The notes beneath the pieces were generated by a model. That model made no database searches. It had not been told where the DNA came from and saw only the letters and a program-made list of their open reading frames with translations. Of a stretch of DNA of 64,000 nucleotides, positions 1 through 64,000 are shown piece after piece; position 1 is the stretch's first letter, and the number at the start of each line of letters is the position of its first letter. The stretch lies in assembly GCA_021018995.1 (NCBI GenBank), contig CM037588.1, forward strand, positions 91,362,765 through 91,426,764, written 5' to 3'. A program made the position numbers and the translations under genes. This DNA comes from Chloranthus sessilifolius. Taxonomy: Eukaryota; Streptophyta; Magnoliopsida; Chloranthales; Chloranthaceae.

Positions 1-2
1 CC

Positions 3-95
3 AACACTGATTCTAGTTCGGATTCTGACAGTGACTCTAGTTCAGAGCCCATAGAACCCATCTATGATAATCTTGACTTTGATCCTAGTTATTAA
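3..95 (+). pseudogene. C-terminal end of an Athila-like element ORF (element F), acidic Ser/Asp tail
   Basis: The window opens inside a reading frame of 30 codons ending in TAA at 93-95. The visible part begins with a run of Ser and Asp and ends NLDFDPSY. It lies upstream of the noncoding 3' region and LTR of element F, so it is probably the end of that element's last ORF. The comparable ORF of element E (24834-27767, -) also has a short acidic stretch (SDLDSDYS) near its C-terminus, which suggests the same family, but the visible part is too short to prove homology. Confidence 0.35.
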
Positions 96-2000
96 AAATC
101 TTGCATCTCGTGTCTCAAATACAATGTATAAATCTTTTGTTTTTTGTATCATTCGGTCCAATTACATCATTTGTTTTCTTTCTTATTCCATTTTTCTCAT
201 TAATTGTTCGCTTTACATTATTTTGCAATTTTTTCTTATAGGCTGCTCCCTACTTGAAACAAACAAAATAACCCCTCACCCTTACTCCCTTTCCCCCCTC
301 TTTTTCTTTTATTTTCTGTAAAATTTCTGGTTCATACAATTTGCTTTCTGTAATTCTCCATGCTATTATTTTTTCTGCTGTTTTCCCCTAATAACTGTGA
401 CTATGCCACCACCTTTGAACCAGTGAGGACACTGCTCCTCATAGGTTTGGGGTGTGGCGAAGAGTCTGCCAAGGAATAGTTAACCTAAGGACACAGAATC
501 ACCTAAGTAATCAGGAAATGAATTATTTTACTTAAGAATCATGACAATGTGGAAATTTTAAAATTTTCTTTGCAAGAATTTAGACATTCTAAACCTTGCG
601 ATATTCTACATTTCCATGATGATTACACCATAAAAACATACTGGTATCAGCACATAGTAAGTCAAAAGGAAGAGAAAAAGGTAAAGATATACTTAAAAGC
701 TCAAGGAAAAACCATAACCAGTGAGAATTGAGCCCATATATTTTCCATCTCTTGAAGAGTGGTGAGGCAATTTTTACGATTCAAAGGATTGGCGAGGCAT
801 TAGATCCACTTTGGAAGTTAGGAAACTCCAAATTAAAACAAGTAACAAGACTCATGAAACCGAGGAAAAGATCAAGGCCTTCTTTGGACAAACTTGAACC
901 TATGAGAACCAACCAAGAAAAATCTGCCTGTTTGTACCCCATTTGAGCTATAAATCCTACAATTCTTCATCAAAATACCCAAAAGTACTTGCACTGAACC
1001 TATGGAACCAATTCAGCCTTCCCTCACTCGAGAATTCGGGAGGTAAGGAGAAAGAAGCGAAGATGGACCATTTCGGGCAACATCAAGAAAAAGAAGAAAA
1101 TACCTCAAAAAGCAGGCAATATGGTGTGAGAAAAGAAGAGACAAACAATGTGAAAAGTTGCAAGCAAAAAGGCAAAAAGGGACCTTATAATGCAAGATCA
1201 AAGAAAGAACTGATCCGTGAATGTGAGAATCTCGAAAAGAAGAAGAAGAAGCTAAACTCAAAAGGTGGAGTCATGAACCATCTCCGCACTTCACGAGTTC
1301 TCAAATTCAAACCTCTGTTCAAATTGCCTTTCCTTGAAACTTCACTCCATAAGCCATACAAACAAACCTAGATTAAAAGCCCTTGTGATCCAAAGTTGAG
1401 TGAGCTGTCATGTGGAGATGAGAAGTGACTCAATCTATGGTGAGGAGATGGCAATGATGCCATTGCCTAAGAATTATGTCTATGCACATGCCAACAGAGC
1501 TATTTGGGAGATGTAACTGATCTTGAGCTTGAGTGAAAATGAACCCCTCAACAAAAACACCGATGAGAGTATACCTGGTGAGTGTTTGGGTTGGAACTTG
1601 AGCACCTTAAGTATGACTTATAACCTAATTTTTATCCATAGGATGAGCTTCTTGGCACATTTGTATGATTTTCTATGTTCACAGTTGGAAATATTGAAAC
1701 ATTCATGAGGTTTATAAATGTTTAAATTCTGCAAACAATAATCAAATTTTTCTGTTTCATCATTGATTCAAGAGTAACTAACCTGCTCCTTGATTGCTCA
1801 TTTGATAATATTGCCTTGATGTTAAGCTTCATGGAGAAGTTTGTGGGTACCTTCTTGAAAACCCTCGAGACTTCACTCCTCCTCTAGGGATCACCTAGGG
1901 GTTTAAAAGGCTTGTTGCATATGCTAAATGCACTGTGCTTCCTACAAAGTGGCTCTTTATTTTGCTTTTACGTTTCTTTGCTCGGGGACTAGCAAAGCTT
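96..2000 (+). other. 3' noncoding internal region of element F
   Basis: About 1.9 kb between the last ORF and the 3' LTR with no convincing coding sequence; small ORFs here (for example 943-1371, Lys-rich) match nothing I know. A polypurine-like AGGTTTGGGGTGTGG lies at 441-455 and a second, functional-looking one at 2001. Element E has the same plan on the other strand (a GTTTGGGGGTATGG tract near 24640-24665, then about 0.9 kb of noncoding DNA). A long 3' noncoding region is typical of Athila elements. Confidence 0.5.
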
Positions 2001-2012
2001 AGGTTTGGGGTG
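2001..2012 (+). other. polypurine tract of element F
   Basis: AGGTTTGGGGTG immediately precedes the TGTTAAG that opens the LTR. The polypurine tract primes plus-strand DNA synthesis, and its position against the LTR marks this as a 3' LTR of a + oriented element. Confidence 0.7.
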
Positions 2013-3808
2013 TGTTAAGTAGTGAAAATACCATTTTCACCCCTAAACATGAGCCTTGAAAGACCCTTGAGAAGACTAAATAAGTGCTTTAGTGTTCATA
2101 TTGCAGCTAACCAAAAAGACAGGTCCAAATCCGAAAACCATCTTAAAATGATCAAAAAGCCGACAACGCATGTCAAACTCAAAGAGGGAGTGAAGAAATA
2201 GCCTCAGCAATGGCTAAAAAGGTCCTAAAAGAGCAAGAAAAGACCTGAAGAAGAAGGATCCATTAGCAAGAAGAAGAATGGAAGCTAAAGCTCAATTACC
2301 AAAGAATCTCTTCAATTCGCAAAGAACCTTGAACTTTGCGAAAAGAAGAAAACACTCCTCGAATAGAAGATTTACCTCTGCGAAAAGAAGAGAAGTCCTT
2401 TGCGAAAAGAACTTCTGCTTTGCAAAAAGAACTTCTGCTTTGCGAAAAGAACTTATGCTTTGCGAAAAGAACTTCTGGAGCCAACCTACTTTGCGAAAAG
2501 ACCCTTAAACTCTGTGAAATGGCATCTTGAGATTTCTGACCACTTTGAAGGGCATTTCAAGAACTTTGCACACGCGCCCCAATGTAATTAAAAGCCGAGA
2601 CATTGAAGATTCCAAGCACAAACCAAAGGCATATTCCGCGTGAAAACCCAAAGATGAAATCACTTGGCGGGAACTTCTAGAAGCTCAAACAAACTTTTGA
2701 ATTCCCATAACGCAATTGATGCTTCTAACGCTGATTGGTGAACGGATCGAGCATTTTCATTGGCGGAAACAGATCACGGATCCCCGTGCTCAACGACCAT
2801 TGGGCAATCTGATCGAGCACTTCGATTGGTCAATTCAGCCTTTGCGAGGATAGAGGAAAGCTATAATTGAAGACATTTTTTGCCCAATTGGGGCATCCAG
2901 TTTTGAGTTTTCATCTCTGTTTCCCTCCTTCCTACGATAGTCTATCCTGCCTTGTAATTTCTTCCTCTGTTTTGCTTTTGAGAGTTCTTTGAGAGTGCTT
3001 TTGTAACTCCAAAGAGATCGGATTCAAGGCGCTAGTCGAGGGCTTTCTAAAGCCGTGCTCTGTAATTGTAAGATTGAATTTAAAGGTTCTTGTAAACTGT
3101 GTTTCTCCATTGGATTCATGTCAAGGGTTCTTATTGATCACCTTAGTGCATTAGACTCCTTTAGATTCACTACTTTGCATGCAATTTCCCTTGATTCATT
3201 ACCCATGCAATTAATTAGCGTTGGTAACCTAGTTACGGCGGCACTTGCATGATGTTCATGTTACGAATTGAGAATAGGTCAACAACTATTGGATGATCTG
3301 TGACCATTTAAGTGGATGATCATAACCATAAGTTTAAACCCTTCCTTAATTCAGATTTATTTCTCTTACATCCAGTCTTTGGTAGCGGATGAAGATTGAA
3401 TCAACTCTGTTTAGTTGCAGATTCTCCATTAAAATTCAAAGGCGAAATCACAGAAAGTTATTATTTCTCCATTTGATTTATTTTAATCACTTCCCCAACT
3501 TGAATCTGGATCAGTTAGTTAGTTCTTTTCTTTATTTGCTTTTAGTTAAACGTGACAAAAAACCCAACACTCTCTTTTTATCTGCTTTCTAGATAATTAT
3601 AGAGCCAGATCTGGTAGCACAGATCTGGAGGTCTATCTCATATTTCAGACAAATTCTCTGTGGACGATCTTTAATATACTCACTTTTAAAACTTACTACA
3701 ATTGGCCCTGATCTTGCAGGCTATTGTTAGCCCTCAATGTGCTGATATCTCTTTCATAATTTAAAATTATGTAACTTATTATTCATTAATTCGTTCTCAA
3801 AATACACA
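2013..3808 (+). mobile_element. Athila-like 3' LTR (element F)
   Basis: It starts TGTTAAGTAGTGAAAATACC, closely matching the start of the element E LTR (TGTTAAGTGGTGAAAAATGCC, - strand from 33603). The 3' third is also recognisably shared with the E and G LTRs: 'agatctgg' blocks, 'ctctgtgga', then an AAAACTT..CT(A)C block followed by 'ttgcagg'. A TATA-like CTATAAT is near 2868, and a TTTGCGAAAAGAA array lies upstream of it. The right end is approximate, set from the expected length after 'ttgcagg'; it abuts the truncated start of element A. Length is about 1.8 kb. Confidence 0.7.
2328..2512 (+). repeat. TTTGCGAAAAGAA motif array in the F LTR
   Basis: About eight copies of (C)TTTGCGAAAAGAACTTCTG and close variants in 185 bp, some directly adjacent at an 18-19 bp pitch (2397-2470). 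It sits about 350-540 bp upstream of the LTR TATA-like box, the same zone where the other LTRs of this window carry different motif arrays. It is translatable in several frames, which explains the spurious ORFs here. Confidence 0.8.
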
Positions 3809-3815
3809 TAAAAAA

Positions 3816-5032
3816 GGCACATGTGGAGTTACAACAAGGAGGAAGAAGAAGAGTTTGACCCTTCAGATTATATCAGTAATTAGGAGGAGTTTTCACTCCC
3901 CAGGTCGAACGAAGATGAACTATTTGTTGGGGTGATCGAGCCATTGTATCTAGCCGATTATTTTCCCACACCGGCATACCAAGAGGAGCCCTTAAATTTA
4001 GGGCAATATTTTTCCATCCCTGCTCTCGCCTATCAAATCCAAACGGGCACAGCCCCGCCGCAATCATACGCATATCGACCCCACGCCCAATTTACCCCAT
4101 ACACCCCTCCGTCACACCCAAATCATCCTGTACCATACGCAACTCCACCATCCCCGTATTATACTACCCCATACACACCCTCAAATCTCTCCACCCAATA
4201 CATTACTCCGCCATCCCCAAGTTACCCCATCCCATACACACCTTCAAATCCCACCACCCAATATACCATCCCACCGTCCCCAAATCACCCCGCTCCATGC
4301 ATAACTCCATCATCCCCAATCTACCCCATTTCACCCACAAACCCATCATCACCTCACCATGCCACCCCCTACACAAGCCCGTCATTTCCAAATCATCCCG
4401 CTCAATGCACAACTCCATCATCCCCAAATCCATCACCATCCCATCATACCTCCCCATATACAAATCCTTTAGATCCCTATCACCTCGCGCCCACCACACC
4501 TTAGACGTCTCCCCATCCCTCCATCCCAGTCACACTCCCGCCATCCCTTCGTTACTTTGGCCCCAATCTAACTCCACCCCCACTCATGCAAGCAACCCCT
4601 CACCCAATCCCCTCATCACCCAATCACCACTGGTCCTACCATGCCCAGGTAATACCAGTACAAGCCTCCTCCGTGCCCATAAATCCAATTTCGCCAATTC
4701 CCCCCACTACTATTCCACCCCCCATCGGAGTTAACCTGGTTGGACACGAGAATGCAGTATATCCAGCCCAATCCTCCCCAGAATCCTCATGCACTCCTTT
4801 TCTCATCCCAAAACCTGCTTATGACCCGCATCAAGTACCGTTGAGCTATGAACAGACGGACATGAATGCCGGGTGCAACCAAGAAGAGGCTGTTAAATTA
4901 GTTACCCGATCGGGCCAGATTTTTGCTCAGCCGGAAGCATCAGGGATAGTCAGAGGAGAAGAAAAGAAGAAAGAACAGGCCACGAGAAATCCCTTTGAAA
5001 AAATGGCCAGGGAGCACATACTGGAGACATAG
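3816..5032 (+). pseudogene. Gag C-terminal part of element A (Pro-rich linker)
   Basis: The frame runs through an acidic start (KEEEEEFDPSDY) into a long Pro/Ser/Thr/Tyr-rich repeat-like stretch (PSSPN, YTPSNP and similar units, 4080-4720), then into a segment with VKLVTRSGQIFAQPE and KKEQATRNPFEKM, the region that joins gag to protease in Tat elements. A TAG occurs early (after DYISN, about 3881), another ends the Pro-rich frame near 4504, and the frame closes at 5030-5032. The central gag domain is absent. Antisense ORFs over the Pro-rich part are composition artefacts. Confidence 0.65.
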
Positions 5033-5064
5033 CTCAAGAGAGCACCCGCACATATTACTGTGTG

Positions 5065-5775
5065 AGATTTGTTAATCACGTCTCCACTCCACTTTCAAGC
5101 CCTAATAGGAGTGCTCAAGGACGCGCATGTCTCCACCCATGTAACTCCAGATGAAGTGGGGGAAATAATAGGGCAAGTGTTGGCCCCAAACGCCATCTCT
5201 TTCATCGATGCAGACCTACTGATCGAGGGGAATGACCACTCTAAGCCCTTGAATATAACAGTGGAAGTAGGAAATTTGGTGGTGTCGTTGGTCCTAATCA
5301 ACAACGGGTCGGAACTGAACGTATGCCCTCTAAGGACGGCAATCAAAATTGGGGCGAACCCCGACACCTTCCGGCCATCCATATCAAGCGCCCGGGGATT
5401 CGACAACACCAGAAGAGAAATCATAAGAGAAGTAGACCTCGACCTGATCCTCAGGCCGCAAACCATCACCACCGCCTTTCAAGTGATGGACATCAAGTCC
5501 ACTTTCAATCTGCTATTGGGCCGGCCGTGGATACATAAGCTCAGAGCAATACCATCTACTCTGCACCAAAAGCTCTGATTTATCTCAGAGGGAAAAATTG
5601 TCACCATCATAGGTGAGAGCAGAGAGGACATGGAGAAGAGCGCTCTGCACATTGAGAATCCGAAAGTGCTGAACATACTGCACACAGCAGAGGACGCCGA
5701 TCTCCACCGATTTGAGTATGACTTCTCAAATGTTACCCTCGGACCAACTGAAAGACCCCGGATAAAATTGGAGGA
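5065..5775 (+). pseudogene. Aspartic protease (retropepsin) of element A
   Basis: The retropepsin would cleave the Gag-Pol polyprotein. The active-site region reads VLINNGSELNVCP; Tat proteases normally have D-N-G here, so the catalytic Asp is replaced by Asn and the enzyme should be dead. The flap/C-terminal landmark LLGRPWIHKLRAIPS follows at 5513-5560, then a TGA at 5576-5578, and the frame resumes with FISEGKIVTIIGESRED. Homologous to 63625-64000 in element B. Confidence 0.8.
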
Positions 5776-6285
5776 ATGGACGCAGCTGTGTTCATGCTCC
5801 ATAAATGGGGCCATCAAAAAGGGAAAGGGCTGGGCCCACGCCTCAAAGGAAGAAGAGACCCCGTAAAGGCCAAGGGGCAACAAACTAAATTCGGCTTAGG
5901 CTACAGGCCTAGAGAAGAGGAAGTCAGAGAGGCCAAGGGAAAGATGAGAGCCGCAGTAGTCGCCAAGGCCAAAGGAATCATCTTGGAAGAAGAACCTCAC
6001 GCTCGCCCCCACATCCGTGAAACCTTTGTGAGTGTCGGGGTAGTAAAAATTGATCTAAATGGGGAGACGAGGGTCACCCCACATAAGCCTACTTCAATCC
6101 AGCCCACCAATCCCTACATCATCCCCCCAGACTTCGAAATGGACTTAGCCGCCCTTTCCTTATTTGAGGAAGAAGTTCCCCGATCCACCCATCACTCCGA
6201 CACCAGCCACTCTGGGCCCATCCTAACCATAGAGGACAGGGTCCCAGAGGATCCCTCTGTAAATACGTTGAGGGAGGAACTGTAA
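5776..6285 (+). pseudogene. Protease-RT linker of element A with G-patch-like motif
   Basis: The segment HKWGHQKGKGLGPRLKGR followed by KFGLGYRPREEE matches the Gly-rich (G-patch-like) stretch that follows the protease in Tat polyproteins. It is in a different frame from the protease upstream (change near 5780) and from the RT downstream. It ends with an acidic tail and TAA/TGA-type stops near 6285. Between 6286 and 6590 is a low-information stretch with an oligo-A run (6411-6419) that interrupts the polyprotein. Confidence 0.65.
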
Positions 6286-6589
6286 GAGCCTACCGATGTT
6301 GCTCCCAATCAAAGAGGTAAAGGCCAAGCCTCGCAAGTGAGTAACTGGGCATCCTTGCCCCAACTCCTGGGAGCCGCCAAATACCGTGAAAACGGCACCG
6401 ACTCTCTAAAAAAAAAAACAACCTGTAAAAAGGGAGGTTAGCCTTTGGACCACTCTACCTTGTATATATAGAGATCCACCTCGCTAGGGGCTGACCTCCA
6501 AAAAATTGCAAAAGACCATAAAAATAGAAAAAATACCAATTTAAAATATATTATCCTTTAAAATTCCCAATAAAATTGAAATTAATGTC

Positions 6590-8141
6590 GTGATACCCGT
6601 CCCACGTGAAGCCAACCCCTTTCCTGTAGAAATACAAGAAGAGGTAGGAGTCACGAGTCTGGACGAGGAAGGCCAAACCGACGAGCTCCCCAATGAGCTC
6701 CTCAAACAATTTGCTGATTTTGAGCATGGCCCTATCCCGATCGTCGAAGAGACAGAGGATGTCAATTTGGGCACCAAAGAGGCCCCCAGAATCACCAAAA
6801 TCGAAACATCGTAGTCCCCCACGGAGAGGAAAGGTATGATAGACTTCCTTCGGTCATACCAAGACGTCTTCGCATGGTCATATGAAGAGATGCCTGGTTT
6901 GGATACCGATCTGGTTGAGCATGAGTTGCCACTCTACCCCGATGTTAAGCCAGTTAAACAGAAGCTGAGACGCCTCCGACCCGAATGGATGTTGAAAGTG
7001 AAGGACGAGGTCATTAAGCAGTATGACGCAGGTTTCCTCATGGTATCCAAGTACCCCCAATGGCTAGCCAATATCGTCCCCGTACCGAAGAAGGACGGAA
7101 AGGTTCGAATGTGCATTGATTTCTGAAACCTCAACAGGGCGAGCCCTAAAGATGACTTTCCATTACCACACATCGATATCTTGGTCAACAACACCGCAAA
7201 GCATGGAATACTCTCATTTATGGATGGATTCTCAGGATACAATTAGATAAAGATGGCCGAGGTTAATCGCGAGAAGACATCATTCATTACCCCCTGCGAA
7301 ACCTTTTGTTACAAAGTAATGCCATTCGGGCTGAAGAATGTTGGGGCAACCTATCAAAGAGCAATGACGGCCCTGTTCCACGACATGATGCACCGAGAGA
7401 TCGAAGTGTATGTTGACGACATTATTGCCAAATCACCGGAAAGGGAGGACCACTTGATAAACCTTTAGAAGCTATTCGAGAGGTTGAGAAAGTACAGGTT
7501 ATGGTTGAACCCCCAGAAGTGCGCCTTTGGCGCTATGTCAGGAAAATTGTTGGGCTTTATTGTCAGCAGAAGGGGGATCGAGGTCGATCCAATCAAGATC
7601 AAGGCTATCACTGAAATGCCGCCACCATCTACAGAAAAGGAAGTTAGAGGCTTTTTAGGCAGGATCCAATACATCAGTCGATTCATCGCACAGTTAACTC
7701 CGATATGCGCACCAATCTTTAAACTACTGAGAAAGGACTCATCGGTTGAGTGGAATGATGACTGCCAGGCTGCATTCGACAAGATTAAAGGTTACCTCCT
7801 GAAACCTCCGGTATTGGTACCGCTCGTACCTGATAGACCCCTGATAATGTACCTATCCACGACAGAGTTTTCCATGGGCTGTGTGTTAGGATAGCATGAT
7901 GAGACAGGAAAAAGAGAGCAGGCCATCTATTACCTAAGCAAGAAATTCACTGATTACGAGACGCGCTATTCTCATATGGACTACTCAAAGACTTCGACAC
8001 TACCTGTTATCCCAAGTCTTTCTACTTCTAGCACGGATGGATCCGTTGAAGTACCTATTCGAGAAACCTGCTCTCACTGGTCGAACCGCATGATGGCAAC
8101 TACTCCTATCCGAATTTGACATTACCTATGTCACCCAGAAG
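6590..8141 (+). pseudogene. Reverse transcriptase and first RNase H of element A
   Basis: RT copies genomic RNA into cDNA. Visible landmarks: MIDFLRSYQDVFAWSYEEMPG at the start (6836), PVKQKLRRLRPE, IVPVPKKDGKVRMCIDF, MPFGLKNVGATYQRAM and the catalytic YVDD (about 7412), then LGFIVSRRGIEVDP and the connection/RNase H part (VEWNDDCQAAFDKIK, YYLSKKFTDYETRYS). In-frame stops interrupt at 7124-7126, near 7244, at 7466-7468 and 7892-7894. After 7980 a deletion removes the conserved LEKACLALVWA block and shifts the frame. The same frame is otherwise kept from 6590. Confidence 0.9.
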
Positions 8142-8865
8142 TTGATTAAGGGGCAAGCACTTGCTGATCATCTTGCTGAGAACCCTCTGTTGGACTATGA
8201 GCCTCTAAGGACCGAATTCCTTGATGAGGACATTCTGTTCATGACTGACGAGGATACAGAGGAAACGGAGGAGCCCTGGGTAATGCACTTTGATGGAGCA
8301 TCGCATGTTGAGGGCCAAGGAGTTGGTGCCATTCTTATCTCACCCAGAGGATCACATATACCCATCTCATTCAAATTGAACTTCCCATGCACCAATAATA
8401 TGGCCGAGTATGAGGCTTGTACAGCTGGTTTACAGGCAGCTCTTGATCTAAATATAACTCACCTTAGGGTCTTTGGAGATTCATAGTTAATTATATGCTA
8501 GACCAACGGAGATTGGAAGACCAAGGATGAGAAACTGATCCCATACCATGAACATCTTGAGGATCTAATAACCTGCTTTGAGGAGGTCACCTTCTCCTAT
8601 GTGCCACGAGCAAGGAATCGGTTTGCTGACGCCCTGGCTACCCTAGCCTCTATGGTGGAAATTCCATACGGAGTTGTGATGAAGCCGATCATGATAGAGC
8701 AGAGGAACGAGCCGGCTTTCTGTCACCTCATCGAGGGACCTATAGAGGTAGATGATGAACCACCCTGGTTCTCGGACATCAAGAATTTCCTCGAAACCCG
8801 AACTGTCCCGGATGGAACATCAAAGGTAGATAGACGCACCATCCAGTGATTGGCAACAAACTACA
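8142..8865 (+). pseudogene. Second RNase H (aRNH type) of element A
   Basis: A second RNase H is a Tat-lineage hallmark. The four acidic positions are visible: MHFDGASHVEGQGVGAIL (first Asp), NNMAEYEA (Glu), VFGDS (Asp) and NRFADALATLASM (final Asp). Stops follow VFGDS (8484-8486), again at TAG near 8500, and TGA at 8847-8849. The preceding QALADHLAENPL joins it to the first RNase H. All catalytic residues are kept, but the frame is broken. Confidence 0.85.
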
Positions 8866-8869
8866 TTAT

Positions 8870-10016
8870 CTGCGGCGATCTCCTGTACAAACGATCTCAC
8901 AACAATATTTTGCTCTGATGCCTAACCCAGGAAGAGGCAGGTGAGATCATGAAGGAGACCCATGAGGGAGTCTGCAGGGCACACGTCAGTGGACACATGC
9001 TCGCCAAGAAAATTCTAAGGCAGGGATACTTTTAGACCACTTTGGAGGCCGATTGCTGCAAGCACGTACAGAAGTGCTACAAATGCCAAGAGCACTCCAG
9101 TCTAATACACGCTCCGGCCATTGACTTACACAGCATGGCCACTCCTTGGCCGTTTGCCACCTGGGGTCTCGACGTCATCGACAAAATCAATCCTAAAGCT
9201 TCCAACGGGCATCAGTTCATCCTCGTCGCTGTGGAATACTTCACAAAATGGGTAGAGGCAGCCTCCTATACAAGCATTAAGGCCAGTCATGTCGAGAAGT
9301 TCATCAAGAACAACATTATTTGCAGATTCGGCATACCCAAAGACATCATCACTGATAATGGCACTAATTTCGCTAATAGGCGCATCCGGGCCTTGTGTGA
9401 GCAGTTCTGTATCAAGCATCATCGATCATCCCCATACAGGCCACAGACGAATGGAGCTGTGGAGGCAGCCAACAGAACTCTGATCCGCATCCTGGAGAAG
9501 ATGGTAGTTACTTACAGAGATTGGAGTGAGCAGTTACCCTTCGCACTTTGGGCCTATAGAACGTCTATCCGTACTGCGACAGGGGCAACACCATTCTCCC
9601 TTGTGTATGGAACCGAGGTCGTGCTACCCGTTGAGGTCGAAGTACCGTCGCTCCATATCCTTTTGGAATCCCATCTACCTGAAGCTGAGAGGGAAGGAGC
9701 CCGTTTTGAATAGCTAGACTTGATTGACGAGAAAAGACTCCTAGCCCTATGCCACGCCCAGGTCTATCAGAGGAGAATTGCACGTGCTTACAACAAGCGT
9801 GTCCGCAGTCGAGACCTAAAGGAAGGAGACACTGTACTGAAGAAAATTCTCCCGTCTCTCCACGCCGATCCAAGAGGGAAGTTTCGGCCAAATTGGGAAG
9901 GACCCTATGTCGTCCGAGAGGTTTTGCCAGGATACGCCGTTCGCCTCGCCACCATGGACAGAGACCACTTTCCTGAGCCCATCAACGCTGGATACCTCCA
10001 TAAGTTCTACTCATAG
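8870..10016 (+). pseudogene. Integrase of element A
   Basis: Integrase inserts the cDNA into host DNA. The HHCC zinc motif is readable (ETHEGVCRAHVSGH ... CCKHVQKCYKCQ), split by a TAG near 9033. The DDE triad is present: GLDVIDKI, IITDNGTNF and TNGAVEAANRT. After a TAG at 9711-9713 the C-terminal domain continues (RDLKEGDTVLKKILP, GPYVVREVLPGYAVRLA) and ends INAGYLHKFYS-TAG at 10014-10016. The longest clean stretch (9042-9713) suggests moderate rather than great age. Confidence 0.9.
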
Positions 10017-10650
10017 GTCTTGAGACAAGGTGAGTTTTGATAAAAGTAGATGCGTGACCGCTTAAGGACCCCATAAAAGAGGCCATCATTTCAAAGACAA
10101 GTAGCCCAAAAGAAATATTCCCTGAAAACCTTCACCCTTTTTGCTACACACGTCGGGCCAATCACCATTTCTTTCATATACCCCTCCCGAAATTCCAAAA
10201 AAAGAGAAAAGAGAAAAGAGGGAAAATCCAAACCAAAAAAAAGAAAAGACAAAAGAAGAAGGGAGAAGAAGAAAAAAGCAAACCCCCCCAAAAAAAAAAA
10301 GAAGAAAAAGGGGGACAAAGAAAAAAGAAAGGACTGGGGCATAAAAAGCCTTTGGAAAGAAAGAGGAGTCACCCAATCTGAAATTCACTCAAAGTTTAGA
10401 TCCAAATTCCCAGAAAAACCCAACCTGTTTGAACCCTAGCCACATTACAACCCGAAAGAAAGCCCTCTTTAAGGTCCACAAGCGGTCATAACATCTACTG
10501 CATCAGAACAAGCTGAGTTAACAAACCACACAGAAGTTCATTCAGCCGGCTATGACAGAATCAACGTCCATGTCGTGGCCTTCTGGTTCTAAAAAAAAAA
10601 AAAGAGAGAAAAAAAAGAAGAAAGAAAATTAATTTGAGTTCAAAGCAAGA
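10017..10650 (+). other. Post-integrase spacer of element A, purine-rich
   Basis: No coding signal. 10195-10345 is an extreme A/G-rich tract (runs of A and GAAAA) and 10590-10630 a second one; these give long artefact ORFs on the - strand. The equivalent zone in element B (58690-59220, read on -) is also A/G-rich. Confidence 0.6.
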
Positions 10651-10652
10651 TG

Positions 10653-10845
10653 GACGTGGTGAAAACCCGAAAGGACACCACGGGTAAAAACAGTGAACTC
10701 ACACGGACCAGGTGAAAACTCGAAAGGGCGCCTGGGGTAAGAAAGCAAACCCATGGACGTAGTGAAAACCCGAAAGGGCGCTACGGGTAAAAATAGGGAT
10801 GACAGGCATGGCGAAAACCCGTCTTGGGCGCTATGAGTAAAAATG
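10653..10845 (+). repeat. Array of four covarying hairpins downstream of integrase (A)
   Basis: Four units with core GTGAAAACCCGAAAGGG start near 10653, 10705, 10755 and 10804. The arms change together: CGTGGTG/CACCACG, CCAGGTG/CGCCTGG, CGTAGTG/CGCTACG, CATGGCG/CGCTATG. Inside the loop, CCC-GAAA-GGG can form an inner stem capped by a GNRA tetraloop (unit 4 has CCCGTCTTGGG instead). Each unit is followed by GGGTAAAA or a variant. The same four units in the same order are present in element B. This points to selection on an RNA (or single-stranded DNA) structure in the sense transcript. Confidence 0.8.
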
Positions 10846-11158
10846 TCAAGAAAAGAGAGATCAGGAGAAGACCTGTTCTTACCTGCCTATCTCAATTTGG
10901 ACCACTTAAGCCTCTTCTCCCCTTTGCTGGGCCACTCATGTTAAAGATTGGATCGGATCCCGATCAAGTATGTCGTCTCTACAGCGGCGTCTAACGCATG
11001 ACCAAAAGGAAAGACAGAAGACTAAACCAATCCCAGGGAAGCTGGCCTCCCCGTGTTTAAAGGAAAAAACTTGTACCGCACAAATAGGGTTCGATTATGC
11101 TCAAAATAGGACACACTGGTTTGGCCTTGTAATTACCGGCACTACAAAAGATCCAAAA

Positions 11159-11500
11159 GGAGAAAATTGCAAAAAAGATAATAGATTTCCCTTTCCCATA
11201 AAAAGCCCCACACTGTGGAGGAGAAAATTTCAAAAAAGATAATAGATTTCCCTTTTCCATAAAAAGCCCCACACTGTGGAGGAGAAAATTTAAAAAAAAG
11301 ATAATAGATTTTCCTTTCCCATAAAAAGCCCCACACTGTGGAGGAGAAAATTTCAAAAAAGATAATAGATTTCTCTTTCCCATAAAAAGCCCCACACTGT
11401 GGAGGAGAAAATTTCAAAAAAGATAATAGATTTTCCTTTCCCATAAAAAACCCCACTTTGTGGAAGAGAAAATCTCCATAAAAAGCCTTACACTGCGAAA
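11159..11500 (+). repeat. 61-bp minisatellite in element A
   Basis: Five clear units of about 60-61 bp plus a degenerate sixth: GATAATAGATTTCCCTTTCC, then CATAAAAAGCCCCACACTGT, then GGAGGAGAAAATTTCAAAAA. Each unit holds the quasi-palindrome CCACACTGTGG. Element B has no such array at the matching place, so it expanded after the two copies diverged. Hypervariable tandem repeats between pol and the 3' LTR are known for Tat/Ogre elements. The - strand ORFs of 112 and 125 aa here are translations of the repeat. Confidence 0.9.
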
Positions 11501-11914
11501 CGTGCAAAGGAAAAGTCAAAAAAATATATATGTATGTATAGATTTCATTCCATTTCTTACAGTATCACGTACGGAGTGTCACGTCCCAAAAATATAACGG
11601 CATGACACACTTTCTATTTTGCTGCTTTCTTTACAGATAAAAAAACTAAAAATGTATATATCTATATATATATGACAAAAAAGAAGAAAAATAACCCAAA
11701 AAGAGATCTCTGTTAGGGGGCATTCCTCCCCTCCGGGTATATGATCTATGATAAGTGCAGGAACAGGTCAGGAGCAGGGAGCACGCTTCAAAGCGCTAAT
11801 CTCTGCAAGCAGAGAGTCCTCGCGGGCATTTTGATCAGACATTCACCTACCATGAAGACTCTTCTGCCATCTCAGAAGTAAATACACATGGACTGGGACT
11901 CACCAAAAGACTAG
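11501..11914. other. Spacer between minisatellite and antisense DUF7745-like ORF
   Basis: AT-rich with TATATA runs (11525-11540, 11655-11673); no coding signal. It is the likely zone where sense (pol) and antisense (DUF7745-like) transcripts converge and end, though no clear polyadenylation signal can be assigned. Confidence 0.4.
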
Positions 11915-13282
11915 TCAACCAAGAACCTCAATCTCGGTCAGAAAAGCTCTCACCTCAAGACGCCTGACCCTTTCTTTCTCCAAAGACTCAGTCAAAGCAA
12001 GCCTCTCCACAGAAAGAGACTCAATCCTAGCTCGAAGTATTGTTTCCTTATATGGCCAAGGCCCCATCTCTGCCACATCTGCCAAAATCGGGCCAGGAGA
12101 AGGTAACTCTGCGGATACCAGCCAAACCTCATAATCGGAGGAGGCTCCCCCCCAAACCAAGCTACACATATGCGCTGATTGGCGGGTTTCCCAGAGGGCA
12201 GCTATGCAATCAAGATCACTAAGAGAACCTCGAGAGAATATTAGAGAGCACAAAGGTGGCCTTGCAGTACACGGCACATGCTGAGTATACCCGAATTGAT
12301 GAAGCACTCGAGATGGGAAGTAGTGTGTGCTACCAGTCAACCCCAAAAGTGTGATACCCTCACAATCCCGAGAGCGGACAATCGGAAAGGTGCCGTCCAT
12401 CCAGGGAAGTTGCCAGGTCAGCTCCGCATTAGATAGCCATAGGCTCAATTCCTCAATGCTCCCACAAGGCAGTCTCGAACTCTAGATCAGAAAGCCCCGA
12501 GACACATCCCCTCTTATCAAGCAGAATCTCGGCACGGGCCCCATGATAGCCAAATGCTCTCCTAACCAGATTTGAACAAGGAGCGGGCTCCCGCTGAGAA
12601 TCCCAACCTGGCCCGAGGCCGCAGCATCCAAGCCTCGATACATCTCTGTTAGGACCAGGTGTACTAATGAGCGACCTCCCTCCAATTCGGTCAAGACATC
12701 ACATATTCCAAGGGAAAAGCTCTCACCCCCAGTGAAGAAGAGAACTTCCGACAGCAAATAAAGGGCAAAGGCCTTTACATTGAAGGGATCTCGAATAGGC
12801 AACTTTCGAAGGCTCGAGTCGCCGAAAAGTTCTCTCAGGAATTTCACCGAACACCTGGTGGGCCCTCCAGCGAAACATTTCTCATATCCACCCTTTTTTA
12901 AGCCGAGGACCATGTGGACCGCCGTTGCATACCCCGGTTTAGGCACTACTTTGGCAAGGCCTCGATGCATCTTCAGGCTCGTGATGGAGGCTAGCTCTTC
13001 CAAGGTTGGGATTAGCTCCCTAGACCCAAATTTAAAGACATGGGCCCTATGGTCCCACGATGCCAAAACCGCTTGTAGTAGGTTGGGCAACAGAGGAACA
13101 ACAAGGAGAGAGGAAAGGCGGGATAACCCGAGGCAATCCAGAACAGCGAGCTTGCTCTCAGCCAAGCTATCATGCCATTTTTGCAAAAAACTGGGCCCCG
13201 CTCCCAAACAGGGAAGTATACTAACCCTGGCCCCGTCTGAGAACTTGGACCCATTTTCAAAGGTGGGTCCATGGACATACAA
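11915..13282 (-). pseudogene. Antisense DUF7745-like ORF of element A
   Basis: A single exon of about 455 codons on the strand opposite to pol, with one TAG (12484-12482) inside an otherwise continuous frame. Landmarks: LLQAVLASWDHRAHVFKFGS, IPTLEELASITSLKMHRG, GGPTRCSVKFLRELFG, then WLSNAELTWQLPWMDGTFP, HYFPSRVLHQFGYTQHVP and a coiled-coil-like C-terminus (ESLEKERVRRLEVRAFLTEIE). The W-D..F.FG..EL.PTLEE pattern resembles plant DUF7745 proteins found with gypsy elements; the RVLxQFG..Q..P motif recalls the C-terminus of PMD proteins. In element B the ATG lies upstream (56391) where A has ACA, so A may have lost its start. Role unknown. Confidence 0.7.
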
Positions 13283-13448
13283 AGATGTTCTTGGTAAAAT
13301 CAGTCAATGTATGGCAATGGACCCACCAGAAAAAAGAGAGGAAAGGAAAAGAAAAAGGAAGGCCAAAAGGGCCAAACTAAAATAGAGGAAGAGGCAAGGG
13401 GGGACCAGGCTCGGGTTATAAAGAACCCGCTCGGCCCAGAATATAGCA

Positions 13449-13610
13449 GGCGTATATATTATATACGCCAAGGCAAATTTTGAACCATTTTGCTCGGCGT
13501 ATATAGTATATATGCCTGGCCATTTTTTCTATGGATTGGCTAGGCATATATAATATATACGCACGGCTTTTATGGTCGGACATTTTCCTGGCGTATATAA
13601 TATATACGTC
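13449..13610. promoter_or_regulatory. Palindrome array A1, upstream of the antisense DUF7745-like ORF
   Basis: Four copies of a 21-bp palindrome with core CGTATATAATATATACG and GGC/GCC ends, at 13449-13469, 13496-13516, 13543-13563 and 13590-13610, a regular 47-bp pitch. It lies 170-330 bp upstream of the ORF start on -. The same palindrome occurs upstream of the PMD gene (17475-17543) and in the element's 3' LTR (22550-22764). The regular spacing suggests a bound array rather than random AT-rich DNA. Confidence 0.9.
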
Positions 13611-13992
13611 CAGTTTAAGGCCGGGCCCAGCAAGCCCCCCCCCCCTCACATTGGCCCATTTTTGTTCCCAAGGGGGAACATGTTTCTGCTTTCCACTTCT
13701 TCATCTCAGGGCAGCCCACAGGCGCACATAATCACAAACCCATGGGAAGCCCCCGGATGACGCACTGCCCGTAGGTTAAATACGGAGAACCACATGCATG
13801 GTCCACCCCATCATTGGAGGGGTGCCGACTCATTTCAAGCCAAGGAAGAAGAAACCGTAAAGGCAAAAGCAAAGAAATACCCAAATAAAACATTCATATA
13901 AACCATAAAAATTATAAACCATCCAAAAAAAAAGAAGCAAAAATTGTTGTTATTACATATCCCCAAATAAACCAAAAGTCTAAATTGTTCTC
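13611..13992. other. Spacer between array A1 and the end of the PMD gene (A)
   Basis: GC-rich near 13620-13800, then A-rich (13850-13980). It probably holds the 3' UTR of the antisense PMD gene and the distal promoter of the DUF7745-like ORF. No further coding signal. Confidence 0.5.
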
Positions 13993-16431
13993 TTATGCCA
14001 AATTTCCAGAGAATAAACTAGTCCTGGGCAGCCCCCTTCGACTTCTTCCGACGCCGGCTTGCGCTTTGAAAGGTACGAGTCTCCCCACCCGAGTCCATGC
14101 CTGAGAAATACGGCTGAGAAGAGAACGCGACTCCTTTTCACGAGCACGCTGTAGGAACACACAAAAAGCCATCAGGTAGAGAAACAGGCGGAAAGTAAAT
14201 AAGGAAGATAACTAGGTTGGGTCAGCATTCACTCACCACTTCGGTCTCCCTAAGCCCTGCAAGGTTACGATAATATTCGGCTTGACTCACTGCTGACTCA
14301 TAATCCTAGCCAGTAAGAAAAAGGAGGTGTTAGTCACACAGGCCATCAGCATAATTCAAAGGGAAGGAGAATAAAGCAACAAGATAGAGATTACCCCAGG
14401 AATCAGCTTAGGAGGTGGGACCTGGATGGCTTTAGCTGAGATACGTGCCTTCTCGGCCACGTCGGCACACATGCACGACAAGAAAGCATCATCCAAACGC
14501 CTGAAAGTCCCCTGGACCTCGGAGGGAAAACTACCAGAAACACCAACACCAGAGGGGTCAGAGGGTCCAACACCTGAGGCCGCACCAGAAGCACCAACAC
14601 CAGAAGGGTCGGAAGGTCCAAAGACCTGCTCATCATAAGGAGCAACGCGTCATCCCCTCATCTCGAGTCCGCTCAAATCAGAGAGAAACATTTTATCATT
14701 AAAGGTGGCAGGTCAATCAAAGTAACCACAAGAAAGCTGCTAAATCAAAAAAGAAAAGGGGCATTACCTGAGATCGCGGCCCGTCAAAAGCTAAAAAGTT
14801 AGCACCAGGCATGAAGCGGGGCAGCAAGAAATGATAGGGCAGGGAATCGTACCACGACTGATACCCCCGGGCAAGAGAAGGTCATCGATAGGAACCCCAT
14901 GGTGAAGAAGTGAGCAGTGAGCTCATCAATGGAGCCTTCTGGAGCCAACACATCGGCGGGAGGAGCTTGGGGCACAACAAAGAGAGGACGATGCTGATGA
15001 ACCACTCTCTCCCCTAAATAGTAGGCCCTAGTCCAAGACCCATAGAGGAAGATGATGCGACGGTCTAGCAAAAAATGAGAAGGACCCACTGAGGCCAAGT
15101 TTCAGAAGGGAGTTCCTATGTAAGGGTCGAGAATGACCTGTAAAAGAAGAGAAAACAGGAGGATACACATTCGTAACCCACGGCACACAAGAGCTGAGCT
15201 GTCAAATTTATAAAAAGGGAATTGTTTTACCTGCTCTGGGATCAACAAGTCGAACTGAGAGCGCAGCCCTAACTCTAAATGCTTCATACCTACGTCCCGA
15301 TGGCGACCCACGTGCCAGTTACTCATGAGGGGGAACGTAGCAATTTCAGACTGAAGCAGAGGGCGACCCGGTTGGAAGTGAAGATACCCCCAGATCTGAG
15401 AAAGCAAGCAGATAAAGAAAGGTATGCTATAAAAGAAAGTTGGACACATTAAAACCGAAGGATAAAATACCTCAATTGCAGGCCAGAAACCCACAATAGA
15501 GCTAGACTCCCCAAGAACGGCTCGCTTTAGGCTGGACATGAGTACAGCATAGCCAGCGCCACCCCAATCAAATCGATGCACGGTCTCCCAGTTCACCATC
15601 AGGCTGACCAGGGATAATGAGACTCACCCTCCGCTGGTGTTGGAGAGGAGAGTCTTGCCCAGGAGGAACAACAAGGAGATGCTACAAGATAAGATGCTGC
15701 TGGCTCGATATAAATGGCCAGGTCAGGCTGGCCCTGGTTCACTAGCTCGTGAGACTCAAACTGATCAACAAGCCAGGACAGCTTGACCTCAGAACCTCGA
15801 ATATTCCCAGAGGTCGGGTAGGTCCCTATCAGTCGAATCACCTCCTCCTTACCCGGTGTGCGGGTAGGTACCATGGGCACCCCTCCAATACGGACCCCAG
15901 TGATCATGGACCAGTCCGCCGGTGTAAAGGCCATCTCTGCCACAGCCATGTGAAATGTCATGGTCTCGGGGCGAAAACCCTCTATCAGTGCCTTTAAATA
16001 GGTCAGACGGCCTCACGGGCACGAAATGAAATCTCAAACCGACAAAGAAGTGAGCGTGTGTCCTTCACCACTGGGGGAAGGTAAAGCACGAGGCGCTGGA
16101 GGTCAAACCAACCACCTCAGAACATAATGTGCAGCAGGGGCTGCAAACGGAAGGCGTCAATCAGATAAGGGCAAGCTGGTATAATGAAGACATCAAAGGA
16201 AAACAAAAGCAAAAGCGGAAAAGGGGAGGGGGCTCATCTGTTTACTTGACCAACGATCCCGAAGTTGGACATATGGGTGTGCTGGCAGTAGAGGAGGCCG
16301 GTATGGGCGGCCTCGCCTTGCATTTCATACCAAGGCTGGGAGGAGCACCGAGACACAATGAGCTGTTCCCCAAGGGAACCGTAGGCCATCTCCGACCCTT
16401 CTTGCTGATCATAACCTTCTTCATCGGACAT
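13993..16431 (-). pseudogene. Antisense plant-mobile-domain (PMD, MAIN-like) gene of element A, seven coding exons
   Basis: ATG at 16431-16429, TAA at 13995-13993. Exons deduced by comparison with B: 16431-16246, 16175-15471, 15395-15231, 15137-14768, 14671-14395, 14305-14237, 14148-13993; the six introns are 70-96 bp, GT-AG, and sit at the same places in B. The PMD core (PF10536 type) is in exon 2: MTFHMAVAEMAFTPADWSMI, GSEVKLSWLVDQF and WETVHRFDWGGAGYAVLMSS. Later exons hold TRAYYLGERVVHQ, a Gly/Ser/Pro repeat (GPSDPSGVGASG) and a basic tail. Frame breaks in exons 2 and 4 make it a pseudogene. PMD proteins such as Arabidopsis MAIN and MAIL1 are nuclear and act in gene expression and TE silencing; what the TE-borne copy does is unknown. 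Confidence 0.85.
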
Positions 16432-16432
16432 C

Positions 16433-16473
16433 CTGAAAGTATGAGGCGCATCGGCATATGAGAGGAGTGCAAA

Positions 16474-16524
<51 letters not shown>

Positions 16525-17258
16525 CACTAATCCAAAGAAAAAAAAGAATCTCATCACAAAAAAAAAAAAAAAAAAAAACAACTAATCCAAAAAAAATGTG
16601 TGTGCATGCTAAAAAAAAATGTGTGCATGAGTACTAATCCCAAAAAGAAAATGTGTGTGTGTGCATACTAACCCGTAAAAAAAAAATGCGTGTATGAGTA
16701 CTAATCCCAAAAAAAAAAAATGTGTATGTGTGTGTACTAATCCAAAAAAAATGTGTGTATGCGTACTAATCCAAAAAAAAAAATGTGTGTGTGCACTAAC
16801 CCATTAACAAAAAATGAGTACGTAATAATCCAAAAAAAAAAAAATGTGTGTGTGTGTATAAATGTACTAACCCATTAACAAGCAAAAACAAATGTGTGTG
16901 TATGTGTATACTAATCCACCAAAAAAAAAAAAAAAAAAAAAAAACATAAATACGCATACTAATATATGTATGCGCTAATCCAAAAAAGAGGGGAGAGGCA
17001 CCAATTCATCAAATAAAATGCACTAATCCATCAAAAATAATAAAAAAAAGAAAACAACCCCACAAAAACAAAATAAATGAATAATAAATGGGAAATAGGC
17101 CTAAGGAATCAAATATTTCAAACCAAGAAAAAAAACAACAACTGAAACAAAAAGAGACAAAAAGAAATATAGGCATCACAAAGCATTTCACCATATATAT
17201 AAAAAAAAAAAAAGAAGAAGAGAGGCAATCCAAAAGAAAAAGGAAGGATAATGGTTAC
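16433..17258 (-). other. 5' UTR intron of the antisense PMD gene (A)
   Basis: On - the leader ends GAAG/GTAACC (donor at 17258) and the acceptor TTTCAG lies one base before the start codon (CAG/G-ATG). Element B has the same layout (donor AAG/GTAACC, 52626-53250). In A the intron has been filled by simple repeats. The leader exon would begin downstream of palindrome array A2. Confidence 0.75.
16478..16995. repeat. (TA)n and AAAAATGTGTGTGCATACTAATCC minisatellite
   Basis: 16480-16519 is an almost pure (TA)n. From 16526 to about 16990 a unit made of ACTAATCC, A(7-24) and TGTGTGTG(C/T)AT recurs about a dozen times with varying length. It lies wholly inside the PMD 5' UTR intron of A and is absent from B apart from a short TA run. 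The ORFs crossing it are artefacts. Confidence 0.85.
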
Positions 17259-17474
17259 CTTCAATGGAAGAGAAAAACAAAGATCGACGGAGAACGAGCA
17301 CCTTTGATCCACAACCGCGACCCCCGGCAATAGAACTCAAGCCAAATCAAATGAAAAAACCCTAAGGGGTTGTCTCGGACTCCAGAAGAAAGTAGGGAGG
17401 AAGATAGAATTTGAAAAGGGGGGACCCTTTTGCGCTCGAGCTCGGGCAGTTTCGTAACTGCCAGATTTTAAACG

Positions 17475-17543
17475 GGCGTATATAATATATACGCCTAACC
17501 ATATTTCGCTAGATTTTGGTCAGGCGTATATATTATATACGCC
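17475..17543. promoter_or_regulatory. Palindrome array A2, upstream of the antisense PMD gene
   Basis: Two perfect copies of the 21-bp palindrome (core CGTATATAATATATACG) at 17475-17495 and 17523-17543, about 48 bp apart, close to the 47-bp pitch of array A1. It lies about 220 bp upstream of the PMD leader exon's donor site, so close to the expected transcription start. Confidence 0.9.
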
Positions 17544-18990
17544 CGACCAAAAATGGCAGTTTTTAAACTGCCCGGCCTCCTTTTTCGATTTTGAGGCCCG
17601 ACGGACCCCTTACATGTTGGACCACAGCCCGGACCCCCCTCAGAAGCCCATATATCATCAGGTGAAGGTGCACGCATCTCCAAATGGCCCTGCAAGTTCA
17701 CTTCGATTGGCCCAAAGGGACCGTGCTACAATAAACGGATCTAGATCTGTAGGCACCCACCTAATGCGCCCACAAAATAAAAAAAAAAGAAGAAGAAGAA
17801 AAATAAAAAGAAGAAGAAAGAAAAATATATAACACTAGTTCTCAAAGGAGCGTTGCGATGACCATTTGCACCACTCCGAGAACCGTGTTAAATCAATTCG
17901 GAATGATCGGGTCCGCCCGAAAGTTCTCAAACCCCGTTTCATGCAGGGAAACTTTGTACCTGACCCGACAGGCAGATAATTTTGCCCATCTCCCATCTAC
18001 AGTCCCCAGAGTCGAGACCGATCCGCATGCAACAACTCATCCACCACCGCCATGGGAACATGCACCTAGCCCCAAATCTCCCTCAGTAAGAATCGAGGCC
18101 TGATCTGGCAGGCAAACCAAGAACCCGTCACCAGAATGCACACGTCCCTAAGGTATATCAACATGGAAAGTTGATTTGCCTAAGGATACGTGCAAAAATA
18201 AAACCCGTTTGAGCATGTTCGAAGTCTCGAACTGACATGTGCAAAAAAAAAGAGAGAGAAGAAATAACAACCTATTATTGCATAAGTAAAAAAAAAATAA
18301 AAAAAAAACCCTGAGTAGGTTGACCCCACCTTCCAAGAATTTGCTCTGGTCATCCCCCTTTGGATCTATGTTGACCAAGAGTGTCCCCAACTCCAGACCA
18401 GTTGAAAAGTCTACTGTCAGTTGAAACTGACCCGTCAAAAATGAAATTACAACCAACCAATCTATGTGCAAACATACATACCAAAGGGCTCTTTTCCCTT
18501 TTATTTCCTTTTACACAGGCTTAAAACCTGTATAGGCACGGTGTCCCTGTTGAATGTACGCACTTGCGTCTGGGTATCCGCAGGATGGTCGTTTGTCCTC
18601 GTAAATTGTACCTTAGGGTCGAGGCTTCCGTTCGCGCCTATTTTGCTGCTTATCGCCCCTGATGGGTGTATGTCTGTGCGTAGTTAGTAAGATGTGATTT
18701 CATTAGGGATGGAGGTTAGAATTGGCCATCTCTTTCAAGGGATGATTGGTCCTAGCCCGATCTTTTCAGCTTTGTCTCAAGTTAAGGCACTCCGATTCAT
18801 GTGAATCAGGAGCACCTCACCACTGAAACGTGCACATCCCCAAGGTGTACCTATCCCCAGCATGGCGCACGCACTCTTAAAAGTGTATCAACTGGCGTTT
18901 GATCCACTTAAAGAGTTGTGCAAGAATAAAGTTACCAGAGGTCCTTGAGCTTTACTTAGAGGCCTCGAAGCAAAAGAAAATTCAAAAAAT
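17544..18990 (+). other. 3' noncoding zone of element A, first part
   Basis: No coding signal. It holds degenerate direct repeats: GCGTTGCGATGACC...GGGTCCGCCCGAAAG near 17850-17930 recurs as GTGTTGCGACATC...GGGTCCGCCCAAAAG at 21619-21695. Element B carries one copy (51960-52080, inverted). So the zone has been duplicated in A before solo LTR H inserted. Poly-A tracts occur at 18241-18310. Confidence 0.55.
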
Positions 18991-18995
18991 GACAC
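18991..18995. other. Target-site duplication of LTR H (left copy GACAC)
   Basis: GACAC immediately precedes TGTAATAGCCC at 18996 and recurs immediately after GGGCTGTCACA at 21571-21575. Five bp is the usual LTR-retrotransposon target duplication, so the insertion is intact at both ends. Confidence 0.95.
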
Positions 18996-21570
18996 TGTAA
19001 TAGCCCAAAAAATCACGCTAAACTATGACCTCGGGATCCGTGCCCGATCGGTCATAGGTTTGACCAAATGGAAGTCCAATAGTTAGCATGAGGTGTGGTG
19101 AACGGATGGGATGTGACAAATTGAATGTCTATGTGGTGTGCGTTGTAAATGTGAAGTCGCATACACCTATCGCGGTGTATGTGCTCAACACACACACGTG
19201 AGGAAAGGGATAAAAGGGTTTAATAACCCTAAATGTGTGTTTTTGGTGGTTGAGAGAGAAGTAAAGAAGAGAGAGAGAGAGGAAGTAAAGAGAGGAGTTA
19301 TTGCAACTGATTTGGAGGGGGGATTCAAGCGATAAAAGCCAGATTCAACACGGGTTGGATCTGTTAGAGCCAAAGCTGGAACCCTAGCCTTCCAACCATT
19401 TGATTTGAAATCAATTTGAGATTGATTCAAGGTAAATTTTTGTAAATAAAATGCATAAATCGTAGAGTCTAAATTGTGGTTGAAAGTGGGTTAAATCATA
19501 GGATAATGGTTTAGAAAAATAGAGGAAAAAGTATGGAAGAAGATTGGGAAGAACAGCTCGAAAGGGGCTGAATCTGACAATTTCGATTAATCGAAATTGG
19601 ATTTCGATTAATCAAAATTGGCCAGGAAGTTGAAAGGTCAGAGGACCCCGATTTCGATTAATCGAATTGGAGTTCGATTAATCGACTTTGGATTTCGATT
19701 AATCGATTTGAGTGTCGATTAATCGACTGGGAACCTCCAGTGGACCCCAGGGGACTGGAGGAAAGGACTTGAGGAAAATCGACTAATCGAAATGGGATTT
19801 CGATTAATCGATTTCAGTTTTCGATTAATCGATTTGGGATCGATTAATCGATTTTAGGAACTCGACTACTCGAATTGAGAATCGACTTTGCGAAACAGAG
19901 AATTTCGATTAATCGAATGAGATTCGATTAATCGAATGAAAATCTCGATTAATTGATTTGAAAATCGAACTACTCGAATTGAGAATCGACTTTGCGAAAC
20001 AGAGAATTTCGATTAATCGAATGAAAATTTTGATTAATCGATTTGAAAATCGATTAATCGATATTGACTTTCGATTAATCGATTTTGGAATTCGATTAAT
20101 CGACTGGGATAAAATATGTTGACTTTTGGGTTTGACTTTAAGATTCTTGGAGAGTCTTAGACCTTCTTTATTGCATCCTTTGTGATGTGTTTCACCTGTT
20201 ATGTGGTACCATAGGTGGTACGTGTGGACTAGTGCACAAGGAGCCACGTGGGACCTTGATGCGTTGAGCAAACAAAGACTTGAGGTAGGGAACACCTTGA
20301 ACATGTACCTTATTTCACAAGAGCATGTATGTAGTGATATAGATTTCAATTCAATTGTTTAAATGCTTAAGAATTGTGAAAAGTGTGTGTGCGTGTGACA
20401 TCCATAAGAGTAATCCTAATAAGCCATCCCCAGGGGATGAAGAAGTAAAGAGATGAGAGCATCAGGTGTGATGCAAGTAAAGGGATACATCCCAGGGATG
20501 TATCCAATGATTGAATCATGTTGATAGGGCCTAACTGATATAAGATATCACACTTACACGGTGAATAACTATATGTAAGGCACCGATATTTTTGTTATTT
20601 GAGGTTTGATAGGTTACCCCACCGACGTGGCGGGATATCCACGACTGACACGGCAGGATATCCGTGACCGATACGGCGGCGAAACCGTAGGCCAGGGCGG
20701 AGGCTTATCCGTACAAAGTAAGCACACCCCAGGGGTGTTGATTGAGACAAGTGAAACCCCGCCACCAATCCCCAAGGGAAAGGGGCTTGGGTACTATATT
20801 GGTATTCCCAGGGAATACGTTAAAACTGTCTATATAGATGACGATGAAGGGTATCTCATCGGGGCTTGATGCTATATTGCTCGGGGATTACTTAAGTTGA
20901 AAGTTTAAGTTTTGCTTTAGGCCTTTTCAGCATCATTCATGAGTAAATGAAAACATAATTAATCAACAGTAAAACGAAATGCTTTAACTGTTTTCATCAA
21001 TAACTGCATAGACACATCATGCATGGCATATCATGGAATATATGTGAGTTATAATTTATATGTTCAACTGTGTTTGTTCCCTATTGAGCTAGGATGTAGC
21101 TCACCCTATAGACTATACGTCGCAGGTCCACTACTAGCATTGCGCGGAGACGCGATCCCGTGAGACGGACCTGCGTCAGCGAAGAATTGGAGCCACCTCC
21201 TGAGGACTTCTTCTAGAGGACTCCGTTGTGCCGCTTTGAGGGCTTTTAGAGAGATTTTGTACGGCTTGGTATGTCAAGCCTTGATTTTGTTTAAGACCAT
21301 GTATATAAGGAGTTGGGATTATTCTTTTAGGACGAACCATCCGTGATGATTTCTATCATCGATGGTTCGGATCGGTTCTCTATTCATGCAGAGGCATGAG
21401 GGTAGAACTGTCTTTTGGGAAGTTAATTAATATAGATTTAAATTCCGCAATTTTGTTTATTATACTCTTTGATGCTTGATATACCAGTGTTTCGTGCTTA
21501 GCTAAAGGGCACGGTCAAGATGATCGTGCTGATGGCACGGGTTTCGGGGTGCCGAAATCCGGGCTGTCAC
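18996..21570 (+). mobile_element. Solo LTR H (2575 bp), probably Ty3/gypsy
   Basis: It starts TGTAATAGCCC and ends GGGCTGTCACA (imperfect inverted termini, TG..CA), flanked by GACAC on both sides. There is no coding sequence between the ends, so it is a solo LTR left by LTR-LTR recombination. It carries 18 copies of TTTCGATTAATCGAAA, several 'cccc agggg' palindromes (20428-20830), and a block (CTATTGAGCTAGGATGTAGC and onward, 21083-21180) shared with LTR I on the other strand (48420-48480). The termini resemble those of chromovirus-type LTRs, but the lineage is not proven. Orientation is nominal. Confidence 0.9.
19578..20108. repeat. TTTCGATTAATCGAAA palindrome array in LTR H
   Basis: About 18 copies of the 16-bp palindrome or its one-mismatch forms, mostly 20-35 bp apart. 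A roughly 105-bp internal duplication is visible (ACTACTCGAATTGAGAATCG recurs at about 19863 and 19968). The array begins about 580 bp from the LTR start, matching the offset of the unrelated AATCGATCGATT array in LTR I. Confidence 0.95.
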
Positions 21571-22117
21571 AGACACAAAAAATTTTTACTCGAAAAATGG
21601 GCATGCATTCCCAAGAGGTGTTGCGACATCAATATTCGCTTCACTCGGGTAAAACATGCTAAAATAACCTTGAGGTTGATGGGTCCGCCCAAAAGACTTC
21701 GAGCCTTACCTAGGTAAGGGCACCCGTGCCTAATCCAATGGAGCTGTCAATACCCCATAGGATTGGACGCATTGTTTAGGCCTTCACTTTGCGTGCTTCA
21801 CATCGATTCTGAAGCATAGATTGATCATCCCGTTTCATGGAGCTGTCTGGTTCAGATTAATACTCAACATCACAAATCTATAATTTCCCTCAGGAAGTGG
21901 ACGATATCCCGATTAGCAGGCTTACACTTTCTGTGATCATCGCAGTTATGCCCAGTAATGTCGCAATGCGCTTGAGAACTGTTAGCTTCGAGGTACGGAC
22001 GATATCCCGAAATGAGAGGGCTTACGTACACTCACCATCACCATGAATGTTTGAGAATTGAGTTGAACCAAGCGAACCCATCAAACGTGCCTTGGACCTC
22101 TTCGGATGTCTCTTATC
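21571..22117 (+). other. 3' noncoding zone of element A, second part
   Basis: It resumes element A after the solo LTR. Blocks shared with B on the other strand include GTTGCGACATCAATATTCGC (B 52043-52063) and ATGCCCAGTAATGTCGC (B about 51767-51783), showing that this leader-like 3' zone is conserved between copies although it codes for nothing. Confidence 0.65.
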
Positions 22118-22161
22118 TTTGGCATCCGATCATTAATGATCGAATACCAAAGAGGGGCATC
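22118..22161 (+). other. 34-nt palindromic hairpin plus polypurine tract of element A
   Basis: 22118-22151 forms a hairpin with arms TTTGGCATCCGATCATT and AATGATCGAATACCAAA; the centre is the perfect palindrome CGATCATTAATGATCG. It is followed by GAGGGGCATC and the LTR at 22162. B has a same-length hairpin exactly 10 nt from its LTR with TTTAG/CTAAA where A has TTTGG/CCAAA, a compensatory change. The AGAGGGGCAT stretch serves as polypurine tract. Confidence 0.85.
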
Positions 22162-23755
22162 TGTAGACACCCAAATTCGGCCCAAGGCTCGATCAATCTG
22201 TACTTCGGGAGATATGTACCCCTGTACTTCCGATGGCACCCCTGAACCCGTAGGAATCCACCCAGACCTTTAGGAATCACCCTGAACCCTTTAAAACCAT
22301 TCCCCAACCATTAGAGATCATCCCAAAAACCCTAGATCCCCTTTTCATACCTAACTTGAACCTTTCTGGGCAGTTGATGGGAGGAGAGCTACAAAATTTC
22401 ACACAGACCACTACCAAGGATGAGCCATATACCATTGGAAGGAGGGCTTCTCCAACATTCCAACAAGCCAAAGATCACCCAATTTGGAGCTACGATTCAA
22501 AAGTTATGGCTATTCAAAATTTCACATAAAATCATAGGACTTTTACTCAGGCGTGGATATTACATACGCCCAGCCATTTTTGCCCCAGATTAGTCAGGCG
22601 TATATATTATATACGCCTGCCTATTTTGGGGGAAATTTGGCCGGGCGTATATAATATATACGCCCAGTATATATGGGACCCACCACGGGCTTCATCTTCT
22701 CAAAACTCCCCTGATTTTCGTGAAATTTACTGTTCTTAAACTGGGCATATATAATATATACGCCCAGCTTAGCTAAGTAACTGTCCTTAGGATCTCGAAT
22801 TTCCTTCATCTGGTATGACCTTTTGACCATCCCCTTAGTTGGGGTGGGTGTCTTGAGCTTGGTTACACCCCCTTTGAGCTTATTTGCAACCCTTAAGTCA
22901 CCTATGGTCTCACTCCATCATCTGCCATTGAAATCGGTTCCCCACAAACCTAGGACCTTAAAAACCTAGAAAACCTTAGATGGAGGATTACCTAATTGCT
23001 AAACCAATTAGCTCTTAAGTAAGCCCCCAACCATCCCCTTCTCTATAAATAGAGAGGCCCCCCTCTTCCTTAAGGGTTGAAAAAATTGGAGGTTAAGGAT
23101 TTTGAGCTTAAGAGAGAACCCTAGTGAGAGAAAATGCACACATTTTTCCAGAATTCCAGCATGCTTAGTTCATCCATTTAAACCCATTTCCCCCATTAGA
23201 TCATTCCCTTTAACTAAAGTCTAGCCTTGAGTCTTACCCTACGCTCCCTATTTTATCGAATCCTATCATTAGAATCCATTCCCATACCGTTTAAACCATC
23301 GAAAGCACGCCAAAGTGAAGGACTTCCAAGGTGCAACAAGGGCCCGTGAGCTCCGGCTCACCCCTCTCTTCCTCTACCTTCTTGGTGTTTCCTCCGTCCA
23401 AGGATTCAAGCCGTTACGCCGCCGAAATTTCGGTTTGGCTCAAAGTTTGATAGGACTGTATTGCCTTTGGGCAAGGGGAAACTCCGCCCTTTTATCTTTA
23501 ATTTTTGGCCATAGATAGAGACCGCTATGTGCAGGTTGATCGGGTGCCCAAACCCTTTCTGATCGATAACCGAGGCCCCTACCCTAGAGCCTTTGGCAAA
23601 GACCGGTAAATCAGAGTCATATTTAGCATTTCGGTGCTCAAAATATTGATTTGAAGGTTTCCTGAGTCACCAAAAGCTCCGGGTGGCGACTCTACATTCC
23701 ATTAAAAGCGGGCGCATCGCCGCGACGGGTTCGAGAGGATCCATGGTCGCACAAT
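22162..23755 (+). mobile_element. 3' LTR of Tat element A
   Basis: It starts TGTAGACACCC directly after the polypurine tract. A TATA box TATAAAT is at 23044-23050, with arrays of the element's palindrome 280-490 bp upstream. The end is set approximately after GGTGGCGACTCTACATTCC and GGATCCATGGTCGCACA. Homologous to 51563-50353 in B (ACACCCAAATTCGGCCCAAGG against ACACTCAAATTTGGCCCAAGG). Small ORFs here are not credible genes. Confidence 0.85.
22550..22764. promoter_or_regulatory. Palindrome array A3 in the A LTR
   Basis: Four copies of the element-A palindrome: 22550-22570 (degraded), 22597-22617, 22644-22664 and 22744-22764. The first three are again at a 47-bp pitch and the fourth is 100 bp further. 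It sits upstream of the LTR TATA box. Confidence 0.92.
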
Positions 23756-24833
23756 TATAATGTGGCTTAGGGATAAGGTATGTAAAGGAATGAAAGGGTA
23801 AAAGGGATTCAAATTGAGAAATTAGTAAGGGTAAGGAGGTGGTCTGCAGCTCAACCTTCTTAATTTCAGCACCTCTTAAATTTCTTTTTAGAAATTCAGA
23901 TTTGAAGTGATCAGTTTCATCAGCTTCTTATCTTCTTGTAGATTTTCAAATGAAGTGACTTCTCTTTCTCATCCTTTTGCTCTGTTAATTTTGTTTTTTC
24001 TTCTTTTCGCCAGACATCGAACCTTGCACCTCTAACCTCATTTCTCCTCTTATTTTCTGATTTCTCAAGTTGAGGGTGAACTGAAATAGGTCAAAAGGTT
24101 TTGGGTTCAAAATTTCTGGTTTCCATCAGAGAAAAACTGTGATTTTAAAATCTCAACTGGTGTGTATCAAGGGCAGTTCAAAGGTGGGGCATTTTAGCTC
24201 AAACTGTCCAAGGAATGGCCTTACTTCATGTCCTCAATGTCATGAGTGCTGTCAACCTGTTTCAACTTGAATTTGCCTAACTTTTAGTGATTAAAATTAG
24301 ATCCCATCAGTCCATAGAGCAGAAGAAATAGCCAAGACACTCTTCAAAGAAAATTTTTCAGGCCCAAATCTCACTAGATATGGCCTTCCATCAAATTTTC
24401 AGGGGTGTATCTTCACAATCTTCTCTCATTTCAGGTTTACCACACATCAAAATTATTTTTCAAAAATTGTTGACATTTGCCTCATGAAGCCTGTTGGACT
24501 ACAGCTTATTTCAGTTTCAAACAGTTTTTTAATTTCCTCTTTTCCAAAAAAAATTCAAGTGAGAATTTACTCTAATTAATTCCAAACACTCCTTTTTAGC
24601 CTAGCTGTACTATCATTAACTCATTTCATTGGCATACCTACCATACCCCCAAACCTAAACTAAACAGTGACCTCACTGTTTTACACTATGAAATCAGGAG
24701 AGAGGCATGGGGAGAAAATATCGACACAGTAAAACAAAAAAAACAAAAATACATGAAGACAAAATTGTATTAATATGCCAAATATATACATGAGACAAGT
24801 TAGAAAGAAACTAAAAATAGCAAACTGCCATAT
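23756..24833 (-). other. 3' noncoding region of element E
   Basis: On -, the last ORF is followed by a tract reading TTTAGGTTTGGGGGTATGG (about 24641-24662), as in Athila elements, then about 0.9 kb of AT-rich DNA with no coding signal. The exact boundary with the A LTR near 23755 is uncertain. Confidence 0.5.
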
Positions 24834-27767
24834 CTAATTATAGGCATCATCTGGCCAACCATAGAGGTCAACCAGGTTTTTCAGCTCATCCTTAGATAAA
24901 GGAGCTTTTCCTTTAGATTTTGCTTTCGGTTGTGGGTTCTTTCTTTGCCTCCTCGGGGCGAGTTATTTTCCTTTTAGATCGTGACAGCAGAATAATCTGA
25001 ATCCAAATCAGAAGGAAAAAGGGCAGTGGGGTCCAATCCTAGAGCCACAGTAGCCTTCCTTCTTTCCTCCCTTGAGAGTAAGGTGAAGGAGGCGTCAGGT
25101 TAGGTTGGGGGCTTGGTGGGGTGAGCTTCTTTAGATTGGGCAGCAGGCTTCTTTCCTATCTTGACAGAAGCAGCAGAGGGAGCAGATCTTTTGGTAGCAA
25201 CTTTCTTCTTGGGGGGGGCCCTTTTAGATTTTAGAGGGGCAGGTTGAGTAGGGGGAGGTTCTTGGGCTGGAGGAGGGTGCACAGCCACAGGTGGGGTGGG
25301 AGGAGGTTGAGTTGTAGAAGGGGGACAGGATTGAGTGGAGGGAGGCGCAGTAGGAGGCACGGTAGCTAGAGGGGTAGGTTGAAATGGCTGAGAGGTAAAG
25401 GAAGCAACCTTTTTCTCTAATATGTCAGTTTGTTTTGCGACATAGAGCAGGTTAGCATCAGAGAGTTCCTTGGTGGCCTTGAGTATCTCCTGAGCATTGG
25501 CTAATTTTTTCTTGAGAAGCTCAGAATTCTTCTTCTAATATTTGGCAATTAGACTCTCAGCAGCTGCCAACTGTTTGGCGGACTCATAACGAGTCAGGAT
25601 TTCAGACCACCCTTGAGAGATATCTCGGAGCTTGATTCTGTGCTCCAATTCTTGTTGGCAATCCTCTCCTCATAAGGGGCTTCAAGGAAAGCTCGGAGTG
25701 CAACCATACCTCTCAGGACATCCCTTTGGATGTAAGGGTTGTCCCTCATGGCATACAGCAGGGTGAGGCAAGGGGGAATGTACATGTTTTGCCTAAGGAC
25801 AATGGGCAAGGACAGGGGTGTAGTGGATGAAGAGGAGGGGGTGGAGAGAACCAAATCCTCCCATGGATCAGTTCGGGTGGAGGCATCTTGGAAAATAGGT
25901 GGGGCGAGAGGGGGGGGTAGGTGATGGGTGATTCAGCCACTGCCAAAGTAATTATAGGTGGTGATGAAGGGAGAACAGATGAAGGTGCTGGGAGAGATGG
26001 GGCTGCTACCTCCTCAGACTGGGCAGCAGCCCGGGGTGGTGAAGCTATGGGTGAAGGAGGGGTAGATAAATGTATGGGTACGTGGATAGGTGAAAGAGGG
26101 GAGGTGGAAGGCGGTTGAGGAGTTAGAGAGGATGGGGTAAGGGTGGATTGAATTGATTGGAGGCATGAGCTCATGAGGGTCTGGTTGTCGGTGTTGATGG
26201 TTAATTGGGATTGAATGGATTGGAGGAGGGATAGAATTTGAGTGAGGGTGTCAGGCATGGTGGGGGTAGAAGGGACAGGTGTTGGAATTGGATGGAAAGG
26301 AGAGGAGGGTGCATGGTTAAAATGAGGAGTGGGGCGTGGGGAGTCAGGCAGTGGAGTGTACTCATGAGCAACGTCCTCCACAATTGAAGTCATGAGGGCA
26401 GTGAACCCAGTAGTGGTGAACGGGTCCACACCCTGTGTATTCAGAGGGGGTTGCGGAGGGGGGAAATTAGAAATGGGTTGGGTAATGGGTGAAGAAGAAA
26501 TGGTAGGGGTAAGCTCGGAGAATGTGGGAGGTTCAAGGACTTCAGGTTGGAAAACTTAAGAGGTGGGTGAAGGTAAAATAGGTTTAAAGGTGGTTGGAAT
26601 GGGGTATATTGGAAGAGGAACTGATACAAAGGGAAAGAGAAAAGTGGGTGGAGGTGTGGGTAATGGGACAGGTATGGTAGGTGGAGGGATGGATGAGGGT
26701 ATCTTGGCTGGAGAGCTGCTTCCACGATAGTGGGTGCCTTCTTAGCCTCCTCCATTCCAACTGACTTACTCTTCTTAATCAAAGTGAGGCTGGTGGACCA
26801 TTCCCGCTTTCCATATAATTTGCTGGTCAGCTTCTCCATTGGCTTATTTCTCTTGATCACACACTTCCCAGTCTTGAGCAGACATGTGATGAGTCTGCAG
26901 AAAGGCATACCTCCTCCCTTAGCAAAAGCTTGTCTCTTCAGCACCTTATCATTGATGTCCACCATTGTTTCAAAAATTAGCTTAGGTGCATTCACAAATT
27001 GCCCCTTTGAATAGAAGTATAGGGCATCCACTAATGGGGCCCTTCTCTCTTGCAAATGGCCAGTGACAGACATTTTTCCTCAAAATGCTATCAATGAGTC
27101 TTAGGGTAGGATGGAGGTCTCTTCTCATCAGAGATTCACCAGAGCCCACTATTCTGTTAGTAAGCTGTTTAGCCATTTCCCTAAATGTAGCCCCTATAGG
27201 TGCTCCCTCAGCTCTGGTGGAGTCAAATTGATATGGGACTCCCAAAGCCATCCCAGTATCTCTGCAATCGACAATCAGCTGCCAGTCATCAATCATGATT
27301 TCTAGTACATCCTCAGCCCCAGGCACCACCTTCTTTGTCAGGTTCTGGTACCATAATTTCACCAACCTGGGGTACACATTTTCCTTCAAGGGTGAAAGCA
27401 GGGGCAATAGACCTTCTTTCTTCAAATATTCCAATGTCCCCTGACACTCCCCAATATTGGCAAAATATGCCAGATCAAAATCTGTCTCAGGGACAAGACT
27501 CAAATTCTCTACAAACTCATTGGGGGTAGTTAACCCAGCTGGAAGCTGTACTGTAGGAGCAGCTCTCGCTAAGGGTTTTTCCACCATAGGCTTCTGAATT
27601 TCTACTGCTTTGGCTTTCTTGGCTTTAGGGGCCTTCTTAGGTGTCTCTTTAGAGAGCTTCCTCTTAACAGGAGGTTTGGAAACTGGCTTCGATTTCTTGG
27701 AAGATTTGGGGGTAGAAGCAGCTGGTCTCTGGAGTAGGTTTGCTAGGGTTTCCTCAAGTTCTGCCAT
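24834..27767 (-). pseudogene. Extra ORF of element E, 'putative plant transposon protein' (PF20167-like)
   Basis: ATG at 27767, stop TAG at 24836-24834, about 970 codons with several frame changes. N-terminus: a Lys/Pro-rich, nuclear-signal-like segment (SKKSKPVSKPPVKRKLSK). Conserved core about residues 70-330: FVENLSLVPETDFDLAYF, VYPRLVKLWYQNL, GVPYQFDSTRAEG, RIVGSGESLMRRDLHPTLRL, ALYFYSKGQF and FCRLITCLLK. It matches my memory of the plant family labelled putative plant transposon protein, common beside Athila elements. The rest is Pro/Ser/Thr-rich with a Gln/Leu helix (MPDTLTQILSLLQSIQSQ) and a basic tail (SKRAPPKKKVATKRS). It is co-oriented with gag and has its own promoter. Function unknown. 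Confidence 0.7.
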
Positions 27768-28089
27768 TTACTCTCAGGGATTGTTCACTCACCAACTTGT
27801 AATGAAATTTAGAGGTTAACAATTGGAACAACGACAGATTGGCGGTGGGAAGGCATCTTACCCCAAAATTCCTAAGGTTTGATAGATATCGCAATACACA
27901 GCTCCAAATTCTCCAAAATCATATGCACAATGCTCCTCTGCGCAAGCTCAATGCAGGTACAAAATGGCAGACTGAATGGCTGAAGGCTCTGTGAGGATTT
28001 AATGGAGAAGGAGGGAGGCAAAAGAGAGAGGAAGAGAACTAGGGTTTTGTAGAGGGTAGGGAGTGAGGCACAAATGACCTATTGACAGG

Positions 28090-28367
28090 TATATAAGGGG
28101 TGAAATGCGATTTCGATAGGATGAATTGGGTGGTTTCAATAGGTTTATGCGTCCTGTCGAAAGCTTAGCTGACAAAGCTTTCAAAAGGGATGATTCGATA
28201 GGATCCCGATAGGTGGAACCATCCTTCCGACAGGCCTCAGTGCCTATCGAAACCATCAAATATCCTGTCGAAATCACCGTGTGCCCTAACAAAAAGTGAA
28301 ATTGACCTATCAAAAGCTCCCACAAACCAAATAAGGCTGCGTTTCTGGGCACTCTCAGCTTCAGCAC
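28090..28367 (-). promoter_or_regulatory. Internal promoter of element E with TTTCGATAGG array
   Basis: On -, a TATA box (TTATATA, 28096-28090) is preceded within 10-240 bp by about seven copies of TTTCGATAGG or CCTATCGAAA variants (28106-28300). The transcript would run into the ORF starting at 27767 through a CT-rich leader. The same motif fills the element's LTR (32798-33332). This is direct evidence that the extra ORF has its own promoter built from the LTR's regulatory motif. Confidence 0.8.
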
Positions 28368-28613
28368 TCAGTAGGCTCATCTGCTGTGCTGCTCTACAGT
28401 TTGTTCCCCTTATAGCTAAGCTCCCATTATCTCAAGACAACTGGTAATATTGAAATGATGGCCTAGTATTAAGCATGGCAATTTTTTTATTTTATTTATT
28501 TTTTATTTATTTTTTTTATTGCAAGGAAAAGAAAAAAAAATCAATTAACAACAAAGTAAACACCTAAAACAAAAGCAAAGTATGGTACATATGATACATA
28601 CTGACTTCAGGGG
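28368..28613 (-). other. Spacer between E protease and internal promoter
   Basis: Contains an AT-rich tract (28480-28550, TTTATTTATTTTT). No coding signal. It is the place where RT would begin in a complete Athila element, so pol is absent here. Confidence 0.55.
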
Positions 28614-31184
28614 CTAATCTGGAGGGTCTGGAAGGTCCATAGTCTCCTCAGGCTCATCAAACTTGGCACCTTTCGTGGATCTTTTCCTCAGCCAGTGTCC
28701 CTCCCCTGAGTGTAGTTTTCCCTCTGTAAACCAAGCATTGTCCTGCAACAGCCAATGTGTATTTTCATGAATCACTCTTTTTTTTGCATTAATGGAAAAA
28801 CAAGCCTCTTCAGGAGAGGGTTGATAGCCAGTGCTATACACATTCAGCTTAACCTTCATGTTTCCAAATGACACTTCCATGATTCCATACCTGCATTGTA
28901 TGTGAGCATTGGCAGTGGCCAAAAAGGGCCTGCCTAGAATCACAGGTATGGAAGAAGCACATTTGCTTGGTTCCATGTCCAACACCAAAAAGTCAGCAGG
29001 ATAAAAGAATTTGTCAACTCCAACCAACACATCTTCAATTATCCCCATGAGTTTCCTTTCAGATCTGTCAGCCAGCTTTAGGACCACATGTGTGGGCTTT
29101 AATTCTCCAAAGTCCAGCTTCTCATATAGTGAATATGGAAGCAAATTTACATTGACTCCCAAATCTAATAAGGCTTTATCAACGGTGTGATCCCCAATGA
29201 TGCAGGGGATAGTGGGGGTTTCAGGGTCTTGAAATTTGGTTGGGGTTGCATTCGACAAAATTTGTTTCACTTTCTCTGCTGAAAAGACTTTCTTGGATAT
29301 GTGTATCCTAGATTGTCTTTTATGGGTGCATAGCTCTTTCAAAAACTTAGCATAGGCTGGGACTTGTTTAATTGCATCAAGTAAAGGTAAGTTGATCTTT
29401 ACTTGCTTGAAAGTCTCCATCATTTCCTTTATTTTACCTTGCCTTTTATCAAAAGGGGAAGGTGCTTGTAGTGTCTTAGGAAATGGCAAATGTGGGATTG
29501 CTCCCTCACTTGCAGCCTTAGCCAATGGGGCCTCTTTCTTTTTGATTTTTTTCTTTTCTTGAGGATCCTCATTATCCTCTTTATTCACAGCTGGTTGCTC
29601 CTTCAAGTCCACCACTGGTGGCCTTTGTTGTGTTCTTGTAGGAAGCACTCAATTTTCTTCCTCCAAGTTCCTCACAGGCTCACAATCCACTTGATTGTCC
29701 ACTAACCTATCACTTCTCAATGTTGTAATAGATTTGGCTTCCTCATAGGTGGAGGAAACTTCATCCACTACAAACTGTCTTCGTGGGTTATCCTGTGGTT
29801 GGCTAGGCAGCCTCCCTCCTTCTCTTCTACTCAAGGCATCAGACAGCTGACCAAGTTGATCCTCTATCTTTTTTATGCTTTGATTGTGAGAGTGCACAGT
29901 TTGGGATAAGGAGTTCAAGTTCTGCAGTGAAGATATTACTTGTTCCTCAAAGGAAGGTGCTCTCGCAGCTGGAGGGAGTGCAGATTGCTGCACAGGAGGA
30001 GCTACAGGTTGGGCCATGGGTTGCTGATACTGAGGACTTGGGGCATAACCTTCTCAATAGGGCTGAGCAATTACATGGGGCATGGGGTTCTTTGGGGTTT
30101 ATCTTGTCTCCACCTCAGTTGGGGTGGTTCCTCCATTGATACCAGCAGCAAGCTGCCCTTATAAGGCGAGTTTGTAGCCACATGCTCTGTTATAAAATCA
30201 GGAAACTGGTCCACAGATGGGCATTCTTCAAGGGAGTGAGCAGGGGACTGGCATATGGCACATGCCTCCTCCACCCTAGCAGGCACAGGTGACTGCATAG
30301 CTGTCCACTTTCCTTTCCAAATCACTTGGCACACTCACTTCATATATCTTCCCTCTTGAGGTATTCTCCTTCAATAACCTAGGAGGCTCTAGATCACTAG
30401 CCAAGGTTTCCCTTTGCATAGAGTTGTCACTAATAATATCAAAGAGCTCCCATGCCTCCTCAGTAATTTTATAGAGGTAGGTGCCACCACAGGAAGCATC
30501 TATCACGTCTCTTCTTTTAGAATCAATTCCCTGATAAAAGCTTTGAACCAATTGCCATTCAGGGATTTGATGGTGGGGGCATTTCTTTAGGAGTTCCTTA
30601 AATCTCTCCCAGGATTGATGAAAATCTTCAGTTGGGTCTTAGGTAAAAGAGATGATATCCTTCCTCAACTGGCTGGTTTTTGACATAGGGAAGAACTTGG
30701 CCAGAAATTGACATTGGAGATCACTCCAAGACTGAATGCTGTTGGGTGGAAGCAAGGTTAACCAGGTCCTGGCTCTGTTCTTTAATGAAAAATGAAAGAG
30801 TCTCATCCTGGTGGCCTCCTCCCCAAAATGTGTGATGTTGAAAGTGGTGCAGAGTCCTAATAATTCATCAATGTGTTTAAAAGGATCCTCTTTGGTCAGG
30901 CCATAAAATGAGGGTAACATCTGAATTATGGAAGACTTTATTTCATAATTTCCTTGAGCAGCTGGGAACTGAATGCAGAAGGGGTAATTGTAAACCCCTG
31001 GTGCATTAAATTCCTTGAGAGTTCTAGCTTGTTGTTGCTCACCCATTTCTAAAAATTCAGCTACAATAGTTGTGAGTAGAGTTTGTCTAGATCTGGGATG
31101 TCTTTCAACCTCTGGATTTAGTGGAATAATCTGAGGTTGGAGAGTTCTTCTCCCAAACATACAACACTCAAATTCTGAATGCAA
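28614..31184 (-). pseudogene. Gag-protease of Athila element E
   Basis: One mostly continuous frame of about 855 codons: stops near 30639 and at 29651-29649, and a frame excursion at 30334-30071. Gag core: NYEIKSSIIQMLPSFYGL, DPFKHIDELLGLCTTFN, MRLFHFSLKNRARTWLTLLP, FLAKFFPMSKTSQLRKDI, typical of Athila. A zinc knuckle CAICQSPAHSLEEC fits C-x2-C-x4-H-x4-C exactly. A coiled segment (SLSQTVHSHNQSIKKIEDQL) follows. The protease has LLDLGVNVNLLPYSLYEKL (D-L-G, the Athila form) and VILGRPFLATANAHI. It would form the particle and process it. It is fairly well preserved, so younger than element G. Confidence 0.88.
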
Positions 31185-31442
31185 AACAGATCCTCAACAC
31201 AGCAAGTAGAATCAACTAAACTTTCTAACTATTTAAAGAAAAATCAACAGATCTAAAAAATAAAAGGGGAGTAGAGGGATGCAAACTATAGAGCAGCCTC
31301 CAGCACAATTCTCCTCTCACTGGCAACCTCAGATCTGATGAAATGCACACAAAGTATTGAAAAATAATAAAACTTACAAATGCAGTTAGTAAAATCAAAC
31401 AAACAACTACAAAACTTAGATCTACCAATTTCTAAACACACC

Positions 31443-31460
31443 TTCCCGACAGCGGCGCTA
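31443..31460 (-). other. Primer-binding site of element E
   Basis: On - TAGCGCCGCTGTCGGGAA lies 6 nt after the LTR end; it is a degenerate form of TGGCGCCGTTGCCGGGGA, complementary to the 3' end of plant tRNA-Asp, the usual Athila/Tat primer. Confidence 0.75.
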
Positions 31461-31466
31461 AAAACT

Positions 31467-33603
31467 TGTTGGGGTGTTTGCCTTCCCTCCAAAGAGGGTC
31501 TATAATCACTAATAAAACTAGGTAGAACACACTCACACAGACCTGCAAGTAATCAGGGCCCGTCATAGCAAGTTTTAAAAAGACGGTGAGTAAGGGAATA
31601 TCCACAGGGAGGTTGGTTTAAAAATGTGATAAATCTCGAGATCTATAAGAGATCTGGCACCCTAACTAATGCTAAGTTAGCTAAAAGACAGGGGAGAGGT
31701 TTAAGATGGATTGTCACTTAAGCTAAGCTAAAATTAAATAAATACTAACTTGGATCAAGTTTGGAAATTTAGATCTTGCAGGAGAAAGAAGTAAAAAGTA
31801 GAAAATGGAGAAGAGTAGCTTGGAAATTGTCTCACTAAAATCAGGTTCGATTAATCATGCCACAGAGGTTCAGGGCACACGATTCCCTCAACTGGCTATA
31901 AGCACAATTGCAGGGTAGAAGGCTCCACTTCAAATCACAGGATCCACCTGGTCTTACGGCTATGATCTATCCACTTGAATGGTCACTGACCATCCTATAG
32001 ACTTTATCTGATCCATGGATTTGTAGCAGACAAATCCAATTGGAGCCTGAGCTTGGACTAATCTTAAAGTTATGATCTGTCCACTTTAATAGTCACAGAC
32101 CATCCTAGGGATCTCCCCCAAAGCTAAAGCATCAATCAGAACAATTAAAACCACTACAGATGCTGCAATTCCAAGGTCACAGACTCAGAGAATTATAGGA
32201 GTATCAGATCCAGGGAGATCGGATGGTATCCAAGAAGTTTACTAGTTAAGTGGGTGAGCTGATCTACAGACTCCTCTTAACAAATCCGATCGATCACCAA
32301 ATGAAACCAAAGGAACTTTAGATCTAATTAAAGCATTAAGAACAACATTTCTATTGCAATCAAACTCACTCTATAATGAAAATGCTCTAAGATCTGTAGT
32401 CTGTGCAGCAGGGAACCTACAATAACACTCTCAATCTTACCCAATTACAGATCTAACCTCTCTCCTCACTACTCTAAGGGAATTAGCCAACCATTGTTGG
32501 GCTAAAATAGGGAAAATAGAATTTCTCTACAAGCTCTAATCTCTAGAATTTGGCTCAGACCTTGATCTCCCCCAAATTACAATTGGGGATCTCTATATAT
32601 AGCTTTCTCCTCTATTTTTCCTGCCAAAAATCCCTTCTAGAAGGTCCTCAGAGTTTGTTAGGGTTCTATTAGAGCATGTGGGTCGGTTAGGGCATCTTCT
32701 AGGATCGTCGTGTCTGTCTTCAAGTGCCTCGGGTTGCATGCAGCAGGTCACCAAGTCACAACGTGTGCATAGCTGAGTTTCTGAGAAGTTCTGCACATGA
32801 TTTCGACAGGTTCAGGAAGCTTTCGATAGGTTCAAATGGAGCTTTTTGGTCCTTTCGTTAGGTTCTCAGATCTCTTCGATAGGTTCTGATAGGATGAGCC
32901 TTCTCTTAGAGCTTCAGCATTCTCAGCCCTTGGCCTGGAGCATTCGATAGGTTGGGGAAGCTTTTCGATAGGTTCGAGGACCATTTCGATAGGCTTCGCT
33001 CTGCATGCCATCATTTCGATAGGGTTGCTCTCACTCCTATCGAAAGGCTCAAGCACCCTTTGTTAGGTTCTGTTCCAACGTGTCCATCTCGATAGGTTCA
33101 AGAAACCATTCGATAGGTTCCCTTTACACCTCAGGCAGGCTTTCGATAGGATGGTTTCTTCCTTTCTTTCAGCTGCTCGATAAGTTCTTGGATCTTCTCG
33201 AACTCCTCAATCCACATGAATCCATCCTTCTTCTGCCTTCAGATCCTATCGAAACCTTTCCAACTGCATAAATTCCTCCTTTCTTTTCTTTCAGTTCCTA
33301 TCGAAGTCTTCAGGTGACCTCTCGATAGGATGTTTTCAGCATGTTTTCACTTCCTTCGCCTTGCCCTGCTGTAGCCACGCGCTCCAAGGGTCCAGTGATG
33401 TGCTACCCTCTGGTTTACTGTTGTTGGGCTTGTCCTATGCTGAGAGATGGCCCCTTTTTGGGCATTCTTGAGTGGTTTTCTGCATTAGTGTTATCTTTTA
33501 TTATTGTCTATAAAATGCACTTGACAGAGGCTTATTAGTGTGCTCACAGGTCTATCAATGGTCAGTTTAAAGGGTGAAAATTGGCATTTTTCACCACTTA
33601 ACA
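31467..33603 (-). mobile_element. 5' LTR of Athila element E (2137 bp)
   Basis: On - it starts TGTTAAGTGGTG (33603) and ends CACCCCAACA (31467), just before the primer-binding site. A TATA box (TATATATAG complement) is at 32594-32602. The motif array lies 200-740 bp upstream of it. The left flank is inside the gag of element G, at the codons for ...SIKKIED. No partner LTR is in the window. Confidence 0.88.
32798..33332. repeat. TTTCGATAGG motif array in the E LTR
   Basis: About 15 copies of TTTCGATAGGTTC or the complement CCTATCGAAA, in both orientations, irregularly spaced at 20-60 bp. Shared only with the internal promoter of the same element (28106-28300). Confidence 0.92.
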
Positions 33604-34933
33604 GTCCTCAATCTTCTTAATGCTTTGTCCATGAGAATTGACAGTTTGCACTAAGCTCCCCAAATTTTACATTGAAGCCAGCATCTGCTCTTCAAATTAA
33701 GAGGATTTGGGCTGTTGTGGGGGTAGGGTCAATTTGTTAGACTATGGGGCAGGTAACAGAAAATTTTGTCTTGGTGGGTAACCCTGATTAAACTGGTGCT
33801 GGGGTCTATAAGGAGCTACCATTTGCTACTACTGGGGTTGAGGATAAGAATCTTGTCTCCACCTCAGATTTGGGTGGTTCCTCCAAGAATACCCAGCAGG
33901 CTGTTGCCCAAGAGTTTGAGCAACATTGGCTTGCTCCATAATAAAGTCTGGAAACTGGGCGGTAGATGGACAATCATGAATAGAATGTGTGGGAGACTGG
34001 AATATTAGACATGCTTCCTCCACCTGTGCAACCACCCGGGGCTGCATCACATTCATGAGTTTATCAAATTTCAAGCTCAGGTTGTCTACTTTCCTCTCCA
34101 GATCACCTTGCACCTTCACTTCAAATATTTCACCTCTAGGGGTAGCCTCTTTTACCATCTTAGCTGGAGTCTGGCTATCATTGTATGACAGAGACTCCTG
34201 CTGCATGAAATTTTCTCCTATTATGTCAAACAGCTCCCAAGCTTCCTCAGCTGTCTTGTGGAGGTAACTACCACCACAGGAAGCATCCACCATATCCCTG
34301 CTCTTGAAATTAATTCCTTCATAAAATACTTGGACAAGCTGCCACATTGGGATTTGGTGGTGGGGGCATTATTTTAACATCTCTTGAAATCTTTCCCAAG
34401 CTTCATAAAAATCCTCAGTTGAAGACTGAGTGAATGATAAAATATTTGTCCTCACCTAGCTAGTTTTATTCATGGGAAAGAATTTGGCCAGAAATTTGGT
34501 TTGAAGGTCACTCCATGACTGTATGTTGTTGGCTGGGAGTTTTGATAGCCATGTGCTAGCTTTGTCCTTTAATGAGAAAGGAAAAAGCCTCAATTTAATG
34601 GCCTCAGGTCCCAAGCCAGCAATATTGAAAGTGCTAAAAATTGGTCTATATGCTTGTGGGGATCTTCTTTACTAAGCCATGAAATGAAGGTAACATATTG
34701 ATGGTGGAGGATTTGATCTCATAATTCCCTTCAATAGAGGGGAATTGAAAGTTGAAGGGAGAGGTGTACTCCTCAGGTGCATTGTACTCCTTTAATGTTC
34801 TCTGCCTCTCAGCCATGATAGCTAGTTCGGTTTTAACAACAGGGCTTTGTGTGGTGTGTCTAGGTCTAAGGATCCTTTCCACCTCTAGATTTGGGGGTTC
34901 TAAGTTAGGGTTTAAGGACCTTCTACCGAGCAT
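33604..34933 (-). pseudogene. Gag fragment of older Athila element G
   Basis: Starts MLGRRSLNPNLEPPN (34933) and shows EGNYEIKSSTINMLPSFHGL, LVQVFYEGINFKSRDMVDAS, AEEAWELFDIIGENF and CLIFQSPTHSIHDC, a zinc knuckle whose second Cys is Phe. Several frame breaks occur between 34646 and 34347. It stops at 33604 within the codons homologous to SQTVHSHNQSIKKIED of element E, where E inserted. It is clearly more decayed than E's gag, so older. The rest of G's coding region is not in the window. Confidence 0.85.
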
Positions 34934-35273
34934 TCACTCCCCAACAGTAACGAAAATGCTTACAAGCACACAGAAAGAATTTCAAACAAAAAGTAATAAC
35001 TACACAAATTTACACTAAACAAAATAACAGGCGATTCAACATAAATGGAGTGAGATTGAGGGGAAAGAAAGTATAAACAGAGCTAGCTACACTCCAACTG
35101 TAGCTCTAGCTTTTCCCTTCTTTTGCTGTCCATTTTTGCAAAATTTCACAAAGAATCAGTAGTACTTTTTTTCTAGTTTAGGTACAGCTATAAAGAATTT
35201 GGACATCTATATTATAGTACAACTCAGGTCTACTAAAAAGATCAATATCCCCGAGAATGGTACCAAAAACTTA
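34934..35273 (-). other. Leader and primer-binding site of element G
   Basis: On -, TGGTACCATTCTCGGGG (35265-35249) follows the LTR end by a few bases and matches the tRNA-Asp site TGGCGCCGTTGCCGGGG at most positions. The 300 bp between it and gag holds no coding signal. Confidence 0.7.
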
Positions 35274-37274
35274 TTGTCTAACCCTAGTGTGCTTTGGTTA
35301 TTGTGTGGTGGAAACCAATTAAAAACAAATTAAAATAAAAGAATAGATTCAGCACAACTAAAGTAATCCTACACCTGCAAGATACAAGGCCTATTGTAGC
35401 AAGTTTTGATAAGTAAGAGTTTGTCTCACAGAGAAATTGATCTAGAACCCAAAATGGGCTATAATAGTAGGCCTCCAGATCTAGCTATAGATCTGACAAT
35501 CCTAAAGAAACGGAGTTGGGTGTCACGACTACACTAAATTAATCTTAACAACAGAGAAATAAAATGTAGCTCTATCCTAAAGAAAGGGGTCAAGAAGAAG
35601 GTGGTGATGGTGTGTACCAAAATAAAATATACAAATTGGTGAGAAGTAAGCAGGTTAATTTTAGAGTTAGAGCAGTAATGTAACTCAGATTTAGTCTGTC
35701 TCTACAATGCTCCTTGCTGAGACACTATCAAAAGCCTTAATAAGGTAGAAATATCTAGTTTAACCCATGCCATTTGGGGCACTCTTAAGGCTATAGGCTG
35801 TCCACTCAAATGGTCATAGCCTATCCTATAGTCTGTCAAATCTCATTAGTTAAACCAGAAATTGCCAAACTAGTCCAGAGGAGTGGACTGATCATTTCCC
35901 TAGCCACTAGACCAAATCAAGCCATGAATACTATTACAACACTATGTAACGCCAGTGCTACAAGCTCCCCAAATCTGTACACAGATCTGGCTGACATCCA
36001 TAGGTATTCCAACCCATAAGATCTTAAGTGTTTTGCTAAGGCTAACGACTCACTGGTGACCACAAAAAGGACCATGCAACAGGTTGAGTAGGGCTTTAGA
36101 TTCAACTGGTCATTGCTACAAATGGTCTGCAATGACTCAGCCTCAAGCTGTAATTACTACAGAGAGATTAGATCTAACATCTGATGTCGGCTAGGTAAAA
36201 CAGAGGGGAGCCAGTTCCTGTACAAACCTCCTCACAAGGCTCTAGAAGCTCATGTGCAGGGGAGAAGAGTCCTTCTCAAATATATGAATGGACACAACCT
36301 TAGGGCTATACTTTGTCCACTCGAATGGTCATAGGGTATCCAATTGGTCTGTCCATACCACAGAGGTTTGAGAAAGAACATAAAAACTGCTGCAACCACC
36401 ATGGTCCACAGGCCTCCGAGCTCCCCAGATCTTACTATAGATCCAGCATTGCTTTCTATGGGGCTATCAAACCAAGGGAAATCATATGGTAAATAATAGA
36501 TTTACTAGAAACTGAATGGGCTAGTCCCAAATACATGGATCCTATAAAGATCTAAAGATATCATAAGATCTTTAGATTTAATTAGGCATTAAAATAGCAA
36601 TCCATTAATAAATACAAAACTTACAATGAACTGTCTCCAGGCTGTAGCCTATACACAACTGCTCATCCACAATCCCAATATATACAAAACCTATTACAAA
36701 CTGAAATAAATTAAACCTAACTACTTGCAGGGGGATTAGCTAGCAAGTGCTGGGCTAAGAGAGAAGAACAAAAAAGGAAAAAGAGGTGATCAAACCCTAA
36801 CCCTAGCCTACTGAAACTCTCAGCCAATAGAGGATGAAAAGAAGGGTTGATGATAAAACTAAACTCTAAGTGTAGCTTATATACTCTGCTCATATGGCCT
36901 TAGCTCTGAAGGGATTAACCCTAATTTTTCTAGCAAACGTGGCACTGTTACATCCCTTGAATGCCCTGAGATGTGTGCCTCAAAATTTGTACCTCGAGAT
37001 GTGTGCCCTAGCCTTGGAAAATTCCTAAAAGGTCCTTGAGTTAAAACTAAGAAGGGGGGAGCTCGTGCTTCGCGGGGCTGGCATATGCATTCACTTATTC
37101 ATGCACTTGTAGGGCCTTCGCGGAGTAGCTTTCGGTTGGTGGGAAGTGCTCACTCGTGCAGTGAATCTTTAGTTAATCGCGTAGTTCCTTTGTGCTATAA
37201 TGCTGTCATGGAGATGATCTAGAGTGCCTAGACTTCTCGCGCAGTAGAGCTTCAAAAGCTCTCTCTCGCTAGGT

Positions 37275-38570
37275 ACTGATCGGTGCTGAAATATGACTAT
37301 ATTTCATACCTTAAATCCTACACTTAGCCATTCGATGAAAGTATTTGATGGTTGTTGTGAGGTTTTGATGATAACAGGTGTTTTTGACCTTTGGATCTTC
37401 CAAGTGTATAAAAGAAAGAAATTAAAGGCTACAAAAGAGCTATGGACAAAAAGGGTCCAAAGAAGCGCTGAAATCCGTGAAGGGAATCAAACTCCATCAA
37501 GAAGGGGAAGATATTGAAGTTGCCGCGAGGAACAAAGTGTAAATAAGCCTTCGCGCAGTTGAAAGAAATGGCTCGCCATTCCCCATACACTTCAACCTAG
37601 CGACTACATCAACCTAAGCGCCATTCAATTCAACCTAGCGACTCTGACATTTCAACCTAGCGATGATGAATAAAAGCAACCAGACGGTGAAAGTATCCTT
37701 CTCCAATTCAACCACGCCAAGAGCACTATCCAACCCAAATGAGGAGAAATCTAACCTAAGCGAAAGTCCGTGCATTTCAACTTTGGCATATTTCACGAGG
37801 GCATATTGGAGATTTCCACCAATTAGGGCATCTACTTCCAACTAGTGTCAATCGATTGAGACATGAATTTCAATCGATTGAGACAAAAAGGCAAAAGTGT
37901 CTTAAAGGAGGTCAAATTCAAAGTTCAATCGATTGAGATCTAAGCCTCAATCGATTGAGATCTAAGCCTCAATCGATTGAGGCAACTAGGGTTAGTTTGA
38001 ATCGGCTATTATAAATAAGAGGCCCACGGGTTTGTATGGGAGAGCTTTTGATGGGAGAGTTTTCATTCTGAGAAATTTGTGTAATAATTTGGAGAGAGAG
38101 ACTTTTGTAAAGGGTTTTCTTAGAGTAATAAAATTGTGTTGAGATTTTCCGAGAACATATTTTATTTTACACCTTCTTTGCGCTTTACTTTGGGAATGGT
38201 TTTGAATGAAATTGAAGATCTTGCACCAAGGATGAGAGGCTAAAGGCTGTAGATCAAGGAGGATGCGATCCCCAGATAAGTACCCATATTTTATGTTTAA
38301 TGCCATAGTTTGATAATTTCATCATCAAATCGTTTTTCTCAAAGTGTAGTGATCATGTTTTTATTGTTTTGATCTAAAATACCATGAGATACGCTATGCT
38401 TTTCACATGATTCATACCGCGATTAGGCTGAGTCATTGTTTTTAGATAGGGTATGCCGGGTTAATGATCATGCTTAATTACTAGTCATGTTTCTCTTAGA
38501 ATGATGGTGTGTTTGATGTTAATAAAATTGTGGGTTTAAAAATAGAAAAGGGTATAAATCTGGGGTAGCA
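37275..38570 (+). mobile_element. Insert J in the G LTR, probably a solo LTR
   Basis: A block of about 1.3 kb foreign to Athila LTRs. It begins near TGCTGAAATATGACTATATT and ends near TCTGGGGTAGCA; the ends form TGCT..AGCA. No target duplication was found, so the limits are approximate. It contains a TTGTGAGGTTTTGATGATAA block reminiscent of Copia (SIRE-type) LTRs, four CAACCTAGCGAC units (37600-37660) and five CAATCGATTGAG units (37846-37985). No coding sequence. Confidence 0.45.
37846..37985. repeat. CAATCGATTGAG palindrome array in insert J
   Basis: Five copies of CAATCGATTGAG (inner palindrome CAATCGATTG) within 140 bp, one stretch as a tandem of CTCAATCGATTGAGATCTAAGC. Another example of a lineage-specific CpG-containing palindrome in LTR-like DNA. 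Confidence 0.85.
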
Positions 38571-39383
38571 AATTCCTTGATCTTGCGTAGTAATTGGTAA
38601 GGCTTCAGAGTGTGCGAGATCTGTCCAAGGAGAATTCTGGGCATCTCTCTCTCTTCCAGGGCCACGCATAAACTCTGTGAGGTGAATTTTAGTTCAGTAC
38701 ACACATGGGCTCGCTATGTTCTTCGTGCTACTGCTTTAAGGCTTGATCTCCGCGAGAGCTTCGCAACCACAAATTCTGAGGATTTTAATCCACGAGATCT
38801 TTGCGATATCTTTACAGCTCTCCTCTTAACTGTGTGTCCTATCTGCGTGAGGGCATCTTCCACTACATCCTTAGCTTCGTGAGGGAGCTTCTCAACTCTA
38901 TGAGATCTGTCTTTCTATGCTCTGATGCATTACACTTGCTACTTTTGCAGTTCCTCCTTTCTCAGCCAACTTCATTCATCTGCTAGGCTTTTGGTCAATG
39001 ATGATCAACACATGAGTCACCATGGTGAGCACTGCCAGGGTGTTCCATTAGGCTTTGGTTCAACTGTCATCTTTGCATGTCTTCTTCCTCTTCTTTGGGC
39101 CAATAAGGATGAATTTTGTGTTAAGCTGCATAGATTATTGCTAACTACAAAGCACACTTAACAAATGATTATTAGTCTGGTTCAAGTTCTATCAAAGGCT
39201 AGGTTAAGAGGTGAAAAGTGGTACCTTTCAGTGAATAACAGGCCCCGCCATATAACCCCCCTCACTCCCCTGACTAGCGGATCGCCTCGATCGCGAATGA
39301 AGAGGATACCTCGCAAGAACCTCACGAATAATAGAATCCTCACGAGCATCACCCCTAACCCAATCATGGGATGTGTGATGAGA

Positions 39384-42300
39384 CTACCCAGCCAAGGAAC
39401 CCGGGGCCCTCGACTCCAACCCACCAAGCTGACGAGCCAGCCTATGTATCCCTCGCCCACTCCTCATTAGACGATACTGTAGCCCATCTAGGGACGCCTG
39501 CATCTCTGCCCGCATCGTCCAACGCGCTGGCTCCAATGCCTCAGTCTGAGTCCTCTATGTAGCCATCATCTCAATAACCAGGAACTCACGACTCGGCTTC
39601 TCCCCAAGAATCTGTCTCACCTCGAGGATGGCGTGCGCTCGTGCCGCCTCTAGATGCGCCTCGTCAAGCTGACTGACCTACATAATCATGCCAAGTCAAA
39701 GGAAAACTAATATATATATGAAAAAAAAAAGCTTTCAAAAGAAGAGAACCATACGAGGGCCAGCCTCTCCTCCAGGAGTTGCCCAATCGTCTCAGCAGTC
39801 ACTGGATCAGCAGTAGGTATGGAAGGAACAACAAACATAGGCGACTACAACAAGAATAAGCACATACATTAGAAAAAAACTATAATGATAAATAAACTAC
39901 AAATAGAATAACTAAGGCATACCGGAGTAGGAATAGGAATAGACTCTTGAGGAGGAGCCTCGGGAGCGAAGTTTGGAACTGCCTGCACAAAGAACTAAAC
40001 AATCCAACACAAGACATGTCAGAACAAAATAAAGATGAAATAACCTAAATAGGATTACACCACACCAAAAACTATACCTAACTCTCTGGGCACAGAGAGG
40101 CAGCAGTCGCCTCCCTTGTCTAAAGATCCTCAGCAACCAGCCGTTGAAATACCACATGATATTAGTAAATTATTAAGAAAGCAAAAGAATGATGCCCGAC
40201 AAACTAATGCAATTACACAAGCAAGATAAAAGATTGAATGGAACTTACCCAATGATCTAGCTCGGCCCGAAGCTGAGCCATTGCAAGATACTCCCGACCG
40301 GAGGAAGCAACTGAAAACGGATCAAACGCTAGAACGGAACCTCCAGCAGCGAGCTTGGCTCTCTACGAATAACAATAAACACATCAGTTGGCAATCTCAC
40401 AATGCCAACAATTAACAAAACCTTATTTATAAAGACACCTACCAATCGGTCAATCTCAGATCGTAAGCTAGCCTCCACCTCTCGGCCGGCTTGCTGTTGA
40501 CCGCGTAGCAACTCGATCATTGCCGCCTGACAAGCACCTCACCCTCCCTCGTAGACTGTCCAAAATAAAATAAAATGAGACACCACAACCATGTCAGAAT
40601 GATCAAAAGACCAAGTCCACATAAAAAAAATATAAATTAACTCACCAGGAGCCGTTGTGTCTCTACTAGTTGAGCCCCCAACTCATCCTCCGCTGCCCTA
40701 GCCTGAGCAATCGAGGAGGCTAAGGAGTGCAGCATCTCCTCATCCGGACAAGGAGAACATCCCATTCGCTCCATCGCCCTATGGAGAGTGTCTAATGTCC
40801 CCGCACGCTCGCGGTGAGATGGCCCTACTCTAATGCAGCGAACCTCTCCCTCAAGGCCGATGTTGACTCTGGCCCACCGATTGCGAAAGTGCCACTCCCA
40901 TGGAAGGGACGTGTGAAGAGGCGCTCGCCACCTAACGCATTAAACAACCGCGCATACTCCCGAGCATCTGCCTCATCACGCACCCCTGTAACCCTGATCC
41001 CCCAAGCTCTAAAATCTGCTACCTGAAGTGCCATCTGCTCTGTAAAATTCCAGCCAGGAGGGCCGGTCATCCTCTTCGCCACTCTATGGTAAATCTCCGA
41101 AGGGACTCCCTGAGCAAGCCCCAACTGCCGTACCACTCGAGAAGTGTGGATCCTCTCCACCCTCTCAAAACAATGGACCCATATGACCACATCAAAGAAG
41201 GGCCGGCCAGACTGAATCACGGGCATGTCTGCATCCACCTCATTTGCATACGGCCTCCAAATCACCTACAACCAAGCAAACAAGCCAACCCCTCAATGAA
41301 GACCCAGATCCTAAAACACCAAAATGAAAAAAAAAACATATGCATGATGATCTATACCTGCCCCGTGTTCATATCCTCAAAGAGACTGTGCGCAGTTTGA
41401 AGATTCGAAGACCAGCGACGACCCCTCAACGCCTCCCTCCACACGTGCATTCGTGGGAACGTGAATATCACCTCCAACGGAACTCCCGGATGAAGAAAAG
41501 CAAAATGATCATACACCCAAAATTGAAAAGAAAAATAACAACAACAACAACGACACGCAAGAAGAAACACTAAATAGATGTTACTATTAAATGATCAAAA
41601 ATTAACCAAACTAAAGACATCATGATGCCAATTAACTAAAACTCACCTGGATGAACGAAAGGAAACCTCCGATCGACGCGACACCCTGTCCCCGATGGTA
41701 AAGTTGCTCCTAGAGGTGTGCCAATGTGGCTGCACCCCAGGCATAGGTAGGGACTCGATCCAAGTCCTTGAGAACCATCAAGGATAACCCAGTGACGCAT
41801 CCCCGAGTCGAAGAGGAGAAGAGTACTACACCAAGGAAGTGCATCAGAAATGCTCGAAGCACCCTACCCGCAGCCAACCCCAACTCCACTACAGGCTCTC
41901 AGCCTGCCACTACCGCACAACGCGTCTCGTAGGTCGCCTTCACTTCCGAATGGTGCCTCGGGAGGACAAAGCTACTCACAAAAGTATCAAAAAACTAAGT
42001 GACTCGAACTACACCTAGCCCCGAGCAGCTCGACCTATATGGCACACCCAAGATCTCTTCACACACCTCCAAATAATGTCCCGCCATCCGCCCTGTGATC
42101 GGCTCACCCTTGAAATAAAGATCGGTGATACGGACCCAATCCTCCAGAGTCGGTAACATCATGCCTACTTGAAAGAGAAGCGCCTGATGCTCCTCCCTTC
42201 ATCTCTCCAAGATCGCCGTGATTAGGCCATGATCGACCCGAAAGGGCTCCAGCTCTAGGATCGGTCTAAAATTAAAAGACACCAGCCTTGCCTGCTAGAA

Positions 42301-43017
42301 CTCTGGCAAGGCATGGTACCAAGCATGAGACTCGGTCCATGCTGAGCTGAAAGCCAACTGCGGAGGACTCCTATTGAGCGAAACACAAATAATAATAGTA
42401 AGACTAACACATACCCATGACAAAAGACAAACAAATTTAGAACTAAAGGCAAGTCAAATATGCCCCAAACATAATAACAATTTATAACAAACACACAAAA
42501 CATGATAAGAATGACTGAATAGAAACATGACCTATCTCTAGATGTCGTTATGATGCATGAGGGAGCACACAACCAAAGATCAATGCAGGTTCGACATAAG
42601 TTAGAAGGGTTTCTAGATCCTAATAAGCCTATGCCATAACATAAGTGGCTAAGAAAATGGAAGAACTCTTGCTCATGAATGCTTACACGGCCTCGAGCGA
42701 AGAAATCCTCCAGTAGAAGTGTCTGCGACTCGATGCTCCTCACCCTGGTGCTCCACACCAGCACCTTGAGCTCTCTCACCCTCAAGTATCACACCCCTCT
42801 CACCCTCATCCTCATCGACCCCTTGCTCAAGCTCGATCACCTCCTCCTTAACCCCCGATTGGTCAACCTCCAATACCTCCTCTTTAACTACCTCCCCAAC
42901 ATCCACCTCCCTGACCACGTCAGTTCGAGCCTCCAAAGTCTCACCCATCTCTGCCCCTAACATCCTCTCCACCTCAAAAATGGCAACATCGTGCCTACCA
43001 CCACCCTTAGACTCCAT
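39384..43017 (-). pseudogene. Third PMD (MAIN-like) gene, region D, many exons
   Basis: ATG 43017-43015, last stop TAG 39386-39384. Exons: 43017-42690 (acidic: VVKEEVLEVDQSGVKEEV), 42370-41647 (PMD core: LPTLEDWVRITDLYFKGEPI, GCVTGLSLMVLKDLDRVPTY, AWGAATLAHL), about 41536-41358 (VYDHFAFLHPGVPLEVIF), 41265-40646 (VIWRPYANEVDADMPVIQ, RVVRQLGLAQGVP, then a coiled coil), and several short ones down to 39384. GT-AG ends fit most introns; the acceptor before exon 3 reads TTTTCAA where CAG is expected. At least five stops lie in exon 2 alone. It is far from the A and B genes in sequence but has the same plan. The 3' end abuts the G LTR. Either a TE-borne antisense gene whose pol is outside the window or a degenerate host-like PMD gene. 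Confidence 0.75.
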
Positions 43018-43129
43018 CCTAGAAAGAAGAGCTAAAAAAACTAAAGAAAATAGAAGAAACGACGCCTGAAATAGATGACCGGATCACGAGATATCACGAA
43101 AACACAAAAATTAGAGCACAAAGAAACAA

Positions 43130-43560
43130 GTAAATAAAGAATCAAAGACTAACACGGATCGCGCGATGAAAATGAAAAGTTTTGAATTATTTATAGGGAA
43201 TAGCTGAATTGCACACGTAAATTCAGGTGCGCAAACTAATAACGCACCACTCTCATCGCGCTTAATTTGGATCACATGACCAGTCCTAAGCGCGCAAACC
43301 AATAGATGCCCGCTCAAACTAACCCAACCATCTAGTTGCGCGCAACATACTCTGTGTGTAATCACTTCAAGCATCCACACAGTGGCGCGCGAATGCCAAT
43401 GGTTGCCCGTATAGTGAGCAGCCACCGCCTTGATCACGCGCCTGGTATCCTGCATTTAATTTGATCAAACGACAGGAAACTGGCGCTTATTAACCTTCTG
43501 ACACTCTGAATGCGCGTCCGCCCTTTGGCAGGCAATTAATTTATGCGCTCGGAGTGAAGC
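43130..43560 (-). promoter_or_regulatory. Promoter and GCGCGC-motif array of the region D PMD gene
   Basis: On -, a TATA box (TATAAATA, 43195-43188) lies about 170 bp before the ATG. Upstream (43205-43560) are about ten GCGC-centred motifs: TTGCGCGCTT, GCGCGTGATCAAGG, TTCGCGCGCC, TTGCGCGCAAC, TTAAGCGCGAT and others. The string GCGCGTGATCAAG recurs in the array at 45560-45775. The acceptor-like TTTCTAG lies one base before the ATG, as in A and B. Confidence 0.75.
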
Positions 43561-45009
43561 GCGCAATTCCCCCAAAAAATGCCAAGAACAACACATTCAT
43601 AGGCCCTTAAAGTTGATTTCCGACACTAATTACTAGCCTAAACCACGCCCTTGTTAAGCCCGATCCAGAACATTCCAGACTTAAAGAAATCTGCACTCCG
43701 ATAACTAAAGGAAAGTGCTCCAGACTAAGACCAAATTAAAGAAAAATGCCCCAACACCGTTTACACACTCCAACCAAAACTAAACCAAAAAAAACTTACC
43801 CCAACTAAGATGAAACTAAACAAGAAAAATATTCCCAACATCACCTAAACACTCTAGACTAAGACCAAAATCACAAAAAGTGCCCCCCACCATCCATTCA
43901 CTTGAAACTAAACTAAACTAAACCAAAAAACTGCTCCCAAAACACCCCAGATCAGAATAAATAAATAAGATCAGACCAAATTTAAATAAATAAGCATCAC
44001 GCTCAAAATAAATCGAAGCAAGCTACCAAATAAACCAAATTTACTAAATAAAAGTTGCCACAGATGAAAAGAAAAATATAATCACTTCATAAATAAATAA
44101 ATAAATAATTACAAAATACACCGTTTGCTTACCCTCTGAATATACAACTTAAAACAAGAAACTTAAAATCCCTACGTTTAGGCAATGCCCGAATCTGAAT
44201 TTATTTGGGAAAACAAAAATCCCATCTTCATCTCTTCCCTTAGCATGGAAGAAATTCAAATGCTACCTTGTATTCCCAATCCCGTCCATTCTCAAGAGTT
44301 CAAACAATAAACACAACTCTTTGGGTCCAACACCGGAGATATAAAAAAGAAAGGAAGAAAAGGCATTAATGAATAAGAAAATGCTAAAAACAACAAAGAA
44401 AATGCTCCAGAACTTTTAATCTCATACTTGAAATAAAATTCAAAACAATAAGAACCCAAAACTTTTAGCTCACATATTTATAAACCATACCCCCTGAGCT
44501 ACTAAATGACAAGTGTCACACCATTAAACCTTTTTAATCTAATTATATATAAACCATACAATACCCCATTTGAAAGACCACAATCCATGACAGACTTAGA
44601 GGAACAAATAATTACACAACACTTAACCCCCTAAGAGACACCAATCTCCCCAAGTCTGGATAAACCAATAGTATTTAAACACCCAACACCCATCTAGAAC
44701 CTTTGAAAACTCACACCTTTTAAGTCTCATGTTGAATCAAACAAGAGACTAAAACTCAAATTAAAAGCAAACCTTAAACCAGACAAAACTTTAAATAAAA
44801 AAAAATAACAACTCTTTAAAATGGGACCCTGACTGGTTTAGGACCAAGAAAATGCCCCCAACAAACCAAACAGAACTAAATAAATCCTCTAAGCCAAGCT
44901 CAATAAAATGAATTAACCTCAGGATAAGCCCTGATTCAATTCGGAATGAATCCTGGAAATTAAAACAAACAATAAGATAAATCCAACTAATCCGCAAACA
45001 AACAAGAAC
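43561..45009 (-). other. Noncoding, strand-biased zone of region D
   Basis: Strongly A/C-rich on + (T/G-rich on -), full of ACTAAACCAAA-type strings, with no coding signal. 44050-44350 looks like a decayed duplicate of 45010-45360: both show, on -, GGGATTGGGAAT(A/G), a TGTA(A/T)ATTCAG(A)GG block and an AT-rich end. So a piece of about 1 kb seems to have been duplicated in tandem. Confidence 0.45.
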
Positions 45010-45360
45010 AAAACAAAAAGAAATGCCCCTTTATTCATAACTCAAAAGCTTTACAAGTATCACCGGAGGCATACCTCCTGAATTTACAATCCAAGACAAA
45101 AATCTAAAACTTTAACCTACAACCCAAAATGAAGACTGGGTTCAAAACGGAGACGAAGCGAGGAGCAGATTCCGCTTGAAACGTCCAATCGGAGACTTCA
45201 GGGAGCATTGGTTGGGAAACACATCCCTCCACTTTTTACTCCTCTTCCACTATCTTCGCGTCCTCCACCGCCGCCTCCTCAATGCTGTTGCCTTCACTGC
45301 TCCCTAAAAAAATTGATGTGAAGACAAGAGCACTCATTCCCAATACCGCCCCTTCTCAGA
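45010..45360 (-). pseudogene. Last exon and 3' UTR of a small unrecognised gene in region D
   Basis: On -, an acceptor-like TTTTTTTAG (about 45306) opens an exon coding an acidic peptide NSIEEAAVEDAKIVEEE followed by TAA; the 3' UTR then carries an AATAAA signal (about 45030) before a T-rich stretch. The upstream motif array at 45560-45775 and a TATATT near 45560 would be its promoter, leaving a very short gene. No family recognised. Confidence 0.35.
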
Positions 45361-45559
45361 ATGACGCCGCCCACGAGCATCACCTCAAGACGAAGATCAC
45401 GTGAAATAACGAATATAGGAAGAAATGACATCCCAATTGGATGGTTAGATCGCCCAAAATTACTAAAACATGAATTTCAGAACATAAGATATCCAAAAAA
45501 GGTCAAAACTCGAGACTAAACCAGAGAGTGAAAAACAAATGAAAGCACTCTCACTAATA

Positions 45560-45775
45560 TAGAGTACAGACTTAATCACACGCTCAAACACGTGCGCTTA
45601 ACTTGATCACGCGCCACACACACTACGCATAATCCAAAACACGCGCGTCACCCGTACACTGACCTGGTGACGCCTCAATCACGCGCCTATGTTATAATGC
45701 GTAATACAATCGCATGCACACTCCCACACGCATAAACAACCCTTCAAGCCTGAGATCACACGCCCTAAAACAGAC
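45560..45775 (-). promoter_or_regulatory. Second GCGC-motif array of region D
   Basis: About ten motifs such as GCGCGTGATCAAG, TTAAGCGCACG, GACGCGCGTG, GGCGCGTGATTGAGG and ATGCGTA in 215 bp. GCGCGTGATCAAG and GTGATC..AA.TTAAGCGC are shared with the PMD promoter array 2 kb away (43205-43560), which ties the two promoters to one element. Confidence 0.8.
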
Positions 45776-45849
45776 ATGCAATCTCAGTGAGCGACCTAAA
45801 ACAGGCCCGTAAGGTCTGACTTTGGATGAAATCTACACCCTCATACCTT

Positions 45850-46470
45850 TTTATCACATTGCGGTCAAGATTCTTTTACCCCATCGTGGTCAAGATTATT
45901 TTGTCCCATCGCATAGCCACACAGGCTATTCTGACAAAAAAAAGACTTACTCACCCGTCCCATCGCGTACCACTTGCACGAGAAGAAAGCAATGACGACA
46001 CCAGTCCCCATCGCGATAACGTGTACACATGCGATATCACCTCAATATCTAGTCCCTTCATAACCATTCCCTCACGTCCTATCACGAGAAGCCGAAAGCA
46101 GATCTCCCGAGGACACGAGCACGCCACTGCTAACTATGCTCAGTCGACATCCCATCGTGAACATCACTACCTGAAAAGGAAAAAAGCTTAGACATCACAT
46201 GCCACGCCGTATAATGAAAAGAAGGAAAGATTGATCATATCCCATCGCTAAGGCAAAGAGCTCTGTTTCTCTCTCCTAAATTGATCCCCACGTCCCACCA
46301 GGACCCACCCAGCATGCAGCCAAAGAAAGAGAAAAATCCCCAGGTCCCATCGTGACATCATTTCTCCTAAGACATCACATCACAACCGCCAAGACCTGCC
46401 ACAGCAAACCCAAAGAGGAGAAATTCCAAAAGTCCCGTCGCGACACTACAACATCACTAGACCTCACAAG
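45850..46470. repeat. TCCCATCGCGA motif array
   Basis: About 15 copies of (G)TCCCATCGCG(A/T) and variants (CCCATCGTG, CCCGTCGCG) spread over 620 bp, 20-90 bp apart. It lies directly beside the GCGCGTGATC array but uses a different motif, so it may belong to another promoter or an older insertion. Confidence 0.8.
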
Positions 46471-46647
46471 CTACGCACAATCCAGGTAAGTATCACCCCT
46501 AGGTAAGTACTACCCATTTTTCAACTACTCGATATTCCTCGTAAATATATAATTAGCTATGATTAAATCAAATGTTTTCAAAACCCGTCTCTCTCGACTT
46601 GCGAATTACTATAGTCCTCCCATAAGAGACAATCATCAGTACTCACC

Positions 46648-46761
46648 GAGAAGGTTAGACGGAGTATTCGGTATGCCAAATGTCGTCATGACAACCACAA
46701 CAACGGTCGGGTCCACAAATCCCATATCAATCGATTTGCTCAGTGACGTCTTGGAAGCCAT
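46648..46761 (-). CDS. Possible first coding exon of an unrecognised gene
   Basis: On -, ATG at 46761 opens 38 codons (MASKTSLSKSIDMGFVDPT, then a Val run) ending at a good donor TTCTCG/GTGAGT. No downstream exon was identified. The TCCCATCGCGA array lies just downstream, in what would be an intron. Could be chance. Confidence 0.25.
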
Positions 46762-47039
46762 GTTTTTCGCCGTTTTACCGCCGAATTGATCTTAAGTTAA
46801 AATTCTTAAAATTTCAAAATTTTAAAACCCCTTTATTTAAAAAAAAAAACCCTTTACTTCACAAAGCAAAAAAAAATAAAAACAAAAAAAACCTTTACTT
46901 CACAAAAAGAAAAAAAGAAAAAAATAAAATAAAAAAAGAGAGAAGAAGAAAAGAAGAACAAAGCAACATGATAAATAGACCCAACTCACCTTTCTTTAAA
47001 TACCAAAAAAAAAAAACTGATTAAGTGCCCCATCACTCG
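46762..47039. other. Low-complexity A-rich tract
   Basis: 46835-47020 is nearly all A with C and G interspersions (AAAAAGAAAAAAAGAAAA). Nothing coding. Confidence 0.7.
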
Positions 47040-47530
47040 CGCACAATAAATTACACTTGAACCCGACCTGCAACTCCTAAGACCGCCTGAACTTGCAATC
47101 AAGCGCATATTCCACTACGCAGAATTGGATTGAGCGCATATTCCACTACGCAGAATTGGATTGAGCGCATACTCCACTGCACAGAATCATTAGTTCAGAC
47201 ACATTAGGACTAGAATACCCAACTTACAGACCAACCCCTGAACTCACAATCAAGCACATATCCCACTGCACAGAATTGGATCGAGCGCATATGCCACTGC
47301 GCAGAATCATTAGTTCAGACACATTAGGACTAGAATACCCAACCTACAGACCAACCCCTGAACTCGTAATCAAGTGCATATCCCATTGCATAGAATTTGA
47401 TCAAACGCATACGCCACTGCATAAAATTATTTGTTCAGACACATTAGGATTAGAATTCCCAACTTAGAGGTTGACTCCTGATGAATCGAGCGCATATCCC
47501 ACTATGCAGAATTCAATTGAGCGCACCTCA
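47040..47530. repeat. Two-level tandem repeat (31-bp unit in a ~123-bp unit)
   Basis: The short unit GAGCGCATATTCCACTACGC-AGAATTGGATT recurs about nine times. Groups are separated by CATTAGTTCAGACACATTAG-GACTAGAATACCCAAC and ACAGACCAACCCCTGAACTC, giving three longer units of about 123 bp (starts near 47183, 47306 and 47428). Divergence rises to the right. It again has a GCGC core, as in the arrays of region D. Confidence 0.9.
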
Positions 47531-47950
47531 CAAGACCCATACCTCAATTACCAGCCCAAACCGGCCATTCCCCTAAGAAACTGAACATTGAGTATATTTA
47601 ACCAAAGAACTTACAAACACCTATTAGAAAAGGAACGCCTGATGCACATTGGTGTAAGCAATGACACGCTCTGTCTGACACGACTTACAAAATCCTTCGA
47701 TATTACATGATACTTCATTTTATTATTGTCAGTCTCTGGACCTTGTTTTGGACATTTGATTGATGCCTCGGTACCTCGATTGCATAAAATCCCTCTGTTT
47801 GCCCGTGCCATGCGGCGGGATGTGCCATGCACCCACAGGCCCGGAATGTGTCCTTCGACAACTACCATTTGTCTTTCAAATGCTCCATTTTAGCTTGCGC
47901 TAATATATAAGAAAGCCAAGCATGTCATGTCAGCATTACCAATTCACATT
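47531..47950. other. Spacer before LTR I
   Basis: One - strand ORF of 85 aa (47868-47611) has an Arg-rich start but no recognised domain. On -, just after the LTR I end, TTGGTAATGCTGACATG is a weak match to the tRNA-Met primer site TGGTATCAGAGC, too weak to claim. Confidence 0.35.
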
Positions 47951-50352
47951 TGTGATTTCCTAACAGAAATGAGAAGATACCTCAAATGAGGGGTGTCAAG
48001 ATGACCGATCTCGGAACACACCGAACAGTTGGCACATCTACACACAAAGCAGAAACAAAGCATGCATTCTAACTAAGCAGATCGAGTCATCATAAGAAAA
48101 ATAAATCTTCATTTCTATATAATGACAGAAATTAAATGATTAACAAAAGACGGTTCTAATCCCATGCTAATCGCATGAACAAAAGAATCGAACCACACCA
48201 TCAATGACAATAGTAGTCATCCAAAGATGGTTCTCAAAAGAATACTGTATCAGACATAATTACATAAATCTATCTTATACTGGTAGGACATACCAAGTCT
48301 TACAAACAAAATATCAAAGTATGTAGTGCCAGTCCACTAAAAGAACTCATCAGGAGGGGGCTCAGTCCTCTGGCATGTACTCTGGGTCCTCAAGATCTAC
48401 GTCCTCAGTCCCCGCCTCAATACCTGTACCTGTGACGTATAGTCGAGGGATGAGCTAACATCTAAGCTCAATAGGGAAATATAATTAACATGCATATCTC
48501 AAATCACATCACACATATCCTTCATGACATAATTCAAAGCACATTCTTTTTACTAAAAGTCATAATTTAAAAGCATTTAAATTGACAAAAATGAATATCG
48601 AAAGCATATTTCAAAGAACACTTATCATGATTTCAAAGGCTTGTTCTTACTATACAAAACTTAAAACAATCACTTAAATATTCTCTCGAGCATCTATAGC
48701 ATAGGGAGCTGCATAGATTTACTGATGGGAAACCCCAACCATCGCCGTTCAATGAACAATTCACACACATAGATTTATCCCAAGTCTCTACGAAGAGGCG
48801 ACTAGTCCGCATGAAGTATTATCGCAGAATGGTAATCAAAGAACGGATATTCCGCCGTACCAGAGCACACTTACAGATATCCCGTCATACCAGTCACGAT
48901 TATACCGCCGTGTCGGTAGGGTATCACACATGAACCTCAAATCAAAGTGTAAAATTTACATATAGTTTATCACCATGAGTTTGTGGTAATTTATAATAGT
49001 TTAATGTTTTTAAAGCTTGCACACACATTTTATTCACATCTTGTTGATGTCACACACATATTTACATCAATTTGATTTCACACACATATCTACATCTTTT
49101 TGATGTCACATACACATTTATGATAGCACACAGACACACACACGTAGTTTTTCTGTTACTGCTCATACACAGAATTCACATGTTCAAGAGCTATGAATGA
49201 AATTCATGCTATCAAAAGGAAAAAGTCGTAAAACACACATACACTCTTATCATATCACGACATATATGCTTATTGTAATTGAATGCACATGTTATGGAGT
49301 TTTTCCTACCTCGACGAGAAGCTAAGATGAAGACCTCTCAATCCAAGCTAGCCTCTCACATACATGACAAGTTCATACCTAAACACATCAAATTACAGTT
49401 CATACGCCTGAAGTGACCTAAAAAAAGAAGATACAAAGTCTCCCTAAAGTCTTCAAAACAAAATAGAATAAAATCCTGAATCTGCCTAAATTGATCGATC
49501 GATTCCTGATCGATCGATTTACTCAGAAACTAATCTCACCCTGTCGAACTCATCAAAAACCTGTCGACCTGAACTGAAGCCTGTCGACACATTTCGATAG
49601 ATGGATTCTCAAATCGATCGATCGGTTTCCCTCAACCCACACACTATTTTTCACAATCGATCGATCAGTGTTTGAATCGATCGATCAGTTTCTCTAGAAA
49701 CCTTCACACTTTCACTCTTTATAAAATCGATCGATCGATTACTTATTTCGATTGATCGGTTTTGCCATATTCTTTCCAATCATAGGTTCTAACTTCTCAA
49801 ACTCATTTTCATTAAAACTTAACCTCTTTTCTTCTGATTTCCTCACACACATGCTAACAACACACTAACACACATATAATCAACAACTTTAACATAATTC
49901 TGACCTTTGAGTTGATCAATTTCCTCGATCCACGATTAACGTTTCAAGCTAGGTTTGCATAGGTTGGCACTTGGATTTCTCTTCGATCTAAAACCCCCTA
50001 ATCACAAGAACTTTTTGATCTTGCACGCACATACACGCATTCAAACAAACTTCCTTATCTCTCTTCTCATTTACTCCTTCTCAACAACCAAGATAAGAGA
50101 AGTAAATTCTCTTATCTTTTAACTTATTTACTTAAAAGCTCTAACTTGAGTGTTAAGCACATACACCAAACCTCAGTGTACACTACCTTATCAACTATTC
50201 ATACACATTCCAATCTTTCCTTTTTATTTAAAAACTTAATTTTACTTAACTCACATTAATATTTTAATATTTTATCTTATCAGGTGCTCGACCAGTCGGG
50301 CATGCACATCGAGACGGACTGTTCAAAGGTCAAATTTTTTTAAGACATTACA
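47951..50352 (-). mobile_element. LTR I (2402 bp), homologous to solo LTR H and inverted
   Basis: On - it starts TGTAATGTCTTAAAAAAA (H: TGTAATAGCCCAAAAAAT) and ends GGAAATCACA at 47951. Shared blocks with H: GATGTGCATGCCCGACTGG against GATCCGTGCCCGATCGG at the start, CCCTATTGAGCTTAGATGTTAGCTCA in the middle, and AACCATC..GATGAC..TATTGTCAT.GATGGT near the end. No target duplication was found, and its upper end interrupts the LTR of element B at 50353 without that LTR resuming below 47951, so a deletion or rearrangement is likely. Confidence 0.8.
49490..49760. repeat. AATCGATCGATT palindrome array in LTR I
   Basis: About eight copies of (A)ATCGATCGAT(T), three CTGTCGAC variants among them, in 270 bp. 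The array begins about 590 bp from the LTR start, the same offset as the TTTCGATTAATCGAAA array in LTR H. Confidence 0.92.
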
Positions 50353-51563
50353 TAAGGACTTCAGTTATCAACCGAGAAGGTGTTAGGCACCTGATTGACC
50401 TGCTCGTAAGCGGTCTCTACTATGGGCAAATATGAAACATAAAAATAGAAAAGTGCGACACTTCCTCTTGCTTGAAGGCACTCCGATCCTATTTGAGTCC
50501 CCCCGTATTCACCGAAATTTTAGCGGCATAACGGCTTAAATTCGAGGATAGAGGAAAAGAAAAGAAGGTAGAGGAATAGAGGGGAGAGTCGGAGCTCTCG
50601 GGCCCTTCTAGCACCATTGTGGACCTTCGAGTAGTTGCGCTTTCGGTGAGCTTCCGATGGCAAATGGATTAAGGAATGGGTTTTGATCTCTAAGGCTTGG
50701 GAGCTAGAGGGTAGGAGAGATAGGCTAAAGCCTTGTTCTTGCTAAAGATAAGGGATTGATGATGGATAATGGGGTATGAATGGAAAACCTAGGTTCTAGA
50801 AATTTGGAGGATTAATGCTATAAAGGAGAGGAAGAAATCTCTAGAGCTTTCTATCTTTTGGAAAATTTTAAAGGATAGGGGATTAGTGAGTATTAAGTGC
50901 CAATTTTGGTTAGCAATTAGGTAATGGGGATCTAAGGTTTTCTAGGATTTCTAGGGCTTAGATACGTGGGAACTTAGGTTTAATGGTAGATGATAGGGTG
51001 GGGTTCTAAATGGCAAAAGCGTAGAACTTAAGTCTAGGAGGGGTGTAACAGTCCTAAAGAGACCAACCCCAAACCTTGGGGTGGTAAAAAAGTCAAACCT
51101 CAAAAGTAAAATTCGGCCATTTTGATGAAAAATACTATTCCTAAGCCTTGTGTGTATATTATACACGCTAGGCTTAGGAATAGTGTCCTTTGAGAAAACA
51201 GAGAAGTTCAGAGCTCGTACCTGAAGCCTGAAACAAAAATATGCCTTGCGTATGTAATATATACACAAGGCCAATTTCTGGAAAATTTTGCCTTGCGTAT
51301 ATAAAATACATGCAAGGCTTAATTCTGGATCGAACAAAAGTAGGCCTATATTTCTATCCGGGGCAGGCCTGCTAGGGGCCCATGGGGTTCAGTTATGGGT
51401 TCTAGGGATCTGGTTGGGCCTTCCATCGGGAAAGGTTCGGGTTAATTCCTAATGGCTTGGGGAAGGGTTTTTAAAGGTTCAAAAGATGTTATCAGAATCT
51501 TGAGAGTACGCCTTTCTCAAAGTACGTGTCGATCAAGCCTTGGGCCAAATTTGAGTGTTTACA
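50353..51563 (-). mobile_element. 3' LTR of Tat element B, truncated
   Basis: On - it starts TGTAAACACTCAAATTTGG directly after AAGGGGCATC. A TATA-like CTTTATAG is near 50820. The palindrome array lies 245-430 bp from the LTR start. It is cut at 50353 by LTR I, so the last part (equivalent to 23570-23755 in A) is missing. Confidence 0.85.
51134..51318. promoter_or_regulatory. Palindrome array B3 in the B LTR
   Basis: Three copies of the element-B palindrome (CCTTGCGTGTATA ... TATACACGCAAGG form) at about 51145-51173, 51243-51272 and 51290-51318. The first is embedded in a 51-bp near-perfect palindrome (51134-51184) with outer arms ACTATTCCTAAGCCT and AGGCTTAGGAATAGT. Confidence 0.9.
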
Positions 51564-51607
51564 GATGCCCCTTTTTAGTATTTGATCATTAATGATCGTA
51601 TGCTAAA
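51564..51607 (-). other. 34-nt palindromic hairpin plus polypurine tract of element B
   Basis: On - the hairpin arms (51607-51574) are TTTAGCATACGATCATT and AATGATCAAATACTAAA, followed by AAGGGGCATC and the LTR at 51563. Length, centre and distance to the LTR equal those of A, with one paired exchange in the stem. Confidence 0.85.
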
Positions 51608-52243
51608 GAAAGAGACATCTGAAGAGGCCCAAGGCAAGTGCTATTGGGTCTGCCGCATTTAACGCAAAACGTAAACATCAATTGGTGAAAATATGGAGAG
51701 TGATAGAAGCCCATATCATTGGGAAATCATCCGTTGCTCGAATTTATCAATCTGCAAGCGCATAGCGACATTACTGGGCATAACTGGATGATGAAATGAT
51801 TGATGACGTATTATGCTCGAGTTTTGTATTGAACAGAGCAGCCCTGAGAGCAGGGAGGGTGATCGACCAGTACTTAAGGATCGGCATAAAGCAATGACGC
51901 GAAGATCCAACGGTTGTATCGATCTCATGAGGCATTGATTGCCCCACTTTGATCAGCACGGGTGCCCCTACGTGAGGTAGGGTTTGAGATCTTTGAGTAA
52001 ACTTATCGACCTTGACGTTATTTTAGCACAACTACCCGAGCGGAGCGAATATTGATGTTGCAACGCTTTTTGGGAGTGTGTGCCCCTTGTGACCAACTAC
52101 TTGCACCATTTTCTCTCTTTTCTTATTTATTGTATATATATATATTTATTTATTGGATATTTTCAAGTGTCCAGTGTCTTGTGCGCACAACATGCTTGCA
52201 AGGCCAAACCGAGTAAAACAAAGCCATTTGGGGAAAAGTAAGT
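51608..52243 (-). other. 3' noncoding zone of element B
   Basis: No coding signal. Conserved blocks with A (21571-22117) include ATGCCCAGTAATGTCGC and GTTGC(G/A)ACATCAATATTCGC. Much shorter than in A, which has duplications and solo LTR H here. Confidence 0.65.
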
Positions 52244-52411
52244 TTTGCATTTATATCATACATGCAAGGTCACCTCTGAAAAAAAAAAACCTTGCGTGTA
52301 TATTATACATGCTAGGCCTTGTATGGGCAAAATAAGCCTTGCGTGTATATTAAACACTCTAGGATATTTCTAGGAAAAATAAGCCTTGCGTGTATATTTT
52401 ACACGCTAGGC
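52244..52411. promoter_or_regulatory. Palindrome array B2, upstream of the PMD gene of B
   Basis: Four copies of the B-type palindrome: about 52244-52269, 52290-52317, 52336-52363 and 52383-52411, at a pitch of 46-47 bp, the same as arrays A1 and A3. The PMD leader follows within about 60 bp. Confidence 0.9.
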
Positions 52412-52429
52412 CATTTCTCTATTTAAAAC

Positions 52430-53251
52430 AGATGGACACGAGCAGAGACCTGAAAAAAAGGCTCTCTTTCAAAAAAAAAATTTCTCTTCTCCTCCTCAAA
52501 ACTGAATTCGGCATTCTTCTTCTTGCTTCATTGATCCGTTTCGTCTTTCGACATCACTCTGGTGTCGATATCGCCGACCAATCCCGCATTTTTTGTCGAA
52601 TCTAGGGTTCCCATTTTCGAACAAGGTAACCTTTTCAAAAACCCCCTCTTTTTTAATTTCTTGGTCATTTTATCCATGTAATTAGGTTTTTTTTGTATCT
52701 AGATGGTAAAAGAGTGATTTTTCTAGCAAATGTAGCTACTTGTAATCCATTCCGTTGATTTATGGGTACTTTGCATGGATTTTGTTGGAAATGTTGATCA
52801 ATTTTGGCACCCTTCTTCTCTCCTTTTTTTTGAATTTCCTTAATTTTTATTTATGAATGCTTTGGGGCTTTTGTAAAATCTGGTATTTTTACGCATAACG
52901 TGAAAGTCTTTGATCCCCTATTTATTTATGCATATGCCTTGAGGGAATTTTGGCCGATAAATCAGAAAAATCTTGGGAAAATGATGGATTTTTTTGACAA
53001 AATGTGGGGATTTTCTCTAAATTCGTCATTTGGCCGTTCTTTTTATGGAATTTTGACACAAGAAATATGTACATGTAGTTTTTGTTTGGTTGTGAAAATG
53101 TGGGGCAATGGGTGCCCTTCTGCCAGATTTTTTTTGTTTATATATATTACATATATATTTCTTTATATATATATATATATATTTTTTTTTTCTATTTGTT
53201 TTCTTCTCCTTTTTTCTTTTATGATGAAAATGCGGGCCTCTCCTTTTCAGG
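52430..53251 (+). other. Leader exon and 5' UTR intron of the B PMD gene
   Basis: The leader (about 52430-52625) ends ACAAG/GTAACC. The intron 52626-53250 ends CCTTTTCAG one base before ATG (53252). A (TA)n-like stretch at 53145-53182 corresponds to the simple repeats in A's intron. Confidence 0.75.
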
Positions 53252-55635
53252 ATGGTGTGTAGGCAACAGGGTGATGGTGACCAGGGCCAAAAGGATGGCC
53301 TAGATGAGGTGACTGGTATTGGGGGTGAGCGCCTTGTTCGGGTTCAACGCTCCTCGTGCAGTTGGCTTGAGATGCAGGGCGAGTCGGCCCGTAGTGGGTT
53401 GCTTCACCAATAGCATACCCATGTCTGGAATTTTGGGATCGCGAGTGAGGTAAAAATATATTTATTGGTTGCTCCCTTTTGTTTGTGATCCTTTGTTCCA
53501 GGATCTAACATTTTCTTTTCTTTTGATGCAGTATTTGCTTCTGATTATGTTCTGTGGAGGCTGGTTCGATCTCCGATGCTTTACATCCATCTCCCTTATG
53601 TTGTGAGGTTCTTCCTAGCACAGGTCGACTTCAGGAACTTCTTATCTTGTCCTGTCATGAGGGGTGATTCTGCCTACGTAAGGCCCTGGTGGAGAGGTTT
53701 TGTCCTAAGACGATGACCTTCCACATGTCCGTGGCTGAGATGACCATCACCACTATTGACTGGTCCATGATTATGGGAATTATGATTGGAGGGGAGCCAA
53801 TGATCTGTCCTCGCATTCCTAATCGTGAGGAGGTAATTTGACTGATTGGGGACTATCCCCCTTCGAACCATATGACCGGCTCTGAGGTTAAGCTGTCTTG
53901 GTTGGCGAATTTGTTTGATTCTGAGGAGTTGGTTGATCTAGACCAGCCTGATATGGATATCATCACCGAGCCCAAGTGTGCCCTGATAATTGCTCGTATT
54001 GCACTTCTTTTTGTTCTGGGCAAGACGATCTTTGCTAATGCTAGTGGCGGTTGTGTCTCGCTATCCCTTCTCTGCTTGATGGAGAACTGGGAGGATGTGC
54101 ACCATTTTGATTGGGGCGGTGTCGGGTATGTTGTGCTGATGGACAGCTTGGCTAGAGCTTCAGTTGGGGACCTTGCTTCCCTCTATGGTTTCTGGCCTGT
54201 GATTGAGGTAACACATTTGTTTTGCTCTTTCACTCCTAGTTCATCATTTTTAACCTTTTTGACTTTTATTTGATATATATATTTTCTTGTTTGTCCATCT
54301 TTTCAGGTTTAGGGGTATTTGCATTTTTAGCATGGCCGCCCCCTCCTCTTTTCTGATTAGTACACATACCCCCTCATGAGTTGTTGGCATAAGGAACATC
54401 GCCAGGAATTGGGGATGAAGCATTTGGAACTAGGTCTGAGGTCCCAATTTTACTTGATGATTCTAGAGCAGGTTTGACACCCCTTCCTTTCATTGATTAA
54501 TTCAATGAGGTTTGACTACATCACCTGACTAACGGGATTCCCCTTTCTTGGATAGATGGTATTTGATCCTTACATCGGCTCTTCATTCTTAGATTGCGTA
54601 GTTGTTGGCCGATCGTGACTATTTATTAATCATCGCGTCATCTTCTTCTACAACTCTTAGACCCGAGCCTATTATTTGGGAGAGAGGGTAATGCATCAGT
54701 ATCGTGACTTCTTTATCGCGCCTCTGAGTCCTCCTGAGGATATTATGGAGCCGAGGGGCACAGATGAGGAGCTTACAAAGGGGCTCCTCTGTCATGGGGT
54801 CTTGATTGATGGCCTTTACCAGCATGGGGGGTATCATTCGTGGTATGATTCTCTTCCTTACTGATCTATGCTCCCGCGTTTCGTACTTGGTGCTAATTTC
54901 ATAGCATTCGGGGTCCATGAGCCCAGGTATTTTCTCTTTTTCCTCCTTTGTTTGTTGGTTTCCTTTCCGACTTAGTAGGGTTATGTTTTGCTGATCGGAT
55001 TTCTCCCTCTCTTTTTTAGTTTGAGGAGGCAGTGGATTATGACGTGGACACAGACATGGGGCTTTTAGGGGTGCTGGGTGCGGGACCTTCAGGGGTTTTC
55101 GGAGCAGGACCTTCAGGGACTTATGGTGCAGGAACTTTGGGGACCTCTGGTGCAGGGTGTACATGGGTTTTTTAGTGATTCGACAATGGATTCCTTTTGG
55201 AGTTGTGTGAGGAAGTGACAGAGCATGCTTTCCCATCTACCGAGGCAGTTAGAGCTCCTCCTCCCGAGCTGGTTCTAGGGGTGAGTTGTTACTTCTTTTA
55301 GGGATATGCTTGCTTCCTTCTCTGTCTGTGTTGCTGACTTTTCTGTTCTTTCCTCTCATAGATTTATGAGTTAGTTGTTCAGCAGGCGGAGTATTATTGT
55401 CATATTGCTGATCTTCGGGAGGCCGAAGTGGTAAGTATGATGTTGGTTTGTCCCCTTTATTTCTTTGTCGGCTCATGCTTTTTCTCAACTGATCCTTCTT
55501 GCGTGATGCTTTCAGCGTGCTCGCGAGGAGTCACGTTCACTGCTTAGTTGGCTGACCCAAGCATGGTCGCGGGTGGGGGAGGTCAAGTCCATGACGTATC
55601 AGAGGGCTCAACGCCGACAGAGGAGGGACTCCTGA
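53252..55635 (+). pseudogene. PMD (MAIN-like) gene of element B, seven coding exons, antisense to pol
   Basis: Exons 53252-53449, 53532-54207, 54307-54471, 54556-54926, 55020-55280, 55362-55430, 55516-55635; all six introns are GT-AG and 81-99 bp. Exon 1 has WLEMQGESARSGLLH (A: WYEMQGEAAHTGLLY) and one TAG. The PMD core lies in exon 2: MTFHMSVAEMTITTIDWSMI, GSEVKLSWLANLFDSEELV, then MENWEDVHHFDWGGVGYVVL. Exon 4 has TRAYYLGERVMHQYRDFF, exon 5 a Gly-rich repeat (GAGPSGVFGAGPSGTYGAG), exon 6 YELVVQQAEYYCHIADLREA, exon 7 a basic end. Several frame breaks in exons 2-5. Nuclear localisation and a role in TE or gene regulation are inferred from Arabidopsis MAIN/MAIL1. Confidence 0.87.
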
Positions 55636-56086
55636 GGACCTGGAGGTTGATTGGAAGCCGCTTTTGTTTTTTTGTTTTTTTTGCTTTTATGTGAACATTA
55701 GATCAGATGGATGTAGACAATATGTTTAACTCTGGATATATTTTGATCCCTTTGAGTGGCCACCATTTTAATTTCATTTTCAGCTTCTTGTATGTGTTTG
55801 TACTTGCTCTTTCTCCCTCCCCCCCTTTTTGTGTTGATAGCCAATGTATGATTGAGGTTTAGCCACCTGTTATGTCTTCTTTTCTTCCGAAAGGGTGATA
55901 CCTGAAACCAAGAAGATAGGTTAGGTGGTCATAGCTGGGTGCCCGGCTCATGACCTGGGGTGCTTCCTGTAAAGAAATAAGTGTTATTGGGTGCAGGTGA
56001 ACTAGTCTAAAAGGCAAGGGAAGACAGCTCCTATTTTTTTCTCTCTTCCCTCTTTTTTTTTTATTTTTTATTTTGGTCTTGCGTGT
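55636..56086. other. 3' UTR and spacer after the B PMD gene
   Basis: T-rich, no coding signal. The start probably serves as 3' UTR of the PMD gene; the end leads into array B1. Confidence 0.5.
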
Positions 56087-56243
56087 CTATTATATACTCA
56101 AGGCATTTTCCTGGCCTTTTTGGTCTTGCATGTATAATATATACGCAAGGAATTTTCTGGGCCTTTTTGGCCTTGCGTGTATAATATATACGCAAGGCAT
56201 TTTCTGGGCTTTTTTTGCCTTGCGTGTATAATGTATATGCAAT
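56087..56243. promoter_or_regulatory. Palindrome array B1, upstream of the DUF7745-like ORF of B
   Basis: Four copies of the B-type palindrome (best: CCTTGCGTGTATAATATATA-CGCAAGG at 56170-56198) starting near 56087, 56124, 56170 and 56217, pitch about 46 bp. The ORF begins 148 bp further. Confidence 0.9.
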
Positions 56244-56390
56244 GCATTTTTGGTTTTGATGGGCCTATAAGGCCCGAGAATGTACTCCTTTTTCTCATTT
56301 TTAAGTTAGGCCTCAAATTTTGCTCCAACTTTTTTGTCTTTTCTTCCCGAGGGTGGGTCCATTGTCCTACATCGAATCATGATTCATTAA

Positions 56391-57891
56391 ATGGCTTTGT
56401 ATGACCATGGACCTGCTTCACGATCCCGCCTCTTAGGTGGGGTCCGGGATATTTATACTTCCCTCCTTCGGTGTAGGGCCCAACTTTCTGAAACATTGGC
56501 TTGATAGCTTGAATGAGAGCGAGCTTGTAGGTTTGGCTCAACTTGAGCTTGCTCGTCTCTCCTCTTTTCTCAATGTTCCTCTGTTTTGGGATCTTATCCA
56601 TGTGGCGGTTTCTCATTGGGATGCGGAAACCCATGTCCTCCATTTTAGGACCCATGAGCTGACTCCAACACTTGAACTCGCTATTTTGTTGGGTCTGAGG
56701 TTACATCGTGGCCTTGCTAAGGTGGTACCAAAATTGGACTATGCTAAGATCGTTTACATGATTTTAAGTTTGAAGAAAGGTGAGTATGAGAAGAGCTTTG
56801 CCGGCGGGCCCACCAGGTGTTCGGTGACATTCCTCAGAGAAATTTTTGGCAATGAAAGCTTACGAAAGTTGCCAACCAGAAATATTCATAACGTGAATGC
56901 TTTCGGCCTTTGCCTTCTTTCGAAAGTCCTTTTTTACACCGAGAGTTTCTCTCTTGCACTCTGTGACGTGTTGGGGGTGCTTGAAAAGGGCCACTCTATT
57001 GTGCATTTTTGTGTTGGTCGAGCTTTACCGTGGACTTGATGCCTTTGCCTTAGGCAAGGTGGGGTGCTTCCGGGGATGCCCTATTCTTCTTCATGTCTGG
57101 CTTGGGGAGCACCTTGGTATTTTGGAATCCTTGCCCCGCTTCTATGTGGTGTGAGGGGAGGTTCTAGATGCTTTCTGGGTCGATGTTTCAGGTTTCCTCA
57201 GAAGAATACACGCGAGATGTGCCTTTGGTTGATCGAGGCTGAGCTTGTATGGAGGCTTCCATGGCTTGACGGGACCTTCCCGATAGTTCAATCTTGAGAT
57301 CATGAGGGAATCACCCTTCTAGGTTTGACTAGAAGTACCCATTATTTCCCATCTCGGGTGCTACGACAATTCAGCTGTGTTCAGCAGGTGCCTGGTACAA
57401 CAAGACCTCCCCTATGTGGCTTGATTTTCTCTCGAGGGTCTTCTGGGGATTTGGACAGGATAGCCGCTCTTTGGGAAATGCATTAGTCATTGCATATGTG
57501 TGATTTGGAGCAATGAAATTTTCTTTTGACCTCTCCAGAGTATGATGCTTGGTTACTATCTGAGAGACCTTCTATACGTAGACCGGATCAGGTAGAGAGC
57601 AACGATCTGGATGGGCCCTGGCTGAAGAAGGAAGTTGTACTTCGAACCTCGATTGAGCTGATGGTAGATGAGAAACGGGTATTGCACGAGCATTTAGAGA
57701 AAGAGCAAGTTAGGATTGGTGCAGCGTAGACGAGAGCCGATGTTGCAGAGTGTGAGGTCCTTCGCCTAGAAGAAATTTTGAGCGACGTTCTTGGCCATAC
57801 TAATGATTCCTGAAAGTGGTACAAGGGTCTCCATGGATGACAGATCGGAATGCTCATGAAGATGCTTTATGTGCACAAATTCGTTCCTTGA
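56391..57891 (+). pseudogene. DUF7745-like ORF of element B, antisense to pol
   Basis: Starts ATG-GCT at 56391 (MALYDHGP), shifts frame by 56437, then reads FLKHWLDSLNESELVGLAQL, HWDAETHVLHFRTHELTPTL, GGPTRCSVTFLREIFGNESL, with another shift near 57010 (VELYRGLDAFALGKVGC) and back (CLWLIEAELVWRLPWLDGTF). The end has HYFPSRVLRQFSCVQQVP and EKRVLHEHLEKEQVR, then degenerates to TGA 57889-57891. Equivalent to 13282-11915 in A. It has no introns in either copy, unlike the neighbouring PMD gene. Confidence 0.75.
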
Positions 57892-58115
57892 AGCACGATC
57901 TGGGCCCGATGACCTAGTCATGCACATACTTTTTGTACATATCAAATACCATAGGAAGGGGCATAAGAACCACTAACAGATATCTTTTTGGTATATATTT
58001 TTGATGTTTCGGTCTCTTTTTCAATTTTGTAAAGGTAAAGTGTTGGGTGCCACTCTGATTATCTTTTTGAGATGTAGTGTAAGCAAAATAAAAAATGACA
58101 AGAGTAGAACTTTAT

Positions 58116-58123
58116 ATATACAC

Positions 58124-58168
<45 letters not shown>
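58116..58168. repeat. (TA)n microsatellite
   Basis: Nearly pure TA repeat between the DUF7745-like ORF and the hairpin array of B, in the position of the TATATA runs near 11650 in A. Confidence 0.9.
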
Positions 58169-58488
58169 ATGCCTTAACAATGAGACTAAGTAACTACCCT
58201 ATCCCATTTTGAGCATAATTGAACCTGTTCATGAGGTCGGACCTAAGCGAGGTTCAGAATTTTTACCAAGGTCAGAACAGCCATCCCTTTGGATCAAATT
58301 AACCTTTCTATCCTTACCTCGGGTCATGCATTTGACGGTGCGGTTATGAATATATACCTGAATCGGACCCGATCTGAGATAACATGAGCGGCCTAATTGA
58401 AGACCAGATAACCGAAAAGTACAATCAAATGAGTAACCGATTTTTTTCTCTTCTTCTTTCTCTTTTTCTTTTGTTAAAAACATTTTTT

Positions 58489-58675
58489 ACTTAACACCCA
58501 AGATGGGTTTTTTCCATGCCCGTTATCGCCTCTTTTTTACCCGTAGCGCCCTTTCAGGTTTTCGCCACGTCCATAGGTATGCATTTTTACCCCAAGCGCC
58601 TTTTCAGGTTTTCACCTAGTCCACAAAATGTCACTCTTTTTATCCGTGGCACCCTTTCTAGTTTTCACCACATCC
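58489..58675 (-). repeat. Array of four hairpins downstream of integrase (B)
   Basis: Read on -, the units match A in order: TGTGGTG/TGCCACG, CTAGGTG/CGCTTGG, CGTGGCG/CGCTACG and a decayed fourth (CATGGAAAAAACCCATCTTG). Unit 2 keeps full pairing with G-U wobbles, and its inner stem CCT-GAAA-AGG pairs where A has CTC-GAAA-GGG. Unit 4 keeps the distinct CCC-ATCTT-GGG tip seen in A. The array lies between integrase and the antisense ORF, as in A. Confidence 0.78.
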
Positions 58676-59326
58676 ATTTTGCTTTGAGCTTGTATTTTCT
58701 TTTTCTTTCCTTTTAAATTATTTTTTCAAAGACCACGGCATGAACATTGATTCCGTCGTAGCTGGCTAGATAGAGTTTTTTATTGTCTCTCAGCTTGGCT
58801 TGTGCTGACTTAACGGATATTGTGACTGCTCGTAGACCTTAAAGAGGGCTTTTCTTCAGGGATGTATCGTGACATGGGTTAAAAGGGATAGGTTAGAAAT
58901 TTTGAAGGTGCTCTCGGTTTCAAAGGTTTTTCTTGATTGGGTTCCAGCTATTGCATTACACTTTTTCCTTGGGGGTATTTAATTGTACATGCCCCATAAT
59001 TTTCTATCTCTTTTATCTTCTATATATATTTTTTTCTTTGGCTTTCTTTTCAGACATCCTCTTTTTGGGTTTTTTACTTTTTTGAGTTTTTTGGATTTTA
59101 ATGGTAACTCTTTTTCTTTTTTTGTTTAGTATATACACTTTTTCTTTCTTTTTTTCCTGGGGAGGGGTTTATGAAAGAAAGGCTAATGGCTCAATGAGTG
59201 TCGCAAACGGTATGAGTATTCAGGGAAGCTTTTTGGCTACTTGGCTTTGAAATGATGGCCTCTTTTTATGGGGTCCTTAAGCACCCACGTATCTATTTTT
59301 ATCAATACTTACCTTGCCGTGGGAGA
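58676..59326 (-). other. Post-integrase spacer of element B
   Basis: T/C-rich on + (A/G-rich on the element's sense strand), as in A. No coding signal. The 61-bp minisatellite of A is absent. Confidence 0.6.
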
Positions 59327-60470
59327 CTAGGAGTAGAATCTGCATATGTATCCAGCGTTGATTGGCTCAAGAAAGTGATCTCTGCCCATGGTGGCAAGGC
59401 GGAGCGCGTATCCAGGGAGGACCTCTCTGATGATGTAGGGCTTTGCCCAGTTGGGCTTGAATTTCCCTCTTGGATTAGCGTGGAGAGAAGGGCAAATATT
59501 TTTGAGTACCGTGTCGCCCACTTTCAAATCTCAATCGCGAACCCACTTATTATAAGCATGTGTGATTCTTCCTTGATATATCTAGGTGTGGCACAAAGCT
59601 TGGAGCCTCTTCTCATCGATTAGGCTCAATTGTTCGAAATGTGCCCTTTCTCTTTTGGCCTCTGACAGGTCAAACTTGATGAGGATGCAGAGGGAGGGTA
59701 CTTTGACCTCAACTGGTAGCACAACCTCAATTCCATACACAAGGGAGAACAGTGTTGCCCCCTATAGCGGTATGGATCGATGTCCGATATGCCTATAGTG
59801 CAAATGGTAATATTTTACTCCAATCTCGATAGGTGACAACCATCTTCTCAAGGATGCAGACAACTATTTTGTTAGCAGTTTCTACAGCTCCATTGGTTTG
59901 CGACTGATATGGTGACAAGTGGTGATGTTTGATCTTGTACTACTCGCATAAGGCTCTAATGCACTTATTCACAAAATTGGTATCATTATCCATGATGATG
60001 TCCTTGGGTATGCCAAATCAGCAAACAATATTATTCTTGATAAACTTCTTGACATGGGTGGCAGTGATATTGGTGTAAGATGCCAGCTCTACCTATTTGG
60101 TGAAGTACTCGATTGCGATGAGGATGAACCGATGCCCATTAGAAGCTTTCAGATTGATTTTCTCAACAACATTGAGGCCCTAGGTGGCAAATGGTGAAGG
60201 AGTGGTCATGCTGTATAGATTAATAGTAGGGGCATGTATCAAACTGAAGTGTTCTTAGCATTTTTATCACTTTTGAACATGTTTACAATAGTCAGTTTCC
60301 ATGGTGGTCCAGAAATACCTTGCCGTAAGATCTTTTTAGCAAGCATGTGTCCATTGACGTGTGCCCCACATACTTCTTCATGGATTTCCTTTACGATATT
60401 GGCTACCTCGCTTTCAGTTAGGCACCTGAGTAGGATATTGTTATATGATCATTTGTAGAGGCACTCGCTA
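59327..60470 (-). pseudogene. Integrase of element B
   Basis: The C-terminal part is readable in one frame (59527-59327: MKVGDTVLKNICPSLHANPR, REVLPGYALRLATMGRDHF, INAGYICRFYS). The zinc motif (EIHEEVCGAHVNGHMLAKKI) is in the frame of 60449 upward. The catalytic core between (59530-60250) matches A at DNA level but is broken by many frame shifts. Dead copy. Confidence 0.85.
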
Positions 60471-61180
60471 AAGATGACGTAATTCGCCGCTAAATGTTGG
60501 ATGGTCCACCTGTTCGTGTTGGACATACCTTCAGGGAAAGCTTGAGTTTTGAGGAAATTCTTGATATCTGAGAACCATGAAGGCTCATCATCTAACTTTA
60601 TAGTTCCCTCAATCTGGAGGCAGAAGGCAGGCTCGTTTCTTTGTCCAATCATGATAGGCTTTAATTCCACATCATATGGAATTTTGACCATTGATGCCAA
60701 TGTTGCTAGTGCATCGGCAAAGCGATTTCTTACTAGCAGGACATAAGAGAATGTAACATCATCGAAATATGCAATTAGATTTTCCAAATGCTCATGGTAC
60801 GGGATTAGCTTCTCATCTTTCATCTTCCAATCTCCATTGGTTTGGCATATGATCAGCTGTGAGTTGCTGAATACCTTAAGGTGAGTTATGTTTAGATCTA
60901 GAGTTGCTTGTAATCTAGCTACGTAGGCTTCGTATTCAGCCATGTTGTTGGTGCAGGGGAAATTGAGCTTGATGGAGACTGGTACATGGGACCCTTTTGG
61001 TGAAATTAGAATAGCGCCAACTCCTTGACCTTCGACATTTGATTCCCCGTCGAAGTGCATTACTCAGGACTCTTCTGTCTCGTCTGTAATGTCCTTTGTC
61101 ATGAACAAGATATCCTCATTAGGAAATTTAGTTCTCAAAGGCTCAAAATCAGGTAAAGGATTCTAAGCAAGATGATCAAT
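60471..61180 (-). pseudogene. Second RNase H (aRNH type) of element B
   Basis: The best preserved part of B's pol (one frame 61060-60449): MHFDGESNVEGQGVGAIL, NNMAEYEAYVARLQATLD, VFSNSQLIICQTNGDWK, NRFADALATLASMVKIPY. Where A and related elements have G-D-S, B has S-N-S, so one catalytic Asp is lost. Upstream QKSIKG and HLA mark the junction to the first RNase H (stops present). Confidence 0.85.
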
Positions 61181-62400
61181 GAGTGCTTACCCCTTGATTG
61201 ACTTTTGCGTGACATATGTGATCTCGAACTATGATAAGAGAAGCTGCCAGTGTGTGTTTCGCCCAGTAAGAGCCGTGTTTTCAAACAAGTACTTCAACAG
61301 ATCTATTCGTGCCAAAAGGAGAACTGCTTGAGATAGCAAGTAGTGACAGAGTCTCTATGTAGCCCATACGAGAGCCAGGCATGCTTTCTCCAGATGAGAA
61401 TAGCGTGTCTCGTAATCAGTAAATTTCTTGCTCAGGAAATAAATGACCTACTCTCTTCATCTGGTTTCATCATGTTGCCCTAGGACACATCCTAGCAAAA
61501 ATTTTGTTGTGGAGAGGTACATCAAGAGTAGTCTCTCGGGTTCTGGTGGTACCAAAACTGGCGAGTAGAGAAGATAACCTTTGATTTTATTGAATGATGC
61601 TTGACAATCGTCATTCCATTCAACAGGTGAGTCTTTCCTCAATAACTTGAAGATCGGCGTGTAGATAGGAGTTAATTATGCAATGAATCGACTGATGTAC
61701 TGCATTCTGCCCAAGAAACCTCTTACCTCTTTCTCGATAGATGGTGGAGACATTTCAACGATGGCTTTCACTTTGATTGGGTCAACCTCGATGGCTCTCC
61801 TGCTGACGATGAAGCTTAGTAGCTTTCCTGACATCGCGCCGAATGCATAATTTTACGGGTTTAGATGTAGCTTGTATTTCCTTAGTCTTTCAAATAGCTT
61901 TTGGAGATTTACCAAATGATCACCTCCTCTCTCTTGAGACTTGGCTATCATGTCATCAACACACACCTCAATTTATCTGTGCATCATGTCATAGAATAAT
62001 GCTATCATCGCCCTTTGATATGTTGCCCCAACATTCTTTAATCCGAATGGCATGACCCAGTAGCAGAAAGTTCCCTAAGGAGTGATGAACGTTGTCTTTT
62101 CTCGATCTGCCTCTACCATGTTGATCTGATTGTAATCAGAGAAGCTGTCCATGAATGAGAGCATCCTGTGTCTGACAGTATTATCGACCAAGATGTCGAT
62201 GTGTGGTAAAGGGAAGTCATCCTTCAGGCTCACTTTATTCAGATTTTGGAAATCGATGCACATGCGAACCTTTCTATCCTTCTTTGGTACTGGGACGATG
62301 TTGGCTAACCATTGTGGGTATTTAGAGACCATAAGAAATCTGGTATTGTACTGCTTGATGACCTCATCCTTTACTCTCAACATCCATTCTAATTAGAAAT
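61181..62400 (-). pseudogene. Reverse transcriptase and first RNase H of element B
   Basis: Landmarks on -: MVSKYPQWLANIVPVPKKDR, MCIDFQNLNKVSLKDDFPLP, FMDSFSDYNQINMVEADREK, MPFGLKNVGATYQRAM, then IEVCVDDMIAKS (Cys replaces Tyr of YVDD; both Asp kept), KEVRGFLGRMQYISRFIA, VEWNDDCQASFNKIKGYL, YFLSKKFTDYETRYSHLEKA. Unlike A, the LEKACLALVWAT block is retained. Stops and frame changes occur near 62075, 61950, 61680 and 61440. Confidence 0.88.
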
Positions 62401-63624
62401 GCCTCAATTTCTGCTTGACAGACTTCGCATCAGGATATAGTGGAAGCTAATGCTCGACCAAATCAGTGTTCAAACCAGGCATGTCCTCGTATGACCATGT
62501 GAAGACATCTTGTTATGACCGAAGGAAATCAATCATGCTTATTCATTCCTCGAGAGATAGCTACGTTCCGATCTTAGTGATTCTAGGAACCTCCTCTATG
62601 CCCAGATTGACATCTTCAGTTTCTTCAATGATCAGGGTAGGGCCAAGCTCAAAATCGACATACCGTTCAAGGAGCTCATTGGGGGGACTCTTCGACTAAG
62701 TCCTCGCCATCCAGATCAGTGACTCCTACTTCTTGTATTTCTACAGGAAAGAGTTTGATTTCACATTGGAAGGGTTTTTTAATTGAGGCATCCATTTCTT
62801 TAGGAATTTTAAAAGACAATATTTTTGGACTTTTTTACATTTTTTCTATTTTTTATGGTTTCCTTTTTCTTCAGAGATGGGCCCTTGGCAAGGCAAATCT
62901 CTATACACACATGGTATTGCCCGCGAAGGGCTAATCTCTCTTTTATAGGTTATTTTTTTTGGGAAGTTGGTGCCCTATTTATGGCCATTTGACACTTCCA
63001 GAATGAGGGACATTGAAGCCCAGTTCCTCACCTGAGGTGTTACACCTTTACCTGGTCTTATGGAGTGAGCTGATTGAGCTGGCTTTTAAGGGTCAGCCTC
63101 CATCATATTTACCCTTGGTTCATCCGGGATTTGGTCCTCGAACGTTAGCATGAGCTTGGGGCGGCTTAGGACCTGTTGTTGTATGGGCGGGGGTACTTCC
63201 TCCTCGAAGAGTGACAAGGAGGCCAAGTCTATCTCAATTTTTTAGGGAATGATTTGAGGATTGGTTTGGTGGATAGCCACTGATTTATACGAGGTCAACT
63301 ATGTTGCCCCATTTTGGTCAATTTTGATTACCCCTGTGCTCAAGAATGTGCTTTGGATGTGAGGCCACGATCAAGGTTTATCTTCTAGGTGTATCCCCCT
63401 GAATTTGGCCACGGTAATGGTTTGAGCCTTCTCCTTAGCCTCCTGGACTTCTTCTTTGGTAGCCTTGTAGCCTAAGCTGAATTTGACTCCCTTGGCTTTA
63501 ATAAGGTCTCTTCTTCCTTGTAAGTGAAGACCCAACCCTTTGCATTTTTATAACCCAATTTTTGGAGTATTGCTACTGACGCGACCATTCCTCCTCCGGC
63601 TTTTGAAGTGACCTTTCTAATAGG
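62401..63624 (-). pseudogene. Protease-RT linker of element B
   Basis: Matches A's 5580-6830 on the element's sense strand. The segment corresponding to KFGLGYRPREEE (near 63470, KFSLGYKATKEEV) and the stretch before RT with the acidic SLIGEDL-type end are recognisable but out of frame. T-rich interruptions at 62825-62870 and 62945-62965 match the A-rich interruption in A (6411-6530), so that feature is ancestral. Confidence 0.65.
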
Positions 63625-64000
63625 CTATGGTGCCACTGTTGATACATCATACTGGAAGTAGTGGAGATCCGTGTCCTCAATTGTGTGTGGCAAGTCCAAC
63701 ACTTTAAGATTCTCGATGTTGTGCGTGACCTTTTCTCCTTCCTCCTGTCCTTCGCCCAAAATGGTAATGACCTTCTGATCTGATATGAACCTGAGTCTTA
63801 GATGCACGGTCGAATGTATTGTCCCAATTTTGTGTAACCACAGGCGCCCTAGCAATAAATTGAAGGTGGATTTGATTTCCATGACTTAGAATGGGATGGA
63901 CATGGTCATTGGCCCAATGGTGAGCTCAAGATCGACTTCTCCTACTATCTCCCTCCTTCTGTTATCAAATCATCTTGCACTTGTTCTGGGGGCCTTAATG
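63625..64000 (-). pseudogene. Protease C-terminal part of element B
   Basis: Reads RRFDNRRREIVGEVDLELTI, MEIKSTFNLLLGRLWLHKIG and RFISDQKVITILGEG, matching A's protease end. The active-site segment lies outside the window. Confidence 0.8.

Follow-up and report, generated by a model that had tools for sequence, protein, structure and literature searches.

We analysed a stretch of 64,000 nucleotides from Chloranthus sessilifolius (the window) and found that two Tat-clade Ty3 retrotransposons in it, elements A and B, each carry arrays of short dyads at three places: the LTR U3 and the regions upstream of two antisense PMD-type genes, with 10 dyads in A and 11 in B. On balance, we lean towards reading these dyads as candidate double-stranded DNA sites of a dimeric regulator of the element's promoters, which would be made by the element itself, likely as a PMD protein, and would close a loop private to each family.

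The two elements lie in mutually opposite orientation and are near saturation at synonymous sites. The Tat clade (Ogre/Retand arrangement, PMC6317226) is marked by an extra RNase H domain located after RT-RNase H and before integrase. The profile matches of element A show it (RT_RNaseH_2 at 7469-7891, RVT_3/RNase_H at 8094-8483 and rve at 9036-9713), and both elements have the second Tat feature, a long region between pol and the 3' LTR with extra open reading frames, here the two antisense PMD-type genes. They are not VANDAL (MULE) DNA transposons, as integrase, RNase H and an LTR are present instead of VANC. The 5' LTRs of both lie beyond the window edges.

3900-10400, + strand: gag-pol region of element A, Tat clade, with this second RNase H
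22162-22780, + strand: start of the 3' LTR (U3) of element A, containing the LTR array; polypurine tract AAAGAGGGGCATC, then TGTAGACACCC
50900-51563, - strand: start of the 3' LTR (U3) of element B at 51563, containing the LTR array; polypurine tract AAAAAGGGGCATC, then TGTAAACACTC
59300-64000, - strand: pol region of element B, sharing about 71% identity with A across 4.9 kb

The accessory genes, eORF1 and eORF2, are mostly broken:

14000-17300, - strand: element A eORF1, PMD-type, broken, antisense to gag-pol, with an apparent 5' UTR intron; Pfam PMD E 3.5e-4 on 15102-15623; architecture as in B eORF1
11915-13303, - strand: element A eORF2, PMD-type, one in-frame stop; Pfam PMD E 1.6e-7 and 1.5e-5 on two pieces
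52430-55700, + strand: element B eORF1, PMD-type, broken, with an apparent 5' UTR intron; Pfam PMD E 0.0021 on 53842-54270; aligns with A eORF1
56430-57900, + strand: element B eORF2, PMD-type, broken; Pfam PMD E 4.3e-7 on 56437-57039

Their dN/dS of about 0.2 indicates purifying selection on both eORF1 and eORF2. Judged from these profile matches, the accessory genes likely belong to the PMD family (PF10536), although the best piece of these broken genes scores 31.3 bits, below the curated threshold of 34.9. A preliminary description of this DNA had named the accessory proteins PMD and DUF7745; the first name fits both genes, at their sub-threshold scores, whereas DUF7745 was matched by a single piece, weakly (E 0.0016). 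Searching A eORF2 against a large protein collection gave no match at or below 1e-3 among 7,995 scored candidates, its single match in the PDB (E 0.15) is not meaningful, and an AlphaFold model of an eORF2 piece, built from an input of two sequences, is unusable at a mean pLDDT of 34. We know of no established status of PMD as a DNA-binding fold.

The arrays are arranged as follows:

22551-22763, + strand: element A LTR array, dyads at 22551, 22598, 22645 and 22745; TATAAATA at 23044
17476-17542, - strand: element A eORF1 (PMD) promoter array, dyads at 17476 and 17524
13450-13609, - strand: element A eORF2 promoter array, dyads at 13450, 13497, 13544 and 13591; TATAA 29 bp past the proximal dyad
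51150-51313, - strand: element B LTR array, dyads at 51150, 51248 and 51295
52247-52406, + strand: element B eORF1 promoter array, dyads at 52247, 52294, 52341 and 52388; TATTTAA 13 bp past the proximal dyad
56081-56240, + strand: element B eORF2 promoter array, dyads at 56081, 56128, 56175 and 56222; TATAAGG 25 bp past the proximal dyad

All sites that had been described beforehand, at three places per element with ten palindromes in A and eleven in B, were recovered, while 10 dinucleotide-shuffled versions of the window yielded 0-2 matches apiece with as many as 4 mismatches allowed against the degenerate core. Exact cores number 11,949 genome-wide (2.17 Gb) and 0 in the reversed control; a chance origin of the dyads is rejected on both counts. 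Starts of 3' LTRs number 4,635 in the genome. The pitch within the window is 47-48 bp, in line with the 46-48 bp proposed earlier except for one step of 98-100 bp in both LTR arrays, and 75 of 95 array intervals measure 46-49 bp.

What separates the two elements is the sequence flanking the core. For the 4 bases next to the 19-bp core, the difference is 0.27 when loci of the same element are compared and 0.67-0.68 between A and B, whereas the outer 12 bases have no such effect (0.58 compared to 0.58-0.59). The cores of A and B differ by 0.14-0.18, even though synonymous sites are near saturation. The preliminary description had A-type arms at every A site and B-type arms at every B site, which holds for all 22 half-sites of B and for 16 of the 20 of A; the A eORF2 array has 4 of 8 half-sites outside the A class (2 T-type and 2 other).

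Genome-wide, left arm, right arm and core group into discrete sets: A-type arms occur 6,758 times with an A core and never with a G core, T arms occur 1,280 times with a G core, and mixed arms occur 77 times. Rather than the two arm types first described, about five coexist in this genome, and type 4 dyads also have a changed centre (for example, TATATAAAG). Copies that retain the 5' end have a fourth array locus, absent from the window, upstream of gag-like frames. In the LTR tree, where the array end of copy L027 was assumed at 8723, type 1 forms one clade and the remaining branches are only partly resolved; as arm types track families and type 1 is one clade, independent switches are few, which counts against our reading.

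Dimeric host transcription factors and their paralogues could also bind such dyads, with each family exploiting one of them and the PMD genes doing other things. LTR arrays bound by host factors are familiar in plants, and a position upstream of promoters together with dyad symmetry would suit any dimeric factor. With at least five arm types in one nucleus, however, a single host factor would not account for the pattern. Together with the absence of A arms from G cores, this would call for a number of distinct host factors, every one of them acting at all the loci of its family. We consider this explanation unlikely, although it is the alternative we take most seriously.

To follow arm types across the loci of single copies, we used 18 copies in which at least two loci carry arrays, a non-random sample from the first stretch of one contig. 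The distance between arms at different loci of one copy is 0.318, compared to 0.509 with copies shuffled (0/5000), and the signal persists without the dominant family (10/20000). The majority arm class agrees at all loci in 16 of the 18 copies, with exceptions to arm sharing in the A eORF2 array noted above, the leader array of L021 and one array of L029. Two solitary matches with three mismatches (L019 at 2638 and L024 at 9872) were excluded from the tests, the leader arrays of L017 and L032 were assigned by position alone, and relabelling an L022 array that was labelled eORF2 and resembles an eORF1 promoter made no substantial change.

Sharing of this kind might also arise at the DNA level, by conversion or template switching that copies arrays between loci with no binder involved, and the 47-bp unit common to the arrays is compatible with it. 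In the full set, however, the outer 12 nt are not more alike within copies (0.577 compared to 0.583 shuffled, 1050/5000). Arms that are alike within copies next to outer sequence that is not make whole-array conversion a poor explanation, and the outer-flank control likewise disfavours block gene conversion. Nor does copying predict that left arms match right arms, as they do over 142 sites (R/R 61, T/T 57, R/T 6 and other 18). Once the dominant family is excluded, likeness within copies is also slightly raised in the remaining core positions (39-359/20000), and adding one type-1 copy brings a weak trend in the outer 12 nt (461-1188/20000), so that a small contribution is possible; as the whole explanation, homogenisation appears improbable. 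Among the outcomes that the preliminary description had set against its own reading were arrays of one copy not sharing an arm type and array conversion acting alone; in the 18 copies the arm type is shared, the second outcome fits poorly, and the reading survives this check.

The AT-rich centres of the dyads contain TATATAA-like words and could be TATA boxes that the basal machinery reads in both directions, a proposal with which the altered centre of type 4 would also agree. Symmetry and conservation, however, extend into GC-containing arms that differ between families, and 13 of 17 accessory promoters have a TATA-like word of their own beyond the array, with none near the other 4, counts without a background control. 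We regard a core-promoter signal as very improbable. Least plausible of all are hairpins in the genomic RNA, which might serve in packaging, in dimerisation or as a source of small RNAs: arrays internal to the element could fold into short hairpins, but the strand bias is absent over 142 sites (31 changes that keep G-U pairing in the sense RNA compared to 27 A-C, and 12 compared to 11 at position 5), which disfavours this reading.

A shared, trans-acting dimeric factor for the arrays of a family is well supported. The TATAA found 25-29 bp beyond the proximal dyad in 6 of 8 eORF2 promoter arrays, counted like the other TATA-like words without a background control, agrees with it. One such factor would read all arrays of its family, at the LTR U3 and the eORF1 and eORF2 promoters, plus the region upstream of gag where a copy retains its 5' end, and factor and sites would evolve together. 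We infer, with less certainty, that the element encodes it, as a PMD or DUF7745-like protein and most likely from one of the two PMD genes, in which case each family would run a closed circuit of its own, the element activating or de-silencing both itself and its regulators. Overall, the interpretation given in the preliminary description is partly supported.

The closest analogues of such a system appear to be VANDAL/VANC and foamy-virus Tas, the latter not known to be a related protein. According to PMC5735166, VANC of Arabidopsis VANDAL elements is an element-encoded, sequence-specific anti-silencing protein with demonstrated binding and demethylation, whose short motifs, often in tandem arrays in non-coding regions, differ between related families. 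Family-specific arrays of short motifs in non-coding regions are present here too, but in LTR retrotransposons with PMD genes rather than DNA transposons with VANC, and as palindromes, whereas VANDAL motifs such as YAGTATTAY are not palindromic (PMC5735166). Co-evolution of protein and motif is described there and is proposed here. Foamy viruses, as portrayed in PMC4929722, are retroelements with an accessory gene and an internal promoter whose regulator acts on both the LTR and that promoter, and the same site type is likewise found at the LTR and internal promoters here. They are vertebrate retroviruses, however, and that picture holds no multiple family-specific codes coexisting in one genome.

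Closer in lineage, Retand, Grande and RIRE2 have antisense accessory genes with TRP28 or other domains in place of PMD, and the available parts of PMC11963269 and PMC7264820 describe no motif common to their LTR and internal promoters. These sources suggested regulatory roles for antisense reading frames of plant LTR retrotransposons earlier, so in its general form the idea has some precedent. The host PMD proteins MAIN and MAIL1 are needed to express genes with a common promoter motif, although the DOWN motif of host genes (CATGCAGTTT in MORC1) is unlike the present dyads (PMC7156037 and PMC9899485).

We tentatively extend our reading to a broader model, of which we are somewhat less confident: PMD proteins of Tat retrotransposons may be sequence-specific dimeric DNA-binding regulators, with an orthogonal palindrome per family placed in the LTR and gag leader as well as at the two accessory promoters, and with private codes that coexist and switch protein and all sites together. 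What antisense accessory genes do in plant LTR retrotransposons is called undetermined in PMC7264820 and unknown in PMC11963269, and contact of PMD proteins with chromatin is given as an open question in PMC9899485; a defined motif with natural family variants in thousands of copies makes both directly testable. If the proposal is true, carriage of a regulator together with its sites, so far seen in VANDAL transposons and foamy viruses, would extend to LTR retrotransposons of plants, and the many arm types would reveal how regulator-site systems diverge within one nucleus. Should the PMD reading hold, it would define a self-contained LTR-retrotransposon regulon and give a biochemical function to the PMD domain, including its host-domesticated forms.

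The repeated palindromic sites (dyads) of the two Tat-clade Ty3 retrotransposons A and B are genuine and a general feature of this genome. A rescan of the window confirmed the ten dyads of A and the eleven of B in the LTR and upstream of both accessory genes, as given in the preliminary description, and window shuffles yielded 0-2 dyads at equal stringency. The half-site consensus is about GCCRG-GCGTATATA in A and about AGCCTT-GCGTGTATA in B. In orientation-free values, the four positions beyond the 19-bp core (the arms) differ by 0.27 between loci within an element and by 0.67-0.68 between elements; for the outer 12 nt the corresponding values are 0.58 and 0.58-0.59. Both window LTR arrays skip one site ahead of the last dyad, leaving a step of 98-100 bp (22664-22744; 51169-51247).

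Of each element the window contains the 3' part, and the two face each other:

Main features of elements A and B
about 3900-10400, + strand, gag-pol of A
22162, + strand, start of the 3' LTR of A, after AAAGAGGGGCATC
59300-64000, - strand, pol of B
51563, - strand, start of the 3' LTR of B, after AAAAAGGGGCATC

Pfam matches comprise integrase, RT_RNaseH_2 and a second RNase H between those two, the arrangement given for Ogre and Retand elements in PMC6317226. Judging from their coding sequences, A and B are old relatives; in matching frames synonymous sites are nearly saturated (dS 1.8-2.7, rough at such distance), so that most neutral sequence should by now be randomised between the two. Immediately 5' of the polypurine tract, both carry a second palindrome, ATCATTAATGAT (22124-22145; about 51573-51600). 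Downstream of A pol lies a 61-62 bp tandem repeat in six copies (11097-11544), unrelated to the dyads, and the 3' region of A contains, as read by eye, a solo LTR-like or similar insertion at about 19002-21573 (TGTAATAGCCC...GGGCTGTCACA, bounded by GACAC repeats and rich in TCGATTAATCGA units). Between A and B run minus-strand open frames of a further element (25746-31193 and 33829-34368), and the minus-strand frame at 28614-29645 has no Pfam match.

In each element, the interval between pol and LTR holds two antisense genes, eORF1 and eORF2. Pieces of both match the Pfam PMD domain (A: eORF2 1.6e-7 and 1.5e-5, eORF1 3.5e-4; B: eORF2 4.3e-7, eORF1 0.0021), all short of the Pfam cut-off, for which the broken state of the genes may be the reason; PMC6317226 includes a figure of 57% of Ogre elements with PMD. 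Read by eye, eORF1 seems to have a 5' UTR intron common to A and B (AAG|GTAACC ... TTTCAG|GATG). Between A and B, dN/dS is 0.22 for eORF2 and 0.18 for eORF1 (best-matching frame, 278 codons), compared with 0.05-0.07 for pol, and at such low values the accessory genes look selected.

Across the host assembly (2,168,743,587 bases, 32 contigs), GCGTRTATAWTATAYACGC occurs at 11,949 places and its reversed control at 0, and the 3' LTR start pattern at 4,635 (2,325 and 2,310). For the sample, 20 10-kb regions were taken at the first core matches; it is not random, since all come from contig C1 at 55.99-76.33 Mb. We then scanned these regions with a core pattern, leaving the arms free; arrays were placed by BLAST to window features, and leader arrays by position. 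Among the matches listed, the first dyad on C1 is found 55.99 Mb into the 199 Mb contig, suggesting that dyads are enriched away from the chromosome arm. Sample and window together gave 142 sites in 47 arrays and 23 copies, 18 of which have arrays at >=2 loci (at least two). Neighbouring sites are 47 bp apart in 53 of 95 intervals, 46-49 bp in 75 and 97-101 bp in 14. Seven regions (L019, L021, L023, L024, L026, L030 and L034) carry a further, fourth array 1.8-1.9 kb from the LTR array, and the frames downstream of it look gag-like by eye.

Sampled copies also carry arm types beyond those of A (type 1) and B (CCTT arms, position 5 being G). Position 5 is likewise G in copies with CCTA arms (L034, L035; L018 similar) and in those with CCTG/CTTG arms (L025, L028, L033), and L023 and L024 combine CCTT arms with A at position 5 and an altered centre. 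The altered centre in L023 and L024 (type 4) is less symmetric, as in TATATAAAG, and resembles a directional TATA box.

That arms are more alike within than between copies, which the preliminary description had proposed to test, was borne out when loci were compared within the 18 multi-locus copies and against copy labels shuffled inside each locus class: arms differed by 0.318 vs 0.509 shuffled (0/5000), the rest of the core by 0.116 vs 0.123 (414/5000), and the outer 12 nt, at 0.577 vs 0.583 (1050/5000), gave no clear signal. Because type 1 accounts for 11/18 of these copies and its LTRs group as a single clade in the LTR tree, a second run left it out; the remaining 7 copies, with 17 arrays, gave 0.236 vs 0.342 for arms (10/20000), 359/20000 for the rest of the core, and 0.578 vs 0.591 for the outer 12 nt (1357/20000). 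Adding one type-1 copy (three choices) gave 0-1/20000 for arms, with small effects in the same direction for the rest of the core (39-79/20000) and outer nucleotides (461-1188/20000). Restricted to type-1 copies, the test gives no within-copy signal for arms (17052/20000), the outcome one would expect with arm type as a family trait, and 119/20000 for the rest of the core. Classed by majority, the loci are in full agreement in 16/18 copies, the exceptions being L021 (leader array unclassed) and L029 (a tie, single-site array).

Arms and core are also linked genome-wide. With R denoting AG or GG and T denoting TA or TT adjoining the core, R on both sides occurs with A at position 5 at 6,758 places and with G at 0, T on both sides with G at 1,280, and R opposite T with A at 77. 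A 29-letter pattern with open flanks matches 6,136 places, and the 50 listed among these comprise 30 R/R, 13 T/T, 0 R/T and 7 other, position 5 being A in 66/66 of their R half-sites. Among the matches listed, pairs 0.3-10 kb apart are concordant in 15/18 cases (13 R-R, 2 T-T); 2/18 include an unclassed site, and the sole T-R pair (1/18) spans two different elements (L028, L029).

Dyads of two half-sites without strand preference, in U3 and upstream of promoters, are the footprint one would expect of a homodimeric transcription regulator. As raw counts without background control, TATAA lies 25-29 bp past the proximal dyad in 6/8 arrays labelled eORF2, TTTAAA or TATTTA at 3-20 bp in 5/9 eORF1 arrays, and some TATA-like word within 70 bp in 13/17 accessory arrays. 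In the A LTR, TATAAATA follows the last dyad at a distance of about 280 bp; no clear match was seen at the corresponding place in B.

Among known systems, VANC proteins bind short, tandemly repeated motifs that vary from one VANDAL family to a related one (PMC5735166), foamy virus Tas acts on the LTR and an internal promoter (PMC4929722), and for plant antisense accessory genes nuclear location or predicted DNA binding has led to the suggestion of a regulatory role (PMC7264820, PMC11963269). Among the best-matching open-licence PMC papers, we found no report of a plant LTR retrotransposon whose LTR and internal promoters share a palindromic motif.

The same arms in all arrays of a family, beside drifted outer flanks, point to one binder per family, and the coexistence of several types in one genome favours a family-encoded one. 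The two PMD genes would be natural candidates because they lie behind these promoters and are under purifying selection. Such a regulator might act by activation, repression or anti-silencing; the half-site CpG is intact in 216/284 cases, and we speculate that a CpG in each half-site would permit methylation sensitivity. A putative shared regulator co-evolving with its dyads is well supported.
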